The notes below the pieces were generated by a model. It was not told the origin of the DNA, ran no database searches, and was given only the letters and a program-made list of their open reading frames with translations. Shown piece by piece: positions 1 to 31,450 of a stretch of 31,450 bases of DNA. This DNA is from a virus: positions 1 to 31,450 of IMG/VR virus record IMGVR_UViG_3300046477_000165, one strand, 5' to 3'. Positions within the stretch are counted from its first letter, which is position 1. Each line of letters opens with the position of its first letter. The translations under genes and the position numbers were made by a program.

Positions 1-463
1 TCGTCGTGCTGTAGAACTTCTCGTTGCCCGCGCCGGTCGCCGTGGGCGATACCGTGTAGGCTGTTGCGCTGCCGTCCGAGAGCGTCGCGGTGAGCGTGCC
101 CTGCCCGGAGTACATCGCCCAGTAGATCGTGAGCGTGCGGCTGGTCGTGTCAGCAGGCGCGACGATCTGGATACCCTGCCCGGTGCCTGTCATGGTGTCG
201 GCGTAGACACCGCCCGCAAGCGCCGTCGCCGAGGCCGTGGGTGTGCCATCGGTCCACGTCATCGTCGGACCGTCCGTGTAGCCGGTCCACGTCAGGCCCG
301 AGCCGACCAGCGTCGGCAGTCCAATGGTCGAGCCACCGCCCGACCTCCGGTTCACGGCGGTCGCTGACTGCGGGAACTGAATCCAGTCAGTCTGCGCCGG
401 CGACGAGAGATTAAAGACCTCGGTGCCGGCTAGAATCGTGTTCGAGCCGGTGAGCGTGCCCAT
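1..463 (-). CDS. Beta-rich phage tail/fibre protein, C-terminus cut by window edge
   Basis: An open minus-strand frame starts at ATG 463 and runs off the left edge with 154 codons visible, so the C-terminus is missing. The protein is rich in Thr, Ser and Gly, with alternating hydrophobic residues and Trp/Tyr (for example WTGYTDGPTMTWTDGTPTAS), as in beta-structured tail fibre or carbohydrate-facing virion proteins. It starts only six bases after the stop of the upstream gene at 470, so it belongs to the same leftward operon. No catalytic motif is visible. Real coding is very likely; the specific role is inferred from composition and position. Confidence 0.7.
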   Translation of the reverse strand, partial: MGTLTGSNTILAGTEVFNLSSPAQTDWIQFPQSATAVNRRSGGGSTIGLPTLVGSGLTWTGYTDGPTMTWTDGTPTASATALAGGVYADTMTGTGQGIQIVAPADTTSRTLTIYWAMYSGQGTLTATLSDGSATAYTVSPTATGAGNEKFYSTT

Positions 464-469
464 TGTCGA

Positions 470-862
470 TTACGTGAGCGAGAGCGTGTAGCTGCCCGCC
501 GGCACTGCGAACACGTCACTCGTGCCAATCGCCTTGGACGCAGCGAGCGCGCCCGCGTCGATCAGGTTGCCGCCCGAGACCGCGTCATAGATACCGACAC
601 CAACGATGGTGCCCCACGACGCCGTGGCAGTCGGGAACGTCACGGCGCCGTTGGAGGCGACCGCCGGGCCTGTGCCGGAGACCGTGAAGGTGACCGCCTG
701 GCGCGCGTACGAGCCGCCCGAGACTTCGACGCCGCCGGTATTGCCCGGCAGCGTTGGCGTGGTCGTGAACGCGGCCATATAGACCGTGGTAGGTTTCGTG
801 AGCGTGGAGACACCCAGAATGTGATTCAGGACTGCCTGCTCCATCGTGCCGGGTAATGCCAT
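470..862 (-). CDS. Small structural protein of the tail-fibre/gp80-like type
   Basis: A 130-aa protein beginning MALPGTMEQAVLNHILG, followed by VYMAAFTTTPTLPG and later GGSYARQAVTF. The order of a short N-terminal helix, a 'vyvalftttPt' strand and a GGsYaRq motif is typical of a family of small phage virion proteins encoded near fibre genes. GAGGAG lies about seven bases upstream of ATG 862, supporting this start. It sits between the 54-aa ORF and the truncated beta-rich protein in the late operon. Family resemblance is from memory of the motif order; the function is not established from sequence. Confidence 0.65.
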   Translation of the reverse strand: MALPGTMEQAVLNHILGVSTLTKPTTVYMAAFTTTPTLPGNTGGVEVSGGSYARQAVTFTVSGTGPAVASNGAVTFPTATASWGTIVGVGIYDAVSGGNLIDAGALAASKAIGTSDVFAVPAGSYTLSLT

Positions 863-872
863 GAACGACTCC

Positions 873-1037
873 TCAGAAATGGGTGGCGAGGAACGCGAGC
901 TCGTCGGCCGCGCTCATCTGCACAACTTGTGCGGTGCATAAGACCTGCGTGTACGCAGCGGCAGCCGCAGGGCTATGTGCCTGCGCGCTCGCCGCGGTGC
1001 CGGGTACTACGTACTTGGGCTCAGTCGGCGCGGTCAT
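873..1037 (-). CDS. Small Ala-rich virion-operon protein (54 aa)
   Basis: A short frame from ATG 1037 to TGA 873. Its ATG overlaps the stop of the preceding gene (ATGA at 1034-1037), which is the commonest junction in this operon and the main argument that it is translated. The protein is Ala-rich in the middle (SPAAAAAYTQVL) and predicted helical at its C-terminal half (VVQMSAADELAFLATHF). No known domain is recognised. Its place within fibre/tail genes suggests a minor virion or assembly role, but this is inference. Confidence 0.55.
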   Translation of the reverse strand: MTAPTEPKYVVPGTAASAQAHSPAAAAAYTQVLCTAQVVQMSAADELAFLATHF

Positions 1038-1381
1038 GCGGGCCTCACGCGAAACAGCAGCTTGTCGGGCACCGTCATACGTAAAGGTCCCGGCTGCACG
1101 ATCACAATCGCGCCTTCGTACTGGCCCGCCGGCACCTGCGTGCAGTTGCCCACGAAATAGAAGCTCACCAGTCCATCCGTTCCGTTCGTGACGTTCGAGC
1201 AGATCAGCGGTGTGCCTGCCGGGGTGCCATCGGCGTTAGGGGGCGTGCCTGCAAGGCGGAAGTAGACGGTGACCGTCGCCAGCGAGACATCAAGCGGGAA
1301 ACCGTTGGAGCGGTCAGTGAGCGTGAGCGTCACCACGGGCAGGTTGTCGCCCTGCGTGACGTCGATGGTCGCGATGGTCAT
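1034..1381 (-). CDS. BppU-N-like baseplate/fibre adaptor domain protein
   Basis: A 115-aa beta-sandwich-like protein: IDVTQGDNLPVVTLTLTD, NGFPLDVSLATVTVYFRLAG, DGLVSFYF, VPAGQYEGAIVI. The layout 'gD-lP-l-ltLtD, p-dls-a-V-v-fr, dG-v-f, p-G-Y-g-i' resembles the N-terminal domain of phage upper baseplate proteins (BppU_N), an Ig-like module that docks receptor-binding proteins. ATG 1381 overlaps the stop of the upstream gene (ATGA at 1378-1381). A longer in-frame extension exists upstream but lies inside the neighbouring gene, so the short start is preferred. Domain assignment is by motif layout only. Confidence 0.65.
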   Translation of the reverse strand: MTIATIDVTQGDNLPVVTLTLTDRSNGFPLDVSLATVTVYFRLAGTPPNADGTPAGTPLICSNVTNGTDGLVSFYFVGNCTQVPAGQYEGAIVIVQPGPLRMTVPDKLLFRVRPA

Positions 1382-2040
1382 ACGAACCCCGTGAATTGAA
1401 TGCGCAGATCCGCGCGGCCCAGGCCCTTCTCCATCTTCCGGCGTGCGCGGGACATCTCGAGCGTGAACTCTCGACGCACCTGCATGCCCATGCCGGGGTT
1501 CGAGTACGGCTGGCCAGGGGTCATGTAGAGGCGCGCGCGGGCGCCCTTGCCGATCGTCTCGGCGTAGTGCTCCCACACCTTCTGGTCGACGGTCATGCTG
1601 TCGCGCGTCGGCGCGAGCGCGATGCGCAAGGTGAGCGCATTCGGGAGCGTAGCGTTGGGCATCGGCACGAGGATGATCTCCGGCTGGATCACGCGCGTGA
1701 TGTAGGCCGGGTTGCCATCTAGGGTGCGCCAGTCGAGCGTGCGGTAGATCGACGAAAGCTCATCAACCGACTTCGGGATGAGCAGCACGTTGTTGTACCA
1801 ACCCTCGATCACGTCGACGAACGCAGTGTCATCTGGCGTGTCGATCTGGTAGTTCGGGATGTCCTTCACACCCGTCAACGGGTCGTGGTCCACCTGCACA
1901 TACCGTGTCTCGGTGCAGAACTCGATGCAGGCGTTGCGGATCGCGTTGATCGCCACGAACTCCGGCACGTTCGGCACGAACGGCATCACCTCGGTGAGGA
2001 ACTTGTCGTAGGCGACGGTGTAGCCGTACTGCTCGCTCAT
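1378..2040 (-). CDS. Phage neck/tail connector-like structural protein
   Basis: A 220-aa protein with a compact N-terminal helical region (YDKFLTEVMPFVPNVPEFVAINAIRNACIEF), a beta-rich middle, and a helical C-terminus with conserved-looking VWEHYAETIGKGARARLYM and basic RREFTLEMSRARRKMEKGL. This pattern fits adaptor or neck proteins encoded directly after the gp11-like connector in short-tailed phages. Its ATG overlaps the stop of the upstream gene (2037-2040), so translation is coupled. It probably forms a ring below the portal or joins the tail to the head. The role is inferred from order and architecture. Confidence 0.6.
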   Translation of the reverse strand: MSEQYGYTVAYDKFLTEVMPFVPNVPEFVAINAIRNACIEFCTETRYVQVDHDPLTGVKDIPNYQIDTPDDTAFVDVIEGWYNNVLLIPKSVDELSSIYRTLDWRTLDGNPAYITRVIQPEIILVPMPNATLPNALTLRIALAPTRDSMTVDQKVWEHYAETIGKGARARLYMTPGQPYSNPGMGMQVRREFTLEMSRARRKMEKGLGRADLRIQFTGFV

Positions 2041-2756
2041 GACGTGGCTCCCGGTTGAGGCTGAGCGTTGCCCTTACCCAGCGACTGGTTGACGTTGTTG
2101 GTCTCTTCCTCGACACCCAGCTTGCCCATCGACGCCATGAAGGTCTGCAGGTACTGGCCGGCCTGCTGCGTGCCGGCGAACTCGGCGTCCTTGCTGCACG
2201 CGCGATAGAGCATGTAGTCGAGCAACGCCGTGCCAAAGATCGGCTTGAGCGCGATAAGCTGCGTCTCGTCACTCAGGTTGGCAGGGATGGTCGAATAGTT
2301 GATCTCGACGTAGTTCGCGCCGTTGGACGGCGGATAGACGTAAAACGCGTTCGAGTCCTGGATGTCGAAGATGTAGTTGTAGACCGTCCCGGTGGGGGTA
2401 TCCGTGTGCCAGTTCGGGTTCTGCGCGTCGAGGATCGTGCGCGAGATGAGGCGGACCGCGCGGCCCGGAGATAGGCCGTTCGGGCCCATGTTTCGGTAGA
2501 TGTCGAGCAGCATCCAGCCATCGGCGGGCAGCTGCTGGCGCGTACCCTGCACGAGTTGCATCGCCGCGGTGATGGCGGACGCGTTCGGCTGCAGGATGAC
2601 GATCTGCCGCTGGCCGTCGTTGAGCCAGCCGAGCAGTTCGGTGCGCGTCCACCGCGTGTTGCTGTCGTCTAGCAGCTGCGTCGCCGCCTTGTTGATGAGG
2701 TCGGACGCAGCAGTTGCCAGTGACGATGTCGTGGTCGACTGAACTACGATGGACAT
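2037..2756 (-). CDS. Head-tail adaptor (DUF6682-like / gp11-type connector)
   Basis: A 239-aa protein. The N-terminal helical segment ATAASDLINKAATQLLDDSNTRWTRTELLGWLNDGQRQIVIL is characteristic of a podophage adaptor family in which 'rW-r-eLl-wlNdaqr-iv' is conserved. The middle contains PADGWMLLDIYRNM and a beta-rich stretch with VYPPSNGANYVEINYS; the C-terminus is polar and Gln/Asn-rich. Such proteins bind the portal and close the head after packaging. AGGAT lies about eight bases upstream of ATG 2756, and the oriented GTTAGCACGTT motif at 2774-2784 sits just upstream. The DUF assignment is from memory and would need a profile search. Confidence 0.7.
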   Translation of the reverse strand: MSIVVQSTTTSSLATAASDLINKAATQLLDDSNTRWTRTELLGWLNDGQRQIVILQPNASAITAAMQLVQGTRQQLPADGWMLLDIYRNMGPNGLSPGRAVRLISRTILDAQNPNWHTDTPTGTVYNYIFDIQDSNAFYVYPPSNGANYVEINYSTIPANLSDETQLIALKPIFGTALLDYMLYRACSKDAEFAGTQQAGQYLQTFMASMGKLGVEEETNNVNQSLGKGNAQPQPGATS

Positions 2757-2773
2757 ACTTACATCCTATATTG

Positions 2774-2784
2774 AACGTGCTAAC
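2774..2784 (-). promoter_or_regulatory. GTTAGCACGTT boundary motif upstream of the adaptor gene
   Basis: On the minus strand the sequence reads GTTAGCACGTT, about 17 bases before the ATG at 2756. The same 11-mer occurs upstream of the capsid and portal genes in the same orientation. Function unknown. Confidence 0.45.
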
Positions 2785-2851
2785 AGTTTAGCAGTTGAAG
2801 CTCAGGCAACGAAGTGACTCCCGATGCTATGAAGGCGGGGGCTATTCGAGG

Positions 2852-5386
2852 TTAGGCACCAAGCAAGCCGTGCGTTTTCAAATCAACGATTAGCTGCGCA
2901 AGTTGCGCGGAGGTCTGCGCAAGCGTTGCCGACGCGCCATTGAAACTAGCGGTGCGACTGCTGCCCGTAGGCGTGCCGTATCCCGCGATCTGTGCGCCGA
3001 CAACCTGCGTCGAGCCAACGACTACCTTCGCCGTGTAGACACCCGTCCAATTCAGCGAACTTGTCCCGCTGCTATACGTTGCCGTCGTCGCCGGTGAATG
3101 ATTCGAGTAGACCAAACTGCCCGTGCTTGACAAGAACAGCAGGTTTGAGATTGCTCCAGTTCCGCTCGGCTTCGACGAAAGCGTGATGCCGCCCGACGTG
3201 CTCGCGCGAACGCGCGCAACCGTATCATTGCCCTCGAAGCTGAACCGAAGTTCCGAGTTGGCGTTCTTTCCGCCAATGATATTGGCGTAGCCGGTTGTCG
3301 CGTTCGTGTTAGCACCGCCAACAGTCAGCGTCGTACCGATGACTCCCGCGTTGTACGCCGTCAGGTTGTAGCCTTGCATCGCAAAATGGCTGTACACCTG
3401 ATTCTGGTTGACGCCTTGCGGGAAGTTCGCGCCCGGATCGCTGTAGCCAGTGACTTGCAGGGTCGCCGATTTCGTCGGACTCGCTACGACATAGCCGTAC
3501 GCCGGGCTGCCGTCCGTCGTGCAGTTCTGCTGGATGTACCGACCGCAGAACCCGAGTTTGATCTCATACGGCTCGCTGGTCTGGAATCGCGTGTTGATGA
3601 AGAACTGGCGATGGATGATTGCGCTTCCGCCAAGGCCATCAATCCACATTGCACCCGCGCAGGTGTCGTTCTGAGCGCCAAGCGCGCCGTTCGCCGTCGT
3701 GATCGCCTGCCCGGAATGATGCAGGTACGAGTAGACCACGCTATTGTCTGCAACGAAGTCGCTTGCCCCAAGCGAGTTTCGGCCATCGGAATACGTCCGA
3801 CCGCTTACTGAGTCGTAGAATGGCGCTGGGTCGCTGATAGCCGATGTACCGGTTGCGGCACCACCAGCAAGCGTCTGCACGGCAATGTTTGCACTCGTCA
3901 CGCTCATCGCCGTAATAGTGGCGACAGCGTTCGTCGAGTAGACTTGAAGCGCGGAACCGCTGGCCGTCAGCGTCAGCGCGTCATACGGAACAAGGCGGTT
4001 CGGTTGCGCTTGCCATTTCGCAATTAGGCTGGCGATGGTCGTCGGCACGTCATCGCCAATCTGTACCTCCGTACCCATGACCGGCGACGCTCGGAACGTG
4101 TACACCTCTGTTCCAATGGTAACGGTGTCGCCGTCAGCAGGGACGCCGCTAAATGCGAACTGCCCGGCCTGCGTGTAATTGAAGCCGAAGTGCATGAGTC
4201 CGGCTTTCGGAAGCGGCCCTAGATTGACTAGCCCCCAATACCCCTTCGTCAATACGCGGATCAACGACATTCCATCGGAACCAGCGCCCTGCGTCACCGG
4301 ATACCCGTTCAGTTCGGGCATGTTTTGAGCGCGCGTGGAATCGTTGTAAATTCCAGCGACGCGCCAATATCCGAGCACATTTACGTCGATCAGACGGCAA
4401 TCAAGCCGCGATCCGTGAAACACGCCGACATCCCAGTTATCACCGAGATTCGATGCCGCCGCGTTCGTGTAGTCGCAGTAAAGCTCGACCGTCAACTTCC
4501 GCAGCGTTACGCCGTTATTCTGGATGTTGACGGCAGTCGAAAGTGGCGCGTCGTTCGGGTCTCCGGCGCTTGCACGGTATAGCCTACGAGTCTTGACAGA
4601 CTTTGCGCCAGCGCCAACGAACAGAAGGCGCGTGCCCGGAATATTTGAGAGCGGCGCCCAATAGGATCGCGCATAGCCCTGATTCTCGCCGCAAAGTTCA
4701 ACCGCGCCGACATCGATCAGCAATTCATCCGCAAAAACATACGTTCCGACAGGAAACTTAACAGTCCCGCCGCCTGCGCGAGAGCGAACCGCTTGCTGAG
4801 TTGCCGCCCAATCGATGGATTGCGAAAGCGATGTAATTGGGACACTGGGATACTGCGCTTGGGCCGAAGCAATCGTCGCGAATCTCTCGCTAAGCGGATG
4901 CAGCGCGCCATCGCCAATCGCACCGAAGTCACGCACACTAACCGTATCCCCCAGCTTCGATACGATTGTCCGCGCTACTGCTCCCGTACCGCTCTGCGTG
5001 AAGCCCTGATACGTCTGGATGACCCACTGCGCGATCTTCGTGAGCGTCGTCTTCACGACGCCCGTCTGCCTGACGTTGATACTCTCCGTACCCGTCAACG
5101 CACCTGAGTCTGGATAGTCGCCGGCGAGGTCGTCGATGAGCAGGACGTCACTGATCGTCTGCTGCGCGATGCCCTTGCCCGTGATGGTGAGCGAGTAGTG
5201 CCCGTCCGCCGCGTAGAACGAGAACACACCGTTGGCGTCGGCCGTCAGGGTGTTGCTGGTCGGCGTGGTGCCGTTGTCGCTGTAGATCGTCGCAGGCCCC
5301 CCAGACGGGTAGTTGTACACCGTGACGGTCGCTTTCGCCACGGGAAGACCCAGGCTATTGATGACGTTGTTCTGGTATTTCTGCAT
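2852..5386 (-). CDS. Tailspike / receptor-binding protein with pectate-lyase-type beta-helix
   Basis: An 844-aa modular protein. Residues 1-90 form a carboxypeptidase-regulatory or Ig-like N-terminal domain (VAKATVTVYNYPSGGPATIY, ANGVFSFYAADGHYSLTI), the virion-attachment part. Residues 148-160 (TVSVRDFGAIGDG) are the usual entry motif of pectate-lyase-like beta-helix spikes. Residues about 412-515 (DGDTVTIGTEVYTF, VQIGDD, LTLTASGSALQV) look like a separate beta domain inserted into the helix. The last 50 residues (AQTSAQLAQLIVDLKTHGLLGA) resemble the C-terminal trimerising tail of phage fibres. It probably binds and perhaps cleaves host surface polysaccharide; catalytic residues cannot be assigned. 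No good Shine-Dalgarno sequence is seen before ATG 5386. Coding sequence for residues after about 120 has lower GC than its flanks. Confidence 0.85.
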   Translation of the reverse strand: MQKYQNNVINSLGLPVAKATVTVYNYPSGGPATIYSDNGTTPTSNTLTADANGVFSFYAADGHYSLTITGKGIAQQTISDVLLIDDLAGDYPDSGALTGTESINVRQTGVVKTTLTKIAQWVIQTYQGFTQSGTGAVARTIVSKLGDTVSVRDFGAIGDGALHPLSERFATIASAQAQYPSVPITSLSQSIDWAATQQAVRSRAGGGTVKFPVGTYVFADELLIDVGAVELCGENQGYARSYWAPLSNIPGTRLLFVGAGAKSVKTRRLYRASAGDPNDAPLSTAVNIQNNGVTLRKLTVELYCDYTNAAASNLGDNWDVGVFHGSRLDCRLIDVNVLGYWRVAGIYNDSTRAQNMPELNGYPVTQGAGSDGMSLIRVLTKGYWGLVNLGPLPKAGLMHFGFNYTQAGQFAFSGVPADGDTVTIGTEVYTFRASPVMGTEVQIGDDVPTTIASLIAKWQAQPNRLVPYDALTLTASGSALQVYSTNAVATITAMSVTSANIAVQTLAGGAATGTSAISDPAPFYDSVSGRTYSDGRNSLGASDFVADNSVVYSYLHHSGQAITTANGALGAQNDTCAGAMWIDGLGGSAIIHRQFFINTRFQTSEPYEIKLGFCGRYIQQNCTTDGSPAYGYVVASPTKSATLQVTGYSDPGANFPQGVNQNQVYSHFAMQGYNLTAYNAGVIGTTLTVGGANTNATTGYANIIGGKNANSELRFSFEGNDTVARVRASTSGGITLSSKPSGTGAISNLLFLSSTGSLVYSNHSPATTATYSSGTSSLNWTGVYTAKVVVGSTQVVGAQIAGYGTPTGSSRTASFNGASATLAQTSAQLAQLIVDLKTHGLLGA

Positions 5387-5405
5387 GGGGGCCGCTGAAT
5401 GTGGA

Positions 5406-5437
5406 AACGAGGGCGGGCTTGTGGCGCCGCCCTCGTT
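5406..5437 (-). terminator. Strong hairpin after the decoration-like gene
   Basis: AACGAGGGCGG (5406-5416) pairs perfectly with CCGCCCTCGTT (5427-5437) around a 10-nt loop. On the minus strand it lies directly after the stop at 5453 and is followed by TTTCC, so it may be a weak intrinsic terminator or attenuator ahead of the tailspike gene. Confidence 0.55.
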
Positions 5438-5452
5438 GTGCTGCGTCGAGGC

Positions 5453-5818
5453 TTAGGCCGAGTGCTGCGCGACCCACGTGACGCCGTCCGGCGACATGAA
5501 CGTGGTGCTCTTCCCCGCGGCGACTGCGAACGCGGTGTTCACCGCTGCACCGTTGACCGTGCCGCCCACCGGCGGATATACCACGAGCGAGTTGGCGCCA
5601 CCGTTGAACACCGTCACGAACGCCGAACCGAAGCTCGGCAGGACCGCGCCCGAGCTCGCCGCCACCGTCGCGAACATGTTGATATCGTTGACGATCGGCA
5701 GGGCCGTGGCCTGCGTCGTGCCCGCTGCGACGAGGGCACTGCCCATATCGCCTCCAGCGAGCGTCTTCGCCGTGCTGTCCCAGATGCCGGCCTGGACCAG
5801 CTTGTTTTCGTAAGTCAT
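5453..5818 (-). CDS. Small beta-rich virion protein (decoration/head-fibre type)
   Basis: A 121-aa protein with ATALPIVNDINMFATVAASSGAVLPS, then SLVVYPPVGGTVNGAAVN and AVAAGKSTTFMSPDGVTWVA. The pattern 'atalp, t-v-asGv-lP, N-Gan-l-VYPp-G-tinG-a-n-a--vaaGks--f' is common in small phage proteins that form fibre or decoration domains. AGGAG lies five bases before ATG 5818. It is encoded between the capsid and tailspike genes, with a strong hairpin on each side, suggesting separate control of its dose. Virion role is inferred from family pattern and location. Confidence 0.65.
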   Translation of the reverse strand: MTYENKLVQAGIWDSTAKTLAGGDMGSALVAAGTTQATALPIVNDINMFATVAASSGAVLPSFGSAFVTVFNGGANSLVVYPPVGGTVNGAAVNTAFAVAAGKSTTFMSPDGVTWVAQHSA

Positions 5819-5840
5819 CTCTACTCCTGTGCGTGAAGAA

Positions 5841-5858
5841 GCCCGGGTTGCCCCGGGC
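5841..5858 (-). terminator. Hairpin after the major capsid gene
   Basis: GCCCGGG (5841-5847) pairs with CCCGGGC (5852-5858) across a 4-nt loop. On the minus strand the stem follows the capsid stop at 5866 and is followed by TTCTTC. It could partly terminate transcription or protect the capsid mRNA 3' end. Confidence 0.6.
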
Positions 5859-5865
5859 CGCCGAA

Positions 5866-6870
5866 TTAGCCCGCTGCGACGAGCGTCGCGAGCGAGTCCG
5901 GTTGCGTCACGCCGTAGCCATAGATGTTCAGGCCGCGGACCAGGTTGCCGAAGTCGTTCGGGTTCTGGAGCGACTCGACCTTCGCGATCTGCGAGGCGAA
6001 GCTGATCGCCGACTTGTGGCCTGCGATGATCGCGTGGCGCTTGGCCGTGCCACCCGCTGCGCCGCCCGTCCAGTTCTGAGCCGCAGCCGCGCGCGGCGTG
6101 AGGTTCGAGACGTAGACCGTGAAGCGGTCGATCTGGCCGATGCGGCCGTTACGCAGGATCGACTGGCCGTCGCCCATGAACTGAGCCTGCGCCAGGTTCG
6201 ATTGCATCAACAGCTGACGCTCGGTCGGCGTGAGGATCAGCCAGCGGTCCGTTTCCGGCACGTTCGCTTCGTCGAGCACGCTCGAGAGCGACGTGATCAT
6301 CTGCAGGATGTTCGCCGCGGTCAGGGCCACCGGCGCCGTGTCGGTGCCGAGGTTATACGCGCCCGAGATCTTGCCGGCCGTTGCGCCCATGTTGGTCGCC
6401 GAGCCGCCGTTGAACGTGCCGCCGAGGACGTCCTTGTCGATCGTGATCTTCATCTGCATCGACGCGTCGTTGGTGAACATGTCCATCAGCTTCGGCTTCG
6501 ACTGAAGCTCGAGGACGTTGTTGACGTTGACGCCGAAGTACTTGCCCTTGTTGATCTGCAGCGTGATCGTCGAGGGCGCCGGCACGTCGTAATTCAGCGA
6601 CTGGCCGACCGAGTAGTTGTAGATGTTGATCGTCGGGATCGTGTTGATGATCACCGTGTCGCCCATCTGGCTGATATCACCCTGCCAGTCGGTGTTCGCG
6701 ATCTCGCCGAATACAGTGGCTGCATAAAACTTCTGCGCGAGCTTGCCGGACCAGAGCGCCGGGATGAAGGTGCCGCTGTAAGCCGTGCCGCCGTAGGCGA
6801 CTTGACCGGCCGGGCTGTTGAAGCCGCCAGCGTTGATCGGATAGACTGCGCCCGGGGTTACGGTTGCCAT
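5866..6870 (-). CDS. Major capsid protein
   Basis: A 334-aa protein with the features of an HK97-fold phage coat protein: an N-terminal segment with FIPALWSGKLAQKFYAATVFGEIAN, then GDTVIINTIPTINIYNYSVG, a DRWLILTPTERQLLMQS spine-helix region, and C-terminal RHAIIAGHKSAISFASQIAKVESLQNPNDFG. The 'W--kl---fy--t--g-ian' followed by 'GDtV-i' motif is typical. Length fits a capsid protein processed little or not at all. AGGAG sits upstream of ATG 6870, and a scaffold-like gene lies directly upstream, the usual order. It should form the icosahedral shell. A hairpin follows the gene, consistent with high expression. Confidence 0.9.
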   Translation of the reverse strand: MATVTPGAVYPINAGGFNSPAGQVAYGGTAYSGTFIPALWSGKLAQKFYAATVFGEIANTDWQGDISQMGDTVIINTIPTINIYNYSVGQSLNYDVPAPSTITLQINKGKYFGVNVNNVLELQSKPKLMDMFTNDASMQMKITIDKDVLGGTFNGGSATNMGATAGKISGAYNLGTDTAPVALTAANILQMITSLSSVLDEANVPETDRWLILTPTERQLLMQSNLAQAQFMGDGQSILRNGRIGQIDRFTVYVSNLTPRAAAAQNWTGGAAGGTAKRHAIIAGHKSAISFASQIAKVESLQNPNDFGNLVRGLNIYGYGVTQPDSLATLVAAG

Positions 6871-6920
6871 GGTGATGCTCTCCTAAAAAGATGGGGTGAA
6901 CCAGGCAACCGAACCGGGCT

Positions 6921-6931
6921 AACGTGCTAAC
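6921..6931 (-). promoter_or_regulatory. GTTAGCACGTT boundary motif overlapping the scaffold stop codon
   Basis: The minus strand reads GTTAGCACGTTAGCC. The TAG inside the first GTTAG is the stop codon of the scaffold gene (6927-6929). The site lies about 50 bases upstream of the capsid start. Confidence 0.45.
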
Positions 6932-7862
6932 GCACTCGGCCTTCAGCTACGGCTGCCTGGAGATCTGCTTCCAAGCGAGCCGCCTCGTCGGTCGGAATGT
7001 GGCCGCGGCGGAGGTCCTCGTAGAACTGATTGATGGACGCGGTGTCCCAGATCAGCGTCTGCTTGGTCTCCGGCGGCGCACTCTGACGCGTGCGGGCGGG
7101 GGCGACCTGTCGCGCGAGATCGTTCTTCGGCGGTGTGGCCTGCTGCACCGGCGCCTTCGTGGCGAGGTAGGCGTTGAAGATGTTCGCGGTGCGCGCGACA
7201 TCCCGGCGATCCGCGGCGTTATCCAGCGCAACCTTGCGCGGCAAGCCGTAGATCGGGTCCACCTCACTCAGCCATGCGATGAACTCAGGGTCCTGGTTCG
7301 TCTGCACGAGGCTCGGTACTGCGCGCCCCAGATCAGCGTAGAAGGCAGCTTCGGCCTGCTCCGCGGTCTGTTGCGCCACACTGCCGACGTTCGCTTTCAC
7401 CTGGGCCAGTTCGGCTCGCAACCGCTCGTTCTCGGACTGCAGGGGGCTTGTCGCCTGCTGCACGCCGCGTTCGATGAGGTTGACGAGGTCCGGTCCAAAT
7501 GACTCGCGGTCCTGGTCAGTGATCAATTGCGTCGGGGCCTTGGGCGGTTCCTTGGGGGCTTGCAGCTGCGCGATCTGGTTCTGCATGGCCGTGAGCGACT
7601 CTCGAAGCTCTCGGTTCTGCGCGTTCAGGCGCGGTACTTCCGCGTCGAACATGCCCTTCAGCGTGCTGTACTTGTGCTCCCAATCGACCGGCTTATGCTC
7701 CGGCGCCGGGGTTACCGGCTGCTGTTCCGGGGGCGTCTGCGGGGCAGGCTCCTGGGGTTCATTGGGTGTAGGCTCCGAGTTACCGCTCGGGTCGCCGACC
7801 ATCTGTGCCGCCAAGGCGTCTGCTGCGTCTGCTGCTTCCTGAACTGCGCGTGGCAATCCCAT
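6927..7862 (-). CDS. Capsid scaffold-like protein
   Basis: A 311-aa protein. The N-terminal quarter is Pro/Glu/Gln-rich and disordered (PTPNEPQEPAPQTPPEQQ); residues about 62-110 and 135-185 are charged coiled-coil (AEVPRLNAQNRELRESLTAM, LQSENERLRAELAQVKANVG). The C-terminus has FYEDLRRGHIPTDEAARLEADLQAAVAEGR, matching the capsid-binding tail of phage scaffolds, where a 'FY-dl-rG' motif precedes a short amphipathic helix. GGGAG precedes ATG 7862. It lies immediately upstream of the capsid gene, the standard order. It would guide prohead assembly and then leave. Confidence 0.8.
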   Translation of the reverse strand: MGLPRAVQEAADAADALAAQMVGDPSGNSEPTPNEPQEPAPQTPPEQQPVTPAPEHKPVDWEHKYSTLKGMFDAEVPRLNAQNRELRESLTAMQNQIAQLQAPKEPPKAPTQLITDQDRESFGPDLVNLIERGVQQATSPLQSENERLRAELAQVKANVGSVAQQTAEQAEAAFYADLGRAVPSLVQTNQDPEFIAWLSEVDPIYGLPRKVALDNAADRRDVARTANIFNAYLATKAPVQQATPPKNDLARQVAPARTRQSAPPETKQTLIWDTASINQFYEDLRRGHIPTDEAARLEADLQAAVAEGRVR

Positions 7863-7945
7863 GTCTACTTCTCCCCCGCTCCGGCTCTACGGTCAGCGGA
7901 CAAATGGTTGAATTCGCTTGGCCCCTTCGGAGGTCGGCCGTGCGC

Positions 7946-8179
7946 TTATTTCTGATACTTCGCCGCCAGGGTTTCGCCCTCAGCGACGTACTTCAAAACC
8001 TGTTCGATGACATCGATCGCCGACTGTGAGCGAGCCATGTCATCCAGATTGCGTGCGCGCTTCAAGCTCTCGAGCTCCTCATCCCTCGACTCCCGTAGGT
8101 ATGTCGTCAGGTTGTTGAACTCGGCGGCCCGGAGCCTCGCGAATGCGCGCAGGGCTCCTATATCGCGGCACTGCTTCAT
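7946..8179 (-). CDS. Small helical protein of the head-gene cluster (77 aa)
   Basis: A predicted all-helical, charged protein (ALRAFARLRAAEFNNLTTYLRE, ELESLKRARNLDDMARSQSAIDVIEQVLKYVAEGETLA). Its ATG overlaps the stop of the preceding gene (8176-8179). Similar small helical proteins of unknown function lie between portal and scaffold genes in many phages. No catalytic motif is visible. The 83 bases between its stop and the scaffold ATG at 7862 show no feature except the scaffold ribosome binding site. Confidence 0.6.
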   Translation of the reverse strand: MKQCRDIGALRAFARLRAAEFNNLTTYLRESRDEELESLKRARNLDDMARSQSAIDVIEQVLKYVAEGETLAAKYQK

Positions 8180-8397
8180 TTGCAGAGGCCGTCGCCCTTG
8201 TTGACGATCGTGCTGAACTCGTCACCCATGACCTTGCCGACCGGGCGCTCGTGCCACTTCGACGAGATGCTGTTGCCGTCGTCGTTGACCTTGCCGTTGC
8301 CAGCTGAGCCGCCACCTGCGGTGACCTGGCCCATCTCGCCCTTGCGGCCTTGTTGCAGCGCGCCCATGGAGCCGCTGCCGGACTTCTCTTTCGCCAT
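8176..8397 (-). CDS. Small Gly-rich protein of the head-gene cluster (73 aa)
   Basis: Two adjacent ATGs occur at 8400 and 8397. AAAGGAG is only three bases before the first but six before the second, so 8397 is preferred. The protein begins MAKEKSGSGSMGALQQGRKG, is Gly/Ser-rich in the first half, and ends KWHERPVGKVMGDEFSTIVNKGDGLCK. No domain is recognised; the low-complexity N-terminus suggests a flexible protein. It is transcribed with the portal and scaffold genes and overlaps the next gene by four bases. Confidence 0.6.
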   Translation of the reverse strand: MAKEKSGSGSMGALQQGRKGEMGQVTAGGGSAGNGKVNDDGNSISSKWHERPVGKVMGDEFSTIVNKGDGLCK

Positions 8398-8423
8398 CAT
8401 CGGCTCCTTTAACCTATATGGAT

Positions 8424-8434
8424 CACATGCTAAC
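8424..8434 (-). promoter_or_regulatory. GTTAGCATGTG boundary motif in the gap upstream of 8397
   Basis: On the minus strand GTTAGCATGTG precedes CCATATAGG and then the AAAGGAG ribosome binding site. It is the only intergenic gap between the portal-side genes and the small Gly-rich gene, and again the motif points with transcription. Confidence 0.4.
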
Positions 8435-8461
8435 AAACTGTGCGCTACTTGTTAACAGGTT

Positions 8462-8656
8462 CTACTCAATAAGATGGCCATCGGCGTACAGCTTGCCCTG
8501 ATAACCCATCTCCACGAGCGGCGACGTCACGCGCACGCCATAGGGCACTTCCGTGTGCAGCAGGTTCGAGATGCGCTCTATCTGGTGCGCATCGAAGCCA
8601 AGTGCCTGCAAGGTCTCGGTGGATTTCTTCAAGTTGGCTATCGCTTTGCCGTTCAT
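8462..8656 (-). CDS. Small conserved-looking protein after the portal gene (64 aa)
   Basis: The ATG at 8656 overlaps the portal stop (8653-8656). The protein has a helical first half (KAIANLKKSTETLQALGFDAHQIERISNLL) and a second half, EVPYGVRVTSPLVEMGYQGKLYADGHLIE, that looks beta-structured. No family recognised. Translational coupling to the portal suggests a head or connector accessory role, but nothing in the sequence proves it. Confidence 0.6.
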   Translation of the reverse strand: MNGKAIANLKKSTETLQALGFDAHQIERISNLLHTEVPYGVRVTSPLVEMGYQGKLYADGHLIE

Positions 8657-10905
8657 TGTCCGTTGCTCGGAAGGTTGTTGGTGACGGGCTGCCCGCCGGG
8701 GAGCGCCGCGCCTTGCGGCATACCAGCCGGCGAGCCTTGCGGCGCCATCGGCGGCGGAGCGCCCATACCCAGAAGAGGTGCGGTGGCAAGCGCATCCTGC
8801 GCCTGATTCTGCAGCGGCTCCGTCGGCGCGAACTGCCCGTGCTTGAGCATCATCTGCTGCGCGAACTCCTGCGCCTGCATCTGCTTCTGTTGCGCCATGG
8901 CTTGCTGCTGCTGCATCGCCTGCGCGCGCTGCTGCGCCGCCCAGCGCTGCTTGAGGATCGGGATCGGCGGGACGATGTCGTCGGTGTTGAGCTCGAGCGT
9001 CTTGGCGACTTCCCGGAGCAGCGAGGCGATGCCCTCTTGCCCGATCACGCCAGCGACCTGCTGGTTGCCCAATGCAGTCTGGAGGAACTGCGCCTGGCGG
9101 GCCTGCGCGGTCTCGCGCTGGATAATGGCCGACGCACCCTTGGCGACGATCTTCACATCGCCCTTCAGGTCCTTGTCGTCACCATAGCGCATGTTAAAAT
9201 AATACAGGCGGTTCACGGCCTGCTCGATGACCCTGTCATCGATATTGCCAATGACCTGCTTGATCGACTTGCCTGCATTGCCCATCAGCATGCTCATGCC
9301 CGACGCGGTGCGCCCGGCGCCGCCCGAGGGCGAGTCCCCCGCCATATAGCGGGGGATGCCGGTGTACTCGTCGGCGAGCGTCGAGAACTTCTCGTAGATC
9401 TGCAGGAGCTCGCCGGCGATCGACTGCGGCTGCTCGAACTGCATCGCCGGCTGGCTGCCCATCTGCGGGTCGCTCGTTACTTGCCACACCTTCCACGGAT
9501 ACAGCTGCGTGATCTTCTCGCCTTCCGGGAGCCGGTCGACGTTGTAGACCACCTGCGGGCCAGAGGCGAGGCCCATGTTGTTCACGAGCGCGCGGGCTGC
9601 GGCGTTGCAGATGTCCTGCGTGTCGCGACAGAGGTCGGCGACCGAGTTACCCCAGAACGCACCGGGGATCTCTTCGTAGCTCGCCTTGTAGTACGGCTTG
9701 CGTCCGAGCGGGTCCGGGTTGATCACCGCCTTGATGACCCACGTGCCGATGAGCCACGCTTCGACCGGGTACTCGGCGAGCGGATCGTCGATCTCGGTCT
9801 CGTCCATACCCCACTCGAGGAGGATCTTGCCCTGCACGCTACCCCAGAACTGGAGCGCATCGATGAGCTCGGACGGGTTCGTAGCGACGCCGATGGTGGC
9901 CTTGCCCTCTGCAGTCGCCTGCGCCGTGTCGACGTTGATCCACTCGCGCAGTCCGCCGCGGCCGTAGTCGTCGAGCACCGCGTGGATCGCCTTGTCCGAA
10001 TACCCCTCGACGCCGATGAGCGCCTGCAGGTCGCCGCGCGCGAGCTTGTGGCGCTCGATGAGCCAGCCGTCGTCGATCTCGGAGGCGTCGGGCGCGGGGT
10101 AGATGTGAAACGGGTCCACGCGCTCCCACTCGAGCGTGAGCTCCTGCGCGATGTCGGGCGTGAAGCCGCCCTGCCCATCCGGGAGCCACTTGAGCTTGTT
10201 GCGGTTGCGCACCACCGGGCCCTTCAGGAACGCGGCGGGGAACGTGGTGACATCGTCGATGAACTGGGAGAACGCGCGAATCCAGCCCCCTTCGAGCAGC
10301 TGCTCCTGCATCTTGTTGCTCATCAGGTCGGACTGCTGGCGCGCGAGGTCCTGGATCTGCGAGAGGCCCATTTCCTTCAGGGCCAACAGCATCGAGCGCA
10401 CTTCCATGTCGGTCGGAGCCTGGCCCGCCTGGGTCATCTGCGCGATTTGCTGCTGCGCGATCTCCATGATCTCCTGGATCAGGTTCGGCGGCATGTCAGC
10501 GACGGGCGACGGCTCGATCGTCCACGGCTTGTCCTCGGTCGAGGTGACCAGCACGTCGCGAATCCAGCTGGCGGCCGCGCGGCACTTGTTCGACGTCAGC
10601 TGCATATAGATGACTGTCGAGTTCTGCTCGGCGAGGACCGTGAGTTTATCCGGGTCGTACTCACCGCGGCGCTGGCGGATCGACTTGAGCATTTTCTGCT
10701 CGGCGGTCATCTCCTTGGCCTGGCGCGCGGTGGTCCACATGCGTCGGATCAGGGCGGCGAAGCCTTGCACCACGCCGTCGTTATTGGCCAACTGCGCAGC
10801 CGCTTTCTCTTCAGCGAGCAGCTGCGCGTTGTTCTTGATCTGGACGCCCGGCCCGACGACCGTGGACATCGGTTGGGAACCGGTGATGTTGAGGGCTTGG
10901 GCCAT
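8653..10905 (-). CDS. Portal protein (head-to-tail connector)
   Basis: A 750-aa protein, the size of large podophage portals. Supporting segments are QRRGEYDPDKLTVLAEQNSTVIYMQLTSNKCRAAASWI (N-terminal wing), WERVDPFHIYPAP, EYPVEAWLIGTWVIKAVINPDPLGRKPYYKASYEEIPGAFWG, LCRDTQDICNAAARALVNNMGLASGPQV and a 'GI--yMaGd--sggaGRTASGMSMLM' region, all typical of portals. The C-terminal 130 residues are Gln/Met/Pro-rich (the crown/barrel end). It forms the dodecameric ring through which DNA is packaged. No Shine-Dalgarno sequence lies before ATG 10905; a possible promoter at 10920-10947 would give a nearly leaderless mRNA. Confidence 0.9.
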   Translation of the reverse strand: MAQALNITGSQPMSTVVGPGVQIKNNAQLLAEEKAAAQLANNDGVVQGFAALIRRMWTTARQAKEMTAEQKMLKSIRQRRGEYDPDKLTVLAEQNSTVIYMQLTSNKCRAAASWIRDVLVTSTEDKPWTIEPSPVADMPPNLIQEIMEIAQQQIAQMTQAGQAPTDMEVRSMLLALKEMGLSQIQDLARQQSDLMSNKMQEQLLEGGWIRAFSQFIDDVTTFPAAFLKGPVVRNRNKLKWLPDGQGGFTPDIAQELTLEWERVDPFHIYPAPDASEIDDGWLIERHKLARGDLQALIGVEGYSDKAIHAVLDDYGRGGLREWINVDTAQATAEGKATIGVATNPSELIDALQFWGSVQGKILLEWGMDETEIDDPLAEYPVEAWLIGTWVIKAVINPDPLGRKPYYKASYEEIPGAFWGNSVADLCRDTQDICNAAARALVNNMGLASGPQVVYNVDRLPEGEKITQLYPWKVWQVTSDPQMGSQPAMQFEQPQSIAGELLQIYEKFSTLADEYTGIPRYMAGDSPSGGAGRTASGMSMLMGNAGKSIKQVIGNIDDRVIEQAVNRLYYFNMRYGDDKDLKGDVKIVAKGASAIIQRETAQARQAQFLQTALGNQQVAGVIGQEGIASLLREVAKTLELNTDDIVPPIPILKQRWAAQQRAQAMQQQQAMAQQKQMQAQEFAQQMMLKHGQFAPTEPLQNQAQDALATAPLLGMGAPPPMAPQGSPAGMPQGAALPGGQPVTNNLPSNGQ

Positions 10906-10919
10906 TGACGTGGTTAACG

Positions 10920-10956
10920 ATTGTATCTGTCAACATATACCACACAACGTGCTAAC
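10920..10956 (-). promoter_or_regulatory. Possible promoter plus GTTAGCACGTT motif upstream of the portal
   Basis: Reading the minus strand, the GTTAGCACGTT motif (10946-10956) runs into TTGTGT (10942-10947), then 16 bases, then TACAAT (10920-10925), which resembles a sigma70 -35/-10 pair. Transcription would start only about eight bases before the portal ATG. The 60-bp gap between the terminase and portal genes is otherwise empty. The match to consensus is moderate. Confidence 0.35.
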
Positions 10957-10965
10957 TTGATAACG

Positions 10966-12372
10966 TCAAGCCCACGTGTACCGGACCTTTTCGACTGGTC
11001 TCGCCTGTGTTCGAACCGAGCCGCCAAGCAGGTGGCCGCCCGCATGCAGACAGGCGTACTGGTGCCCGTCGAGCAAGTGCGAGTAGCTGTTCTTCTCCGG
11101 CTTATCGTCGCTCTCCCCGTTCTGCCGGATCTTGTACCGATACCCACCCGCGAGGCCGCGGATGAGGGTCTGGCAGGATGGGTCAATAAGGTGCGCCGGG
11201 CCGCCGTCGATCGTGCGTGTGAGCCACGAGTCCACGCCCGAGATCCGGGCGGCGATCGAGTTGGTCTTTGCCGAGATCACCCGGAAGCCTTCCGATTTCA
11301 GGATGTCGAACACCGACTTCTCGTCCGTCTGCGCGCGCTGCGTGCCCGCCGGGTCGCCGACCACCAGCACATTCAAGCCAGCAAACCGTTGGGTGGTTAA
11401 GAGAGGCTTGAGCTTCTCGCGGATGAAGCGCAGTTCGCCCATGCCTTCCGACGTGAGCTCAGCGAATGTGTTCAGCCGCCCGCGCGGGTCGACCTGATTT
11501 ATCGAGCAACTAGGGGTTAACCCGAAGTCGTGGCCAATAATGAGCGGGTACGTGCTCATGCGGATCGGCGTGAGTGGGCTCTTGGCTATGTGAATGCTGC
11601 GATCAAACGCAGGGAACACCGGCTTGCCTGACAGCGACGCGCCAAACTTGCCGTGGCAGTAAATGTCGACCCAGTTCTGCGGCTTCCCCTCTGAAAGGTT
11701 GATGTAATAATCATCTTTTAAATACTGGAGCCAATCGGCTTCTGGCGACATCCCAGACGGCTGGAAGAAGCACGCAGCGTTGGCCGGCGGACTTGTGAGG
11801 TACTCCTCCCACCACGTATCGAAGTCGGGCGGGTTCGACGCGCCCCAGAACTTGTCGATCTGGTTGCCGTAGTCGTCCTTGCACCCTACTCCATTGTCAG
11901 CCTTCGACGGGTAGCGTCCGAGACGCCCCTGGAGGGCCATGAACACCTCAGGGTTTAGCTCCCGGAACTCGTCCGCAATGCCGAATGTAGCCTGGAGAGA
12001 CAGTAGGCGCCGAACGTCGGCGGCGTCGTCGAGTCCTCGGAAGAGTACTTCGCACTCCACGTCGCCAAACTTGAGGGTGTACTTGTAGTTCGTTTTTTCG
12101 AACGTCCCGGCCAGGCCATCGGGATACCAGCGCAGGAAGTCGGGGATGGACGTGTCGCGCAGCTGCTCGCGAGACTGTCGGACCCAGATAGCGCGGCTGC
12201 GGCGTATCCCGTCCCGACAAGGGGCAATTCGAGCTGCTTCATGGGCGATCTTCAAGATCATCGCCGTGGTCTTGGTCGAGCCGACCGGTCCCATGACGAG
12301 GTTGATGAACTTGTCCGACGTGAAGTAGTCGAGCAAGCTGGGAGGTGGTGTGTAAGTTAGGCTGTTGCTCAT
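10966..12372 (-). CDS. terL: Terminase large subunit
   Basis: A 468-aa DNA-packaging motor. Walker A is GPVGSTKT (28-35); Walker B is FGIADEF (D134, catalytic E135). The C-terminal nuclease domain shows acidic residues in IIGHDFGL (D282), VLVVGDPAG (D340) and SHLLDGHQY (D435), the usual three-metal-site pattern of TerL RNase H-like nucleases. The protein would dock on the portal, hydrolyse ATP to translocate DNA and cut concatemers. Its ATG overlaps the stop of the small membrane protein at 12369. Length and both domains look intact. Confidence 0.92.
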   Translation of the reverse strand: MSNSLTYTPPPSLLDYFTSDKFINLVMGPVGSTKTTAMILKIAHEAARIAPCRDGIRRSRAIWVRQSREQLRDTSIPDFLRWYPDGLAGTFEKTNYKYTLKFGDVECEVLFRGLDDAADVRRLLSLQATFGIADEFRELNPEVFMALQGRLGRYPSKADNGVGCKDDYGNQIDKFWGASNPPDFDTWWEEYLTSPPANAACFFQPSGMSPEADWLQYLKDDYYINLSEGKPQNWVDIYCHGKFGASLSGKPVFPAFDRSIHIAKSPLTPIRMSTYPLIIGHDFGLTPSCSINQVDPRGRLNTFAELTSEGMGELRFIREKLKPLLTTQRFAGLNVLVVGDPAGTQRAQTDEKSVFDILKSEGFRVISAKTNSIAARISGVDSWLTRTIDGGPAHLIDPSCQTLIRGLAGGYRYKIRQNGESDDKPEKNSYSHLLDGHQYACLHAGGHLLGGSVRTQARPVEKVRYTWA

Positions 12373-12539
12373 CCGATGCTCTCATCCCACCAGGCGTCGT
12401 CTTCGTTGCGCTCACGTGCGTCGAGCTTCTCGAGCCAGCCGAACATCAGCGAGAGCGCGATGCCGGCCACGCAGGCGAGCACACCAAAAACGCCAGCGAC
12501 CCACGCGAAGATCACGCCAATCAGGTTCCAGTCGATCAT
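12369..12539 (-). CDS. Small membrane protein between the terminase genes (56 aa)
   Basis: A short ORF joined to both neighbours by four-base overlaps (12536-12539 and 12369-12372), strong evidence of translation. Residues 4-36 are a long hydrophobic segment (WNLIGVIFAWVAGVFGVLAC and beyond), followed by a charged tail (EKLDARERNEDDAWWDESIG). This predicts one membrane-spanning helix with an acidic C-terminus. A lysis-related or membrane-anchoring role is possible, but a holin normally sits elsewhere; no known family is recognised. Confidence 0.65.
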   Translation of the reverse strand: MIDWNLIGVIFAWVAGVFGVLACVAGIALSLMFGWLEKLDARERNEDDAWWDESIG

Positions 12540-13012
12540 TCCTTGTTCTCCACGATCTCGACGCGCTTCACAGCAGCTTCAGCGGCCGCGCGGTCCAGGT
12601 TGATGTTGATGCTGAATCTCGGGCCGGTGTCGCCACCTGTGCCCACCTTGTTCTTCGGCAGCAGGTCGCCGGTCTTCACCAGCGCCTCGTAGATGGCCAG
12701 CTTCTGCGCGGCCGAAGTGTCGGAGCTCGCGCCGATGCGGATGAGCTCGTCCTGGATCATCTCGGCGCCCAGGCGGGCCTTGGCGACCACCACCCACCCT
12801 TCGGCCTCGAGCTCCTTGCGCTTGCTCTCCACGGCCTTCTGGAAGCTCGGGGAGGCGACGAGGCGATCCCAGCGCGGGCCATCCCATCCGAAGCGTGACG
12901 CGATCTCCGCGGGGTCTTCGAGACCTTGGGCGATTGACATCACCATCTCGGGCGGGAAGTTCAGGTCCGTCTGCGCGAGGGGGTCGAAGAGGGTGATCTT
13001 GCCTTCGCTCAT
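12536..13012 (-). CDS. Putative terminase small subunit
   Basis: A 158-aa protein immediately upstream of the large terminase. The N-terminal half contains EDPAEIASRFGWDGPRWDRLVASPSFQKAVESKRKELEAEGW, which reads as a helix-turn-helix followed by the 'f---v-----el' helix common in small terminases; the middle is helical (KARLGAEMIQDELIRIGAS, AAQKLAIYEALVKTGDLL). It would recognise the packaging site and regulate TerL. Identification rests on position and helical pattern; a profile comparison would be needed for certainty. Confidence 0.65.
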   Translation of the reverse strand: MSEGKITLFDPLAQTDLNFPPEMVMSIAQGLEDPAEIASRFGWDGPRWDRLVASPSFQKAVESKRKELEAEGWVVVAKARLGAEMIQDELIRIGASSDTSAAQKLAIYEALVKTGDLLPKNKVGTGGDTGPRFSININLDRAAAEAAVKRVEIVENKE

Positions 13013-13245
13013 GCCGAGAACAGATCCGGTGCAATGAGCTCGTAGGCTGCCTCGAACACGGAGCCATCCACCACGGCCGTGCCGTCAAGGACGTAGTCGC
13101 CCAGCTTCGTGCTGGCGGGGACGAGCGCGTCGAACCCGTTATCGAGGGTAGCGTGGCGCTCCTCGGGGTTGGCCAGCTTGCCGAGGTCCACGACCTTGTG
13201 AGCGGTGATCTCGAGGGTGTTGCGTGCGCGGTGGGTGGAGGTCAT
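13009..13245 (-). CDS. Small unknown protein of the terminase operon (78 aa)
   Basis: ATG 13245 overlaps the stop of the upstream gene, so it is preferred over a longer in-frame extension that would lie in that gene. The protein contains NTLEITAHKVVDLGKLANPEERHATLDNGFDALVPAS and ends with a helical FEAAYELIAPDLFSA. No domain is recognised. It is one of three small genes at the head of the leftward operon, where regulatory or host-interaction proteins are often found. Confidence 0.6.
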   Translation of the reverse strand: MTSTHRARNTLEITAHKVVDLGKLANPEERHATLDNGFDALVPASTKLGDYVLDGTAVVDGSVFEAAYELIAPDLFSA

Positions 13246-13469
13246 TGGAGGGTGTGTCCGTTGGATGAGCCGACTCGGTTTTCCAGCTGGTCGGCGAGTA
13301 GGCGGAGTGATTCGGCGCATGCCTTGCGCTGCTCCTCGTCCGCGAAGCCACCGAACCCCTTAAGGCTCGCGTCGTCCTCGGTGACGTAAAACACCGCCGT
13401 GTAGAGGATGTCGTCACCCTCAATATCGCCGAGGAACTCCTCGATGCGATCGGTCTGCTCTGGGGTCAT
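13242..13469 (-). CDS. Small unknown acidic protein (75 aa)
   Basis: The protein begins MTPEQTDRIEEFLGDIEGDDILYTAVFYVTED and continues with a helical EEQRKACAESLRLLADQLENRV. The layout is alpha-beta-beta-alpha with an acidic surface. It overlaps both neighbours by four bases. No homologue is recognised by eye; a role as a partner of the adjacent ribbon-helix-helix protein is conceivable but unsupported. Confidence 0.6.
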   Translation of the reverse strand: MTPEQTDRIEEFLGDIEGDDILYTAVFYVTEDDASLKGFGGFADEEQRKACAESLRLLADQLENRVGSSNGHTLQ

Positions 13470-13612
13470 TGACGCTCCAGGTATTCCTGCAGTGCGCGGC
13501 GGACATGCTCGGCTACCGGCGTGCCCTTCGTGGCTGCGTGCTTCTTGATGGCCTCCACCAACGGCTTCGGGAGGAAGTAGTTGCAGCGTTGCATCGGCTC
13601 GTTGCGGATCAT
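13466..13612 (-). CDS. Ribbon-helix-helix DNA-binding protein (48 aa), first gene of the leftward operon
   Basis: A short protein from ATG 13612: a basic beta strand (MQRCNYFLPKPLVEAIKKHA) followed by two helices (AIKKHAATKG, PVAEHVRRALQEYLERQ). This is the layout of Arc/CopG-type repressors, where a strand pairs in a dimer and reads the major groove. TAGGA lies five bases before the start. As the first gene of the virion operon, behind two leader hairpins, it is a good candidate for an autoregulator of late transcription. DNA-binding is inferred from fold pattern; the target is not known. Confidence 0.7.
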   Translation of the reverse strand: MIRNEPMQRCNYFLPKPLVEAIKKHAATKGTPVAEHVRRALQEYLERQ

Positions 13613-13630
13613 GTGTTCCTAGTGTCTGGG

Positions 13631-13692
13631 TGGCCCCGTTACGTGGGGCCAGGCGGATTTGGGCTCGTCCCGACGATTAAGCTGCCGAGCCC
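13631..13692 (-). promoter_or_regulatory. Two consecutive hairpins in the leader of the leftward operon
   Basis: GGGCTCG (13661-13667) pairs with CGAGCCC (13686-13692), and TGGCCCC (13631-13637) pairs with GGGGCCA (13645-13651) over a 7-nt loop. Read leftward, both precede the ribosome binding site of the ribbon-helix-helix gene. They may act as an attenuator, an mRNA-stabilising leader or a terminator for upstream transcripts; no T-run follows either stem. Confidence 0.45.
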
Positions 13693-13894
13693 GCTTACAG
13701 CCGCATGAAGTGCCACGGGTTAGCAGCCCGCAGCGCGCATCGTCAGTAACGCCTTTCAAGAACCCATGTTAGCTAGACCGGCGTCGTTTGTGAATACCTT
13801 ATGAGTAGAAAGTGTGTATAACCGACAAAATGGGCCTTGCTCTCTACGGGATACGTAAAGGGGGTGGCCCCCCCAAGGGCACTGGGTCCAGCTA

Positions 13895-13914
13895 GGGGGT
13901 GGGTGGCGGGGGGG
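13895..13914 (+). other. G-rich run able to form a G-quadruplex
   Basis: The plus strand has G5, T, G3, TGGC, G7, which meets the usual rule of four runs of at least three Gs with short loops. It lies 20 bases after a GGGGG/CCCCC hairpin (13860-13872). No coding function is likely here. Confidence 0.4.
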
Positions 13915-14314
13915 TGTAGAGGGCAGGGTTAAAGCGGAAACCATGTATGTAGGGCAGCAGTACACACGGTGAGCAGGGAGCTAAAGCCCACACCGTGTTA
14001 GCAGGTAGCAGCAAGCGGCAACTCCCGAAGCCGCGAAGGTAGCAAGAGGGACGGTGGAACGTATCTACCATGGTGGGCGCACGCCCAAAGTGGACTAGAC
14101 CCGGAAAGCCGATCGGACCCGACACCGGCCACGCTTTGACGTGGACGTGCAAAACGGGATGGATGACCGGCCGTGTAGGTCGGTGGCGAGAATAACTCGG
14201 ACAGCGTGAGCCCACTTAGGGCGCGTGACGTTCGACGGCGACTCGGGAGGGCGAAACTAACTGACTACGCGCCGACCCTCAAACGACCCTGTCTGACTAA
14301 GCGCGGGGGGTCGT

Positions 14315-14358
14315 AGCTAACTTGGTTAGCTGCAAGCTGCTTATCGTTAGGCAGCTTG
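14315..14358 (+). promoter_or_regulatory. Operator-like palindrome and hairpin before the first rightward gene
   Basis: AGCTAAC-TTG-GTTAGCT (14315-14331) is a perfect 7-bp inverted repeat built from the same GTTAGC core that recurs elsewhere. Directly after it, CAAGCTGC (14333-14340) pairs with GCAGCTTG (14351-14358). Together they occupy the space where an early promoter would be expected, 35-78 bases before ATG 14393. A repressor or activator site is plausible. Confidence 0.45.
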
Positions 14359-14392
14359 TTCCTAACTTAATAACTCATACGGAGTTTGCATC

Positions 14393-14971
14393 ATGGCAAA
14401 GCAAATGGCATTCGCAGCGATGGAAGGTAAGGCACTGAGCGCGCTGATCGGCTCGATTGGCAAGGCGGCTGAATCGCTCAATGGCAAGGTCCAACAAGCT
14501 GCCGTGCAGTGCGTGGCTCACGCTTTCCTGCATGGCGACGTGCGCCCCGCTACTCAGCTGTTCGAGGCGATGACGAAGGGTATGCGTCGCCAGTCGATCG
14601 TCACGTGGTTCGAGGTGAATGGCCCCTTCGCGTTCGACACCAAGAAGAGCGCGTTTGGTCTGCATAACCGCGAAGGTTGGGAGGAGCGTCTCACGAAGGA
14701 AGGCACGACCGTCGATGGTTACTGCACCAAGTTGCTCACCATCTCGTGGCTTGAGGCGAAGGCGGAGAAGATCGAATCGGAAGTTGACGTCCTCGAATCC
14801 ATCGAGAAGTTGCTCGCTTCGATTTCCAAGAAGGTCGCCACCGCTCAGAAGGACGGAGCCACGAAGCCGGTGAAGCACGACAAGCTGCGCGACTATCTCG
14901 CCGATGCGGTGCTGAAGTACAAGGCGGAACTCGAAGAGCCGCAACTGGAGAAGCCGCGCCAGGCTGCGTAA
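14393..14971 (+). CDS. First gene of the rightward block, unknown function (192 aa)
   Basis: Begins MAKQMAFAAMEGKALSALIG and has a helical N-terminal half with KVQQAAVQCVAHAFLHGDVRPATQLFEAM, then QSIVTWFEVNGPFAFDTKKSAFGLHNREGW, then a charged coiled-coil-like C-terminus (AKAEKIESEVDVLESIEKLLASISKK). CGGAG lies about ten bases before ATG 14393. The protein is soluble and slightly basic at its ends. I recognise the general 'phage early protein' look but no family with a known function. As the first gene after the control region it is likely made early and abundantly. Confidence 0.75.
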   Translation: MAKQMAFAAMEGKALSALIGSIGKAAESLNGKVQQAAVQCVAHAFLHGDVRPATQLFEAMTKGMRRQSIVTWFEVNGPFAFDTKKSAFGLHNREGWEERLTKEGTTVDGYCTKLLTISWLEAKAEKIESEVDVLESIEKLLASISKKVATAQKDGATKPVKHDKLRDYLADAVLKYKAELEEPQLEKPRQAA

Positions 14972-14973
14972 TC

Positions 14974-15057
14974 ATGGAGCTCACCATCTTCCAGCTTGTT
15001 TGTATGCTCGGCGCCCTCCTCGTGCTCTTCGTGTCCATCTTGGCGCACTTGGAATAA
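14974..15057 (+). CDS. Tiny membrane peptide (27 aa)
   Basis: MELTIFQLVCMLGALLVLFVSILAHLE is a single hydrophobic helix flanked by acidic residues. It starts two bases after the previous stop and ends 11 bases before a terminator-like hairpin, so it closes this first transcription unit. No clear ribosome binding site is visible, so expression would depend on coupling. Too short for family assignment. Confidence 0.4.
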   Translation: MELTIFQLVCMLGALLVLFVSILAHLE

Positions 15058-15068
15058 GTTGCACACTC

Positions 15069-15092
15069 ATGCCCAGCTTATAAGTTGGGCAT
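15069..15092 (+). terminator. Probable intrinsic terminator of the first rightward unit
   Basis: ATGCCCAGCT (15069-15078) pairs with AGTTGGGCAT (15083-15092), with one G-T pair, around a TATA loop, and is followed by a T-rich stretch (CGTTGTGTATCTTGTTGTT). It lies just after the 27-aa ORF. Confidence 0.6.
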
Positions 15093-15281
15093 CGTTGTGT
15101 ATCTTGTTGTTGAGAGTCATTCTCATCCCGCACTAAACTTGATCGTGTTAGCAGGTGGCGAAAGATCCACGCTACCTTCGCTCGCAGGTTTTTGTGTGGC
15201 TTACCGGTTTCTGAATTTGATTCGCTACATATTGAACTCCATGTGCGAGTCATTCAGCCATACTGGATAAGGCTCTCGTTC

Positions 15282-15319
15282 TTTTATATATTAACTAGTA
15301 AAGTATTAGATATATAAAA
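15282..15319. repeat. AT-only inverted repeat
   Basis: TTTTATATAT (15282-15291) and ATATATAAAA (15310-15319) form a perfect 10-bp inverted repeat around 18 bases. In a high-GC genome this is a likely easy-melting element. Confidence 0.6.
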
Positions 15320-15330
15320 AAAGAGGATAC

Positions 15331-15379
15331 GCCTCGTGCGAGGCTGCCACGTGTGTATATTTTTTCGCCGCACGTGGCA
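15331..15379. repeat. Two adjacent GC-rich inverted repeats
   Basis: GCCTCG-TG-CGAGGC (15331-15344) is immediately followed by TGCCACGTG (15345-15353) pairing with CACGTGGCA (15371-15379) across a 17-nt loop that contains a T6 run. Read on the minus strand, the first stem is followed by a T7 run and could terminate leftward transcripts. Confidence 0.6.
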
Positions 15380-15445
15380 CACGAAGTTCACGTAAAGGGC
15401 GGGTCCATCATTTTTTTATGCCTACATAAACGTGCTTTCTGAGCT

Positions 15446-15533
15446 AGATTCCCGCGAGCACTAGGCCCCTGCTCATGTTTGACTCGCATGTGTTATCAGA
15501 AACCAACATCTGAATGTACAGATTCCTGCGAGC
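15446..15533 (+). repeat. Pair of 14-bp direct repeats, 74 bp apart
   Basis: AGATTCCCGCGAGC (15446-15459) and AGATTCCTGCGAGC (15520-15533) differ at one base. Both have CTAG nearby. They could be binding sites for the same protein. Confidence 0.5.
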
Positions 15534-15594
15534 CAGCTAGAATGCGGTGAGCAAGTTCAGCAGGATAAGTTAGCAACCAGTGCGGAGGTTAAAT

Positions 15595-15759
15595 ATGCAG
15601 GTGAAGTCTTGGGCTGGCGGCGTGGCTCGCATGGGCGCACCCGACAATGCCCGTTCGATCGAGCGCACCATCGGCCCGAAGAACGTGGCACATGTCATTT
15701 GGCGTGGCGGCGTGCGCTACATGGTGCTGGCCAACGGCAAGTTGCGCATCGTTGCGTAG
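15595..15759 (+). CDS. Small basic protein (54 aa)
   Basis: MQVKSWAGGVARMGAPDNARSIERTIGPKNVAHVIWRGGVRYMVLANGKLRIVA. GCGGAGG is six bases upstream of the ATG, a strong ribosome binding site. The protein is basic with short predicted beta strands (HVIWRGGVRYMVL, KLRIVA) and could bind nucleic acid, but no family is recognised. It contains the first CACATGTCAT copy, read there as codons for A-H-V-I. It is the first gene after the repeat-rich region. Confidence 0.6.
   Translation: MQVKSWAGGVARMGAPDNARSIERTIGPKNVAHVIWRGGVRYMVLANGKLRIVA
15689..15698 (+). repeat. CACATGTCAT copy 1
   Basis: Within the 54-aa gene; context GGCACATGTCATTTGG. Confidence 0.6.
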
Positions 15760-15819
15760 CTTAAATCCCACAAACAACAAGCTAACAACTTGTGCGCAAC
15801 TTAGGTACACGGAGGGCAC

Positions 15820-16281
15820 ATGGCCCGCATAGTCAACAAGAACGTCCACAACTTCTTCATCCCCCGCGAGTGGGTGCTCGACATCAAGGCGAAGCTCGGC
15901 GCACCGAACATTAACCCAGCCATCGATGCGGAGTTTGTTTCCCGCGTGGGCAAGGACGTCGCCACGTACATGGCGGACTGGAAGCTGGCGAATCCGCATG
16001 GCTCGAAGTCGGCCGAGTTCAAGCGCCTGCTCATCGAGTGGTTCGATCCCCCTGCTCCACGCAAACACGAGGCAGCCGGGTCGGACTACGAGACGATCAC
16101 CTCCTCGTACCAGCGCACACTCAAGAAGCGTCTGGAGCTCGCAGCCGAGGGTGTTGGTGTTACCATCCACGAGCTCCAACGCCGCTGCGTGATCGAGTTC
16201 CTCGACAGCATGGGTGGCGAGGCAGCAGTACGGATCGGCGCGCACCAGCGCGAGGTAGCGAAGCGCACGAAGGGAGCGTAG
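15820..16281 (+). CDS. Unknown soluble protein (153 aa)
   Basis: Begins MARIVNKNVHNFFIPREWVLDIKAKL, with predicted mixed alpha/beta structure, a central helix FKRLLIEWFDPP, and a C-terminal helical part (YQRTLKKRLELAAEGVGVTIHELQRRCVIEFLDSMGG). The segment GVTIHELQRRCVIEFLDSM resembles a helix-turn-helix or ribbon-helix-helix end, so DNA binding is possible. GGAGG lies five bases upstream of the ATG. It follows a gap holding GCTAACAACTTGTG. Function is not determined. Confidence 0.7.
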   Translation: MARIVNKNVHNFFIPREWVLDIKAKLGAPNINPAIDAEFVSRVGKDVATYMADWKLANPHGSKSAEFKRLLIEWFDPPAPRKHEAAGSDYETITSSYQRTLKKRLELAAEGVGVTIHELQRRCVIEFLDSMGGEAAVRIGAHQREVAKRTKGA

Positions 16282-16285
16282 ACAC

Positions 16286-16483
16286 ATGGACCTGAAGCAA
16301 GCCGCGCTCACCGCCACGCGCCCTGCGTGGGCGACCAGCGACGTATCGCGTTCGATCTACAAGCGCATGCTGGCCGAGGCATACATCGAACTCGAAGAGG
16401 CGAAGCACACCACATCCACGCTGAACGTGGAGTTTTGGGAGACGCGCATCGCCCTGTGTACCGCGCAACTCATGGAGTGTTGA
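16286..16483 (+). CDS. Small helical protein, member of a duplicated family (65 aa)
   Basis: MDLKQAALTATRPAWATS starts the protein, and the C-terminus NVEFWETRIALCTAQLMEC is a helical hairpin. The first ten residues match those of the next ORF (16489), and the C-terminal motif 'WE--I---TAQ--E' matches the protein at 16578 and, more loosely, that at 18308. The gene therefore seems to have duplicated in pieces. It starts four bases after the previous stop. Function unknown. Confidence 0.6.
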   Translation: MDLKQAALTATRPAWATSDVSRSIYKRMLAEAYIELEEAKHTTSTLNVEFWETRIALCTAQLMEC

Positions 16484-16488
16484 AGTAG

Positions 16489-16581
16489 ATGGACCTCAAA
16501 ACCGCCGCGCTCACCGCGGCACTGTGCATGCTGTGCTACCTGGGCGGCGTCATCTCGACGATGGCGCTGATTGCGAGATGA
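16489..16581 (+). CDS. Tiny membrane protein sharing its N-terminus with the upstream gene (30 aa)
   Basis: MDLKTAALTAALCMLCYLGG begins a single hydrophobic helix that continues to the C-terminus. The first residues MDLKxAALTA repeat the start of the 65-aa protein just upstream, at both DNA and protein level. Its stop overlaps the next ATG (16578-16581), supporting translation. It predicts one membrane span; role unknown. Confidence 0.45.
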   Translation: MDLKTAALTAALCMLCYLGGVISTMALIAR

Positions 16582-16769
16582 GCACCACCGATTACGGCCA
16601 CTGGATCAAGCAGCGAAGCCTGGAGATCAGGCGCGACAAACTGCGTGAGCGTCTGAAGCATGCACAAGCCATGCTCCCTATCGCACGCAGGACATCCGAA
16701 GTAGGCGCGTCCGTGGATTATTGGGAAGCAGAGATAGCGTCGATCACCGCCCAGATGCTGGAGCTATAA
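16578..16769 (+). CDS. Small helical protein of the duplicated family (63 aa)
   Basis: Starts at the overlapping ATG, giving MSTTDYGHWIKQRSLEIRRDKLRERLKHAQAML and the C-terminal VDYWEAEIASITAQMLEL. The basic helical body and the 'WE-EI--ITAQM-EL' end parallel the 65-aa protein at 16286. A longer in-frame start upstream would overlap the 30-aa ORF entirely and is less likely. Probably a small helical-hairpin protein; target unknown. Confidence 0.6.
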   Translation: MSTTDYGHWIKQRSLEIRRDKLRERLKHAQAMLPIARRTSEVGASVDYWEAEIASITAQMLEL

Positions 16770-16778
16770 CCCGCGCGA

Positions 16779-16788
16779 CACATGTCAT
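16779..16788 (+). repeat. CACATGTCAT copy 2
   Basis: Intergenic, in the 66-bp gap before the Cys-cluster coiled-coil gene; context GACACATGTCATGCCGC. Confidence 0.6.
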
Positions 16789-16835
16789 GCCGCGCACAAC
16801 ACCCACCTGAAGTAAACCGTAAACGGATAACCAAC

Positions 16836-17318
16836 ATGATCAAGCGTATCTACATCCACGCCGGCCACGACGCCGCGCAATGCAAGTGCACCTTCGCCCA
16901 GCGCATGGTTGGCGATGGCTGCGACGTCTGCAACCCGGAACTGGCCGAGGAGTTGGCTGAGCCCACCGAAGCCGACATGCTCTGCGCCGAGCTCGAAGAC
17001 ACGCAGCGCGTGGCGCACTACCAGCGCGAGACGATCGCCGCCCACCTGAGCACGATCGACAGCCAGCGCAAGATCATCGCCAACCTGTGCGAGCAGCTGA
17101 CCGCCGCGCGCAACGCCGCGTCAATGGCCGAGGAGCAGAAGCGCGACCTGCAAGGCCGCATCCTGGGGTACGACGCGGACATGGCTGGCATGGTGAAGTC
17201 GGCGGCTGCGTGGGATGAGAAGCTCAAAGCCCAAGCCGAGAAGATCGCCAGCCAGCGCGATGTGATCAACCAGCTGAGCGATCGCCTCGTCAAGGTCGAA
17301 CGCGCGCTCCGTTCCTAG
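16836..17318 (+). CDS. Coiled-coil protein with N-terminal Cys cluster (160 aa)
   Basis: The N-terminus has C16-x-C18 and C29-x2-C32 with histidines at 8 and 11, a layout able to bind one zinc ion. From about residue 45 to the end it is a long charged coiled coil (SQRKIIANLCEQLTAARN, LKAQAEKIASQRDVINQLSD). ATG 16836 is preferred because the alternative upstream ATG lies in the CACATGTCAT repeat with no ribosome binding site. A scaffold or nucleic-acid-binding adaptor is plausible. It ends in TAG that overlaps a GTTAGCA motif. No named family recognised. Confidence 0.7.
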   Translation: MIKRIYIHAGHDAAQCKCTFAQRMVGDGCDVCNPELAEELAEPTEADMLCAELEDTQRVAHYQRETIAAHLSTIDSQRKIIANLCEQLTAARNAASMAEEQKRDLQGRILGYDADMAGMVKSAAAWDEKLKAQAEKIASQRDVINQLSDRLVKVERALRS

Positions 17319-17331
17319 TTAGCAAGTTGTG
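17318..17331 (+). promoter_or_regulatory. GTTAGCAAGTTGTG motif between coiled-coil and MGYRSD-type genes
   Basis: GTTAGCAAGTTGTG is shared base for base with the site at 18262-18275. It begins on the last base of the upstream TAG stop and runs into the GAGGAGG ribosome binding site of the next gene. Confidence 0.5.
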
Positions 17332-17342
17332 AGGAGGTTGAT

Positions 17343-17807
17343 ATGGGATACAGAAGCGACGTGGCCTACATGATCCGTGGGCCCAAGGACACGATGCTGG
17401 CCGTGCTCGCGCACTACCGGCTGACCGTGCCGCATGCGGAGCTGGCGCTCGACGAGGTGGTGATCTCCGAAGGCATACATGGCGCGAACGATGAAGCGGA
17501 CCTCACGATTGGGTTGAAGACACACGGCAAGTGGTACGACGATTACGAGGATGTGAAATGCCATGAAAATCTGTGGCGCCTCTTCCTCGAAGCGCAGGAA
17601 GCAGCCGAAGCCGACAGCGACGCGATCCATATTGACGGCCGCTTCATCCGAATCGGAGAGAACACGGACGACATTGAGGTGCGCACATTCGGCAACGACT
17701 CGTGGAACCTGTGGGAGGAGCTCGACGTGAGCGTGAGCCTCAACGTGGACACCGATGCGTTCAATGATGCCCGAGACATCCACAAGGAGGCAGAGCAGAA
17801 TGCCTAA
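17343..17807 (+). CDS. MGYRSD-family phage protein of unknown function (154 aa)
   Basis: The start MGYRSDVAYMIRGPKDTMLAVLAHYRL is typical of a widespread phage hypothetical family that nearly always begins MGYRSDV. Later segments are beta-rich and acidic (HIDGRFIRIGENTDDIEVRTFGND, WNLWEELDVSVSLN). GAGGAGG lies five bases before the ATG, a strong site. Family identity by the N-terminal signature is fairly safe; the family itself has no assigned role known to me. It overlaps the next gene by eight bases. Confidence 0.75.
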   Translation: MGYRSDVAYMIRGPKDTMLAVLAHYRLTVPHAELALDEVVISEGIHGANDEADLTIGLKTHGKWYDDYEDVKCHENLWRLFLEAQEAAEADSDAIHIDGRFIRIGENTDDIEVRTFGNDSWNLWEELDVSVSLNVDTDAFNDARDIHKEAEQNA

Positions 17808-18141
17808 AGTCGACCGCGCAGCCACGTGGATACTGGAACACCTGCGCACCAACGGACCGTCCACGAAGGTAGCGATGCGGGCCGAGGCCCCGGATGACGT
17901 CGCCGCCTCTGTTGGCCCGCGCCTGTCCGCCCTCGCCTCACTGGGCAAGCTGGACACCCGCACCATCGGCGAGAAGCTAGGTAAGCCGGTGCTGGAGTAT
18001 CGCCTAGCCGGGAGCACGCAGCGCACGACGTCCACGTCGTTCCGCTCCCATGAGATCCTCGACGCGTTCCTCGCGGCCGCGCGCCGGCAGCTGGGCGTCG
18101 AGGAGAGTTACCTCGACCGCCTTAAACGGGAGGCTGTATGA
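17800..18141 (+). CDS. Winged-helix-like DNA-binding protein (113 aa)
   Basis: MPKVDRAATWILEHLRTNGP begins a winged-helix pattern: helix 1 (AATWILEHLRT), helix 2 (TKVAMRAE), recognition helix (VAASVGPRLSALASLGKL) and a wing (LDTRTIGEKLGKPVLEYRLA). A C-terminal helix (SHEILDAFLAAARRQLGVEESYLDRL) could dimerise. AAGGAGG precedes ATG 17800. It may be the transcription factor for this early region, possibly acting at one of the repeated motifs; that link is only a guess. Confidence 0.65.
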   Translation: MPKVDRAATWILEHLRTNGPSTKVAMRAEAPDDVAASVGPRLSALASLGKLDTRTIGEKLGKPVLEYRLAGSTQRTTSTSFRSHEILDAFLAAARRQLGVEESYLDRLKREAV

Positions 18142-18266
18142 ATTCACATGTCATGCCGCTGGATGCGCTGTACGCCGCGTTCACCGGATTCTTTCTGGCC
18201 CTGTTTCTCTTCGTGATGTGGGATTTGCACCACATTATGGTCCTCATCGACCTCTGGTTAAGTTAG
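18138..18266 (+). CDS. Small membrane protein (42 aa)
   Basis: The ATG overlaps the stop of the winged-helix gene. MNSHVMPLDALYAAF leads into a hydrophobic span (FTGFFLALFLFVMWDL) and a second shorter hydrophobic end. One membrane helix is likely. The first codons contain a CACATGTCAT copy and the TAG stop lies inside a GTTAGCA motif, so both ends of this gene are made of the recurring motifs. Confidence 0.5.
   Translation: MNSHVMPLDALYAAFTGFFLALFLFVMWDLHHIMVLIDLWLS
18145..18154 (+). repeat. CACATGTCAT copy 3
   Basis: Codons 3-6 of the 42-aa membrane protein; context TTCACATGTCATGCCGC, so nine bases after the core agree with copy 2 up to GCCGC. Confidence 0.6.
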
Positions 18267-18275
18267 CAAGTTGTG
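18262..18275 (+). promoter_or_regulatory. GTTAGCAAGTTGTG motif followed by GTGTGTAT
   Basis: Identical 14-mer to 17318-17331, here running on into GTGTGTATGATG, which resembles a -10 box (TATGAT). The next gene starts at 18308. A promoter is possible but no good -35 box is visible. Confidence 0.45.
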
Positions 18276-18307
18276 TGTATGATGCACACACATTGTGAGG
18301 GGGTCGT

Positions 18308-18475
18308 ATGAACATCGGCACGGTGGAGCACGCTGAATACGTTATCCGTGTGTGGCTTATGCACCTGAAGCGCATCGACGCGAGGCTTAGCTGCGGCTTC
18401 ACCCGAGCGCAATGCGAGGAAGGCATCGCGCTCTGGACCGCCAAGCTACTGGAGGCACGAAGTGCACAAGGATGA
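18308..18475 (+). CDS. Small helical protein (55 aa)
   Basis: MNIGTVEHAEYVIRVWLMHL begins a helical hairpin protein whose C-terminal part (CEEGIALWTAKLLEARSAQG) resembles the ends of the 65-aa and 63-aa proteins near 16286-16769. GAGGGGG lies about five bases before ATG 18308. The resemblance hints at a third, more distant copy of that small family. It overlaps the next gene by 14 bases. Confidence 0.55.
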   Translation: MNIGTVEHAEYVIRVWLMHLKRIDARLSCGFTRAQCEEGIALWTAKLLEARSAQG

Positions 18476-18677
18476 GAAGCTGATGTTGGTCCTATATGGC
18501 GTGGCGGTGCTCGCGCTATGGGTTTCGCTGTTCGTGAAACCGTGGGATGTCGTGTCTACGACCATGTCGGCGCTCGGCGCCATCATCTCCACATGTTGTT
18601 GGATGGCGCTGTACCGCAAGGTCAAACAGAACATCGTCGACAGAGTTATCCGAAGACTTGAACGAGGTGAGCAGTGA
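18462..18677 (+). CDS. Two-span membrane protein (71 aa)
   Basis: Starts at GTG 18462, which has GGAGG six bases upstream. Two hydrophobic segments, LMLVLYGVAVLALWVSLFV and MSALGAIISTCCWMALY, are joined by a short KPWDVVST loop and followed by a basic tail (RKVKQNIVDRVIRRLERGEQ). Size and topology match small holin-like proteins, but no endolysin is nearby and the gene is in the early block, so an early membrane role is equally likely. Stop overlaps the next GTG. Confidence 0.6.
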   Translation: MHKDEKLMLVLYGVAVLALWVSLFVKPWDVVSTTMSALGAIISTCCWMALYRKVKQNIVDRVIRRLERGEQ

Positions 18678-19015
18678 CGTTTCTCAGGCAGCGCACGCTG
18701 ACGCGGCGCCGGGCAGACAAGAAGTTCGAAGCACGATGGGGAGATCCTGTGCGATTCACACCGACGCCGTGGAGCGGCAAAGAGTGGGCGATCTACGACA
18801 GCGAGAAGCGCGGCAACGTAGCGTTCGGCACGAAAGGTTTCTGTATGCAGAAGGCGAGGCATCTGAACGATGAGCATGCACGAGCAGTCTTTGATAGCCC
18901 GTGGGTTTCAGGGGTTAGCACCGAATCACTGGAAGCTGATCACGCTGGACAGCAGGCAGATAAACCTCGGGCTGCCGGGCTACGACCGTGTGCCCTACTG
19001 GGCGGCGCTGCTTAG
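18674..19015 (+). CDS. Small basic protein with a doubtful C-terminal half (113 aa as read)
   Basis: GTG 18674 overlaps the previous stop and has GAGG upstream. The first 75 residues look real (RRRADKKFEARWGDPVRFTP, WSGKEWAIYDSEKRGNVAFG), while the rest (VSTESLEADHAGQQADKPRAAG) uses codons with poor G/C at third positions and lies entirely inside the next gene in another frame. Either the gene truly overlaps by 146 bases, or a frameshift has altered its end. Function unknown. Confidence 0.5.
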   Translation: MTFLRQRTLTRRRADKKFEARWGDPVRFTPTPWSGKEWAIYDSEKRGNVAFGTKGFCMQKARHLNDEHARAVFDSPWVSGVSTESLEADHAGQQADKPRAAGLRPCALLGGAA

Positions 19016-19103
19016 CCAAGCGCACCACATCAACTGCCCGGCTGACCAGATCGAGTACATCGAAGAGCAGCTGGCCATCGTAGTGGCAAGGAGGATGGAG
19101 TGA
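18870..19103 (+). CDS. Small unknown protein (77 aa)
   Basis: MSMHEQSLIARGFQGLAPNHWKLITLDSRQ continues with LGLPGYDRVPYWAALLSQAH and a C-terminal helix (DQIEYIEEQLAIVVARRME). Codon use from about 18930 onward favours this frame over the overlapping one. No strong ribosome binding site precedes the ATG, so start choice is uncertain (18870 or 18876). Its final codons contain AAGGAGG, which serves the next gene's GTG start. Confidence 0.6.
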   Translation: MSMHEQSLIARGFQGLAPNHWKLITLDSRQINLGLPGYDRVPYWAALLSQAHHINCPADQIEYIEEQLAIVVARRME

Positions 19104-19393
19104 GTATGTCCCCATTCGACATTGAGCTCGACGCGACCACGCAGGATATGGTCGAGAACTTCGGCTACGTCGTGGCCGCCATGAAGGAGCGAGGTATCGC
19201 CTTCGATCCGGAGAATGACTTCCAAGCGCTCTGGTATCTGGCGCATGAGGTTCGCAACATGTGGGACAACAGCGGAAGATCGCTCATAACCACGCTCGAC
19301 GAACTGCTCGACCTCAAGCTGGTCAGCGCGAGGCTGGCCGGGTACGACGACCTGATGTGGTGGATCAACGAAGAAGTTTTCGGCAATAAGTAG
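19100..19393 (+). CDS. Unknown acidic helical protein (97 aa)
   Basis: GTG 19100 has AAGGAGG five bases upstream; ATG 19106 is an alternative. The protein is mostly helical and acidic: IELDATTQDMVENFGYVVAAMKERG, NDFQALWYLAHEVRNMWDNSG, ITTLDELLDLKLVSARLAGYDDLMWWINEEVF. No family recognised. Its TAG stop is followed directly by a GTTAGCA motif. It is the last gene before the ATPase, with 76 bp between them. Confidence 0.65.
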   Translation: MSMSPFDIELDATTQDMVENFGYVVAAMKERGIAFDPENDFQALWYLAHEVRNMWDNSGRSLITTLDELLDLKLVSARLAGYDDLMWWINEEVFGNK

Positions 19394-19418
19394 TTAGCAG
19401 ATAACGCAGTACACGTAG

Positions 19419-19428
19419 CACATGTCAT
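19419..19428 (+). repeat. CACATGTCAT copy 4
   Basis: Intergenic, 42 bases before the MoxR-type ATPase ATG; context AGCACATGTCATGCAGC. Confidence 0.6.
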
Positions 19429-19469
19429 GCAGCAAACCACCAACCACTGATTAACTTATAGGATCAGAC

Positions 19470-20456
19470 ATGAAATTCTCCGACATCCACACCTCCATCA
19501 CGGCTCAGTTCAAGACCACCAACCGTATCGCCCCGTTCATCCTCGGCAAGCCGGGCGGCGGCAAGACGGAACTGGCCCGCAAGGTGGGCCGCGACCTCGG
19601 CTTCGACCAGGTGATCGAGTTCAACGCGTCACTGCGCGACCCGGTCGACCTGCTGGGCACGCCGCGCAACGCCGGCGAGTTCACCGAGTGGGTGCCGCCG
19701 AAGGAACTGTACCGCCTGCGTGAAGGCCGCAACCTCCTCATCATGGAGGAACTCAGCGACGCCACGGTGCCTATGCAGAATGGAATCTGCGGATTAATTC
19801 ACGATAGAAAGCTGAACGACCTGCAGCTGTCGCCGGACACCTACATCATCGCGACGGGCAACCGCACCGAGGACAAGTCGGGCGCGAACCGCATCACCTC
19901 GAAGCTGGCCAACCGCATGCGCCGCTTCGACTTCGACGAGAACCTCGACGACTGGTGCGACTGGGCGCTCGGCGCGGGCATCGACGTCATGCTCATCCAG
20001 TTCCTGCGCTTCAAGCCGAACCTGCTCTCGGACTTCGACCCGAACCGCTTCTGCAACCCGACGCCGCGCGCATGGGAGCGCGTCAACATGATCCCGGAAG
20101 ATCTCGAGCCGGCGCTCTTCATGGACAACGCAGCCGGTGAAGTCGGCGCGGGCGCGGCAGCCGAGTACACGGCGTTCCGCAAGATCGCAAGTTCGCTGCC
20201 TTCTATCGACAGTGTGCTCATGAATCCGGCTACGGCTGAAGTGCCGACCGACGTGGCTGTCCTCTTCGCGATGGCTGGTGCGATCTCGATGCGCACGTCG
20301 AAGGATAATATCGATCGCGTTTCAGAGTATATGAATCGCATGCCAATCGACTTCAGCGTCCTCATGATGAACGACATTGTTAAGCTCCACCCCGAGGTCA
20401 AGACGACGAAAGCGTTCGTGTCGTGGGCAGTAAAGAACGCGAGCGTACTCGTCTGA
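19470..20456 (+). CDS. MoxR-type AAA+ ATPase
   Basis: A 328-aa AAA_5/MoxR-like ATPase. Walker A is GKPGGGKT (26-33); Walker B is LLIMEEL (89-95), with Met-Glu-Glu in place of the usual D-E; sensor 1 is ATGN (N131); Arg-finger candidates lie in NRMRRFDF (149-155). Such ATPases remodel or load cofactors into partner complexes and usually work with a VWA protein. Here that partner is likely the 380-aa protein at 23398, and the helical 303-aa protein at 21277 may be a third component. ATAGGAT lies before the ATG. The gap upstream (19394-19469) holds one CACATGTCAT copy and one GTTAGCA motif. Confidence 0.88.
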   Translation: MKFSDIHTSITAQFKTTNRIAPFILGKPGGGKTELARKVGRDLGFDQVIEFNASLRDPVDLLGTPRNAGEFTEWVPPKELYRLREGRNLLIMEELSDATVPMQNGICGLIHDRKLNDLQLSPDTYIIATGNRTEDKSGANRITSKLANRMRRFDFDENLDDWCDWALGAGIDVMLIQFLRFKPNLLSDFDPNRFCNPTPRAWERVNMIPEDLEPALFMDNAAGEVGAGAAAEYTAFRKIASSLPSIDSVLMNPATAEVPTDVAVLFAMAGAISMRTSKDNIDRVSEYMNRMPIDFSVLMMNDIVKLHPEVKTTKAFVSWAVKNASVLV

Positions 20457-20457
20457 T

Positions 20458-20769
20458 ATGGCGCGCGGCAAGTGGGCTACAAATTTCGGCTTCACCGGCA
20501 AGGCGATGTTCACCGTCGACACCGGGCTGCAGGCGGACGGTACGCCCACTGGCTGGTATGTCCGCACCGATGGGAAGATCGACGGTATCTGGCGGGTGTA
20601 CTACCCGCCGGACTACGCCTACTTTTCAGAGCGTCCATCTTGGGTGCTCGCCAGGTTCGCACCAGGTGGAGAGTGGTGGTGCGCCGTGGTCAACAAGACC
20701 GAGCAGCGCGTGGGCCCCTTCCCTACCAAGGCATCCGCGCTCGCAGCACGGAGGATGTTATCAGCATGA
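20458..20769 (+). CDS. Small Trp/Tyr-rich protein (103 aa), first of a tandem series
   Basis: Begins MARGKWATNFGFTGKAMFTVDTG, with many aromatic residues (WYVRTDGKIDGIWRVYYPPDYAYF, GGEWWCAVVNKTEQRVGPF) suggesting a beta-sheet, then a C-terminal helix PTKASALAARRMLSA. The start is one base after the ATPase stop. The final CGG AGG ATG codons provide the ribosome binding site for the next gene. The same strand-rich body plus 'a-ARRM' end recurs in six later genes. Function unknown. Confidence 0.65.
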   Translation: MARGKWATNFGFTGKAMFTVDTGLQADGTPTGWYVRTDGKIDGIWRVYYPPDYAYFSERPSWVLARFAPGGEWWCAVVNKTEQRVGPFPTKASALAARRMLSA

Positions 20770-21002
20770 AGATCATAACCAAGCGATTGGAGACGGACGA
20801 CAACTACGCCTCGATCCGGTACGAGAACGGCCACATCACATGGTTCGAGGAGAGCCGGATGTACCACTCTCAGCACGAGAAGACCGGAGACGGCCCAGAC
20901 ATCTACAAGGTGTATGGCGAGCCCGGCTGGCGCGTCGAGGGCGACCACGACACGAAGTACCCGACGCGGCTTACCGCTCTGATCGCAGCGAGGATGGGAT
21001 GA
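20766..21002 (+). CDS. Small tandem protein (78 aa), paralogue of the next gene
   Basis: MKIITKRLETDDNYASIRYENGHITWFEES, ending YPTRLTALIAARMG. It aligns with the downstream 81-aa protein over its start (MKII-K--E-DD-Y-SI-Y) and end (YP-R--AL-A), so the two are duplicates. Both ends overlap neighbours by four bases. A small beta-plus-helix fold is likely. No function can be assigned. Confidence 0.65.
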   Translation: MKIITKRLETDDNYASIRYENGHITWFEESRMYHSQHEKTGDGPDIYKVYGEPGWRVEGDHDTKYPTRLTALIAARMG

Positions 21003-21244
21003 AGATCATCGACAAGGAGTGGGAGAACGACGACTTCTACACTTCGATCTACTACGGGCCGAAACATCTAAGCACGTCGGCGCGCATGTGGGATGAGGGA
21101 GATGGCTGGCGCTTCTCCATGAGTGGCGTTGGTACGCATGTGTTTCGCGAACGCGGCGGTGGATGGTACTGCGACCGCGGCCCAGACGATAACCGCTATC
21201 CATGCCGCGCCGCTGCGCTAGTCGCACTGAAGCTCTCGCAGTAA
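20999..21244 (+). CDS. Small tandem protein (81 aa), paralogue of the previous gene
   Basis: MKIIDKEWENDDFYTSIYYGPKHLSTSARM continues with aromatic, Gly-rich strands (DGWRFSMSG, GGGWYCDRG) and ends YPCRAAALVALKLSQ. The start overlaps the previous stop. A 32-bp gap containing ACTAACTAACTTGAGG follows. It is the second half of a recent-looking duplication within the ATPase operon. Confidence 0.65.
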   Translation: MKIIDKEWENDDFYTSIYYGPKHLSTSARMWDEGDGWRFSMSGVGTHVFRERGGGWYCDRGPDDNRYPCRAAALVALKLSQ

Positions 21245-21276
21245 GCACCACAACACTAACTAACTTGAGGCACGCA

Positions 21277-22188
21277 ATGGACATGACTCTCCCCCCGAAC
21301 ATTGACATCAAGGCCACGCAGTTGAATGAGAAGGCGATGCTCGTCAAGCTGACGATGCGCCGCGCTCACATGTCATCGCGCGATCAGGCTGCCGAGGAGA
21401 TCGTGCAGAACCAGCTGAACGACGCGTCGCTGGTGGTCAACCGCAAGCTGTTCCGGGACAAAGCGAACCCGGTGAACCGGATTCTGACGGCCGCGAGCGA
21501 GGTGTACACAGCGCACAAGAAGATGACGCTGCCGTACATGGACGCCGGCCCGCGCATCCTGGCAAACGGGATGTACATGGAGTACACGAAGGCGATGAAG
21601 GAGCGCATCGCGCACCTCGAAGGGATGATCGAGCAGACGCTGGCCAGCTGGGACCAGCACGTGGCGGCCGACATCTCGTTTCGCAGCCGGTCATCCAGTG
21701 GCGGGAGGGCAACAGTCGAGGACTACCCCACCGCTGAGCAATTCAGGGAGCGCGTGGGATTCGACCTGCGCTTCTCCCCCCTGCCGGACGAGAGCCACTT
21801 CCTGTTCGACCTGTCGGAGGAAGACAAGGCGGGCTTCGCTTCGTCGATGAAGGAGATCGCCGCCGGCGCGCGCCGCGATTGCATCATGCGGATGTTAGCA
21901 CCTGTTGACCACTTGATTAGTAAGTTGCGCTTGCCCATTGGCGAAACTGGGAGTATCTTTCGTGACTCCGCGATCACCAACGTGGTCGAAGGGTGCGAGA
22001 TCGCCCGCAAACTCAACATCGACGACGACCCCCAGATCACGGCGGTGATCGGAGAGTTGAACCGCGCGATCGCCAAGATCAACGATGCGAAGGATGCAGT
22101 GCGCGAGTCGCAGCCCACGCGCGAGGCCGCCGCCAAGAAGCTGGCGGAACTGCAGGCGAAGCTGGCGCCGTTTATGGGGATGGCATGA
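21277..22188 (+). CDS. Helical protein, possible DUF3150-like partner of the ATPase (303 aa)
   Basis: ATG 21277 has GAGG six bases upstream and is preferred to a start inside the previous gene. The protein is mainly helical. Recognisable stretches are FRDKANPVNRILTAASEVYTAHKKMTLPYMDAGPRILANGMYMEYTKAMKERIAHLE, then YPTAEQFRERVGFDLRFSPLP, and a coiled-coil C-terminus (ELNRAIAKINDAKDAVRES). The 'Gp-l-p---y--y--am' and 'yps---fr----f---f-p-p' pattern resembles DUF3150-type proteins encoded between MoxR ATPases and VWA proteins. That match is from memory. It contains one CACATGTCAT and one GTTAGCA in its coding sequence. Confidence 0.7.
   Translation: MDMTLPPNIDIKATQLNEKAMLVKLTMRRAHMSSRDQAAEEIVQNQLNDASLVVNRKLFRDKANPVNRILTAASEVYTAHKKMTLPYMDAGPRILANGMYMEYTKAMKERIAHLEGMIEQTLASWDQHVAADISFRSRSSSGGRATVEDYPTAEQFRERVGFDLRFSPLPDESHFLFDLSEEDKAGFASSMKEIAAGARRDCIMRMLAPVDHLISKLRLPIGETGSIFRDSAITNVVEGCEIARKLNIDDDPQITAVIGELNRAIAKINDAKDAVRESQPTREAAAKKLAELQAKLAPFMGMA
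21367..21376 (+). repeat. CACATGTCAT copy 5
   Basis: Near the 5' end of the 303-aa helical gene; context CTCACATGTCATCGCG. Confidence 0.6.
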
Positions 22189-22457
22189 AACGATTGAGCA
22201 GCAAGGCACGCAGGGACCGTAGTCGGCAGAACTTCTTCGAGTACCTCACCGTGGAGGTTGTGCTGCTCCGCATGGCGGGGTGTCCGACCGAAGAGTTGAA
22301 GGCGTTCGAGAACCCCAAACACCGCGACCGTGAGGTACTCAAGTCGAAGCTGAACCGACTGAAAGCCTACGTGGTTGACGGGAAGTATGTGTATTCCAAC
22401 AGGGTCTTCAACTACGGCATGCAGCCCTCGCAGCGGACGCATCCAATCGGAGGATGA
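22185..22457 (+). CDS. Small basic protein (90 aa)
   Basis: Start overlaps the previous stop (22185-22188). MKRLSSKARRDRSRQNFFEYLTVEVVLLRMAGC leads into a basic helical body (ENPKHRDREVLKSKLNRLKAYVV) and a short C-terminal tail. Strong positive charge suggests nucleic-acid or protein binding. No family recognised. The end GGAGGATGA supplies the ribosome binding site for the next ATG. Confidence 0.6.
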   Translation: MKRLSSKARRDRSRQNFFEYLTVEVVLLRMAGCPTEELKAFENPKHRDREVLKSKLNRLKAYVVDGKYVYSNRVFNYGMQPSQRTHPIGG

Positions 22458-22458
22458 A

Positions 22459-22701
22459 ATGACAACGAAGCGTGAAGAGAACTGGATCGCGATCCAGCCG
22501 GGGTATGACTGCCACATCCTCCTGCCGGCCTCGAAGGCCACGGAGTTGCTGGCCCACATGCTCCAGCTGCAGCACAAGTACGTCGACGGCAGCTACATGT
22601 GGACGGTGGTAGGCGATCGGGAGCATACCAAAATCCAGATCGTCGAAGCCGACCTCATCACCGCCGCGCGCGTGGCTGCGAAGTTCGACGATAAGAAGTA
22701 A
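22459..22701 (+). CDS. Small unknown protein (80 aa)
   Basis: ATG 22459 has GGAGG five bases upstream. MTTKREENWIAIQPGYDCHILLPASKATELLAHMLQLQHKYVDG is followed by strands WTVVGDREHTKIQIVEAD and a helical ITAARVAAKFDDKK. This is a small alpha/beta fold with no visible catalytic site. A 31-bp gap follows before the HNH gene. Confidence 0.65.
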   Translation: MTTKREENWIAIQPGYDCHILLPASKATELLAHMLQLQHKYVDGSYMWTVVGDREHTKIQIVEADLITAARVAAKFDDKK

Positions 22702-22732
22702 TATGTAGCCCAAACGATCCGGGACTACAAGA

Positions 22733-23377
22733 ATGAAGACGTGTTCAGCATGCGGGGAAGCGAAGGATCTGGCCGAGTTCTATAAGCAGGGACCTTGCAA
22801 GGTGTGTAAGCGAGCCATGACGGCGGCTTGGCGCGAGGCTAATCCGGAGCGCGCCAAGCAAGCCACGCGCGAGTGGCAGAAGGCAAACCCTAAGCGCCGA
22901 GCGGAGTACGCGTTGAAGGCTAGGCTCGCCGATCCTGAGAAGAAGCGAGCACAGAGCCGCAGATGGTATGCAGAGAACCGTGAGCAGAAGCTCGAGCAGA
23001 ACAAAGCGTGGGCTCAAGCCAACCCCGATAAGCGTCGCGCGCATATACGTTCTGGATACTGGAGAGATCCAGAAAAGTGGCGTGCATACAGCGCCGCCAA
23101 GATCAAGGCGAACATGCCCTACTACGTTGAGGCGGCTGCGAAACGTAGAGCAGCGCAGCGTGGTGCAACACCAGTGTGGGCGGACCGCAAAGCGATCGCG
23201 GCGATCTACCGGGAAGCACGGCGCAGAAGGGAAGCAGGCGAGGATGTACACGTAGATCACATCGTGCCGCTGCAGAGCGACATTGTCTGTGGCCTCCACG
23301 TTGAATTCAACCTGCGCATCATCGGCGCGTTCGATAACCATAGCAAGAAGAACCGGCATTGGCCGGACATGCCATAA
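22733..23377 (+). CDS. HNH endonuclease with N-terminal zinc finger
   Basis: A 214-aa protein. CSAC (4-7) and CKVC (22-25) form a zinc-finger pair at the N-terminus. Residues 30-125 are a basic helical region with repeating 'W---NPEkAk' units. The C-terminus has DHIVPL (175-180), then FNLRIIGAFDNHSKKNRHW, the HNH signature with its second Asn and Lys residues. It may be a free-standing homing nuclease or act in genome processing. It separates the helical protein gene from the VWA gene and looks like an insertion into that module. Confidence 0.85.
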   Translation: MKTCSACGEAKDLAEFYKQGPCKVCKRAMTAAWREANPERAKQATREWQKANPKRRAEYALKARLADPEKKRAQSRRWYAENREQKLEQNKAWAQANPDKRRAHIRSGYWRDPEKWRAYSAAKIKANMPYYVEAAAKRRAAQRGATPVWADRKAIAAIYREARRRREAGEDVHVDHIVPLQSDIVCGLHVEFNLRIIGAFDNHSKKNRHWPDMP

Positions 23378-23397
23378 CTTACTCATCGAGAACCAAC

Positions 23398-24540
23398 ATG
23401 AAAACCGTTTCAAAGCTGGACAAAGCTAAAGCAGCCATCGTTTTGGACCACCCATTTTGGGCCTCCATCTTGTTGCGTAGGCCGATGCAGCCGCGTAAGG
23501 ATATCCCTATCCTCGCGATCGACAAGCGCGGAACCATCTACTACAACCCGGACAACATCGAGAAGTTCACGGTCCCGCAGTTGGTCTGGGGCCTCTGCCA
23601 TGAATGTGGACATTATCTCGGTCAGCACGCCAACCGGAAGCAGCACCGGGACCACAAGAAGTGGAACATCGCATGCGATGGGTGGCTAAACGACATCCTC
23701 ACGTCGGCCGGCGTCGGCCAGCCCATCGAGGGCACGGTGAACATGCCGGGCTCGAAGGACAAGACGTGCGAGGCGATCTACGACGAGCTCCCCGACCAGC
23801 CCGAAGGTGGCGAAGGTAGCGGAGAGGGCGAAGGTAGCGGGGATAGCCAAGGCGGCATGGGCGACGACGTCCTCGATGAAGGCGCACCCGTCAGCGAGAG
23901 CGAAGCCAAGCAGATGGAGGCCCAGGCCAAGATCGAAGTGGCTGAAGCGGCGCAGGCAGCGAAGATGCGTGGCAAGCTGCCCGCCGCGCTAGCTGAGTTC
24001 GTCGCCGATTTTCTCGACAGCAAGACGCCCTGGTTCGACATCCTCGAGCGGCACATGACGGCGCTCACCGCCACGCACATGTCATGGCAACGTCCGAACC
24101 GCCGCTACGCGCTGAGCGACCTGTATCTGCCGAGCATGGCCAAGGCCCCGACGATGGGCGAGTTGTGCTGCGTGGTCGACGTCTCTGGTTCGATCTCACA
24201 GACCGAGCTCGCCTACTACAACGGCCACCTCACGCGCATCGTCGAGCAGTGCAATCCCGAGAAGGTCCACGTGCTCTACGTCGACACGAAGTGCCAGAAG
24301 CACGTCGAGTTCGAGCAGGGCGAGCCGGTCGGGCTGGAGTTCTACTCCGGCGGCGGCACGCACATGCCGGCCGCGTTCGACTTCATGGCCGAGCACGGCA
24401 TCGACCCAGCGGTGACCGTGTTCCTCACGGACGGATTTACTGGTTTTGATACGGACCCCGGCATGCCGGTGGTGTGGTGCATCTCATCCAACGTGGTGGC
24501 CCCTTATGGCGAAACCGTCCACTTTGAACTCGAGCACTGA
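23398..24540 (+). CDS. VWA protein with HExxH metallopeptidase-like N-terminus (DUF2201-type)
   Basis: A 380-aa protein. HECGH (68-72) within LVWGLCHECGHYLGQH is an HExxH zinc motif, as in the DUF2201 N-terminal putative metallopeptidase. Residues 133-160 are a Gly/Glu/Ser linker. The VWA domain carries the metal-ion site D261-V-S-G-S265 (VVDVSGSIS), T321 (GGGTHMP) and D345 (LTDGF). MoxR-type ATPases commonly pair with such VWA proteins, so it probably acts with the ATPase at 19470. ATG 23398 is preferred to 23359, which would overlap the HNH gene. Whether the HExxH site is active is unknown. The domain linker and VWA core look intact. Confidence 0.85.
   Translation: MKTVSKLDKAKAAIVLDHPFWASILLRRPMQPRKDIPILAIDKRGTIYYNPDNIEKFTVPQLVWGLCHECGHYLGQHANRKQHRDHKKWNIACDGWLNDILTSAGVGQPIEGTVNMPGSKDKTCEAIYDELPDQPEGGEGSGEGEGSGDSQGGMGDDVLDEGAPVSESEAKQMEAQAKIEVAEAAQAAKMRGKLPAALAEFVADFLDSKTPWFDILERHMTALTATHMSWQRPNRRYALSDLYLPSMAKAPTMGELCCVVDVSGSISQTELAYYNGHLTRIVEQCNPEKVHVLYVDTKCQKHVEFEQGEPVGLEFYSGGGTHMPAAFDFMAEHGIDPAVTVFLTDGFTGFDTDPGMPVVWCISSNVVAPYGETVHFELEH
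24076..24085 (+). repeat. CACATGTCAT copy 6
   Basis: Inside the VWA gene, before its VWA domain; context CGCACATGTCATGGC. Confidence 0.6.
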
Positions 24541-24739
24541 GTGGGTGTGGTCACCCGACGCAGAAAAGGTGATCTACTACCTATTCCCACGCACAGACCG
24601 GCCGCCAGTGGAGTACATCAAGCGCAACAGATTCAATCCGTCAACATGGAAGTGGTACTGGGCGCGCGAAGGGCTCTGGTTCGACTCCCTCGAAGAGGCC
24701 AAGGCCACCGTGTTGGCGATCGTGAGGATGGGAGCATGA
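24506..24739 (+). CDS. Small tandem Trp-rich protein (77 aa)
   Basis: Overlaps the end of the VWA gene by 35 bases in another frame; the start is uncertain. The body EWVWSPDAEKVIYYLFPRTDRPP and WKWYWAREGLWFDSLEEAKATVLAIVRMGA shows the aromatic strands and 'LEEAKA--LAI-RM' end shared with the next gene. It is the first of four consecutive tiny genes after the VWA gene. Function unknown. Confidence 0.6.
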   Translation: MAKPSTLNSSTEWVWSPDAEKVIYYLFPRTDRPPVEYIKRNRFNPSTWKWYWAREGLWFDSLEEAKATVLAIVRMGA

Positions 24740-24945
24740 GCGAATGGCATTGGGATCGGCCCGCGATGGATAGATGGCATCGACTCTATGACGACCACGA
24801 CGTCATACAGGCAGCAGTATATCCAGCGTCGGGATACTGGGCTGCCAAGGTGAGGGAGTCGAGTAGCCTCAAGATCTACGAGCAGCAGTTCATTGACTTG
24901 GAGGAGGCGAAGGCATGGTGCCTAGCGATAGCGAGAATGGGCTGA
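24736..24945 (+). CDS. Small tandem Trp-rich protein (69 aa)
   Basis: MSEWHWDRPAMDRWHRLYDD, then VIQAAVYPASGYWAAKV and the C-terminal DLEEAKAWCLAIARMG. Its end matches the previous protein almost residue for residue. Start overlaps the previous stop, and its ribosome binding site lies in the previous gene's AGG ATG codons. Role unknown. Confidence 0.65.
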   Translation: MSEWHWDRPAMDRWHRLYDDHDVIQAAVYPASGYWAAKVRESSSLKIYEQQFIDLEEAKAWCLAIARMG

Positions 24946-25163
24946 CCTGGCGCGCGTGCGGCTTCACCATCGACGGCGCGACGGACCAGTGGGCGCTTGA
25001 TCTCGGCAACGGCGAGGATGGCGCAGTGGTCTGGGAGGTTCAGGACCTGGACCGCCAGTTCTACTACGTCCTCCACACTAGCGGGATCTCAGAGCCCCAC
25101 CCCACGCTCGAGGCCGCGCAGGAAGCCGCCCTCGCAGCCTGGGTAGCGGAGAGGATGAAATGA
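24915..25163 (+). CDS. Small tandem protein (82 aa)
   Basis: ATG 24915 has GAGGAGG eight bases upstream, inside the previous gene; the two overlap by 31 bases. The body (TWRACGFTIDGATDQWALDLGNG, AVVWEVQDLDRQFYYVLHTSG) is strand-rich, and the end TLEAAQEAALAAWVAERMK follows the family pattern. The longer overlap than usual suggests a fusion of coding and translation signals. Function unknown. Confidence 0.65.
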   Translation: MVPSDSENGLTWRACGFTIDGATDQWALDLGNGEDGAVVWEVQDLDRQFYYVLHTSGISEPHPTLEAAQEAALAAWVAERMK

Positions 25164-25393
25164 TCGAGTGGCATAGGGATATCAGCCGCGATGGATGGTT
25201 CGGCGCGGTGCCAGGTCACAACGCGGCGGTCATCATCTGGCGCGAGGTGGCGCACCCACACCGCATCACCATGATCAACATCTGGGACGGTGGTGGGCGC
25301 TGGATTGGAGACACAGTCGAAGAAGCCAAGCGGGCCGCAGTCGCACAACTTGTCTTATGGAGGATGGAACATGGGCATCAAAAGAAGCCCTGA
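25160..25393 (+). CDS. Small tandem protein (77 aa)
   Basis: MIEWHRDISRDGWFGAVPGHNAAVIIWREV, then ITMINIWDGGGRWIGD and TVEEAKRAAVAQLVLWRMEHG. Start overlaps the previous stop; the RM codons again carry GGAGGATG used by the next gene. The Trp-rich strands plus EEAK helix are the shared layout. Its C-terminus has extra residues (HGHQKKP) beyond the family end. Confidence 0.65.
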   Translation: MIEWHRDISRDGWFGAVPGHNAAVIIWREVAHPHRITMINIWDGGGRWIGDTVEEAKRAAVAQLVLWRMEHGHQKKP

Positions 25394-25577
25394 AGTCGGC
25401 GTGCAGGTGGTCGAAGTCACGCAGCAGGCCGGGCGGCCGAAGTACCGCGTGAACATCACGCTCGACCGCATGCAGTGGAAGTCGGTCGAAGTCGACGAAG
25501 CGTTGTCTGTTGGCGACGCCATCGCGTTAGCAGTTGTCGAATTGAAGTTAGCAGGTGTATCCTTGCAACCCAACTGA
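25371..25577 (+). CDS. Small unknown protein (68 aa)
   Basis: ATG 25371 has GGAGG seven bases upstream, within the previous gene (23-base overlap). MGIKRSPEVGVQVVEVTQQA, then KYRVNITLDRMQWKSVEVDEALSVGDAIALAVVELKLAGVSL. It is a beta hairpin followed by a helix. Two GTTAGCA motifs lie in its 3' end. It differs in sequence from the four preceding tandem genes. Function unknown. Confidence 0.6.
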   Translation: MGIKRSPEVGVQVVEVTQQAGRPKYRVNITLDRMQWKSVEVDEALSVGDAIALAVVELKLAGVSLQPN

Positions 25578-25585
25578 GGCACAGC

Positions 25586-26272
25586 ATGTTTACTTACTCA
25601 CAGCTTGAAGAAATCTGGAACACGCGTCGCAAGGGCAACCACGACAAACCCTTGGCGGGCGCCACGCGCCTGCGCAAGGAAGGCGACGACATGGTGGTCA
25701 AGTTCTACTTCACCGACATCGTGCGCATCACCCCGGACAACATCGTCACGGTCAATACCGGCGGCTACTCGGACAGCCCGGCCACCCGCGAGCGGATCAT
25801 GACCTACGGCGGGGTGAGCATCTGGAGCGACAGCCGGACGAATGGCCTCGAGGATCGTGTCCGCTGCAGCGGCGACCTGCCCTTCTCTCGAGAGCTCAAG
25901 TTCCGCAACGGTGTGTGTCTCAACCCCGAGATCTGCGTCGACCGGATCACCACGCTCAAGCGCAGCGCGATCACCGAAGTCACGAAGCAGCTGCGCCCCC
26001 TGCGCACGTTGTGCATGTCACTCGCCCGCATCAACGCATTCGATAAGTCATTCACTCGGGCTAACTGGGCGTCTATCGATCTCGAGGACCCGCAGTTCGT
26101 CGACGCCCAGATGGTGTATGGGCACGGCCAGTGGCAAGGCTCGATCGGTAAGACGGCGCAGGAGTACGTCGAGATCGGCCTGAAGGCTCTGCGCGAGCAC
26201 CTCTACGAGTACATGGATGCTCACAACACCGAGGAGATCCGCTATGGGCAAGATCAGCGCATCGCTGCTTGA
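25586..26272 (+). CDS. Unknown protein (228 aa)
   Basis: ATG 25586 has GAGG six bases upstream. MFTYSQLEEIWNTRRKGNHDKPLAGATRLRKEGDDMVVKFYFTDIVRITPDNIVTVNTGGY starts the protein; later it has RVRCSGDLPFSRELKFRNGVCLNPE and helical segments (TEVTKQLRPLRTLCMSLARINAF, YVEIGLKALREHLYEYMDAHN). The strand-rich N-terminal half and helical C-terminal half look like one intact protein. It resembles generic phage hypotheticals, with no assigned function. Confidence 0.7.
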   Translation: MFTYSQLEEIWNTRRKGNHDKPLAGATRLRKEGDDMVVKFYFTDIVRITPDNIVTVNTGGYSDSPATRERIMTYGGVSIWSDSRTNGLEDRVRCSGDLPFSRELKFRNGVCLNPEICVDRITTLKRSAITEVTKQLRPLRTLCMSLARINAFDKSFTRANWASIDLEDPQFVDAQMVYGHGQWQGSIGKTAQEYVEIGLKALREHLYEYMDAHNTEEIRYGQDQRIAA

Positions 26273-26915
26273 TAAGCACCGGGAGATCAACGTAGATCAC
26301 GACGACTGGTATGAATCGATCCTCGACGACTTCGTGGAGGACATGGCGGAGAAAGGCATCCGGGTTGACCGCGACAAGATCTACTTCGGATGCGGCTACT
26401 GCCAGAGCGACGACTGCAACTTCGCCGCGGTAGTGTCAGACGAGAAGAAGTTCATGGAGGTCCACGGCCTGCACGAACGCTACCCGGCGGTCTACCACTT
26501 CACGAAGTTCGATGCGTCGGCGATCAGTATCCACGTCAGCCTGCGTCACCACGGTGGCAGCAGCACCTCGATGTCGACCAGCATCGACCTCGATTTCTCG
26601 CCGGACTACGACAGCGAGGATCTGCGCGACGCGATCGACGCGGCGATGTACGACCAGTGCGAAGACCCCGAAGAGAACGGCGAGCAACTGATCGCCTGCG
26701 AGGTGGATGTGAAAGAGATCATGGCGGGCTACGCCTATGACCTCCACCAGAAGCTCTATTCCGAGCTCGAGTACCAGACGAGCGACGAGGCTGTAACCGA
26801 CACGCTCGAGTGCAATGGGATCTACGACGAAGAGGAAGACGATGACACCGATGAAGACGACGATGCCGAGCCTGCCGATCACGAACCCGAAGTTCAGGTA
26901 CACGCCGTCGCATAG
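26244..26915 (+). CDS. Phage protein of a widespread unknown family with acidic tail (223 aa)
   Basis: ATG 26244 has GAGGAG seven bases upstream. The first part, SLLDKHREINVDHDDWYESILDDFVEDM followed by GIRVDRDKIYFGCGYCQSDDCNFAA, matches a family found in many phages with the pattern 'khr-inv-----y----dF--dm---G---d-i-fsGf-sQgdga-f'. The C-terminal 40 residues are strongly acidic (EEEDDDTDEDDDAEPADHEP), a charge typical of DNA-mimic or protein-binding tails. Biochemical role unknown. The acidic tail region overlaps a 43-aa ORF in another frame. Confidence 0.75.
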   Translation: MGKISASLLDKHREINVDHDDWYESILDDFVEDMAEKGIRVDRDKIYFGCGYCQSDDCNFAAVVSDEKKFMEVHGLHERYPAVYHFTKFDASAISIHVSLRHHGGSSTSMSTSIDLDFSPDYDSEDLRDAIDAAMYDQCEDPEENGEQLIACEVDVKEIMAGYAYDLHQKLYSELEYQTSDEAVTDTLECNGIYDEEEDDDTDEDDDAEPADHEPEVQVHAVA

Positions 26916-26973
26916 CACCGACATCCGCGAGACCTTCAAGAAGCACGACCGCCTCAACAACCGCAGCAAATAA
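26842..26973 (+). CDS. Small basic protein overlapping the acidic-tail gene (43 aa)
   Basis: MTPMKTTMPSLPITNPKFRY begins a 43-aa ORF that ends TPSHSTDIRETFKKHDRLNNRSK. The pattern 'n-kF-YtPs--TDir-tF-k' resembles a set of tiny phage proteins I have seen with this motif; no function is known to me. GAGG lies six bases before the ATG. It overlaps the previous gene's acidic tail by 74 bases in a different frame, which may explain the odd composition of that tail. Confidence 0.55.
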   Translation: MTPMKTTMPSLPITNPKFRYTPSHSTDIRETFKKHDRLNNRSK

Positions 26974-27001
26974 CTCACCAACCAACAAGGAACTTACTGA
27001 C

Positions 27002-27337
27002 ATGAACGTTCAAGAAGTTGCAGCAGCCAAGGCCCTGATGATCCTGAAAGCCGCCGGCGCCCGGTTCCACATCAAGATGTCCGATGGCATCGAGTATGGC
27101 GAGCCGATCGTAGAAGGCAAGCCGCGCAAGAAGGTCGGGCCGAGCATCCTGCACCACTATCAGGAGCCGATCGAGAGGATGGAGGTGGGCGATGTGGTCC
27201 AACTCGCCTACCCCGCTGATATAGACCGCGTGCGATTCAAGACGAACGCGCAGTCCTACGCCCGTAACAAATTCGGCCCCGACTCGTGCGTCGTGGGCAA
27301 GACCGACACTCATGTGGAGATTCTCCGTGTCCAATGA
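27002..27337 (+). CDS. Unknown protein (111 aa)
   Basis: MNVQEVAAAKALMILKAAGARFHIKMSDGIEYGEPIVEGKPRKKVGPSILHHYQEPIERM, then a strand-rich VVQLAYPADIDRVRFKTNAQSYARNKFGPDSCVVGKTDTHVEILRVQ. The last part reads as a small alpha/beta domain with a possible DNA-binding character. A modest AAGGAAC site lies upstream, after ACCAACCAACAAGG. Function unknown. Confidence 0.65.
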   Translation: MNVQEVAAAKALMILKAAGARFHIKMSDGIEYGEPIVEGKPRKKVGPSILHHYQEPIERMEVGDVVQLAYPADIDRVRFKTNAQSYARNKFGPDSCVVGKTDTHVEILRVQ

Positions 27338-27515
27338 AGAAACGAAACGTCTCGCGCGCGTCGAGTCGCGCCTTTGCCAACTGATGCTCCACATGGGGCT
27401 TGATCCGAATGAGAGAGTCTACGATGCGCCCTTCGAAAGCGGGTCCCCTCAACATCCCGCAGACGGTCACCCGTATGCACCGCGCCATGGCGCACCGGGA
27501 TGCCGTCGAGCCTGA
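27327..27515 (+). CDS. Small helical protein with overrunning tail (62 aa)
   Basis: GTG 27327 has GGAG about seven bases upstream; ATG 27312 is an alternative. MSNEETKRLARVESRLCQLMLHMGLDPNERVY looks real (a charged helix), but the end DGHPYAPRHGAPGCRRA lies in the next gene's frame-shifted sequence and looks less natural. Either it overlaps the next gene by 92 bases or its true end has been lost. Function unknown. Confidence 0.45.
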   Translation: MSNEETKRLARVESRLCQLMLHMGLDPNERVYDAPFESGSPQHPADGHPYAPRHGAPGCRRA

Positions 27516-27672
27516 GAGCGAGGCACATGTCATGCTCCAGGCGGCGATCGACACCATCCGCTCGGTGCTGATCATCTACCTCGGGCACGGCGTGGAGCCG
27601 CGTATCCAGTCGCGCCACATGGAAGGCGTCGAGCACTTCAATAAGGTGCTCACGTCCTTGGACATCAACTAG
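27424..27672 (+). CDS. Small helical protein (82 aa)
   Basis: MRPSKAGPLNIPQTVTRMHRAMAHRDAVEP is followed by a helical core, EAHVMLQAAIDTIRSVLIIYLGHGVEPRIQ, and FNKVLTSLDIN. GAGAG lies upstream of ATG 27424; ATG 27409 is an alternative. It contains a CACATGTCAT copy, read as codons for A-H-V-M. No family recognised. A hairpin follows its stop. Confidence 0.6.
   Translation: MRPSKAGPLNIPQTVTRMHRAMAHRDAVEPESEAHVMLQAAIDTIRSVLIIYLGHGVEPRIQSRHMEGVEHFNKVLTSLDIN
27524..27533 (+). repeat. CACATGTCAT copy 7
   Basis: Inside the 82-aa helical gene; context GGCACATGTCATGCTCC. Confidence 0.6.
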
Positions 27673-27679
27673 ATCGAGG

Positions 27680-27701
27680 CGCCCACGTTAGCACGTGGGC
27701 G
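27680..27701 (+). other. Perfect hairpin with GTTAGC across its loop
   Basis: CGCCCACGT (27680-27688) pairs with ACGTGGGCG (27693-27701) around the loop TAGC. The recurring GTTAGCA motif spans the loop. No T-run follows, so it is not a classical terminator; it could be an mRNA-processing or protein-binding site between genes. Confidence 0.5.
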
Positions 27702-27708
27702 GTAATGA

Positions 27709-28113
27709 GTGAGCCTAATCCCATCGGCTGGGGCACTAGCCAACTACTTCAAGTCCAACAGAGAGGCGCAGAACGCCATGAACCAACAGGAAGCCGCGAT
27801 GGCAAACAGTATCTCTGGAATGGCCACCTCGTCGATCACCGCAGCAGTTGATCCGTACTACACCCAATTCATACAACCACCAGGATTCGGCATGGGCGCA
27901 CAAGGAATCCAAGCGGCGCAGGCGCCAAAGAAGCCGGACGGCAGCTTCTCGATCGCTCTCGAGAAGATCGAGGACGGCTATGTCGTCCACGTATCGCAGG
28001 GCACGCCGTACGACAACAACCTGCGTACCAGCAAGCGCTACATCGCTGCGGAGCTTGACGAGGCGCTCGACAAGGCCAAGGCCGGCATTGTGACCTTCGC
28101 GCTGGAGAAGTAA
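27709..28113 (+). CDS. Unknown protein with an EEAK-like C-terminal helix (134 aa)
   Basis: Read from GTG 27709 it is SLIPSAGALANYFKSNREAQNAMNQQEAAM, then a Gly/Pro-rich stretch (PPGFGMGAQGIQAAQAPKKPDG), then FSIALEKIEDGYVVHVSQG and the C-terminal ELDEALDKAKAGIVTFALEK. The last domain resembles the strand-plus-helix layout of the tandem small proteins. ATG 27778 or 27799 (AGGAAG upstream) are possible starts; the GTG frame is kept because its codons favour G/C at third positions from the beginning. Function unknown. Confidence 0.6.
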   Translation: MSLIPSAGALANYFKSNREAQNAMNQQEAAMANSISGMATSSITAAVDPYYTQFIQPPGFGMGAQGIQAAQAPKKPDGSFSIALEKIEDGYVVHVSQGTPYDNNLRTSKRYIAAELDEALDKAKAGIVTFALEK

Positions 28114-28114
28114 C

Positions 28115-28540
28115 GTGCCCGGCAACAAGAAGTCACGCAAGAAATACAAGCCCGTCGTGCGCCTCGCGCTGCCGATGACCTACGGCATCACCAAAGAGGC
28201 GTCGATGTGGCTGCAGATGTCGCCGCACCAGCACCTCGAGGAGTTCCGCCGCGGCGATGCGGGCGAGCAGGCGTGGCACACGCTGGTCTGCCGACTCAAC
28301 ATCGGCCTGACGCTGGCGCACGAGTTCTTCCCGCTCGCTAAGCAGGACATGGCGGACGCGCTGCAGGCCATGCAGGATGTCGGCGCACGCCATGACTTCC
28401 TCAAACAGTGGGGGATGTCCGGCGACCAACTGAAGGTGGTTGGCGTCGGGCTGAGCCTATGTGACGACATGCAAAATTCGGTGACTCGCCGGGAGTTCTC
28501 CAAGGCAGTCGACGAAGTATTCGAGAGGGCGGCTGTATGA
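28115..28540 (+). CDS. Unknown helical protein before the polymerase (141 aa)
   Basis: GTG 28115 has GGAG about nine bases upstream, inside the previous gene's end. The N-terminus is very basic (MPGNKKSRKKYKPVVRLALPM), followed by helices (MSPHQHLEEFRRGDAGEQAWHTLVCRLNIGLTLAHEFFPLAKQDMADALQAMQDVGARHDFLKQWG). It overlaps the polymerase start by four bases, so it may be a polymerase accessory protein, though nothing in the sequence shows this directly. Confidence 0.65.
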   Translation: MPGNKKSRKKYKPVVRLALPMTYGITKEASMWLQMSPHQHLEEFRRGDAGEQAWHTLVCRLNIGLTLAHEFFPLAKQDMADALQAMQDVGARHDFLKQWGMSGDQLKVVGVGLSLCDDMQNSVTRREFSKAVDEVFERAAV

Positions 28541-30411
28541 CGGATCTAGTCGTAGGTGACTTCGAGACGTACTACGCCACCGATTACAGCCTCACGCGCC
28601 TCACCACTGAGGCGTACATCCGCGACGAACGGTTCGAGGCGATCATGCTGGGCCTCAAGGTGAACGACGAGCCTGCGTACATCGTCGACTCGACCGACAT
28701 CGGCGCGGCGCTGCGCGACCTGAACCTCTCCAACAAGAAGTTCCTCGCGCACCACGCCGCGTTCGACGGTGCCATCCTCGAGTGGCGCTACGGCGCGCGG
28801 CCCGGCATGTACCTCGACACCCTGTCGCTCGCGCGGCCGGTGACGGGCAACACGGTCGGCTGCTCACTGGATGCGCTCGCCAAGAAGTTCACGAGGGGCG
28901 AGAAGGGCAAGGAGGTCGTGGCCGCGCGTGGTAAGCGCCGGTCTGACTTCACGCCGGCCGAGTTCACCGCGTACGCCGGCTACTGCAAAAACGATGTGGA
29001 GCTTACCGCCCTGCTCTACCAGATCCTGCAGCAGTTCTCCACGCCGCAGGAGCACTACATCATCGACATGATGCTGCGCATGTTCACCGATCCGGTCTTC
29101 GAGCTCGATCGCACCACGCTCATCGAGCACCGCAACCAGGTGCAGGCACAGAAGGCGCGGCTGCTCGAGAAGGTGGAGGCGTTCTGTGGCGCTGATGGAT
29201 TGATGAGCAACGACAAGTTCGCCGAGGTGCTCGATCGCCTGGGCGTCGAACCACCGATGAAAGTATCGGTCGCCAAGACGAACAACGCCACGAAGAACCC
29301 GAGCGGCGAGCCCGTCTACACCTACGCGTTCTCCAAGCAGGACGAGGCGTTCAAGGCGCTGCTCGAGCACGAGGACCCCATGGTGCAGGCCGTGGTCGCC
29401 GCCCGTCTGGGCGTGAAGTCCACCATCGAGGAGACGCGCGCTGAGTCGTTCCTGGGTATCCAGATGCGTGGGCTGCTGCCTGTTTACTACCACTACTGGG
29501 GTGCGCACACTGGCCGCGCGTCCGGCGGCGACAAGGTGAACCTGCAGAACCTGACCCGTGGCGGCAAGCTGCGCGCCAGCATGAAGGCCCCGCCTGGCCA
29601 CGTCGTCGTGGCATGCGACTCCGCGCAGATCGAAGCACGCGTGGTGGCATGGTTAGCGGGTCAGGATGATCTTGTTGCCCGGTTCGCCGCCGGCGCGGAC
29701 ATTTATTCCGAGTTCGCGACCGACATCTACGGCATGCCCGTCGACCGGAAGAAGTTCAAGGAGCACTTCGAGATGGGCTTCGTAGGCAAGACGGCAATTT
29801 TAGGACTGGGTTTTGGCCTAGGCGGTAAAACTTTCCACACGCAACTCAAGAAAGCGAAGGTTAAGTGTGACGAGGCGTTTGCTCAGAGCGTCGTCGATCT
29901 ATACAGACAGAAGTATGGTGAGATCGTCAAGCTGTGGAAAAAATGCGACAACGTGCTTAAAGATGTTTGCAATGGGTACGAAGGGTATGTAGGCGTCGGC
30001 GTCGAGCTTTTGTGGAACCAGGATGGTATCCACCTGCCCAACGGCATGCTGATCCGCTACCCCGAGCTCAAGCGCGGCAAGGATGGCTTCGAATACAAGA
30101 CCAAGCGCGGCTGGGTCAAGCTGTACGGCGCGAAGGTAGTTGAGAACATCGTGCAGGCGTTGGCGCGAATTGTCGTTTTCAATCAAATGGCTATGATCGA
30201 CCAGCAGCTGCGCCCGCTGGACGCGCCCAGGCAGCGCCACCGCGTCGCCGCGTCGACACACGACGAAGTGATCGGCATCGTGCCGGAGGATAAAGCTAAC
30301 TGGATGGTCAACTTGATGCTAACGATTATGCGGAAAGTCCCTAAATGGGCATACGGTCTACCTATTAACTGCGAGGCAGAGTATGGTCTGACATATGGCG
30401 ACTGTAAGTGA
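28537..30411 (+). CDS. Family A DNA polymerase with 3'-5' exonuclease
   Basis: A complete 624-aa phage polymerase. Exonuclease motifs: DFE (D8, E10), AHHAAFD (D77, with His where an Asn usually stands) and YCKND (Y149, D153). Polymerase motifs: HTGRAS (324-329), motif A CDSAQIEAR (D361), motif B KTAILGLGFGLGGK (418-431) and motif C STHDEV (H575, D576, E577). It lacks the long N-terminal 5' nuclease of bacterial Pol I, as is usual in phages. It would copy the phage genome and proofread. Its start overlaps the previous stop. All catalytic acids look present. Confidence 0.93.
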   Translation: MTDLVVGDFETYYATDYSLTRLTTEAYIRDERFEAIMLGLKVNDEPAYIVDSTDIGAALRDLNLSNKKFLAHHAAFDGAILEWRYGARPGMYLDTLSLARPVTGNTVGCSLDALAKKFTRGEKGKEVVAARGKRRSDFTPAEFTAYAGYCKNDVELTALLYQILQQFSTPQEHYIIDMMLRMFTDPVFELDRTTLIEHRNQVQAQKARLLEKVEAFCGADGLMSNDKFAEVLDRLGVEPPMKVSVAKTNNATKNPSGEPVYTYAFSKQDEAFKALLEHEDPMVQAVVAARLGVKSTIEETRAESFLGIQMRGLLPVYYHYWGAHTGRASGGDKVNLQNLTRGGKLRASMKAPPGHVVVACDSAQIEARVVAWLAGQDDLVARFAAGADIYSEFATDIYGMPVDRKKFKEHFEMGFVGKTAILGLGFGLGGKTFHTQLKKAKVKCDEAFAQSVVDLYRQKYGEIVKLWKKCDNVLKDVCNGYEGYVGVGVELLWNQDGIHLPNGMLIRYPELKRGKDGFEYKTKRGWVKLYGAKVVENIVQALARIVVFNQMAMIDQQLRPLDAPRQRHRVAASTHDEVIGIVPEDKANWMVNLMLTIMRKVPKWAYGLPINCEAEYGLTYGDCK

Positions 30412-30441
30412 GATATCGCACATACCTATTAACCCTGTCGG

Positions 30442-30469
30442 TTGTAACTTCTCACAACGTGTGTATAGT
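30442..30469 (+). promoter_or_regulatory. Likely sigma70-type promoter after the polymerase gene
   Basis: TTGTAA (30442-30447), 16-base spacer, TATAGT (30464-30469), inside an AT-rich stretch between the polymerase stop and ATG 30504. It would drive the following genes. TCACAACGTGTGTATAG also contains the GTGTGTATA string seen at 13812 and 15351. Confidence 0.55.
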
Positions 30470-30503
30470 GTATGTATTAGTCACAATCTATATACATAAA
30501 GCC

Positions 30504-31130
30504 ATGATTTCTTATGACCAACAGCGCGCCAAGGCTGCTGTCGAGTACTTGGTAAATACGACCTATTTCCCGCACCGCGTCCGCGGACTGCGTACGGAGG
30601 TGAAGCGCCCGCGCGCACTCCCCTATAAAGGAGATGAAGAAGTGCTCAACGAACTGCTCGTGATCGGACGGCAGAGCGAGCAGGCGATGGAGAACCTGAT
30701 CGCGGTGGCGGAGTTCAAGCGCGATCAGGACCGCAACGCGTACCAGCGCCAATATATGGCTGCGCAGCGTCGCCGGTTCCGTTGGGCGGTGGAGCTCGAG
30801 GAGCGACGCACCGGCGCCAAGCTGGGGCTGGATGAGCGCAACCGCCTCGCCCATGAAGTCCAGGCCATCTGGCTCGAGGAGCGCGACGCGTACGTTGAGC
30901 GGCGTGCCGAACAGTGGATCGCTCAGCATGGCGGCGAAGTATCGTATGATGATCGCCGGATCTTCATCGAGCAGTTCTGGGACCAGAAGAACCAGGAGCT
31001 CCAGGCTATGCTTTCTGAGGTGCCGAGCGCGGATCATGTCATCCGAAAGAAGCGTCGAACCGTTACTGTCAGCACACCTACAACAGTCATGGGGCAGGCA
31101 CTTCAAAAAGCGATTGACATTACCAAATGA
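30504..31130 (+). CDS. Unknown helical protein after the polymerase (208 aa)
   Basis: ATG 30504 gives MISYDQQRAKAAVEYLVNTTYFP; an in-frame extension to 30408 would cover the likely promoter and encode odd residues, so the shorter start is used. The protein is strongly charged and helical (EEVLNELLVIGRQSEQAMENLIAVAEFKRDQDRNAYQRQYMAAQRRRFRWAVELEERRTG), with a basic C-terminus (RKKRRTVTVSTP). No Shine-Dalgarno sequence is evident. It sits between the polymerase and the RecB-like nuclease, so a replication or recombination role is likely. Family unknown. Confidence 0.7.
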   Translation: MISYDQQRAKAAVEYLVNTTYFPHRVRGLRTEVKRPRALPYKGDEEVLNELLVIGRQSEQAMENLIAVAEFKRDQDRNAYQRQYMAAQRRRFRWAVELEERRTGAKLGLDERNRLAHEVQAIWLEERDAYVERRAEQWIAQHGGEVSYDDRRIFIEQFWDQKNQELQAMLSEVPSADHVIRKKRRTVTVSTPTTVMGQALQKAIDITK

Positions 31131-31196
31131 AGGTTTATGATCCGTACACGTTCAGCAATTGAGTAACTGTTTGCAACCAACAAGGTAAAAAATACC

Positions 31197-31450
31197 ATGC
31201 CCGACATGAAGGCGTGGACATACAGCCAGCTGGACGGGTTCGAAACCTGTCCTCGGCAGTACCACGCAAAAACAGTGCTGCGGCGGTTCAAGTTCGAACC
31301 GACCGTGGCAACCGAATGGGGCGACAAGGTTCACAAAGCGTTTGAAACGGCCATCGAGGACCACACCCCCCTCCCGGACGGCATGACGCAGTGGCAAGGT
31401 ATAGCGAACGCGCTAACAGCTATGCCCGGAACCAAGTTAGTCGAGAAGAA
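31197..31450 (+). CDS. RecB/Cas4-like PD-(D/E)XK nuclease, cut by right edge
   Basis: Starts at ATG 31197 with MPDMKAWTYSQLDGFETCPRQYHAKTV, the usual N-terminus of PDDEXK_1/Cas4-like exonucleases ('wSyS-l--f--Cp--y'), followed by WGDKVHKAFETAIE, their conserved 'G--vH-a-e' helix. The catalytic D-ExK residues lie beyond the window edge. AAGG lies upstream after CAACCAACAAGG. It probably processes DNA ends during phage replication or recombination together with the polymerase. Confidence 0.85.
   Translation, partial: MPDMKAWTYSQLDGFETCPRQYHAKTVLRRFKFEPTVATEWGDKVHKAFETAIEDHTPLPDGMTQWQGIANALTAMPGTKLVEK

Follow-up and report, generated by a model that had tools for sequence, protein, structure and literature searches.

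GTTAGCA copies in the window

The window, the whole 31,450-nt stretch of viral DNA that was analysed, carries leftward and rightward operons that diverge near 13.6–14.4 kb. The heptamer GTTAGCA occurs in it 18 times, compared to 1.85 ± 1.42 copies expected from dinucleotide shuffles, none of 100 of which reached 18. An earlier note on this DNA had recognised this excess, had placed 17 copies, all at exactly the right coordinates, and had correctly given two extended forms of the motif; it omitted the copy at 18914, which is co-oriented with transcription but lies within a gene. The features are listed below; G1, G2 and G3 are near-complete relatives of ~62 kb.

2778–2784, minus strand: GTTAGCAcgtt boundary site, ending 21 nt before the start of 2037–2756; degenerate partner GTAAGTA at 2756–2762
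3308–3314, plus: opposed GTTAGCA within gene 2852–5386, without partner; probably chance
6925–6931, minus: GTTAGCAcgtt, internal TAG is the stop codon of 6927–7862; precedes the capsid gene; conserved in G3
8428–8434, minus: GTTAGCA with an upstream direct partner, GTTAACA; TATAGG 9 nt downstream; conserved in G3
8450–8456, minus: partner half-site GTTAACA, 22 bp upstream of 8428
10928–10934, minus: partner half-site GTTGACA, 22 bp downstream of 10950
10934–10939, minus: TATATG, extended -10-like element (TGgTATATG) between the two half-sites of the portal promoter
10950–10956, minus: GTTAGCAcgtt preceding the portal gene; equal architecture in G3, G16, G17 and G18
13466–13612, minus: candidate regulator that opens the leftward operon, a 48-aa Arc/CopG-like ribbon-helix-helix (RHH) protein
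13719–13725, plus: GTTAGCA in the gap between the diverging operons, with a weak partner, GTCAGTA, at +23
13997–14003, plus: GTTAGCA in the gap between the diverging operons, conserved also in G1 and G2
14315–14331, no strand: inverted pair AGCTAAC-TTG-GTTAGCT, immediately preceding the first gene of the rightward operon
15147–15153, plus: GTTAGCA boundary site
15569–15575, plus: GTTAGCA ending 19 nt before start 15595; partner GTGAGCA at 15547–15553 (-22)
15820–16281, plus: candidate binder, an early protein of 153 aa that is specific to the clade (72% identity in G3)
17318–17324, plus: GTTAGCAAGTTGTG, overlapping the stop codon of 16836–17318; 18 nt before start 17343
17800–18141, plus: 113-aa protein, winged-helix-like layout in a low-confidence model, no G3 homologue found; weak candidate
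18262–18268, plus: GTTAGCAAGTTGTG, internal TAG is the stop codon of 18138–18266; TATGAT 9 nt downstream; conserved in G3
18914–18920, plus: GTTAGCA within 18870–19103; partner GATAGCC at -21
19393–19399, plus: GTTAGCA overlapping the stop codon of 19106–19393; partner CGTAGCA at +21
21894–21900, plus: GTTAGCA within gene 21277–22188; partner ATTAGTA at +22
25526–25553, plus: perfect tandem pair of GTTAGCA (25526 and 25547, 21 bp apart) at the 3′ end of 25371–25577, just before gene 25586
27687–27693, plus: GTTAGCAcgt boundary site; partner GTGAGCC at 27709–27715 (+22)
30317–30323, minus: opposed GTTAGCA within the DNA polymerase gene; partner GTTAGCT at 30294–30300 (23 bp)

Twelve of the 18 copies fall at gene boundaries, although non-coding DNA makes up only 14.5% of the window (p = 7e-7); the other six lie inside genes. 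Most end 1–54 nt before a start codon, and the previous stop codon is often overlapped. The strand of the motif mostly switches with the operons at the divergent region. The earlier note counted 15 co-oriented and two opposed copies; the two opposed copies stand, but only 14 are co-oriented, since no direction can be assigned to those at 13719 and 13997, which are located between the two diverging operons. GTTAGCA is also the highest-ranking oriented 7-mer of the intergenic DNA in the window, G1, G2 and G3.

A second half-site two helical turns away

The repeated unit is a half-site, GTTAGCAnGTT. For 12 of the 18 window copies, a degenerate second copy stands in direct repeat at 21–23 bp (null mean 1.0, maximum 4), a feature absent from the earlier note. 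Degenerate pairs at exactly 22 bp number 10 in the window (mean of 1.4 at other spacings), 13 in G1 (2.6), 11 in G2 (2.9) and 10 in G3 (2.2), whereas the same pair-spacing count gave no 22-bp excess in G5, G7, KPP25 or RH. A direct repeat at two helical turns points to a protein bound on one face of the DNA rather than to RNA structure, and a partner in direct repeat could not form a hairpin.

Copy number, orientation and conservation in relatives

G1, G2 and G3 carry 26, 28 and 28 copies of GTTAGCA, with strong boundary enrichment (p = 4e-10 in G1 and 8e-10 in G3). Non-redundant boundary sites in the near-complete relatives are co-oriented with transcription in 29 cases and opposed in nine (p = 0.0017), compared to 12 and nine for coding-region sites (not significant); a few ‘opposed’ calls stem from mis-called gene strands in short contigs. 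Hence, the transcription-oriented signal that the earlier note described for early and late units alike holds at gene boundaries, more weakly than in the window, but not inside genes. Four contigs share one opposed site at what seems to be a common gene boundary (G1 60452, G3 38560, G18 7583 and G16 14064). All seven alignable boundary sites are conserved from G1 to G3, compared to 25% of other 7-mers (p = 6e-5).

The motif is not a trait of the whole portal family, since there is no enrichment in the group with ~64% portal identity (G5–G10), KPP25, R18 or Rollin. Portal relatives reside on ~60-kb plasmids, and the complete motif-bearing relatives, G1–G3, encode a plasmid cassette of ParA, an RHH (ParG-like) protein and a RepL-type Rep, located outside the window fragment. 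Searches for further members with ParA or the 153-aa protein returned the same three genomes and one distant ParA only. In the host search, the sole match among genome contigs was a gammaproteobacterial scaffold with a distantly related portal (39%).

Promoter elements and the activator alternative

TAT[AG] or TATA-like elements peak 15–18 nt downstream of the motif in 9 of 43 boundary sites, between both half-sites. The clearest arrangement is at the portal site, with its extended -10 between the half-sites; the TATA element has this position in the window, G3, G16 and G18, and is, judged by its placement, operator geometry. Most other sites lack a -10 at any fixed offset, and no -10 box at a fixed distance from GTTAGCA was found in the window clade. 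Around the early sites, five sigma-70 -35/-10 pairs with 16–18 bp spacing were found where 2.4 are expected, which is near chance level. We therefore rejected classical sigma-70 promoters, given these near-chance matches and the lack of a fixed -10. Promoters for a phage RNA polymerase were provisionally rejected because no polymerase was found among the large proteins scanned, including G1's largest proteins, such as a 2308-aa DarB-like protein and a 988-aa primase. The earlier note's suggestion of a promoter part thus survives for a minority of sites; a general promoter box is excluded, because most sites end 1–54 nt before start codons and there is no fixed -10.

A phage activator bound to the tandem half-sites might instead recruit host RNA polymerase to middle and late promoters. 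AraC/XylS-type sites consist of two direct half-sites with a period of ~21 bp on one DNA face, which the 21–22 bp direct repeats of the window motif resemble, although we know of no such sites in a genome-wide set of 20–30 copies; no AraC-family protein was found among the proteins scanned. The TAT[AG] peak and the portal -10 are also as an activator would need. A further parallel is provided by the 21–22 nt repeats of phages T1, TLS and Stevie (ATAGCACnnnTTGnTAAAA), which are likewise intergenic, numerous and transcription-oriented, with the same core, TAGCA; their authors likened them to stoperators and stated that their function was unknown (PMC11447400, PMC4319613). Our re-analysis of the T1/TLS repeats placed an extended -10 at a constant +38 in 28 of the 34 copies. 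By this placement they look like an activator-type promoter box, a testable answer to the question of the oriented repeats left open in PMC11447400. In contrast, the window motif has a 22-bp direct repeat and no fixed -10. Moreover, many sites end 1–30 nt before a start codon, leaving no space for a promoter, leader and ribosome site, and the second half-site would overlap the expected transcription start. We consider an activator box unlikely, but worth keeping in view.

Possible RNA-level, centromere or replication signals

The earlier note also suggested an RNA-level signal, in which GUUAGCA in the mRNA would be bound by a protein or would control processing or translation at gene boundaries. 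The co-orientation with transcription, the overlap with stop codons and the position of sites just before ribosome sites are all consistent with this idea. However, the exact two-turn spacing of the direct-repeat partner, the recurrent opposed boundary site and the TATA between the portal half-sites argue against it, and no Rfam family was found. We conclude that a signal acting in RNA is improbable.

Equally improbable, in our view, is a role in partition or nucleoid organisation, with the copies serving as a distributed centromere or as organising sites for the partition RHH protein or some other protein that packages DNA. Asymmetric 7-bp heptads can be targets of RHH proteins, omega of pSM19035 being an example. 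Consistent with a centromere, the ParA–RHH pair is present in complete motif-bearing genomes and absent from the other portal-family members tested (G4–G11), and in one plasmid relative arrays of TAGTCTA precede parA and occur at further promoters. However, the regions upstream of parA in G1, G2 and G3 contain CGTATATACG-type repeats and no GTTAGCA, on which ground we rejected the partition RHH protein as the binder, and a centromere needs neither boundary bias nor a single orientation. Rep is also an unlikely binder, because the Rep proteins of G1 and G2 are unrelated although the two genomes have GTTAGCA sites in common.

A replication or recombination signal oriented with the fork (a primase, Chi-like or packaging site) would fit the strand switch of most sites near 13.6–14.4 kb, but is very improbable given the clustering at gene boundaries, the loss of orientation bias inside genes and the absence of a GC skew reversal at the divergent region.

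Proposed operator/stoperator-like silencing

A function as operator/stoperator-like sites for a putative phage repressor, in a Gram-negative podophage-plasmid, is in our judgement just about probable. One phage-encoded protein would recognise GTTAGCAnGTT, in most cases as a direct repeat of two half-sites spaced by 22 bp. Bound at promoters, it would block initiation, as an operator does; bound in short intergenic gaps, oriented with transcription, it would most likely hinder elongating RNA polymerase, as at stoperators. Lytic genes would thereby be silenced while the phage, which we infer to be temperate, persists as a plasmid, maintained by the ParA/RHH/Rep cassette with its motif-free promoter. 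Counting against silencing, about a quarter of boundary sites are opposed, some sites lie within genes, the window fragment lacks the ParA cassette, and no repressor gene was found among the proteins scanned. Specifically, scans with Pfam, PHROGs and NCBIfam, covering a subset of genes, detected no immunity repressor with helix-turn-helix and Stoperator domains. Structure predictions for two candidate regulators had mean pLDDT values of 54 and 47 with no significant Foldseek match, and a search of solved structures gave nothing informative.

The closest model for such silencing is L5 and the other Cluster A phages, whose genomes each contain 20–30 asymmetric, transcription-oriented sites in short intergenic gaps, some at promoters but most not, and which include extrachromosomal members persisting as parABS plasmids (PMC9283540, PMC6550527). 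The 26–28 copies in G1–G3, the boundary enrichment (p < 1e-6) and the predominant co-orientation at boundaries (29:9) match this pattern in number, placement and orientation. In L5, a two-domain repressor binds as a monomer to one 13-bp sequence (PMC9283540, PMC6550527), whereas the GTTAGCA half-site is 11 bp long and paired in direct repeat at 22 bp; the phage is a podophage whose host is probably Gram-negative, and the proteins scanned included no homologue of the repressor. The T1/TLS repeats, the nearest parallel among Gram-negative systems, speak against silencing, as they occur in lytic phages and, by their -10 placement, resemble an activator-type promoter box.

We tentatively raise a broader possibility, itself rather doubtful: a Gram-negative podophage-plasmid family may have independently evolved genome-wide stoperator-like silencing, in which one phage protein, acting in an orientation-dependent manner at 20–30 tandem sites at gene boundaries, would switch lytic operons off and spare the partition/replication cassette. 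Each lineage would have its own site sequence, such as the palindromes of TM3_14A and pSTEC648_2, as immunity specificities would lead one to expect. In the papers found, stoperator silencing is experimentally established only in cluster A mycobacteriophages. If the proposal is true, plasmid-living phages would offer a second and independent case, based on a defined bipartite site; roadblock silencing could then be tested in ordinary Gram-negative hosts, and there would be a hint as to how phage-plasmids keep an entire lytic genome silent.

In the related Rhizobium phage RHph_TM3_14A, the element GTTACCT-N4-AGGTAAC has a similar half-site, GTTAnCn, but is symmetric (inverted), whereas the window motif is tandem and oriented. 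No ParA or ParB was detected in this phage, so a dispersed motif and Par genes are not strictly linked across the wider family. Its genome carries 54 copies of GTTACCT, counting both strands, many of them just before start codons.

GTTAGCA is enriched and oriented at gene boundaries

The window carries 18 copies of GTTAGCA in its 31,450 bases, both strands counted, whereas 1.85 are expected, and no shuffled sequence equalled this number. All coordinates in the earlier note proved correct on recount, although its list overlooked a site at 18914 (+ strand). Twelve copies lie at gene boundaries and six within genes. The minus-strand sites fall within the leftward virion operon and the plus-strand sites mostly within the rightward early operon; those at 13719 and 13997 are in the divergent region, where direction is not assignable.

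The window is a fragment from IMG/VR, and a search of the phage collection gave no close match to it. Its portal protein is 100% identical to that of two ~62-kb contigs (G001 and G002, here G1 and G2) and 91% identical to that of a third (G003, here G3). These near-complete relatives contain 26, 28 and 28 copies of GTTAGCA, respectively. The motif is also over-represented in contigs G14, G16, G17 and G18, whose portals are 73-75% identical, but not in the group with ~64% identical portals. The DNA polymerase and terminase of the window have relatives in the Kochitakasuvirus phages KPP25/R18, Pseudomonas phage Rollin and Rhizobium phage RHph_TM3_14A; KPP25 has no copies, and Rollin and TM3_14A have one each. 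Separately, the polymerase is 624 aa in the window and 913 aa in G1 (L092:11510-14251), where an endonuclease-like segment (residues about 439-720) splits the protein, suggesting an intein or homing insertion that is missing from the window.

GTTAGCA is the top over-represented oriented intergenic 7-mer in the window, G1, G2 and G3 alike. With redundant copies removed, 29 boundary sites are co-oriented with transcription and 9 opposed (p = 0.0017), a conservative ratio since genes of related contigs were called by a simple script that gave some genes of short contigs the wrong strand. The corresponding numbers for coding sites are 12 and 9. At alignable orthologous boundaries of G1 and G3, all seven sites are conserved, compared with 25% of all boundary 7-mers (p = 6e-5). 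We conclude that the co-orientation described in the earlier note is real but not absolute, and that it belongs to gene boundaries and does not extend to coding sites.

The motif forms tandem half-sites

A GTTAGCA-like heptamer in direct orientation lies 22 bp downstream of 13 of 64 non-redundant sites, compared with a mean of 0.9 at other offsets, and in the window a partner lies 21-23 bp to one side or the other of 12 of the 18 sites (null 1.0). When no exact copy was required, pairs at exactly 22 bp were over-represented in each of the four clade members and in none of the outgroups tested. Because a trailing nGTT is common to both halves, the half-site is roughly GTTAGCAnGTT. A direct repeat spaced by two helical turns implies that a single protein species binds, and that it does so on one DNA face.

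In lineages with portals 73-91% identical to that of the window, the order at the portal gene is half-site, TGnTATA, half-site; a -10 element so enclosed has the look of an operator. Elsewhere, sites finish 1-54 nt ahead of a start codon or include the stop codon of the gene before them, for example:

17318, window: ends 18 nt before the start codon
56751, G1: ends 1 nt before the start codon
18262 and 6925, window: supply the preceding gene's stop codon

Given these locations, such sites cannot serve as -35 or -41 boxes of the next gene.

A second conserved element, CAGTACACGTARCACATGTCAT (window 19414-19440), follows the site at 19393 and precedes the AAA ATPase gene; it is kept in G1, G2 and G3, slightly diverged in the last.

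Silencing and activation as possible functions

We propose that a phage protein binds the tandem half-sites, both those at promoters and those between genes, and that binding would most simply serve silencing. The stronger inference is that initiation is silenced, for instance at 10950 (-) before the portal gene; at promoter-less sites the protein may instead block elongation, as suggested by their location, their orientation and analogy with the stoperators of L5 (PMC9283540, PMC6550527).

The main rival reading is that the protein is an activator. Activators of the AraC/XylS type typically use direct repeats of about 21 bp, and phage T1 offers a likely parallel. T1, TLS and Stevie have 16-21 copies of an oriented intergenic repeat, ATAGCACnnnTTGnTAAAA; the authors describing it likened it to stoperators while calling its function unknown. 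Of 34 repeats of T1 (L161) and TLS (L162), 28 have a -10-like hexamer at the fixed position +38, 17 of them with an extended TG. This places the repeat at about -41, so that it is likely a class II activator box. The T1/TLS repeat and GTTAGCA share the core TAGCA; however, the window motif has no -10 at a fixed offset, and the two are superficially alike but differ in this defining feature.

For the proposed binding protein, motif-bearing genomes encode a candidate 48-aa Arc-like ribbon-helix-helix (RHH) protein, whose beta strand differs from the version in motif-lacking relatives, as well as a 153-aa early protein and a 113-aa winged-helix-like protein. Structure predictions were weak and did not choose between them. 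Separately, the early operon encodes a small protein resembling the pyocin activator PrtN (G3 56219-56473; G1 40680-40934), with G1-type homologues in G5-G8 and G10.

A plasmid cassette in the near-complete relatives

Outside the region covered by the window, G1, G2 and G3 contain a ParA, RHH and plasmid Rep cassette between the primase gene and a 7-kb DarB-like gene. Its ParA has relatives in KS14, D6 and phiSG1, phages that persist as plasmids, and its RHH protein has a ParG layout. The Rep (G1 44987-45610, G2 37569-38036, G3 54213-54680) matches RepL in G2 (4e-30) and more weakly in G3, and is a different winged helix in G1. Since these close relatives retain ParA and RHH but differ in Rep, that of G1 being unrelated, replication modules have apparently been swapped. 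The region upstream of the cassette in G1-G3 contains CGTATATACG-type repeats and lacks GTTAGCA. Distant portal relatives reside on ~60-kb plasmids, including E. coli pSTEC648_2, which has a similar gene order. Together with the cassette, this makes it likely that the motif-bearing clade is maintained as a plasmid.

Other lineages carry their own boundary motifs

RHph_TM3_14A (L110-L111) has 54 GTTACCT, both strands counted, across its 60.9-kb genome, mostly inside 18-bp palindromes (GTTACCT-N4-AGGTAAC), many of them a few nt before start codons. In the phage-like 60.5-kb pSTEC648_2 (L153-L154) there are 12 palindromes of the form TAATATTA, and several of these overlap the start codon (ATG) of the gene that follows. 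Photobacterium p2_510 (L151-L152) has arrays of the heptad TAGTCTA in front of parA and also at a small number of other promoters. Multi-copy motifs at gene boundaries, specific to each lineage, are thus a recurring feature of the wider family; none was found in KPP25 and R18 at the sensitivity used. Because TM3_14A has no detectable ParA/ParB, their association with plasmid genes is no more than suggestive. The p2_510 arrays resemble the regulon of an RHH partition protein, and oriented TCGAAACGACAT copies occur in gene gaps of p2_510 as well.

Follow-up and report, generated by a model that had tools for sequence, protein, structure and literature searches.

A one-strand ten-base motif in a podovirus-like phage family as a probable site of strand-specific nicking

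The ten-base word CACATGTCAT occurs seven times in the early block of a podovirus-like phage, always on the same strand, and is a real, selected one-strand signal. By analogy with the phages tf, LUZ24 and Rembedalsseter, it is probably recognised by a strand-specific nicking activity, which most likely leaves the mature genome nicked at these sites, in the strand that reads CACATGTCAT. Localized DNA nicks were absent from the readings listed in an initial annotation of this DNA, and they fit best. The sites are best read as a variant of LUZ24-like localized nick sites, in a phage family that is large and distinct in other respects.

The motif in the window and its close relatives

The stretch of DNA analysed, here called the window, is a 31,450-base fragment that makes up half of a phage genome of ~62 kb; close relatives are also ~62 kb. 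The left part of the window is a leftward late block with genes for the portal, terminase and tail proteins. The early block occupies the right part, runs rightward and encodes a MoxR-like ATPase, a DUF2201 protein, an endonuclease VII-like protein and a family A DNA polymerase (Table 1). The isolate phage collection contains no DNA-level match to the early block; with the nearest named phages, the polymerase is ~35% shared.

Table 1. Copies of the motif and neighbouring genes in the window
Feature	Position	Strand	Remarks
Site 1, CACATGTCAT	15689..15698	+	Lineage-specific; aligned sequence in G3/G4 is CGCCCGTGGT
Site 2, CACATGTCAT	16779..16788	+	Between ORFs; kept in G2 and G4; G3 (CACATGTCAC) differs at one base
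Site 3, CACATGTCAT	18145..18154	+	Alignable and unchanged in G2, G3 and G4
Site 4, CACATGTCAT	19419..19428	+	Intergenic, ~40 bases 5' of the MoxR-like ATPase gene; unchanged in G2, G3 and G4
Site 5, CACATGTCAT	21367..21376	+	Within ORF 21202-22188; unchanged in G1-G4
Site 6, CACATGTCAT	24076..24085	+	Within the DUF2201 gene; unchanged in G1-G4
Site 7, CACATGTCAT	27524..27533	+	Within a short plus-strand ORF; unchanged in G1-G4
MoxR-like AAA ATPase	19470..20456	+	PHROG/Pfam profile matches; neighbour of sites, context only
DUF2201 metallopeptidase/VWA-like protein	23359..24540	+	PHROG/Pfam profile matches; contains site 6, context only
Family A DNA polymerase	28537..30411	+	PHROG and Pfam matches; anchor for orienting relatives

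All seven copies found by an exact search lie on the plus strand, at the positions given in the initial annotation; the minus strand has none. The continuation by G in five copies and by GC in four is also as described there. That far fewer than one copy should be expected is borne out by dinucleotide-preserving shuffles of the window, which contain a mean of 0.08 copies and a maximum of 1. When up to one mismatch is allowed, a count that the annotation had asked for, the number stays at seven, against ~1.8 expected by chance; the site is therefore all or nothing. In a one-strand k-mer scan of the window, CACATGTCAT ranks first among the 10-mers over-represented on one strand (log10 E -8.9). 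Flanking sequence is not conserved over 13 sites from different places in the window genome and its close relatives, chosen for identity over the ten bases; G is slightly favoured at the 11th base and C at the 15th. Repeats of CGAAGGTAG in the window were rejected as a further candidate because they lie on both strands, belong partly to one local repeat and are inconsistently placed.

Several of the coding copies encode A/T-H-V-I/M or H-M-S, as they might if repeated short peptides, or chance, had produced the motif. This explanation is refuted and retains practically no probability. Chance is opposed by the shuffles above and by the strand bias of the wider family described below. When synonymous codons are shuffled in 19 chosen genes, which contain three sense copies, the mean is 0.33 copies and three are reached in 2 of 2000 runs; in addition, the intergenic copies are kept in relatives. 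The codon-preserving background had been proposed in the initial annotation, and its exclusion of protein conservation holds.

Four IMG/VR records (G001-G004, or G1-G4; G001 is a 15 kb fragment) are close relatives of the window. They contain 5, 10, 7 and 8 copies respectively, each reading in the same direction as the polymerase gene, and neither reversed copies nor copies of a read-backwards control. The complete relatives have 7-10 copies, always on one strand (10/0, 7/0 and 8/0). One-mismatch copies are absent from the window and G2; G3 has three on the plus strand and one on the minus strand, and G4 has two and one.

The window and G2 share ~80% DNA identity. The initial annotation had asked whether sites are kept where sequence diverges, or are missing from relatives whose genes are otherwise conserved. 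All six alignable sites are identical in G2, compared with 21% of aligned 10-mers overall, a figure that is flattered by two of the six alignments beginning at the site itself. Further sites, also in DNA that can be aligned, are restricted to particular lineages: as well as site 1, a site in the G1/G2 polymerase gene is aligned with CCGCCCTGCT elsewhere, and a site in G3/G4 with AGCTCGTGAT in G1/G2. These sites were gained by 5 to 7 clustered substitutions in ten bases, compared with their aligned counterparts; since the sequences around them are otherwise alignable, the differences point to selection on the site itself.

Genome strand and motif drift in the wider family

Polymerase- and DUF2201-based searches of IMG/VR recovered about 160 further loci, and an unbiased one-strand k-mer scan was applied to them; the same scan returns the tf and LUZ24 motifs as top matches. 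The dominant one-strand motif of the wider family is CACCTATCA(C). The 63 DUF2201-centred loci, some of which are near-duplicates, together contain 171 plus-strand copies of CACCTATCA and 0 minus-strand copies. The place corresponding to site 6 reads CACCTATCA in several relatives. Other clades have CACCACTCA, CACCTGTCA, CCGCTATCAT (G5 and G6) or GCGCACTCA (Rhizobium phage RHph_TM3_14A). A literature search for CACCTATCA returned chance matches only. Copies mostly agree inside one genome and differ between clades; such concerted drift is what sites tracking a sequence-specific factor that acts in trans would be expected to show.

The initial annotation placed the motif only in the rightward block. 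This holds for the window and its closest relatives; wider relatives also have copies in the late block, and there early-half concentration is combined with some late-block copies that keep the genome strand. For complete relatives whose transcription blocks are clear, a manual count gives 14 late-block copies on the same genome strand (two in G018, three in G024, one in G022, four in G020, two in G017 and two in RHph) and 2 on the opposite strand (one each in G014 and G019; two-sided binomial ~0.004); a scripted count of 18/20 includes less certain copies. G5 and G6 have one further late-block copy each, with less sure block calls.

All copies in the window are in the sense direction of the early block, as would be the case for a signal that acts in the early transcript on processing, antitermination or the control of translation. 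Same-strand late-block copies in the complete relatives run antisense to the leftward late genes, which argues for a property of the DNA strand and against an mRNA signal; an RNA-level role is very unlikely.

In mycobacteriophage L5, many oriented, asymmetric copies of the stoperator are dispersed over the genome, and the repressor blocks elongation. The window's sites are likewise asymmetric, oriented, numerous and dispersed, they lie closer together towards the beginning of the early block, and motif drift is compatible with a repressor and its operators. Nevertheless, binding of a transcription regulator that blocks elongation along the early block is an unlikely explanation. Stoperators follow transcription and are found mainly in short intergenic gaps; in contrast, the sites of the window's family follow the genome strand, also in the late block, and many are deep within genes. 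In addition, no immunity repressor was recognised among the scanned proteins, most of which are of unknown function.

A one-strand replication signal, such as a primase or primosome loading site or a polar fork barrier, would account for genome-strand specificity and kilobase spacing. All of these phages have a family A polymerase, and many have a DUF927 protein and an SNF2 helicase. However, the sites used by known phage primases are about 3-5 bases long. G026 and G027 share the replication genes, yet are without any one-strand motif; conversely, the replication proteins of LUZ24, tf and the Zobellviridae differ, yet their motifs align. This role is also improbable. Among the readings in the initial annotation, that of functional strand-specific sites stands, and its replication-strand signal comes close; processing, antitermination and transcription-oriented binding are disfavoured because late-block sites in relatives keep the genome strand.

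Comparison with localized nicks in other phages

Strand-specific nicking, the preferred reading, has counterparts in other phages. In phage tf, 14 nicks have been mapped, all in the top strand and within TACT/RTGMC; 12 are in the rightward early block, the 2 in the late block share their strand, and relatives have TACTATGAC at similar positions (PMC3517423). In the LUZ24-like phage P1-14Or01, reads pile up at GTACTATGAC (PMC3634792). Rembedalsseter has strand-specific coverage drops at 13 WACTRTGAC sites; 60 related phages have the motif, the function of which is unknown (PMC11780129). Neither PMC3517423 nor PMC11780129 names a nickase gene for the tf/LUZ24 type.

The sites of the window's family share many properties with these nick sites. 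Both are asymmetric sites of 9-10 bases, present in ~8-14 copies on a single strand, concentrated in the early half and mostly within coding sequence; near-miss copies are almost absent, the motif varies between relatives, and late-block copies keep the same strand. The motifs are also in register: GTACT/ATGACG in LUZ24, CTACT/GTGACG in tf, CACCT/ATCACG in most of the PolA/DUF2201 family and CACAT/GTCATG in the window. By a rough reckoning, a few per cent of comparisons would produce by chance a match as good as that of the LUZ24 word with CACCTATCACG; the alignment on its own is suggestive only. The Zobellviridae motif, AATACTATCAT / TACTATCAT, is intermediate between the LUZ24 word and CACCTATCACG, and TACTATCAT is confined to one strand.

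There are also differences. The likeness of CACATGTCAT to TACTRTGAC is partial, with a fixed-base match of about TRTSA; in register, several bases of CACATGTCAT differ from TACTRTGMC and WACTRTGAC, so that by motif it is not classed with them. The window belongs to otherwise unrelated PolA/DUF2201 phages of ~53-62 kb. The tf nicks have been mapped, whereas the window's sites are known from assembled sequence. Two other systems, the phiKMV-like nicks (CGACxxxxxCCTA/CTCCGG, on the non-coding strand) and those of T5 (R/GCGCRGG, requiring sciA and sciB), are reported in PMC3517423; they too are strand-specific and located at a sequence motif in virion DNA, but their motifs are unrelated to CACATGTCAT.

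If the sites are nicked, a strand-specific activity would recognise CACATGTCAT, and the mature genome would have single-strand interruptions at the sites, in the strand that reads CACATGTCAT. Alignment with the known nick motifs would place the cut between CACAT and GTCAT, and an interruption of the LUZ24/tf type would there leave a 3'-OH and a 5'-P that ligase can join. The leading candidate for the enzyme is an HNH-like phrog_4590 protein of 79-123 aa, which in relatives is encoded just beyond the region covered by the window. We infer all three: the presence of nicks, the exact cut position and the enzyme.

A candidate nickase

The 79-123 aa protein was singled out by comparing complete motif-bearing genomes with motif-less ones. 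It is present in 14/14 complete motif-bearing genomes, as well as in tf and LUZ24; it was not found in G026, G027, KPP25, R18, RHphN3 or Rollin, the last three of which were read in part. Together with the LUZ24 and tf proteins it matches phrog_4590 (E 5e-16), listed in PHROGs as of unknown function. The annotated ORFs LUZ24 gp26 and tf_29 overlap the candidate, and their coordinates imply another reading frame. In G3 and G4 the gene is ~2.3 kb downstream of the polymerase; because the window ends before the equivalent place, we infer its presence in the window's own genome from these relatives.

Alignment reveals an HNH-like core, with PHROG HNH families as secondary matches; Pfam HNH is below cut-off (best 0.0058), while HNH_3 reaches 7.5e-05 in one member. 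An AlphaFold model has modest confidence (pLDDT 71.6). Its best PDB match, a weak one (E 0.08), is the HNH nicking endonuclease 4h9d, followed mainly by HNH domains, all with E >0.05. 4h9d is Gmet_0936, in which zinc is reported to be bound via cysteines (PMC3765158); these cysteines are absent from the candidate core.

Other candidates were rejected. Many phages have the MoxR/DUF2201 pair without the motif, so the pair is not a suitable trans factor. phrog_1448 (window 14393-14971, corresponding to LUZ24 gp2) is common to LUZ24 and tf, but was not found in G2 despite its 10 sites. Gene association at locus level is confounded by the anchor gene.

A prediction set beforehand, that carriers of the protein have a one-strand site, was true in 6/10 other phages. 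The six are SE131, Vp_R1, GAP52, 1.208.B, 1.293.O and 275E43-1 (Zobellviridae/Grimontviridae); 1.293.O and 275E43-1 are weak by themselves and were recognised through their match to 1.208.B. A LUZ24-like control, Lyrsu01, has the motif 16 to 0. The protein is present and a dispersed motif was undetected in the other four (SU10, LAh_8, CW02 and VP41s3) and in the first 50 kb of phiM6; a gapped k-mer scan of SU10, LAh_8, CW02 and phiM6 also failed to find one. Six further protein-bearing genomes, read whole or nearly so, contain clustered repeats only or nothing. On polymerase-anchored loci, at a looser threshold, the association between HNH protein and motif is not significant (p = 0.11). HNH-anchored loci of 20 kb, the set from which the six further genomes were taken, are underpowered as a motif test; some LUZ24-like controls are also missed.

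The HNH-like protein is the sole G4 protein with a blastp match in Zobellviridae phages. Two HNH clades pair with TGA and TCA motifs respectively, a single split that counts as one event. At the position preceding the conserved His, the residue (D, A or N) goes with the motif at clade level only; N is found in two phages with different motifs. We tentatively suggest, at somewhat less than even chances, that phrog_4590 is the nickase of the localized interruptions and that its sites co-evolve with it across LUZ24-like, Grimontviridae, Zobellviridae and PolA/DUF2201 phages.

That phage DNA can have programmed nicks has been known for ~50 years, and these still lack an agreed function. If the sites described here are indeed nicked, nicked genomes would be found far outside the set of 61 Pseudomonas phages that was listed in 2025, and nick sites would be readable from sequence alone. 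A concrete candidate gene would then open the enzyme, as well as what the nicks are for, to direct testing.

Genes of the window and its close relatives

The product of the first rightward early gene of the window is related to LUZ24 gp2 and tf_02; a gene of this phrog_1448 type was not found in the close relative G2. The DNA polymerase genes of two other close relatives, G3 and G4, carry an in-frame insertion of ~289 aa, which starts with CFAANTRVLT, contains TPDHEILTEHGW and ends near VIAHNC; it looks like an intein. This insertion is absent from the polymerase genes of the window and G2.

Coordinates of the genes and ORFs discussed
Feature	Location	Strand	Remarks
First rightward early gene	window 14393-14971	+	matches phrog_1448
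G3 DNA polymerase gene	L008:10001-12739 (G003)		913 codons
G4 DNA polymerase gene	L009:10001-12739 (G004)		913 codons
tf HNH-like ORF	L037:16129-16416		overlaps annotated tf_29
LUZ24 HNH-like ORF	L047:15622-15933		overlaps annotated gp26

Repeats and one-strand words in other phages

Palindromes that resemble operators, with the pattern TTGTTCC(GCG or GAG)GAACAA, recur in the wider relatives G005 and G006 (L010, L011) beside the one-strand motif CCGCTATCAT of these phages. G013 (L025), a relative picked up via its terminase, has a one-strand array of the short word CTTGTTCACTT (12 copies within 15.6 kb).

Pseudomonas phage Rollin (L046) has a weak one-strand word, (T)CTCTCCGGT (e.g. at 27472, 31220 and 40791), oriented opposite to the early genes and similar to the phiKMV nick motif CCTA/CTCCGG. 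One-strand TACTRTGAC (11 to 1; 10 to 0) or TACGGTGAC is found in the Grimontviridae SE131 (L279-L283), Vp_R1 (L284-L289) and GAP52 (L270-L273), which fall outside the 61-phage group with the reported TACTRTGAC-type motif.

HNH-like ORFs of tf and LUZ24

Both tf_29 and gp26 are annotated as membrane proteins, and their coordinates imply a frame other than that of the overlapping HNH-like ORF (phrog_4590, candidate nickase). The ORF may be hidden by existing annotation in both phages.

Follow-up and report, generated by a model that had tools for sequence, protein, structure and literature searches.

ATPase and metallopeptidase-VWA pairs are already known in phages, where they include the core N4 genes 24 and 25 and the pairs of jumbo phages (PMC4193335, PMC7824862). 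The two genes of N4 (gp24/gp25), and those of the group 2.2 jumbo phages, are linked, encode an ATPase and a DUF2201-type VWA protein homologous to the ones described here, and are of unknown function. Outside phages, NorQ-NorD, as also RavA-ViaA and CbbQ-CbbO, consists of a MoxR ATPase and a partner in which a flexible linker leads to a C-terminal VWA domain with a MIDAS. The cryo-EM model of NorQD places a VWA finger in the pore of the ATPase ring, with force acting on the linker (PMC9976466, PMC13036017). The MoxR-vWA ternary conflict systems (VMAP, PMC7159879) combine a MoxR ATPase and a vWA protein with a third protein.

The locus analyzed here resembles each of these systems and differs from each. 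A third, DUF3150-like gene is present, whereas the N4-like and jumbo phages tested gave no sign of a DUF3150 homologue. Compared with NorQ-NorD, the N-terminal domain of the partner is of the zinc-peptidase type, the DUF3150 protein is extra, and there is no known client. DUF3150 takes the place of VMAP or a beta-propeller as the third component, and in the genes scanned against Pfam no effector domain was identified.

All the genes that a first-pass annotation had placed at this locus were found, at those positions, in the window, a 31,450-base virus record. They lie on the plus strand. The triad, consisting of the ATPase, helical and VWA genes, sits in the DNA polymerase arm, upstream of the DNA polymerase and on the strand opposite to the structural arm. 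The close relatives L008, L010 and L012 are contigs of 62.1-62.5 kb. The portal protein of the window is 37% identical to the portal of Rhizobium phage RHph_TM3_14A.

The ATPase (328 aa; 19470..20456) matches the PHROG 1297 'ATPase' family with an E-value of 1.4e-65. Its match to Pfam AAA_5 (E 4.5e-4, 20.7 bits) falls 1.3 bits short of the 22-bit cut-off, which is exceeded by its relatives in MinM2 (23.6 bits) and Cassandra (24 bits). The best named match of the ATPase profile in the PDB is Midasin (E 2e-26). The protein has a Walker A motif (GKPGGGKT), a Walker B motif (LLIMEE) and a sensor-1 Asn131. R149 is invariant and, judged by position, is a candidate Arg finger, as PR199-200 is a candidate sensor 2. 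The Walker A core, the sensor-1 Asn, R149 and PR200 are retained in 22/22 aligned ATPases. By its AAA+ motifs and the PHROG 1297 match, the protein is classed as a MoxR/AAA_5-type AAA+ ATPase. The first-pass annotation had singled out the "MEE" of Walker B in place of the usual DE. The letters were read correctly but are not a notable departure; members of the podophage clade have E-E or D-E as the acidic pair, L037, L038 and L043-L045 have D-D, and every aligned ATPase keeps the pair. Since E-E and D-E both occur within the podophage clade, MEE is no sign of an inactive ATPase.

The VWA protein (380 aa; 23398..24540) scores well above the cut-offs of both DUF2201 profiles: DUF2201_N at E 1.7e-44 (152.9 bits, cut-off 23.2) and DUF2201 at E 1.8e-20 (73.7 bits, cut-off 26.4). 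Together with its HExxH motif, this agrees with the proposed DUF2201-type assignment. No CobT or CobT_C family of Pfam was matched at E<=1. The N-terminal metallopeptidase domain contains HECGH at residues 68-72 and D94, and a Gly/Glu-rich linker at residues of about 130-160 connects it to a C-terminal domain with a full MIDAS (DVSGS/T321/D345, the DxSxS-T-D pattern). The MIDAS is present in 18/18 aligned VWA proteins, HExxH in 17/18, and H68/H72/D94 in all 18. The exception, L044, reads HVTMH; its catalytic Glu is lost and the H, H and D are retained. From this conservation, the peptidase and MIDAS sites are both predicted to be active.

The helical protein (303 aa; 21277..22188) has a near-invariant N-terminal motif, L(N/S)(E/S)KAMLVxL. 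Searched by profile against the PDB, neither the helical nor the VWA protein matched anything above chance level. There is no direct Pfam or NCBIfam match to the helical protein, and the curated cut-off of DUF3150 (PF11348) is not reached; its relatives in L039, L043, L045 and L071 give sub-threshold DUF3150 matches. The connection is made by intermediates. The protein of L052, a locus from a deltaproteobacterial MAG, matches the phage helical profile at 3.6e-75 and is also above the DUF3150 cut-off, and the same profile matches DUF3150 members of bacterial genomes, mostly at E 1e-9 to 1e-21. In profile-profile comparison, the phage helical family aligns with intermediate DUF3150 members at 99.4% (E 5.9e-22) and these in turn with canonical DUF3150 at E 5.1e-18; the direct comparison of the phage family with canonical DUF3150 is weak, at only 75%. 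With intermediates recognized from both sides, the profiles identify the helical protein as a divergent branch of DUF3150, and the suggestion of a DUF3150-like partner holds, though by this indirect route.

The helical protein is encoded on 39 viral contigs, some of them near-duplicates, leaving about 30 independent loci. The ATPase gene accompanies it in 39/39 and the VWA gene in 37/39. The two loci with no visible VWA gene, L014 and L036, are uninformative on this point because their contigs stop 114 and 507 bases past the helical ORF. This linkage is far above chance. The gene order is ATPase-helical-VWA in most loci and helical-ATPase-VWA in L037, L038, L043 and L044. The trees of the three proteins are congruent, their distances correlating across the 39 loci with r of 0.945-0.975. 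Common ancestry of the phage backbone also raises this correlation. The podophage group forms a split in all three trees, with low support (0.50) in that of the VWA protein, and so does the group of beta-proteobacterial plasmids. Among close relatives, dN/dS is 0.04-0.18 for the three genes, which are under purifying selection. In the region from terminase to DNA polymerase of distant podophages, the only widely common genes are the triad, the DNA polymerase and one 67-aa ORF. The three genes are thus one module in many phages, as had been proposed, and the ATPase and DUF2201 VWA genes, with intact motifs and conserved linkage, have the make-up of MoxR-VWA machine parts. Neither of the results that the first-pass annotation had named as refuting its reading, a failure of profiles to place the helical or VWA protein or a lack of co-occurrence in other phages, was obtained.

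The gaps of the module contain three tandem small genes and, before the VWA gene, two small genes and an endonuclease gene, as first described. The tandem genes are s103 (20458..20769), s78 (20766..21002), which overlaps s103 by 4 nt, and s81 (20999..21244), which overlaps s78 by 4 nt. s78 and s81 are paralogous (blastp E 3e-8, with HMM agreement), and s103 is a distant member joined to them by an iterated HMM at E of about 1e-7. The window and its five nearest relatives have two or three copies of this fast-turnover, lineage-specific family, all of them in the gap from the ATPase gene to the helical gene, and it was found nowhere else. Past the helical gene, s90 (22185..22457) is a small accessory gene found, among the five close relatives, in L012 only, and s80 (22459..22701) is 62-99% identical in all five and not found beyond them. 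None of the small genes in the gaps of the triad extends to the more distant podophages. The idea that the small proteins are clients or specificity factors is therefore not borne out, and they were rejected as conserved partners of the machine.

The HNH/endonuclease VII-like gene (22733..23377; PHROG 1035 endonuclease VII, E 2e-15) is a recent insertion. It is absent from all five close relatives (L008-L012), and homology to L008, L009 and L012 stops at 22695 and restarts at 23397. Beside it, the VWA gene opens with a divergent stretch (23397..23757), as shown by sliding identity to L008 and L012; the first ~360 bases of that gene are 64-89% identical to relatives and the remainder mostly 89-100%. 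Absence from sister genomes and a divergent flank are the marks of a free-standing homing endonuclease, and the pattern is that expected of homing with flank conversion, making the gene homing-like and putatively mobile. As an insertion missing from five close relatives, it was rejected as a part of the module.

Among isolated phages, tblastn found the helical protein in three records only, all of them 65,014-base genomes, such as that of Synechococcus phage MinM2. The gene order of MinM2 is as in the window, with different small genes in the gaps. The ATPase-VWA pair occurs without DUF3150 in G7C (N4-like), pVa5, phage G, S-TIM66, Cassandra and RHph_TM3_14A. Because of these related two-gene systems, DUF3150 may be an accessory component.

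The trio is also carried by plasmids and bacteria. It was found on 13 of the 14 proteobacterial plasmids inspected, a Sphaerotilus plasmid having the pair only. On nine of the 13, it lies just upstream (<=2 genes between) of type IV secretion genes encoding a VirB11-type ATPase, VirB2, VirB3 and mostly VirB4; the plasmids are related, so these nine are not nine independent events. A DUF2201-type trio is present in three bacterial MAG loci (L052, L102, L103). A scan of genome contigs yielded one locus, and a profile search of 196 relatives of that MAG yielded one more. The canonical bacterial DUF3150 gene is flanked by an AAA_5/CbbQ_C ATPase in 14 loci and by a CobT-type VWA protein in 13, the flanks being called by HMMs from three Pfam-annotated loci. 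In this set, too, the DUF3150 gene has a MoxR-clade ATPase on one side and a VWA gene on the other; its ATPase and VWA proteins, however, are of other families (CbbQ/NorQ-like and CobT-like). From this arrangement, DUF3150 is an apparent recurring third partner of MoxR-VWA machines.

With moderate confidence, the triad is read here as a three-component MoxR-type remodelling machine. Its most likely role would be the ATP-driven remodelling or processing of a client. In the proposed mechanism, a ring of the ATPase would engage the DUF2201 protein at its C-terminal VWA domain, whose metal site would hold either the client or the DUF3150 protein. ATP hydrolysis would then pull or twist the bound protein. 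The N-terminal zinc-peptidase domain, on its flexible linker, may clip or otherwise process the client presented to it, and the DUF3150 protein may act as a scaffold or adaptor. From the matching domain layout, the coupling of ATPase and VWA protein in the phage complex may be NorD-like. The client is more likely an intracellular complex than a part of the virion, because the triad is in the non-structural arm, upstream of the DNA polymerase, and because plasmids and bacteria have the trio. A wider reading is put forward more tentatively, as a serious possibility rather than a probable one. DUF3150 would be the third subunit of a general MoxR-VWA class in phages, conjugative plasmids and bacteria, partnered by a metallopeptidase-VWA or a CobT-like protein, with its client in intracellular nucleic-acid or transfer machinery and not in the virion.

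The main rival, which we consider unlikely, is a virion-assembly chaperone and maturation protease; the pair would assist in building tail or head proteins, which the peptidase domain would process. Iyer et al. proposed a virion-assembly role for the MoxR and metallopeptidase-vWA proteins paired in group 2.2 jumbo phages (PMC7824862), p618/p892 of Acidianus two-tailed virus function in tail development (PMC4124505), and the pair genes of S-TIM66 are near virion genes. Against this, the window triad is separated from the structural arm by position and strand, and the N4-like pair, also of unknown function, is core and is listed separately from the virion genes (PMC4193335). Plasmids with the same trio also speak against it. 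Two of three tested had no terminase (phrog_2) match and W08 had a weak one, by a weak test that misses the true phages MinM2 and G7C and rings in 13/14 controls. Plasmid carriage and the polymerase-arm position only weigh against virion assembly, because the plasmid copies may serve another client.

The adjacency of canonical DUF3150 to CbbQ/NorQ-like ATPases and CobT-type VWA proteins fits a metal-insertion or chelatase-type machine like CobS-CobT or NorQ-NorD, in which the HExxH/D site would hold a metal and the ATPase would drive its delivery. NorQD drives metal insertion (PMC13036017), the peptidase label given to phage cobT has been called a mis-annotation (PMC8651126), and the HVTMH of L044 loses the catalytic Glu and keeps H, H and D. 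Metal insertion is nevertheless distinctly unlikely here; the Glu is retained in 17/18 proteins, and no CobT or CobS family came up for the window proteins, whose best matches are DUF2201 and PHROG 1297 and which reach only 13 bits against PHROG 249 'porphyrin biosynthesis'. The occurrence of the trio in phages, conjugative plasmids and bacterial MAGs, on several Burkholderiaceae plasmids just before virB11-virB2-virB3-virB4 type genes, could also point to a machine for counter-defence or host takeover that would take a host complex apart and be useful to phages and plasmids alike. We find this quite improbable. That the pair is core in N4-like phages (PMC4193335) suits a general role better than a host-specific one, and there was no PADLOC match, though that library covers defence rather than counter-defence proteins.

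The consistent linkage of DUF3150 to the pair in phages and plasmids appears to be undescribed, and so does its reappearance beside CobT-type partners in bacteria. The term DUF3150 is in no paper of the searched literature, the scope of which did not extend to subscription papers and databases. The main text of the CRISPRi-ART paper, checked for the essentiality of N4 genes, does not mention N4, gp24 or VWA. The analysis also flags a wrong database label.

For a decade, N4 genes 24 and 25 have stood as core genes without a known function. The DUF3150 third partner, and the presence of the trio in plasmids and bacteria, argue against a purely virion-assembly role; a purely phage-structural role is unlikely for a trio that plasmids and bacteria also carry. 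The question raised in the first-pass annotation, why a phage would carry such a machine, is thereby widened to plasmids and bacteria. The triad is a testable three-protein system and gives DUF3150 its first functional context.

The small genes lying between the ATPase and helical genes of the window (20458-21244) are tandem paralogues that overlap by 4 nt. They occur in two or three copies per genome and are confined to the nearest relatives of the window. A 67-aa ORF at 27312-27515, for which NCBIfam and Pfam searches gave no match, is common to 15 of the 23 relatives compared.

In 15 loci, some of them near-duplicates, the triad is adjoined by a gene for a small protein that has a charged tail and a single hydrophobic stretch. 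This gene lies between the helical and VWA genes in L013-L017, L020-L024 and L032-L034, and between the ATPase and helical genes in L018/L019; no such protein was found in the window. On Burkholderiaceae plasmids (L049, L060, L061, L063, L067-L070 and L072), the trio is repeatedly preceded upstream by a hypothetical gene some 1.3-1.5 kb long, and virB11-type genes are found downstream.

The segment at 22695-23757 of the window comprises an endonuclease insertion and an adjacent divergent tract within the VWA gene. An HNH gene likewise sits between the ATPase and VWA genes of Escherichia phage G7C. The DUF2201/VWA protein itself (23398-24540) is labeled "HNH endonuclease" by PHROG 1314, and its homologues bear that name in many phage records. 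For the protein and its homologues alike, this name looks like a mis-annotation.
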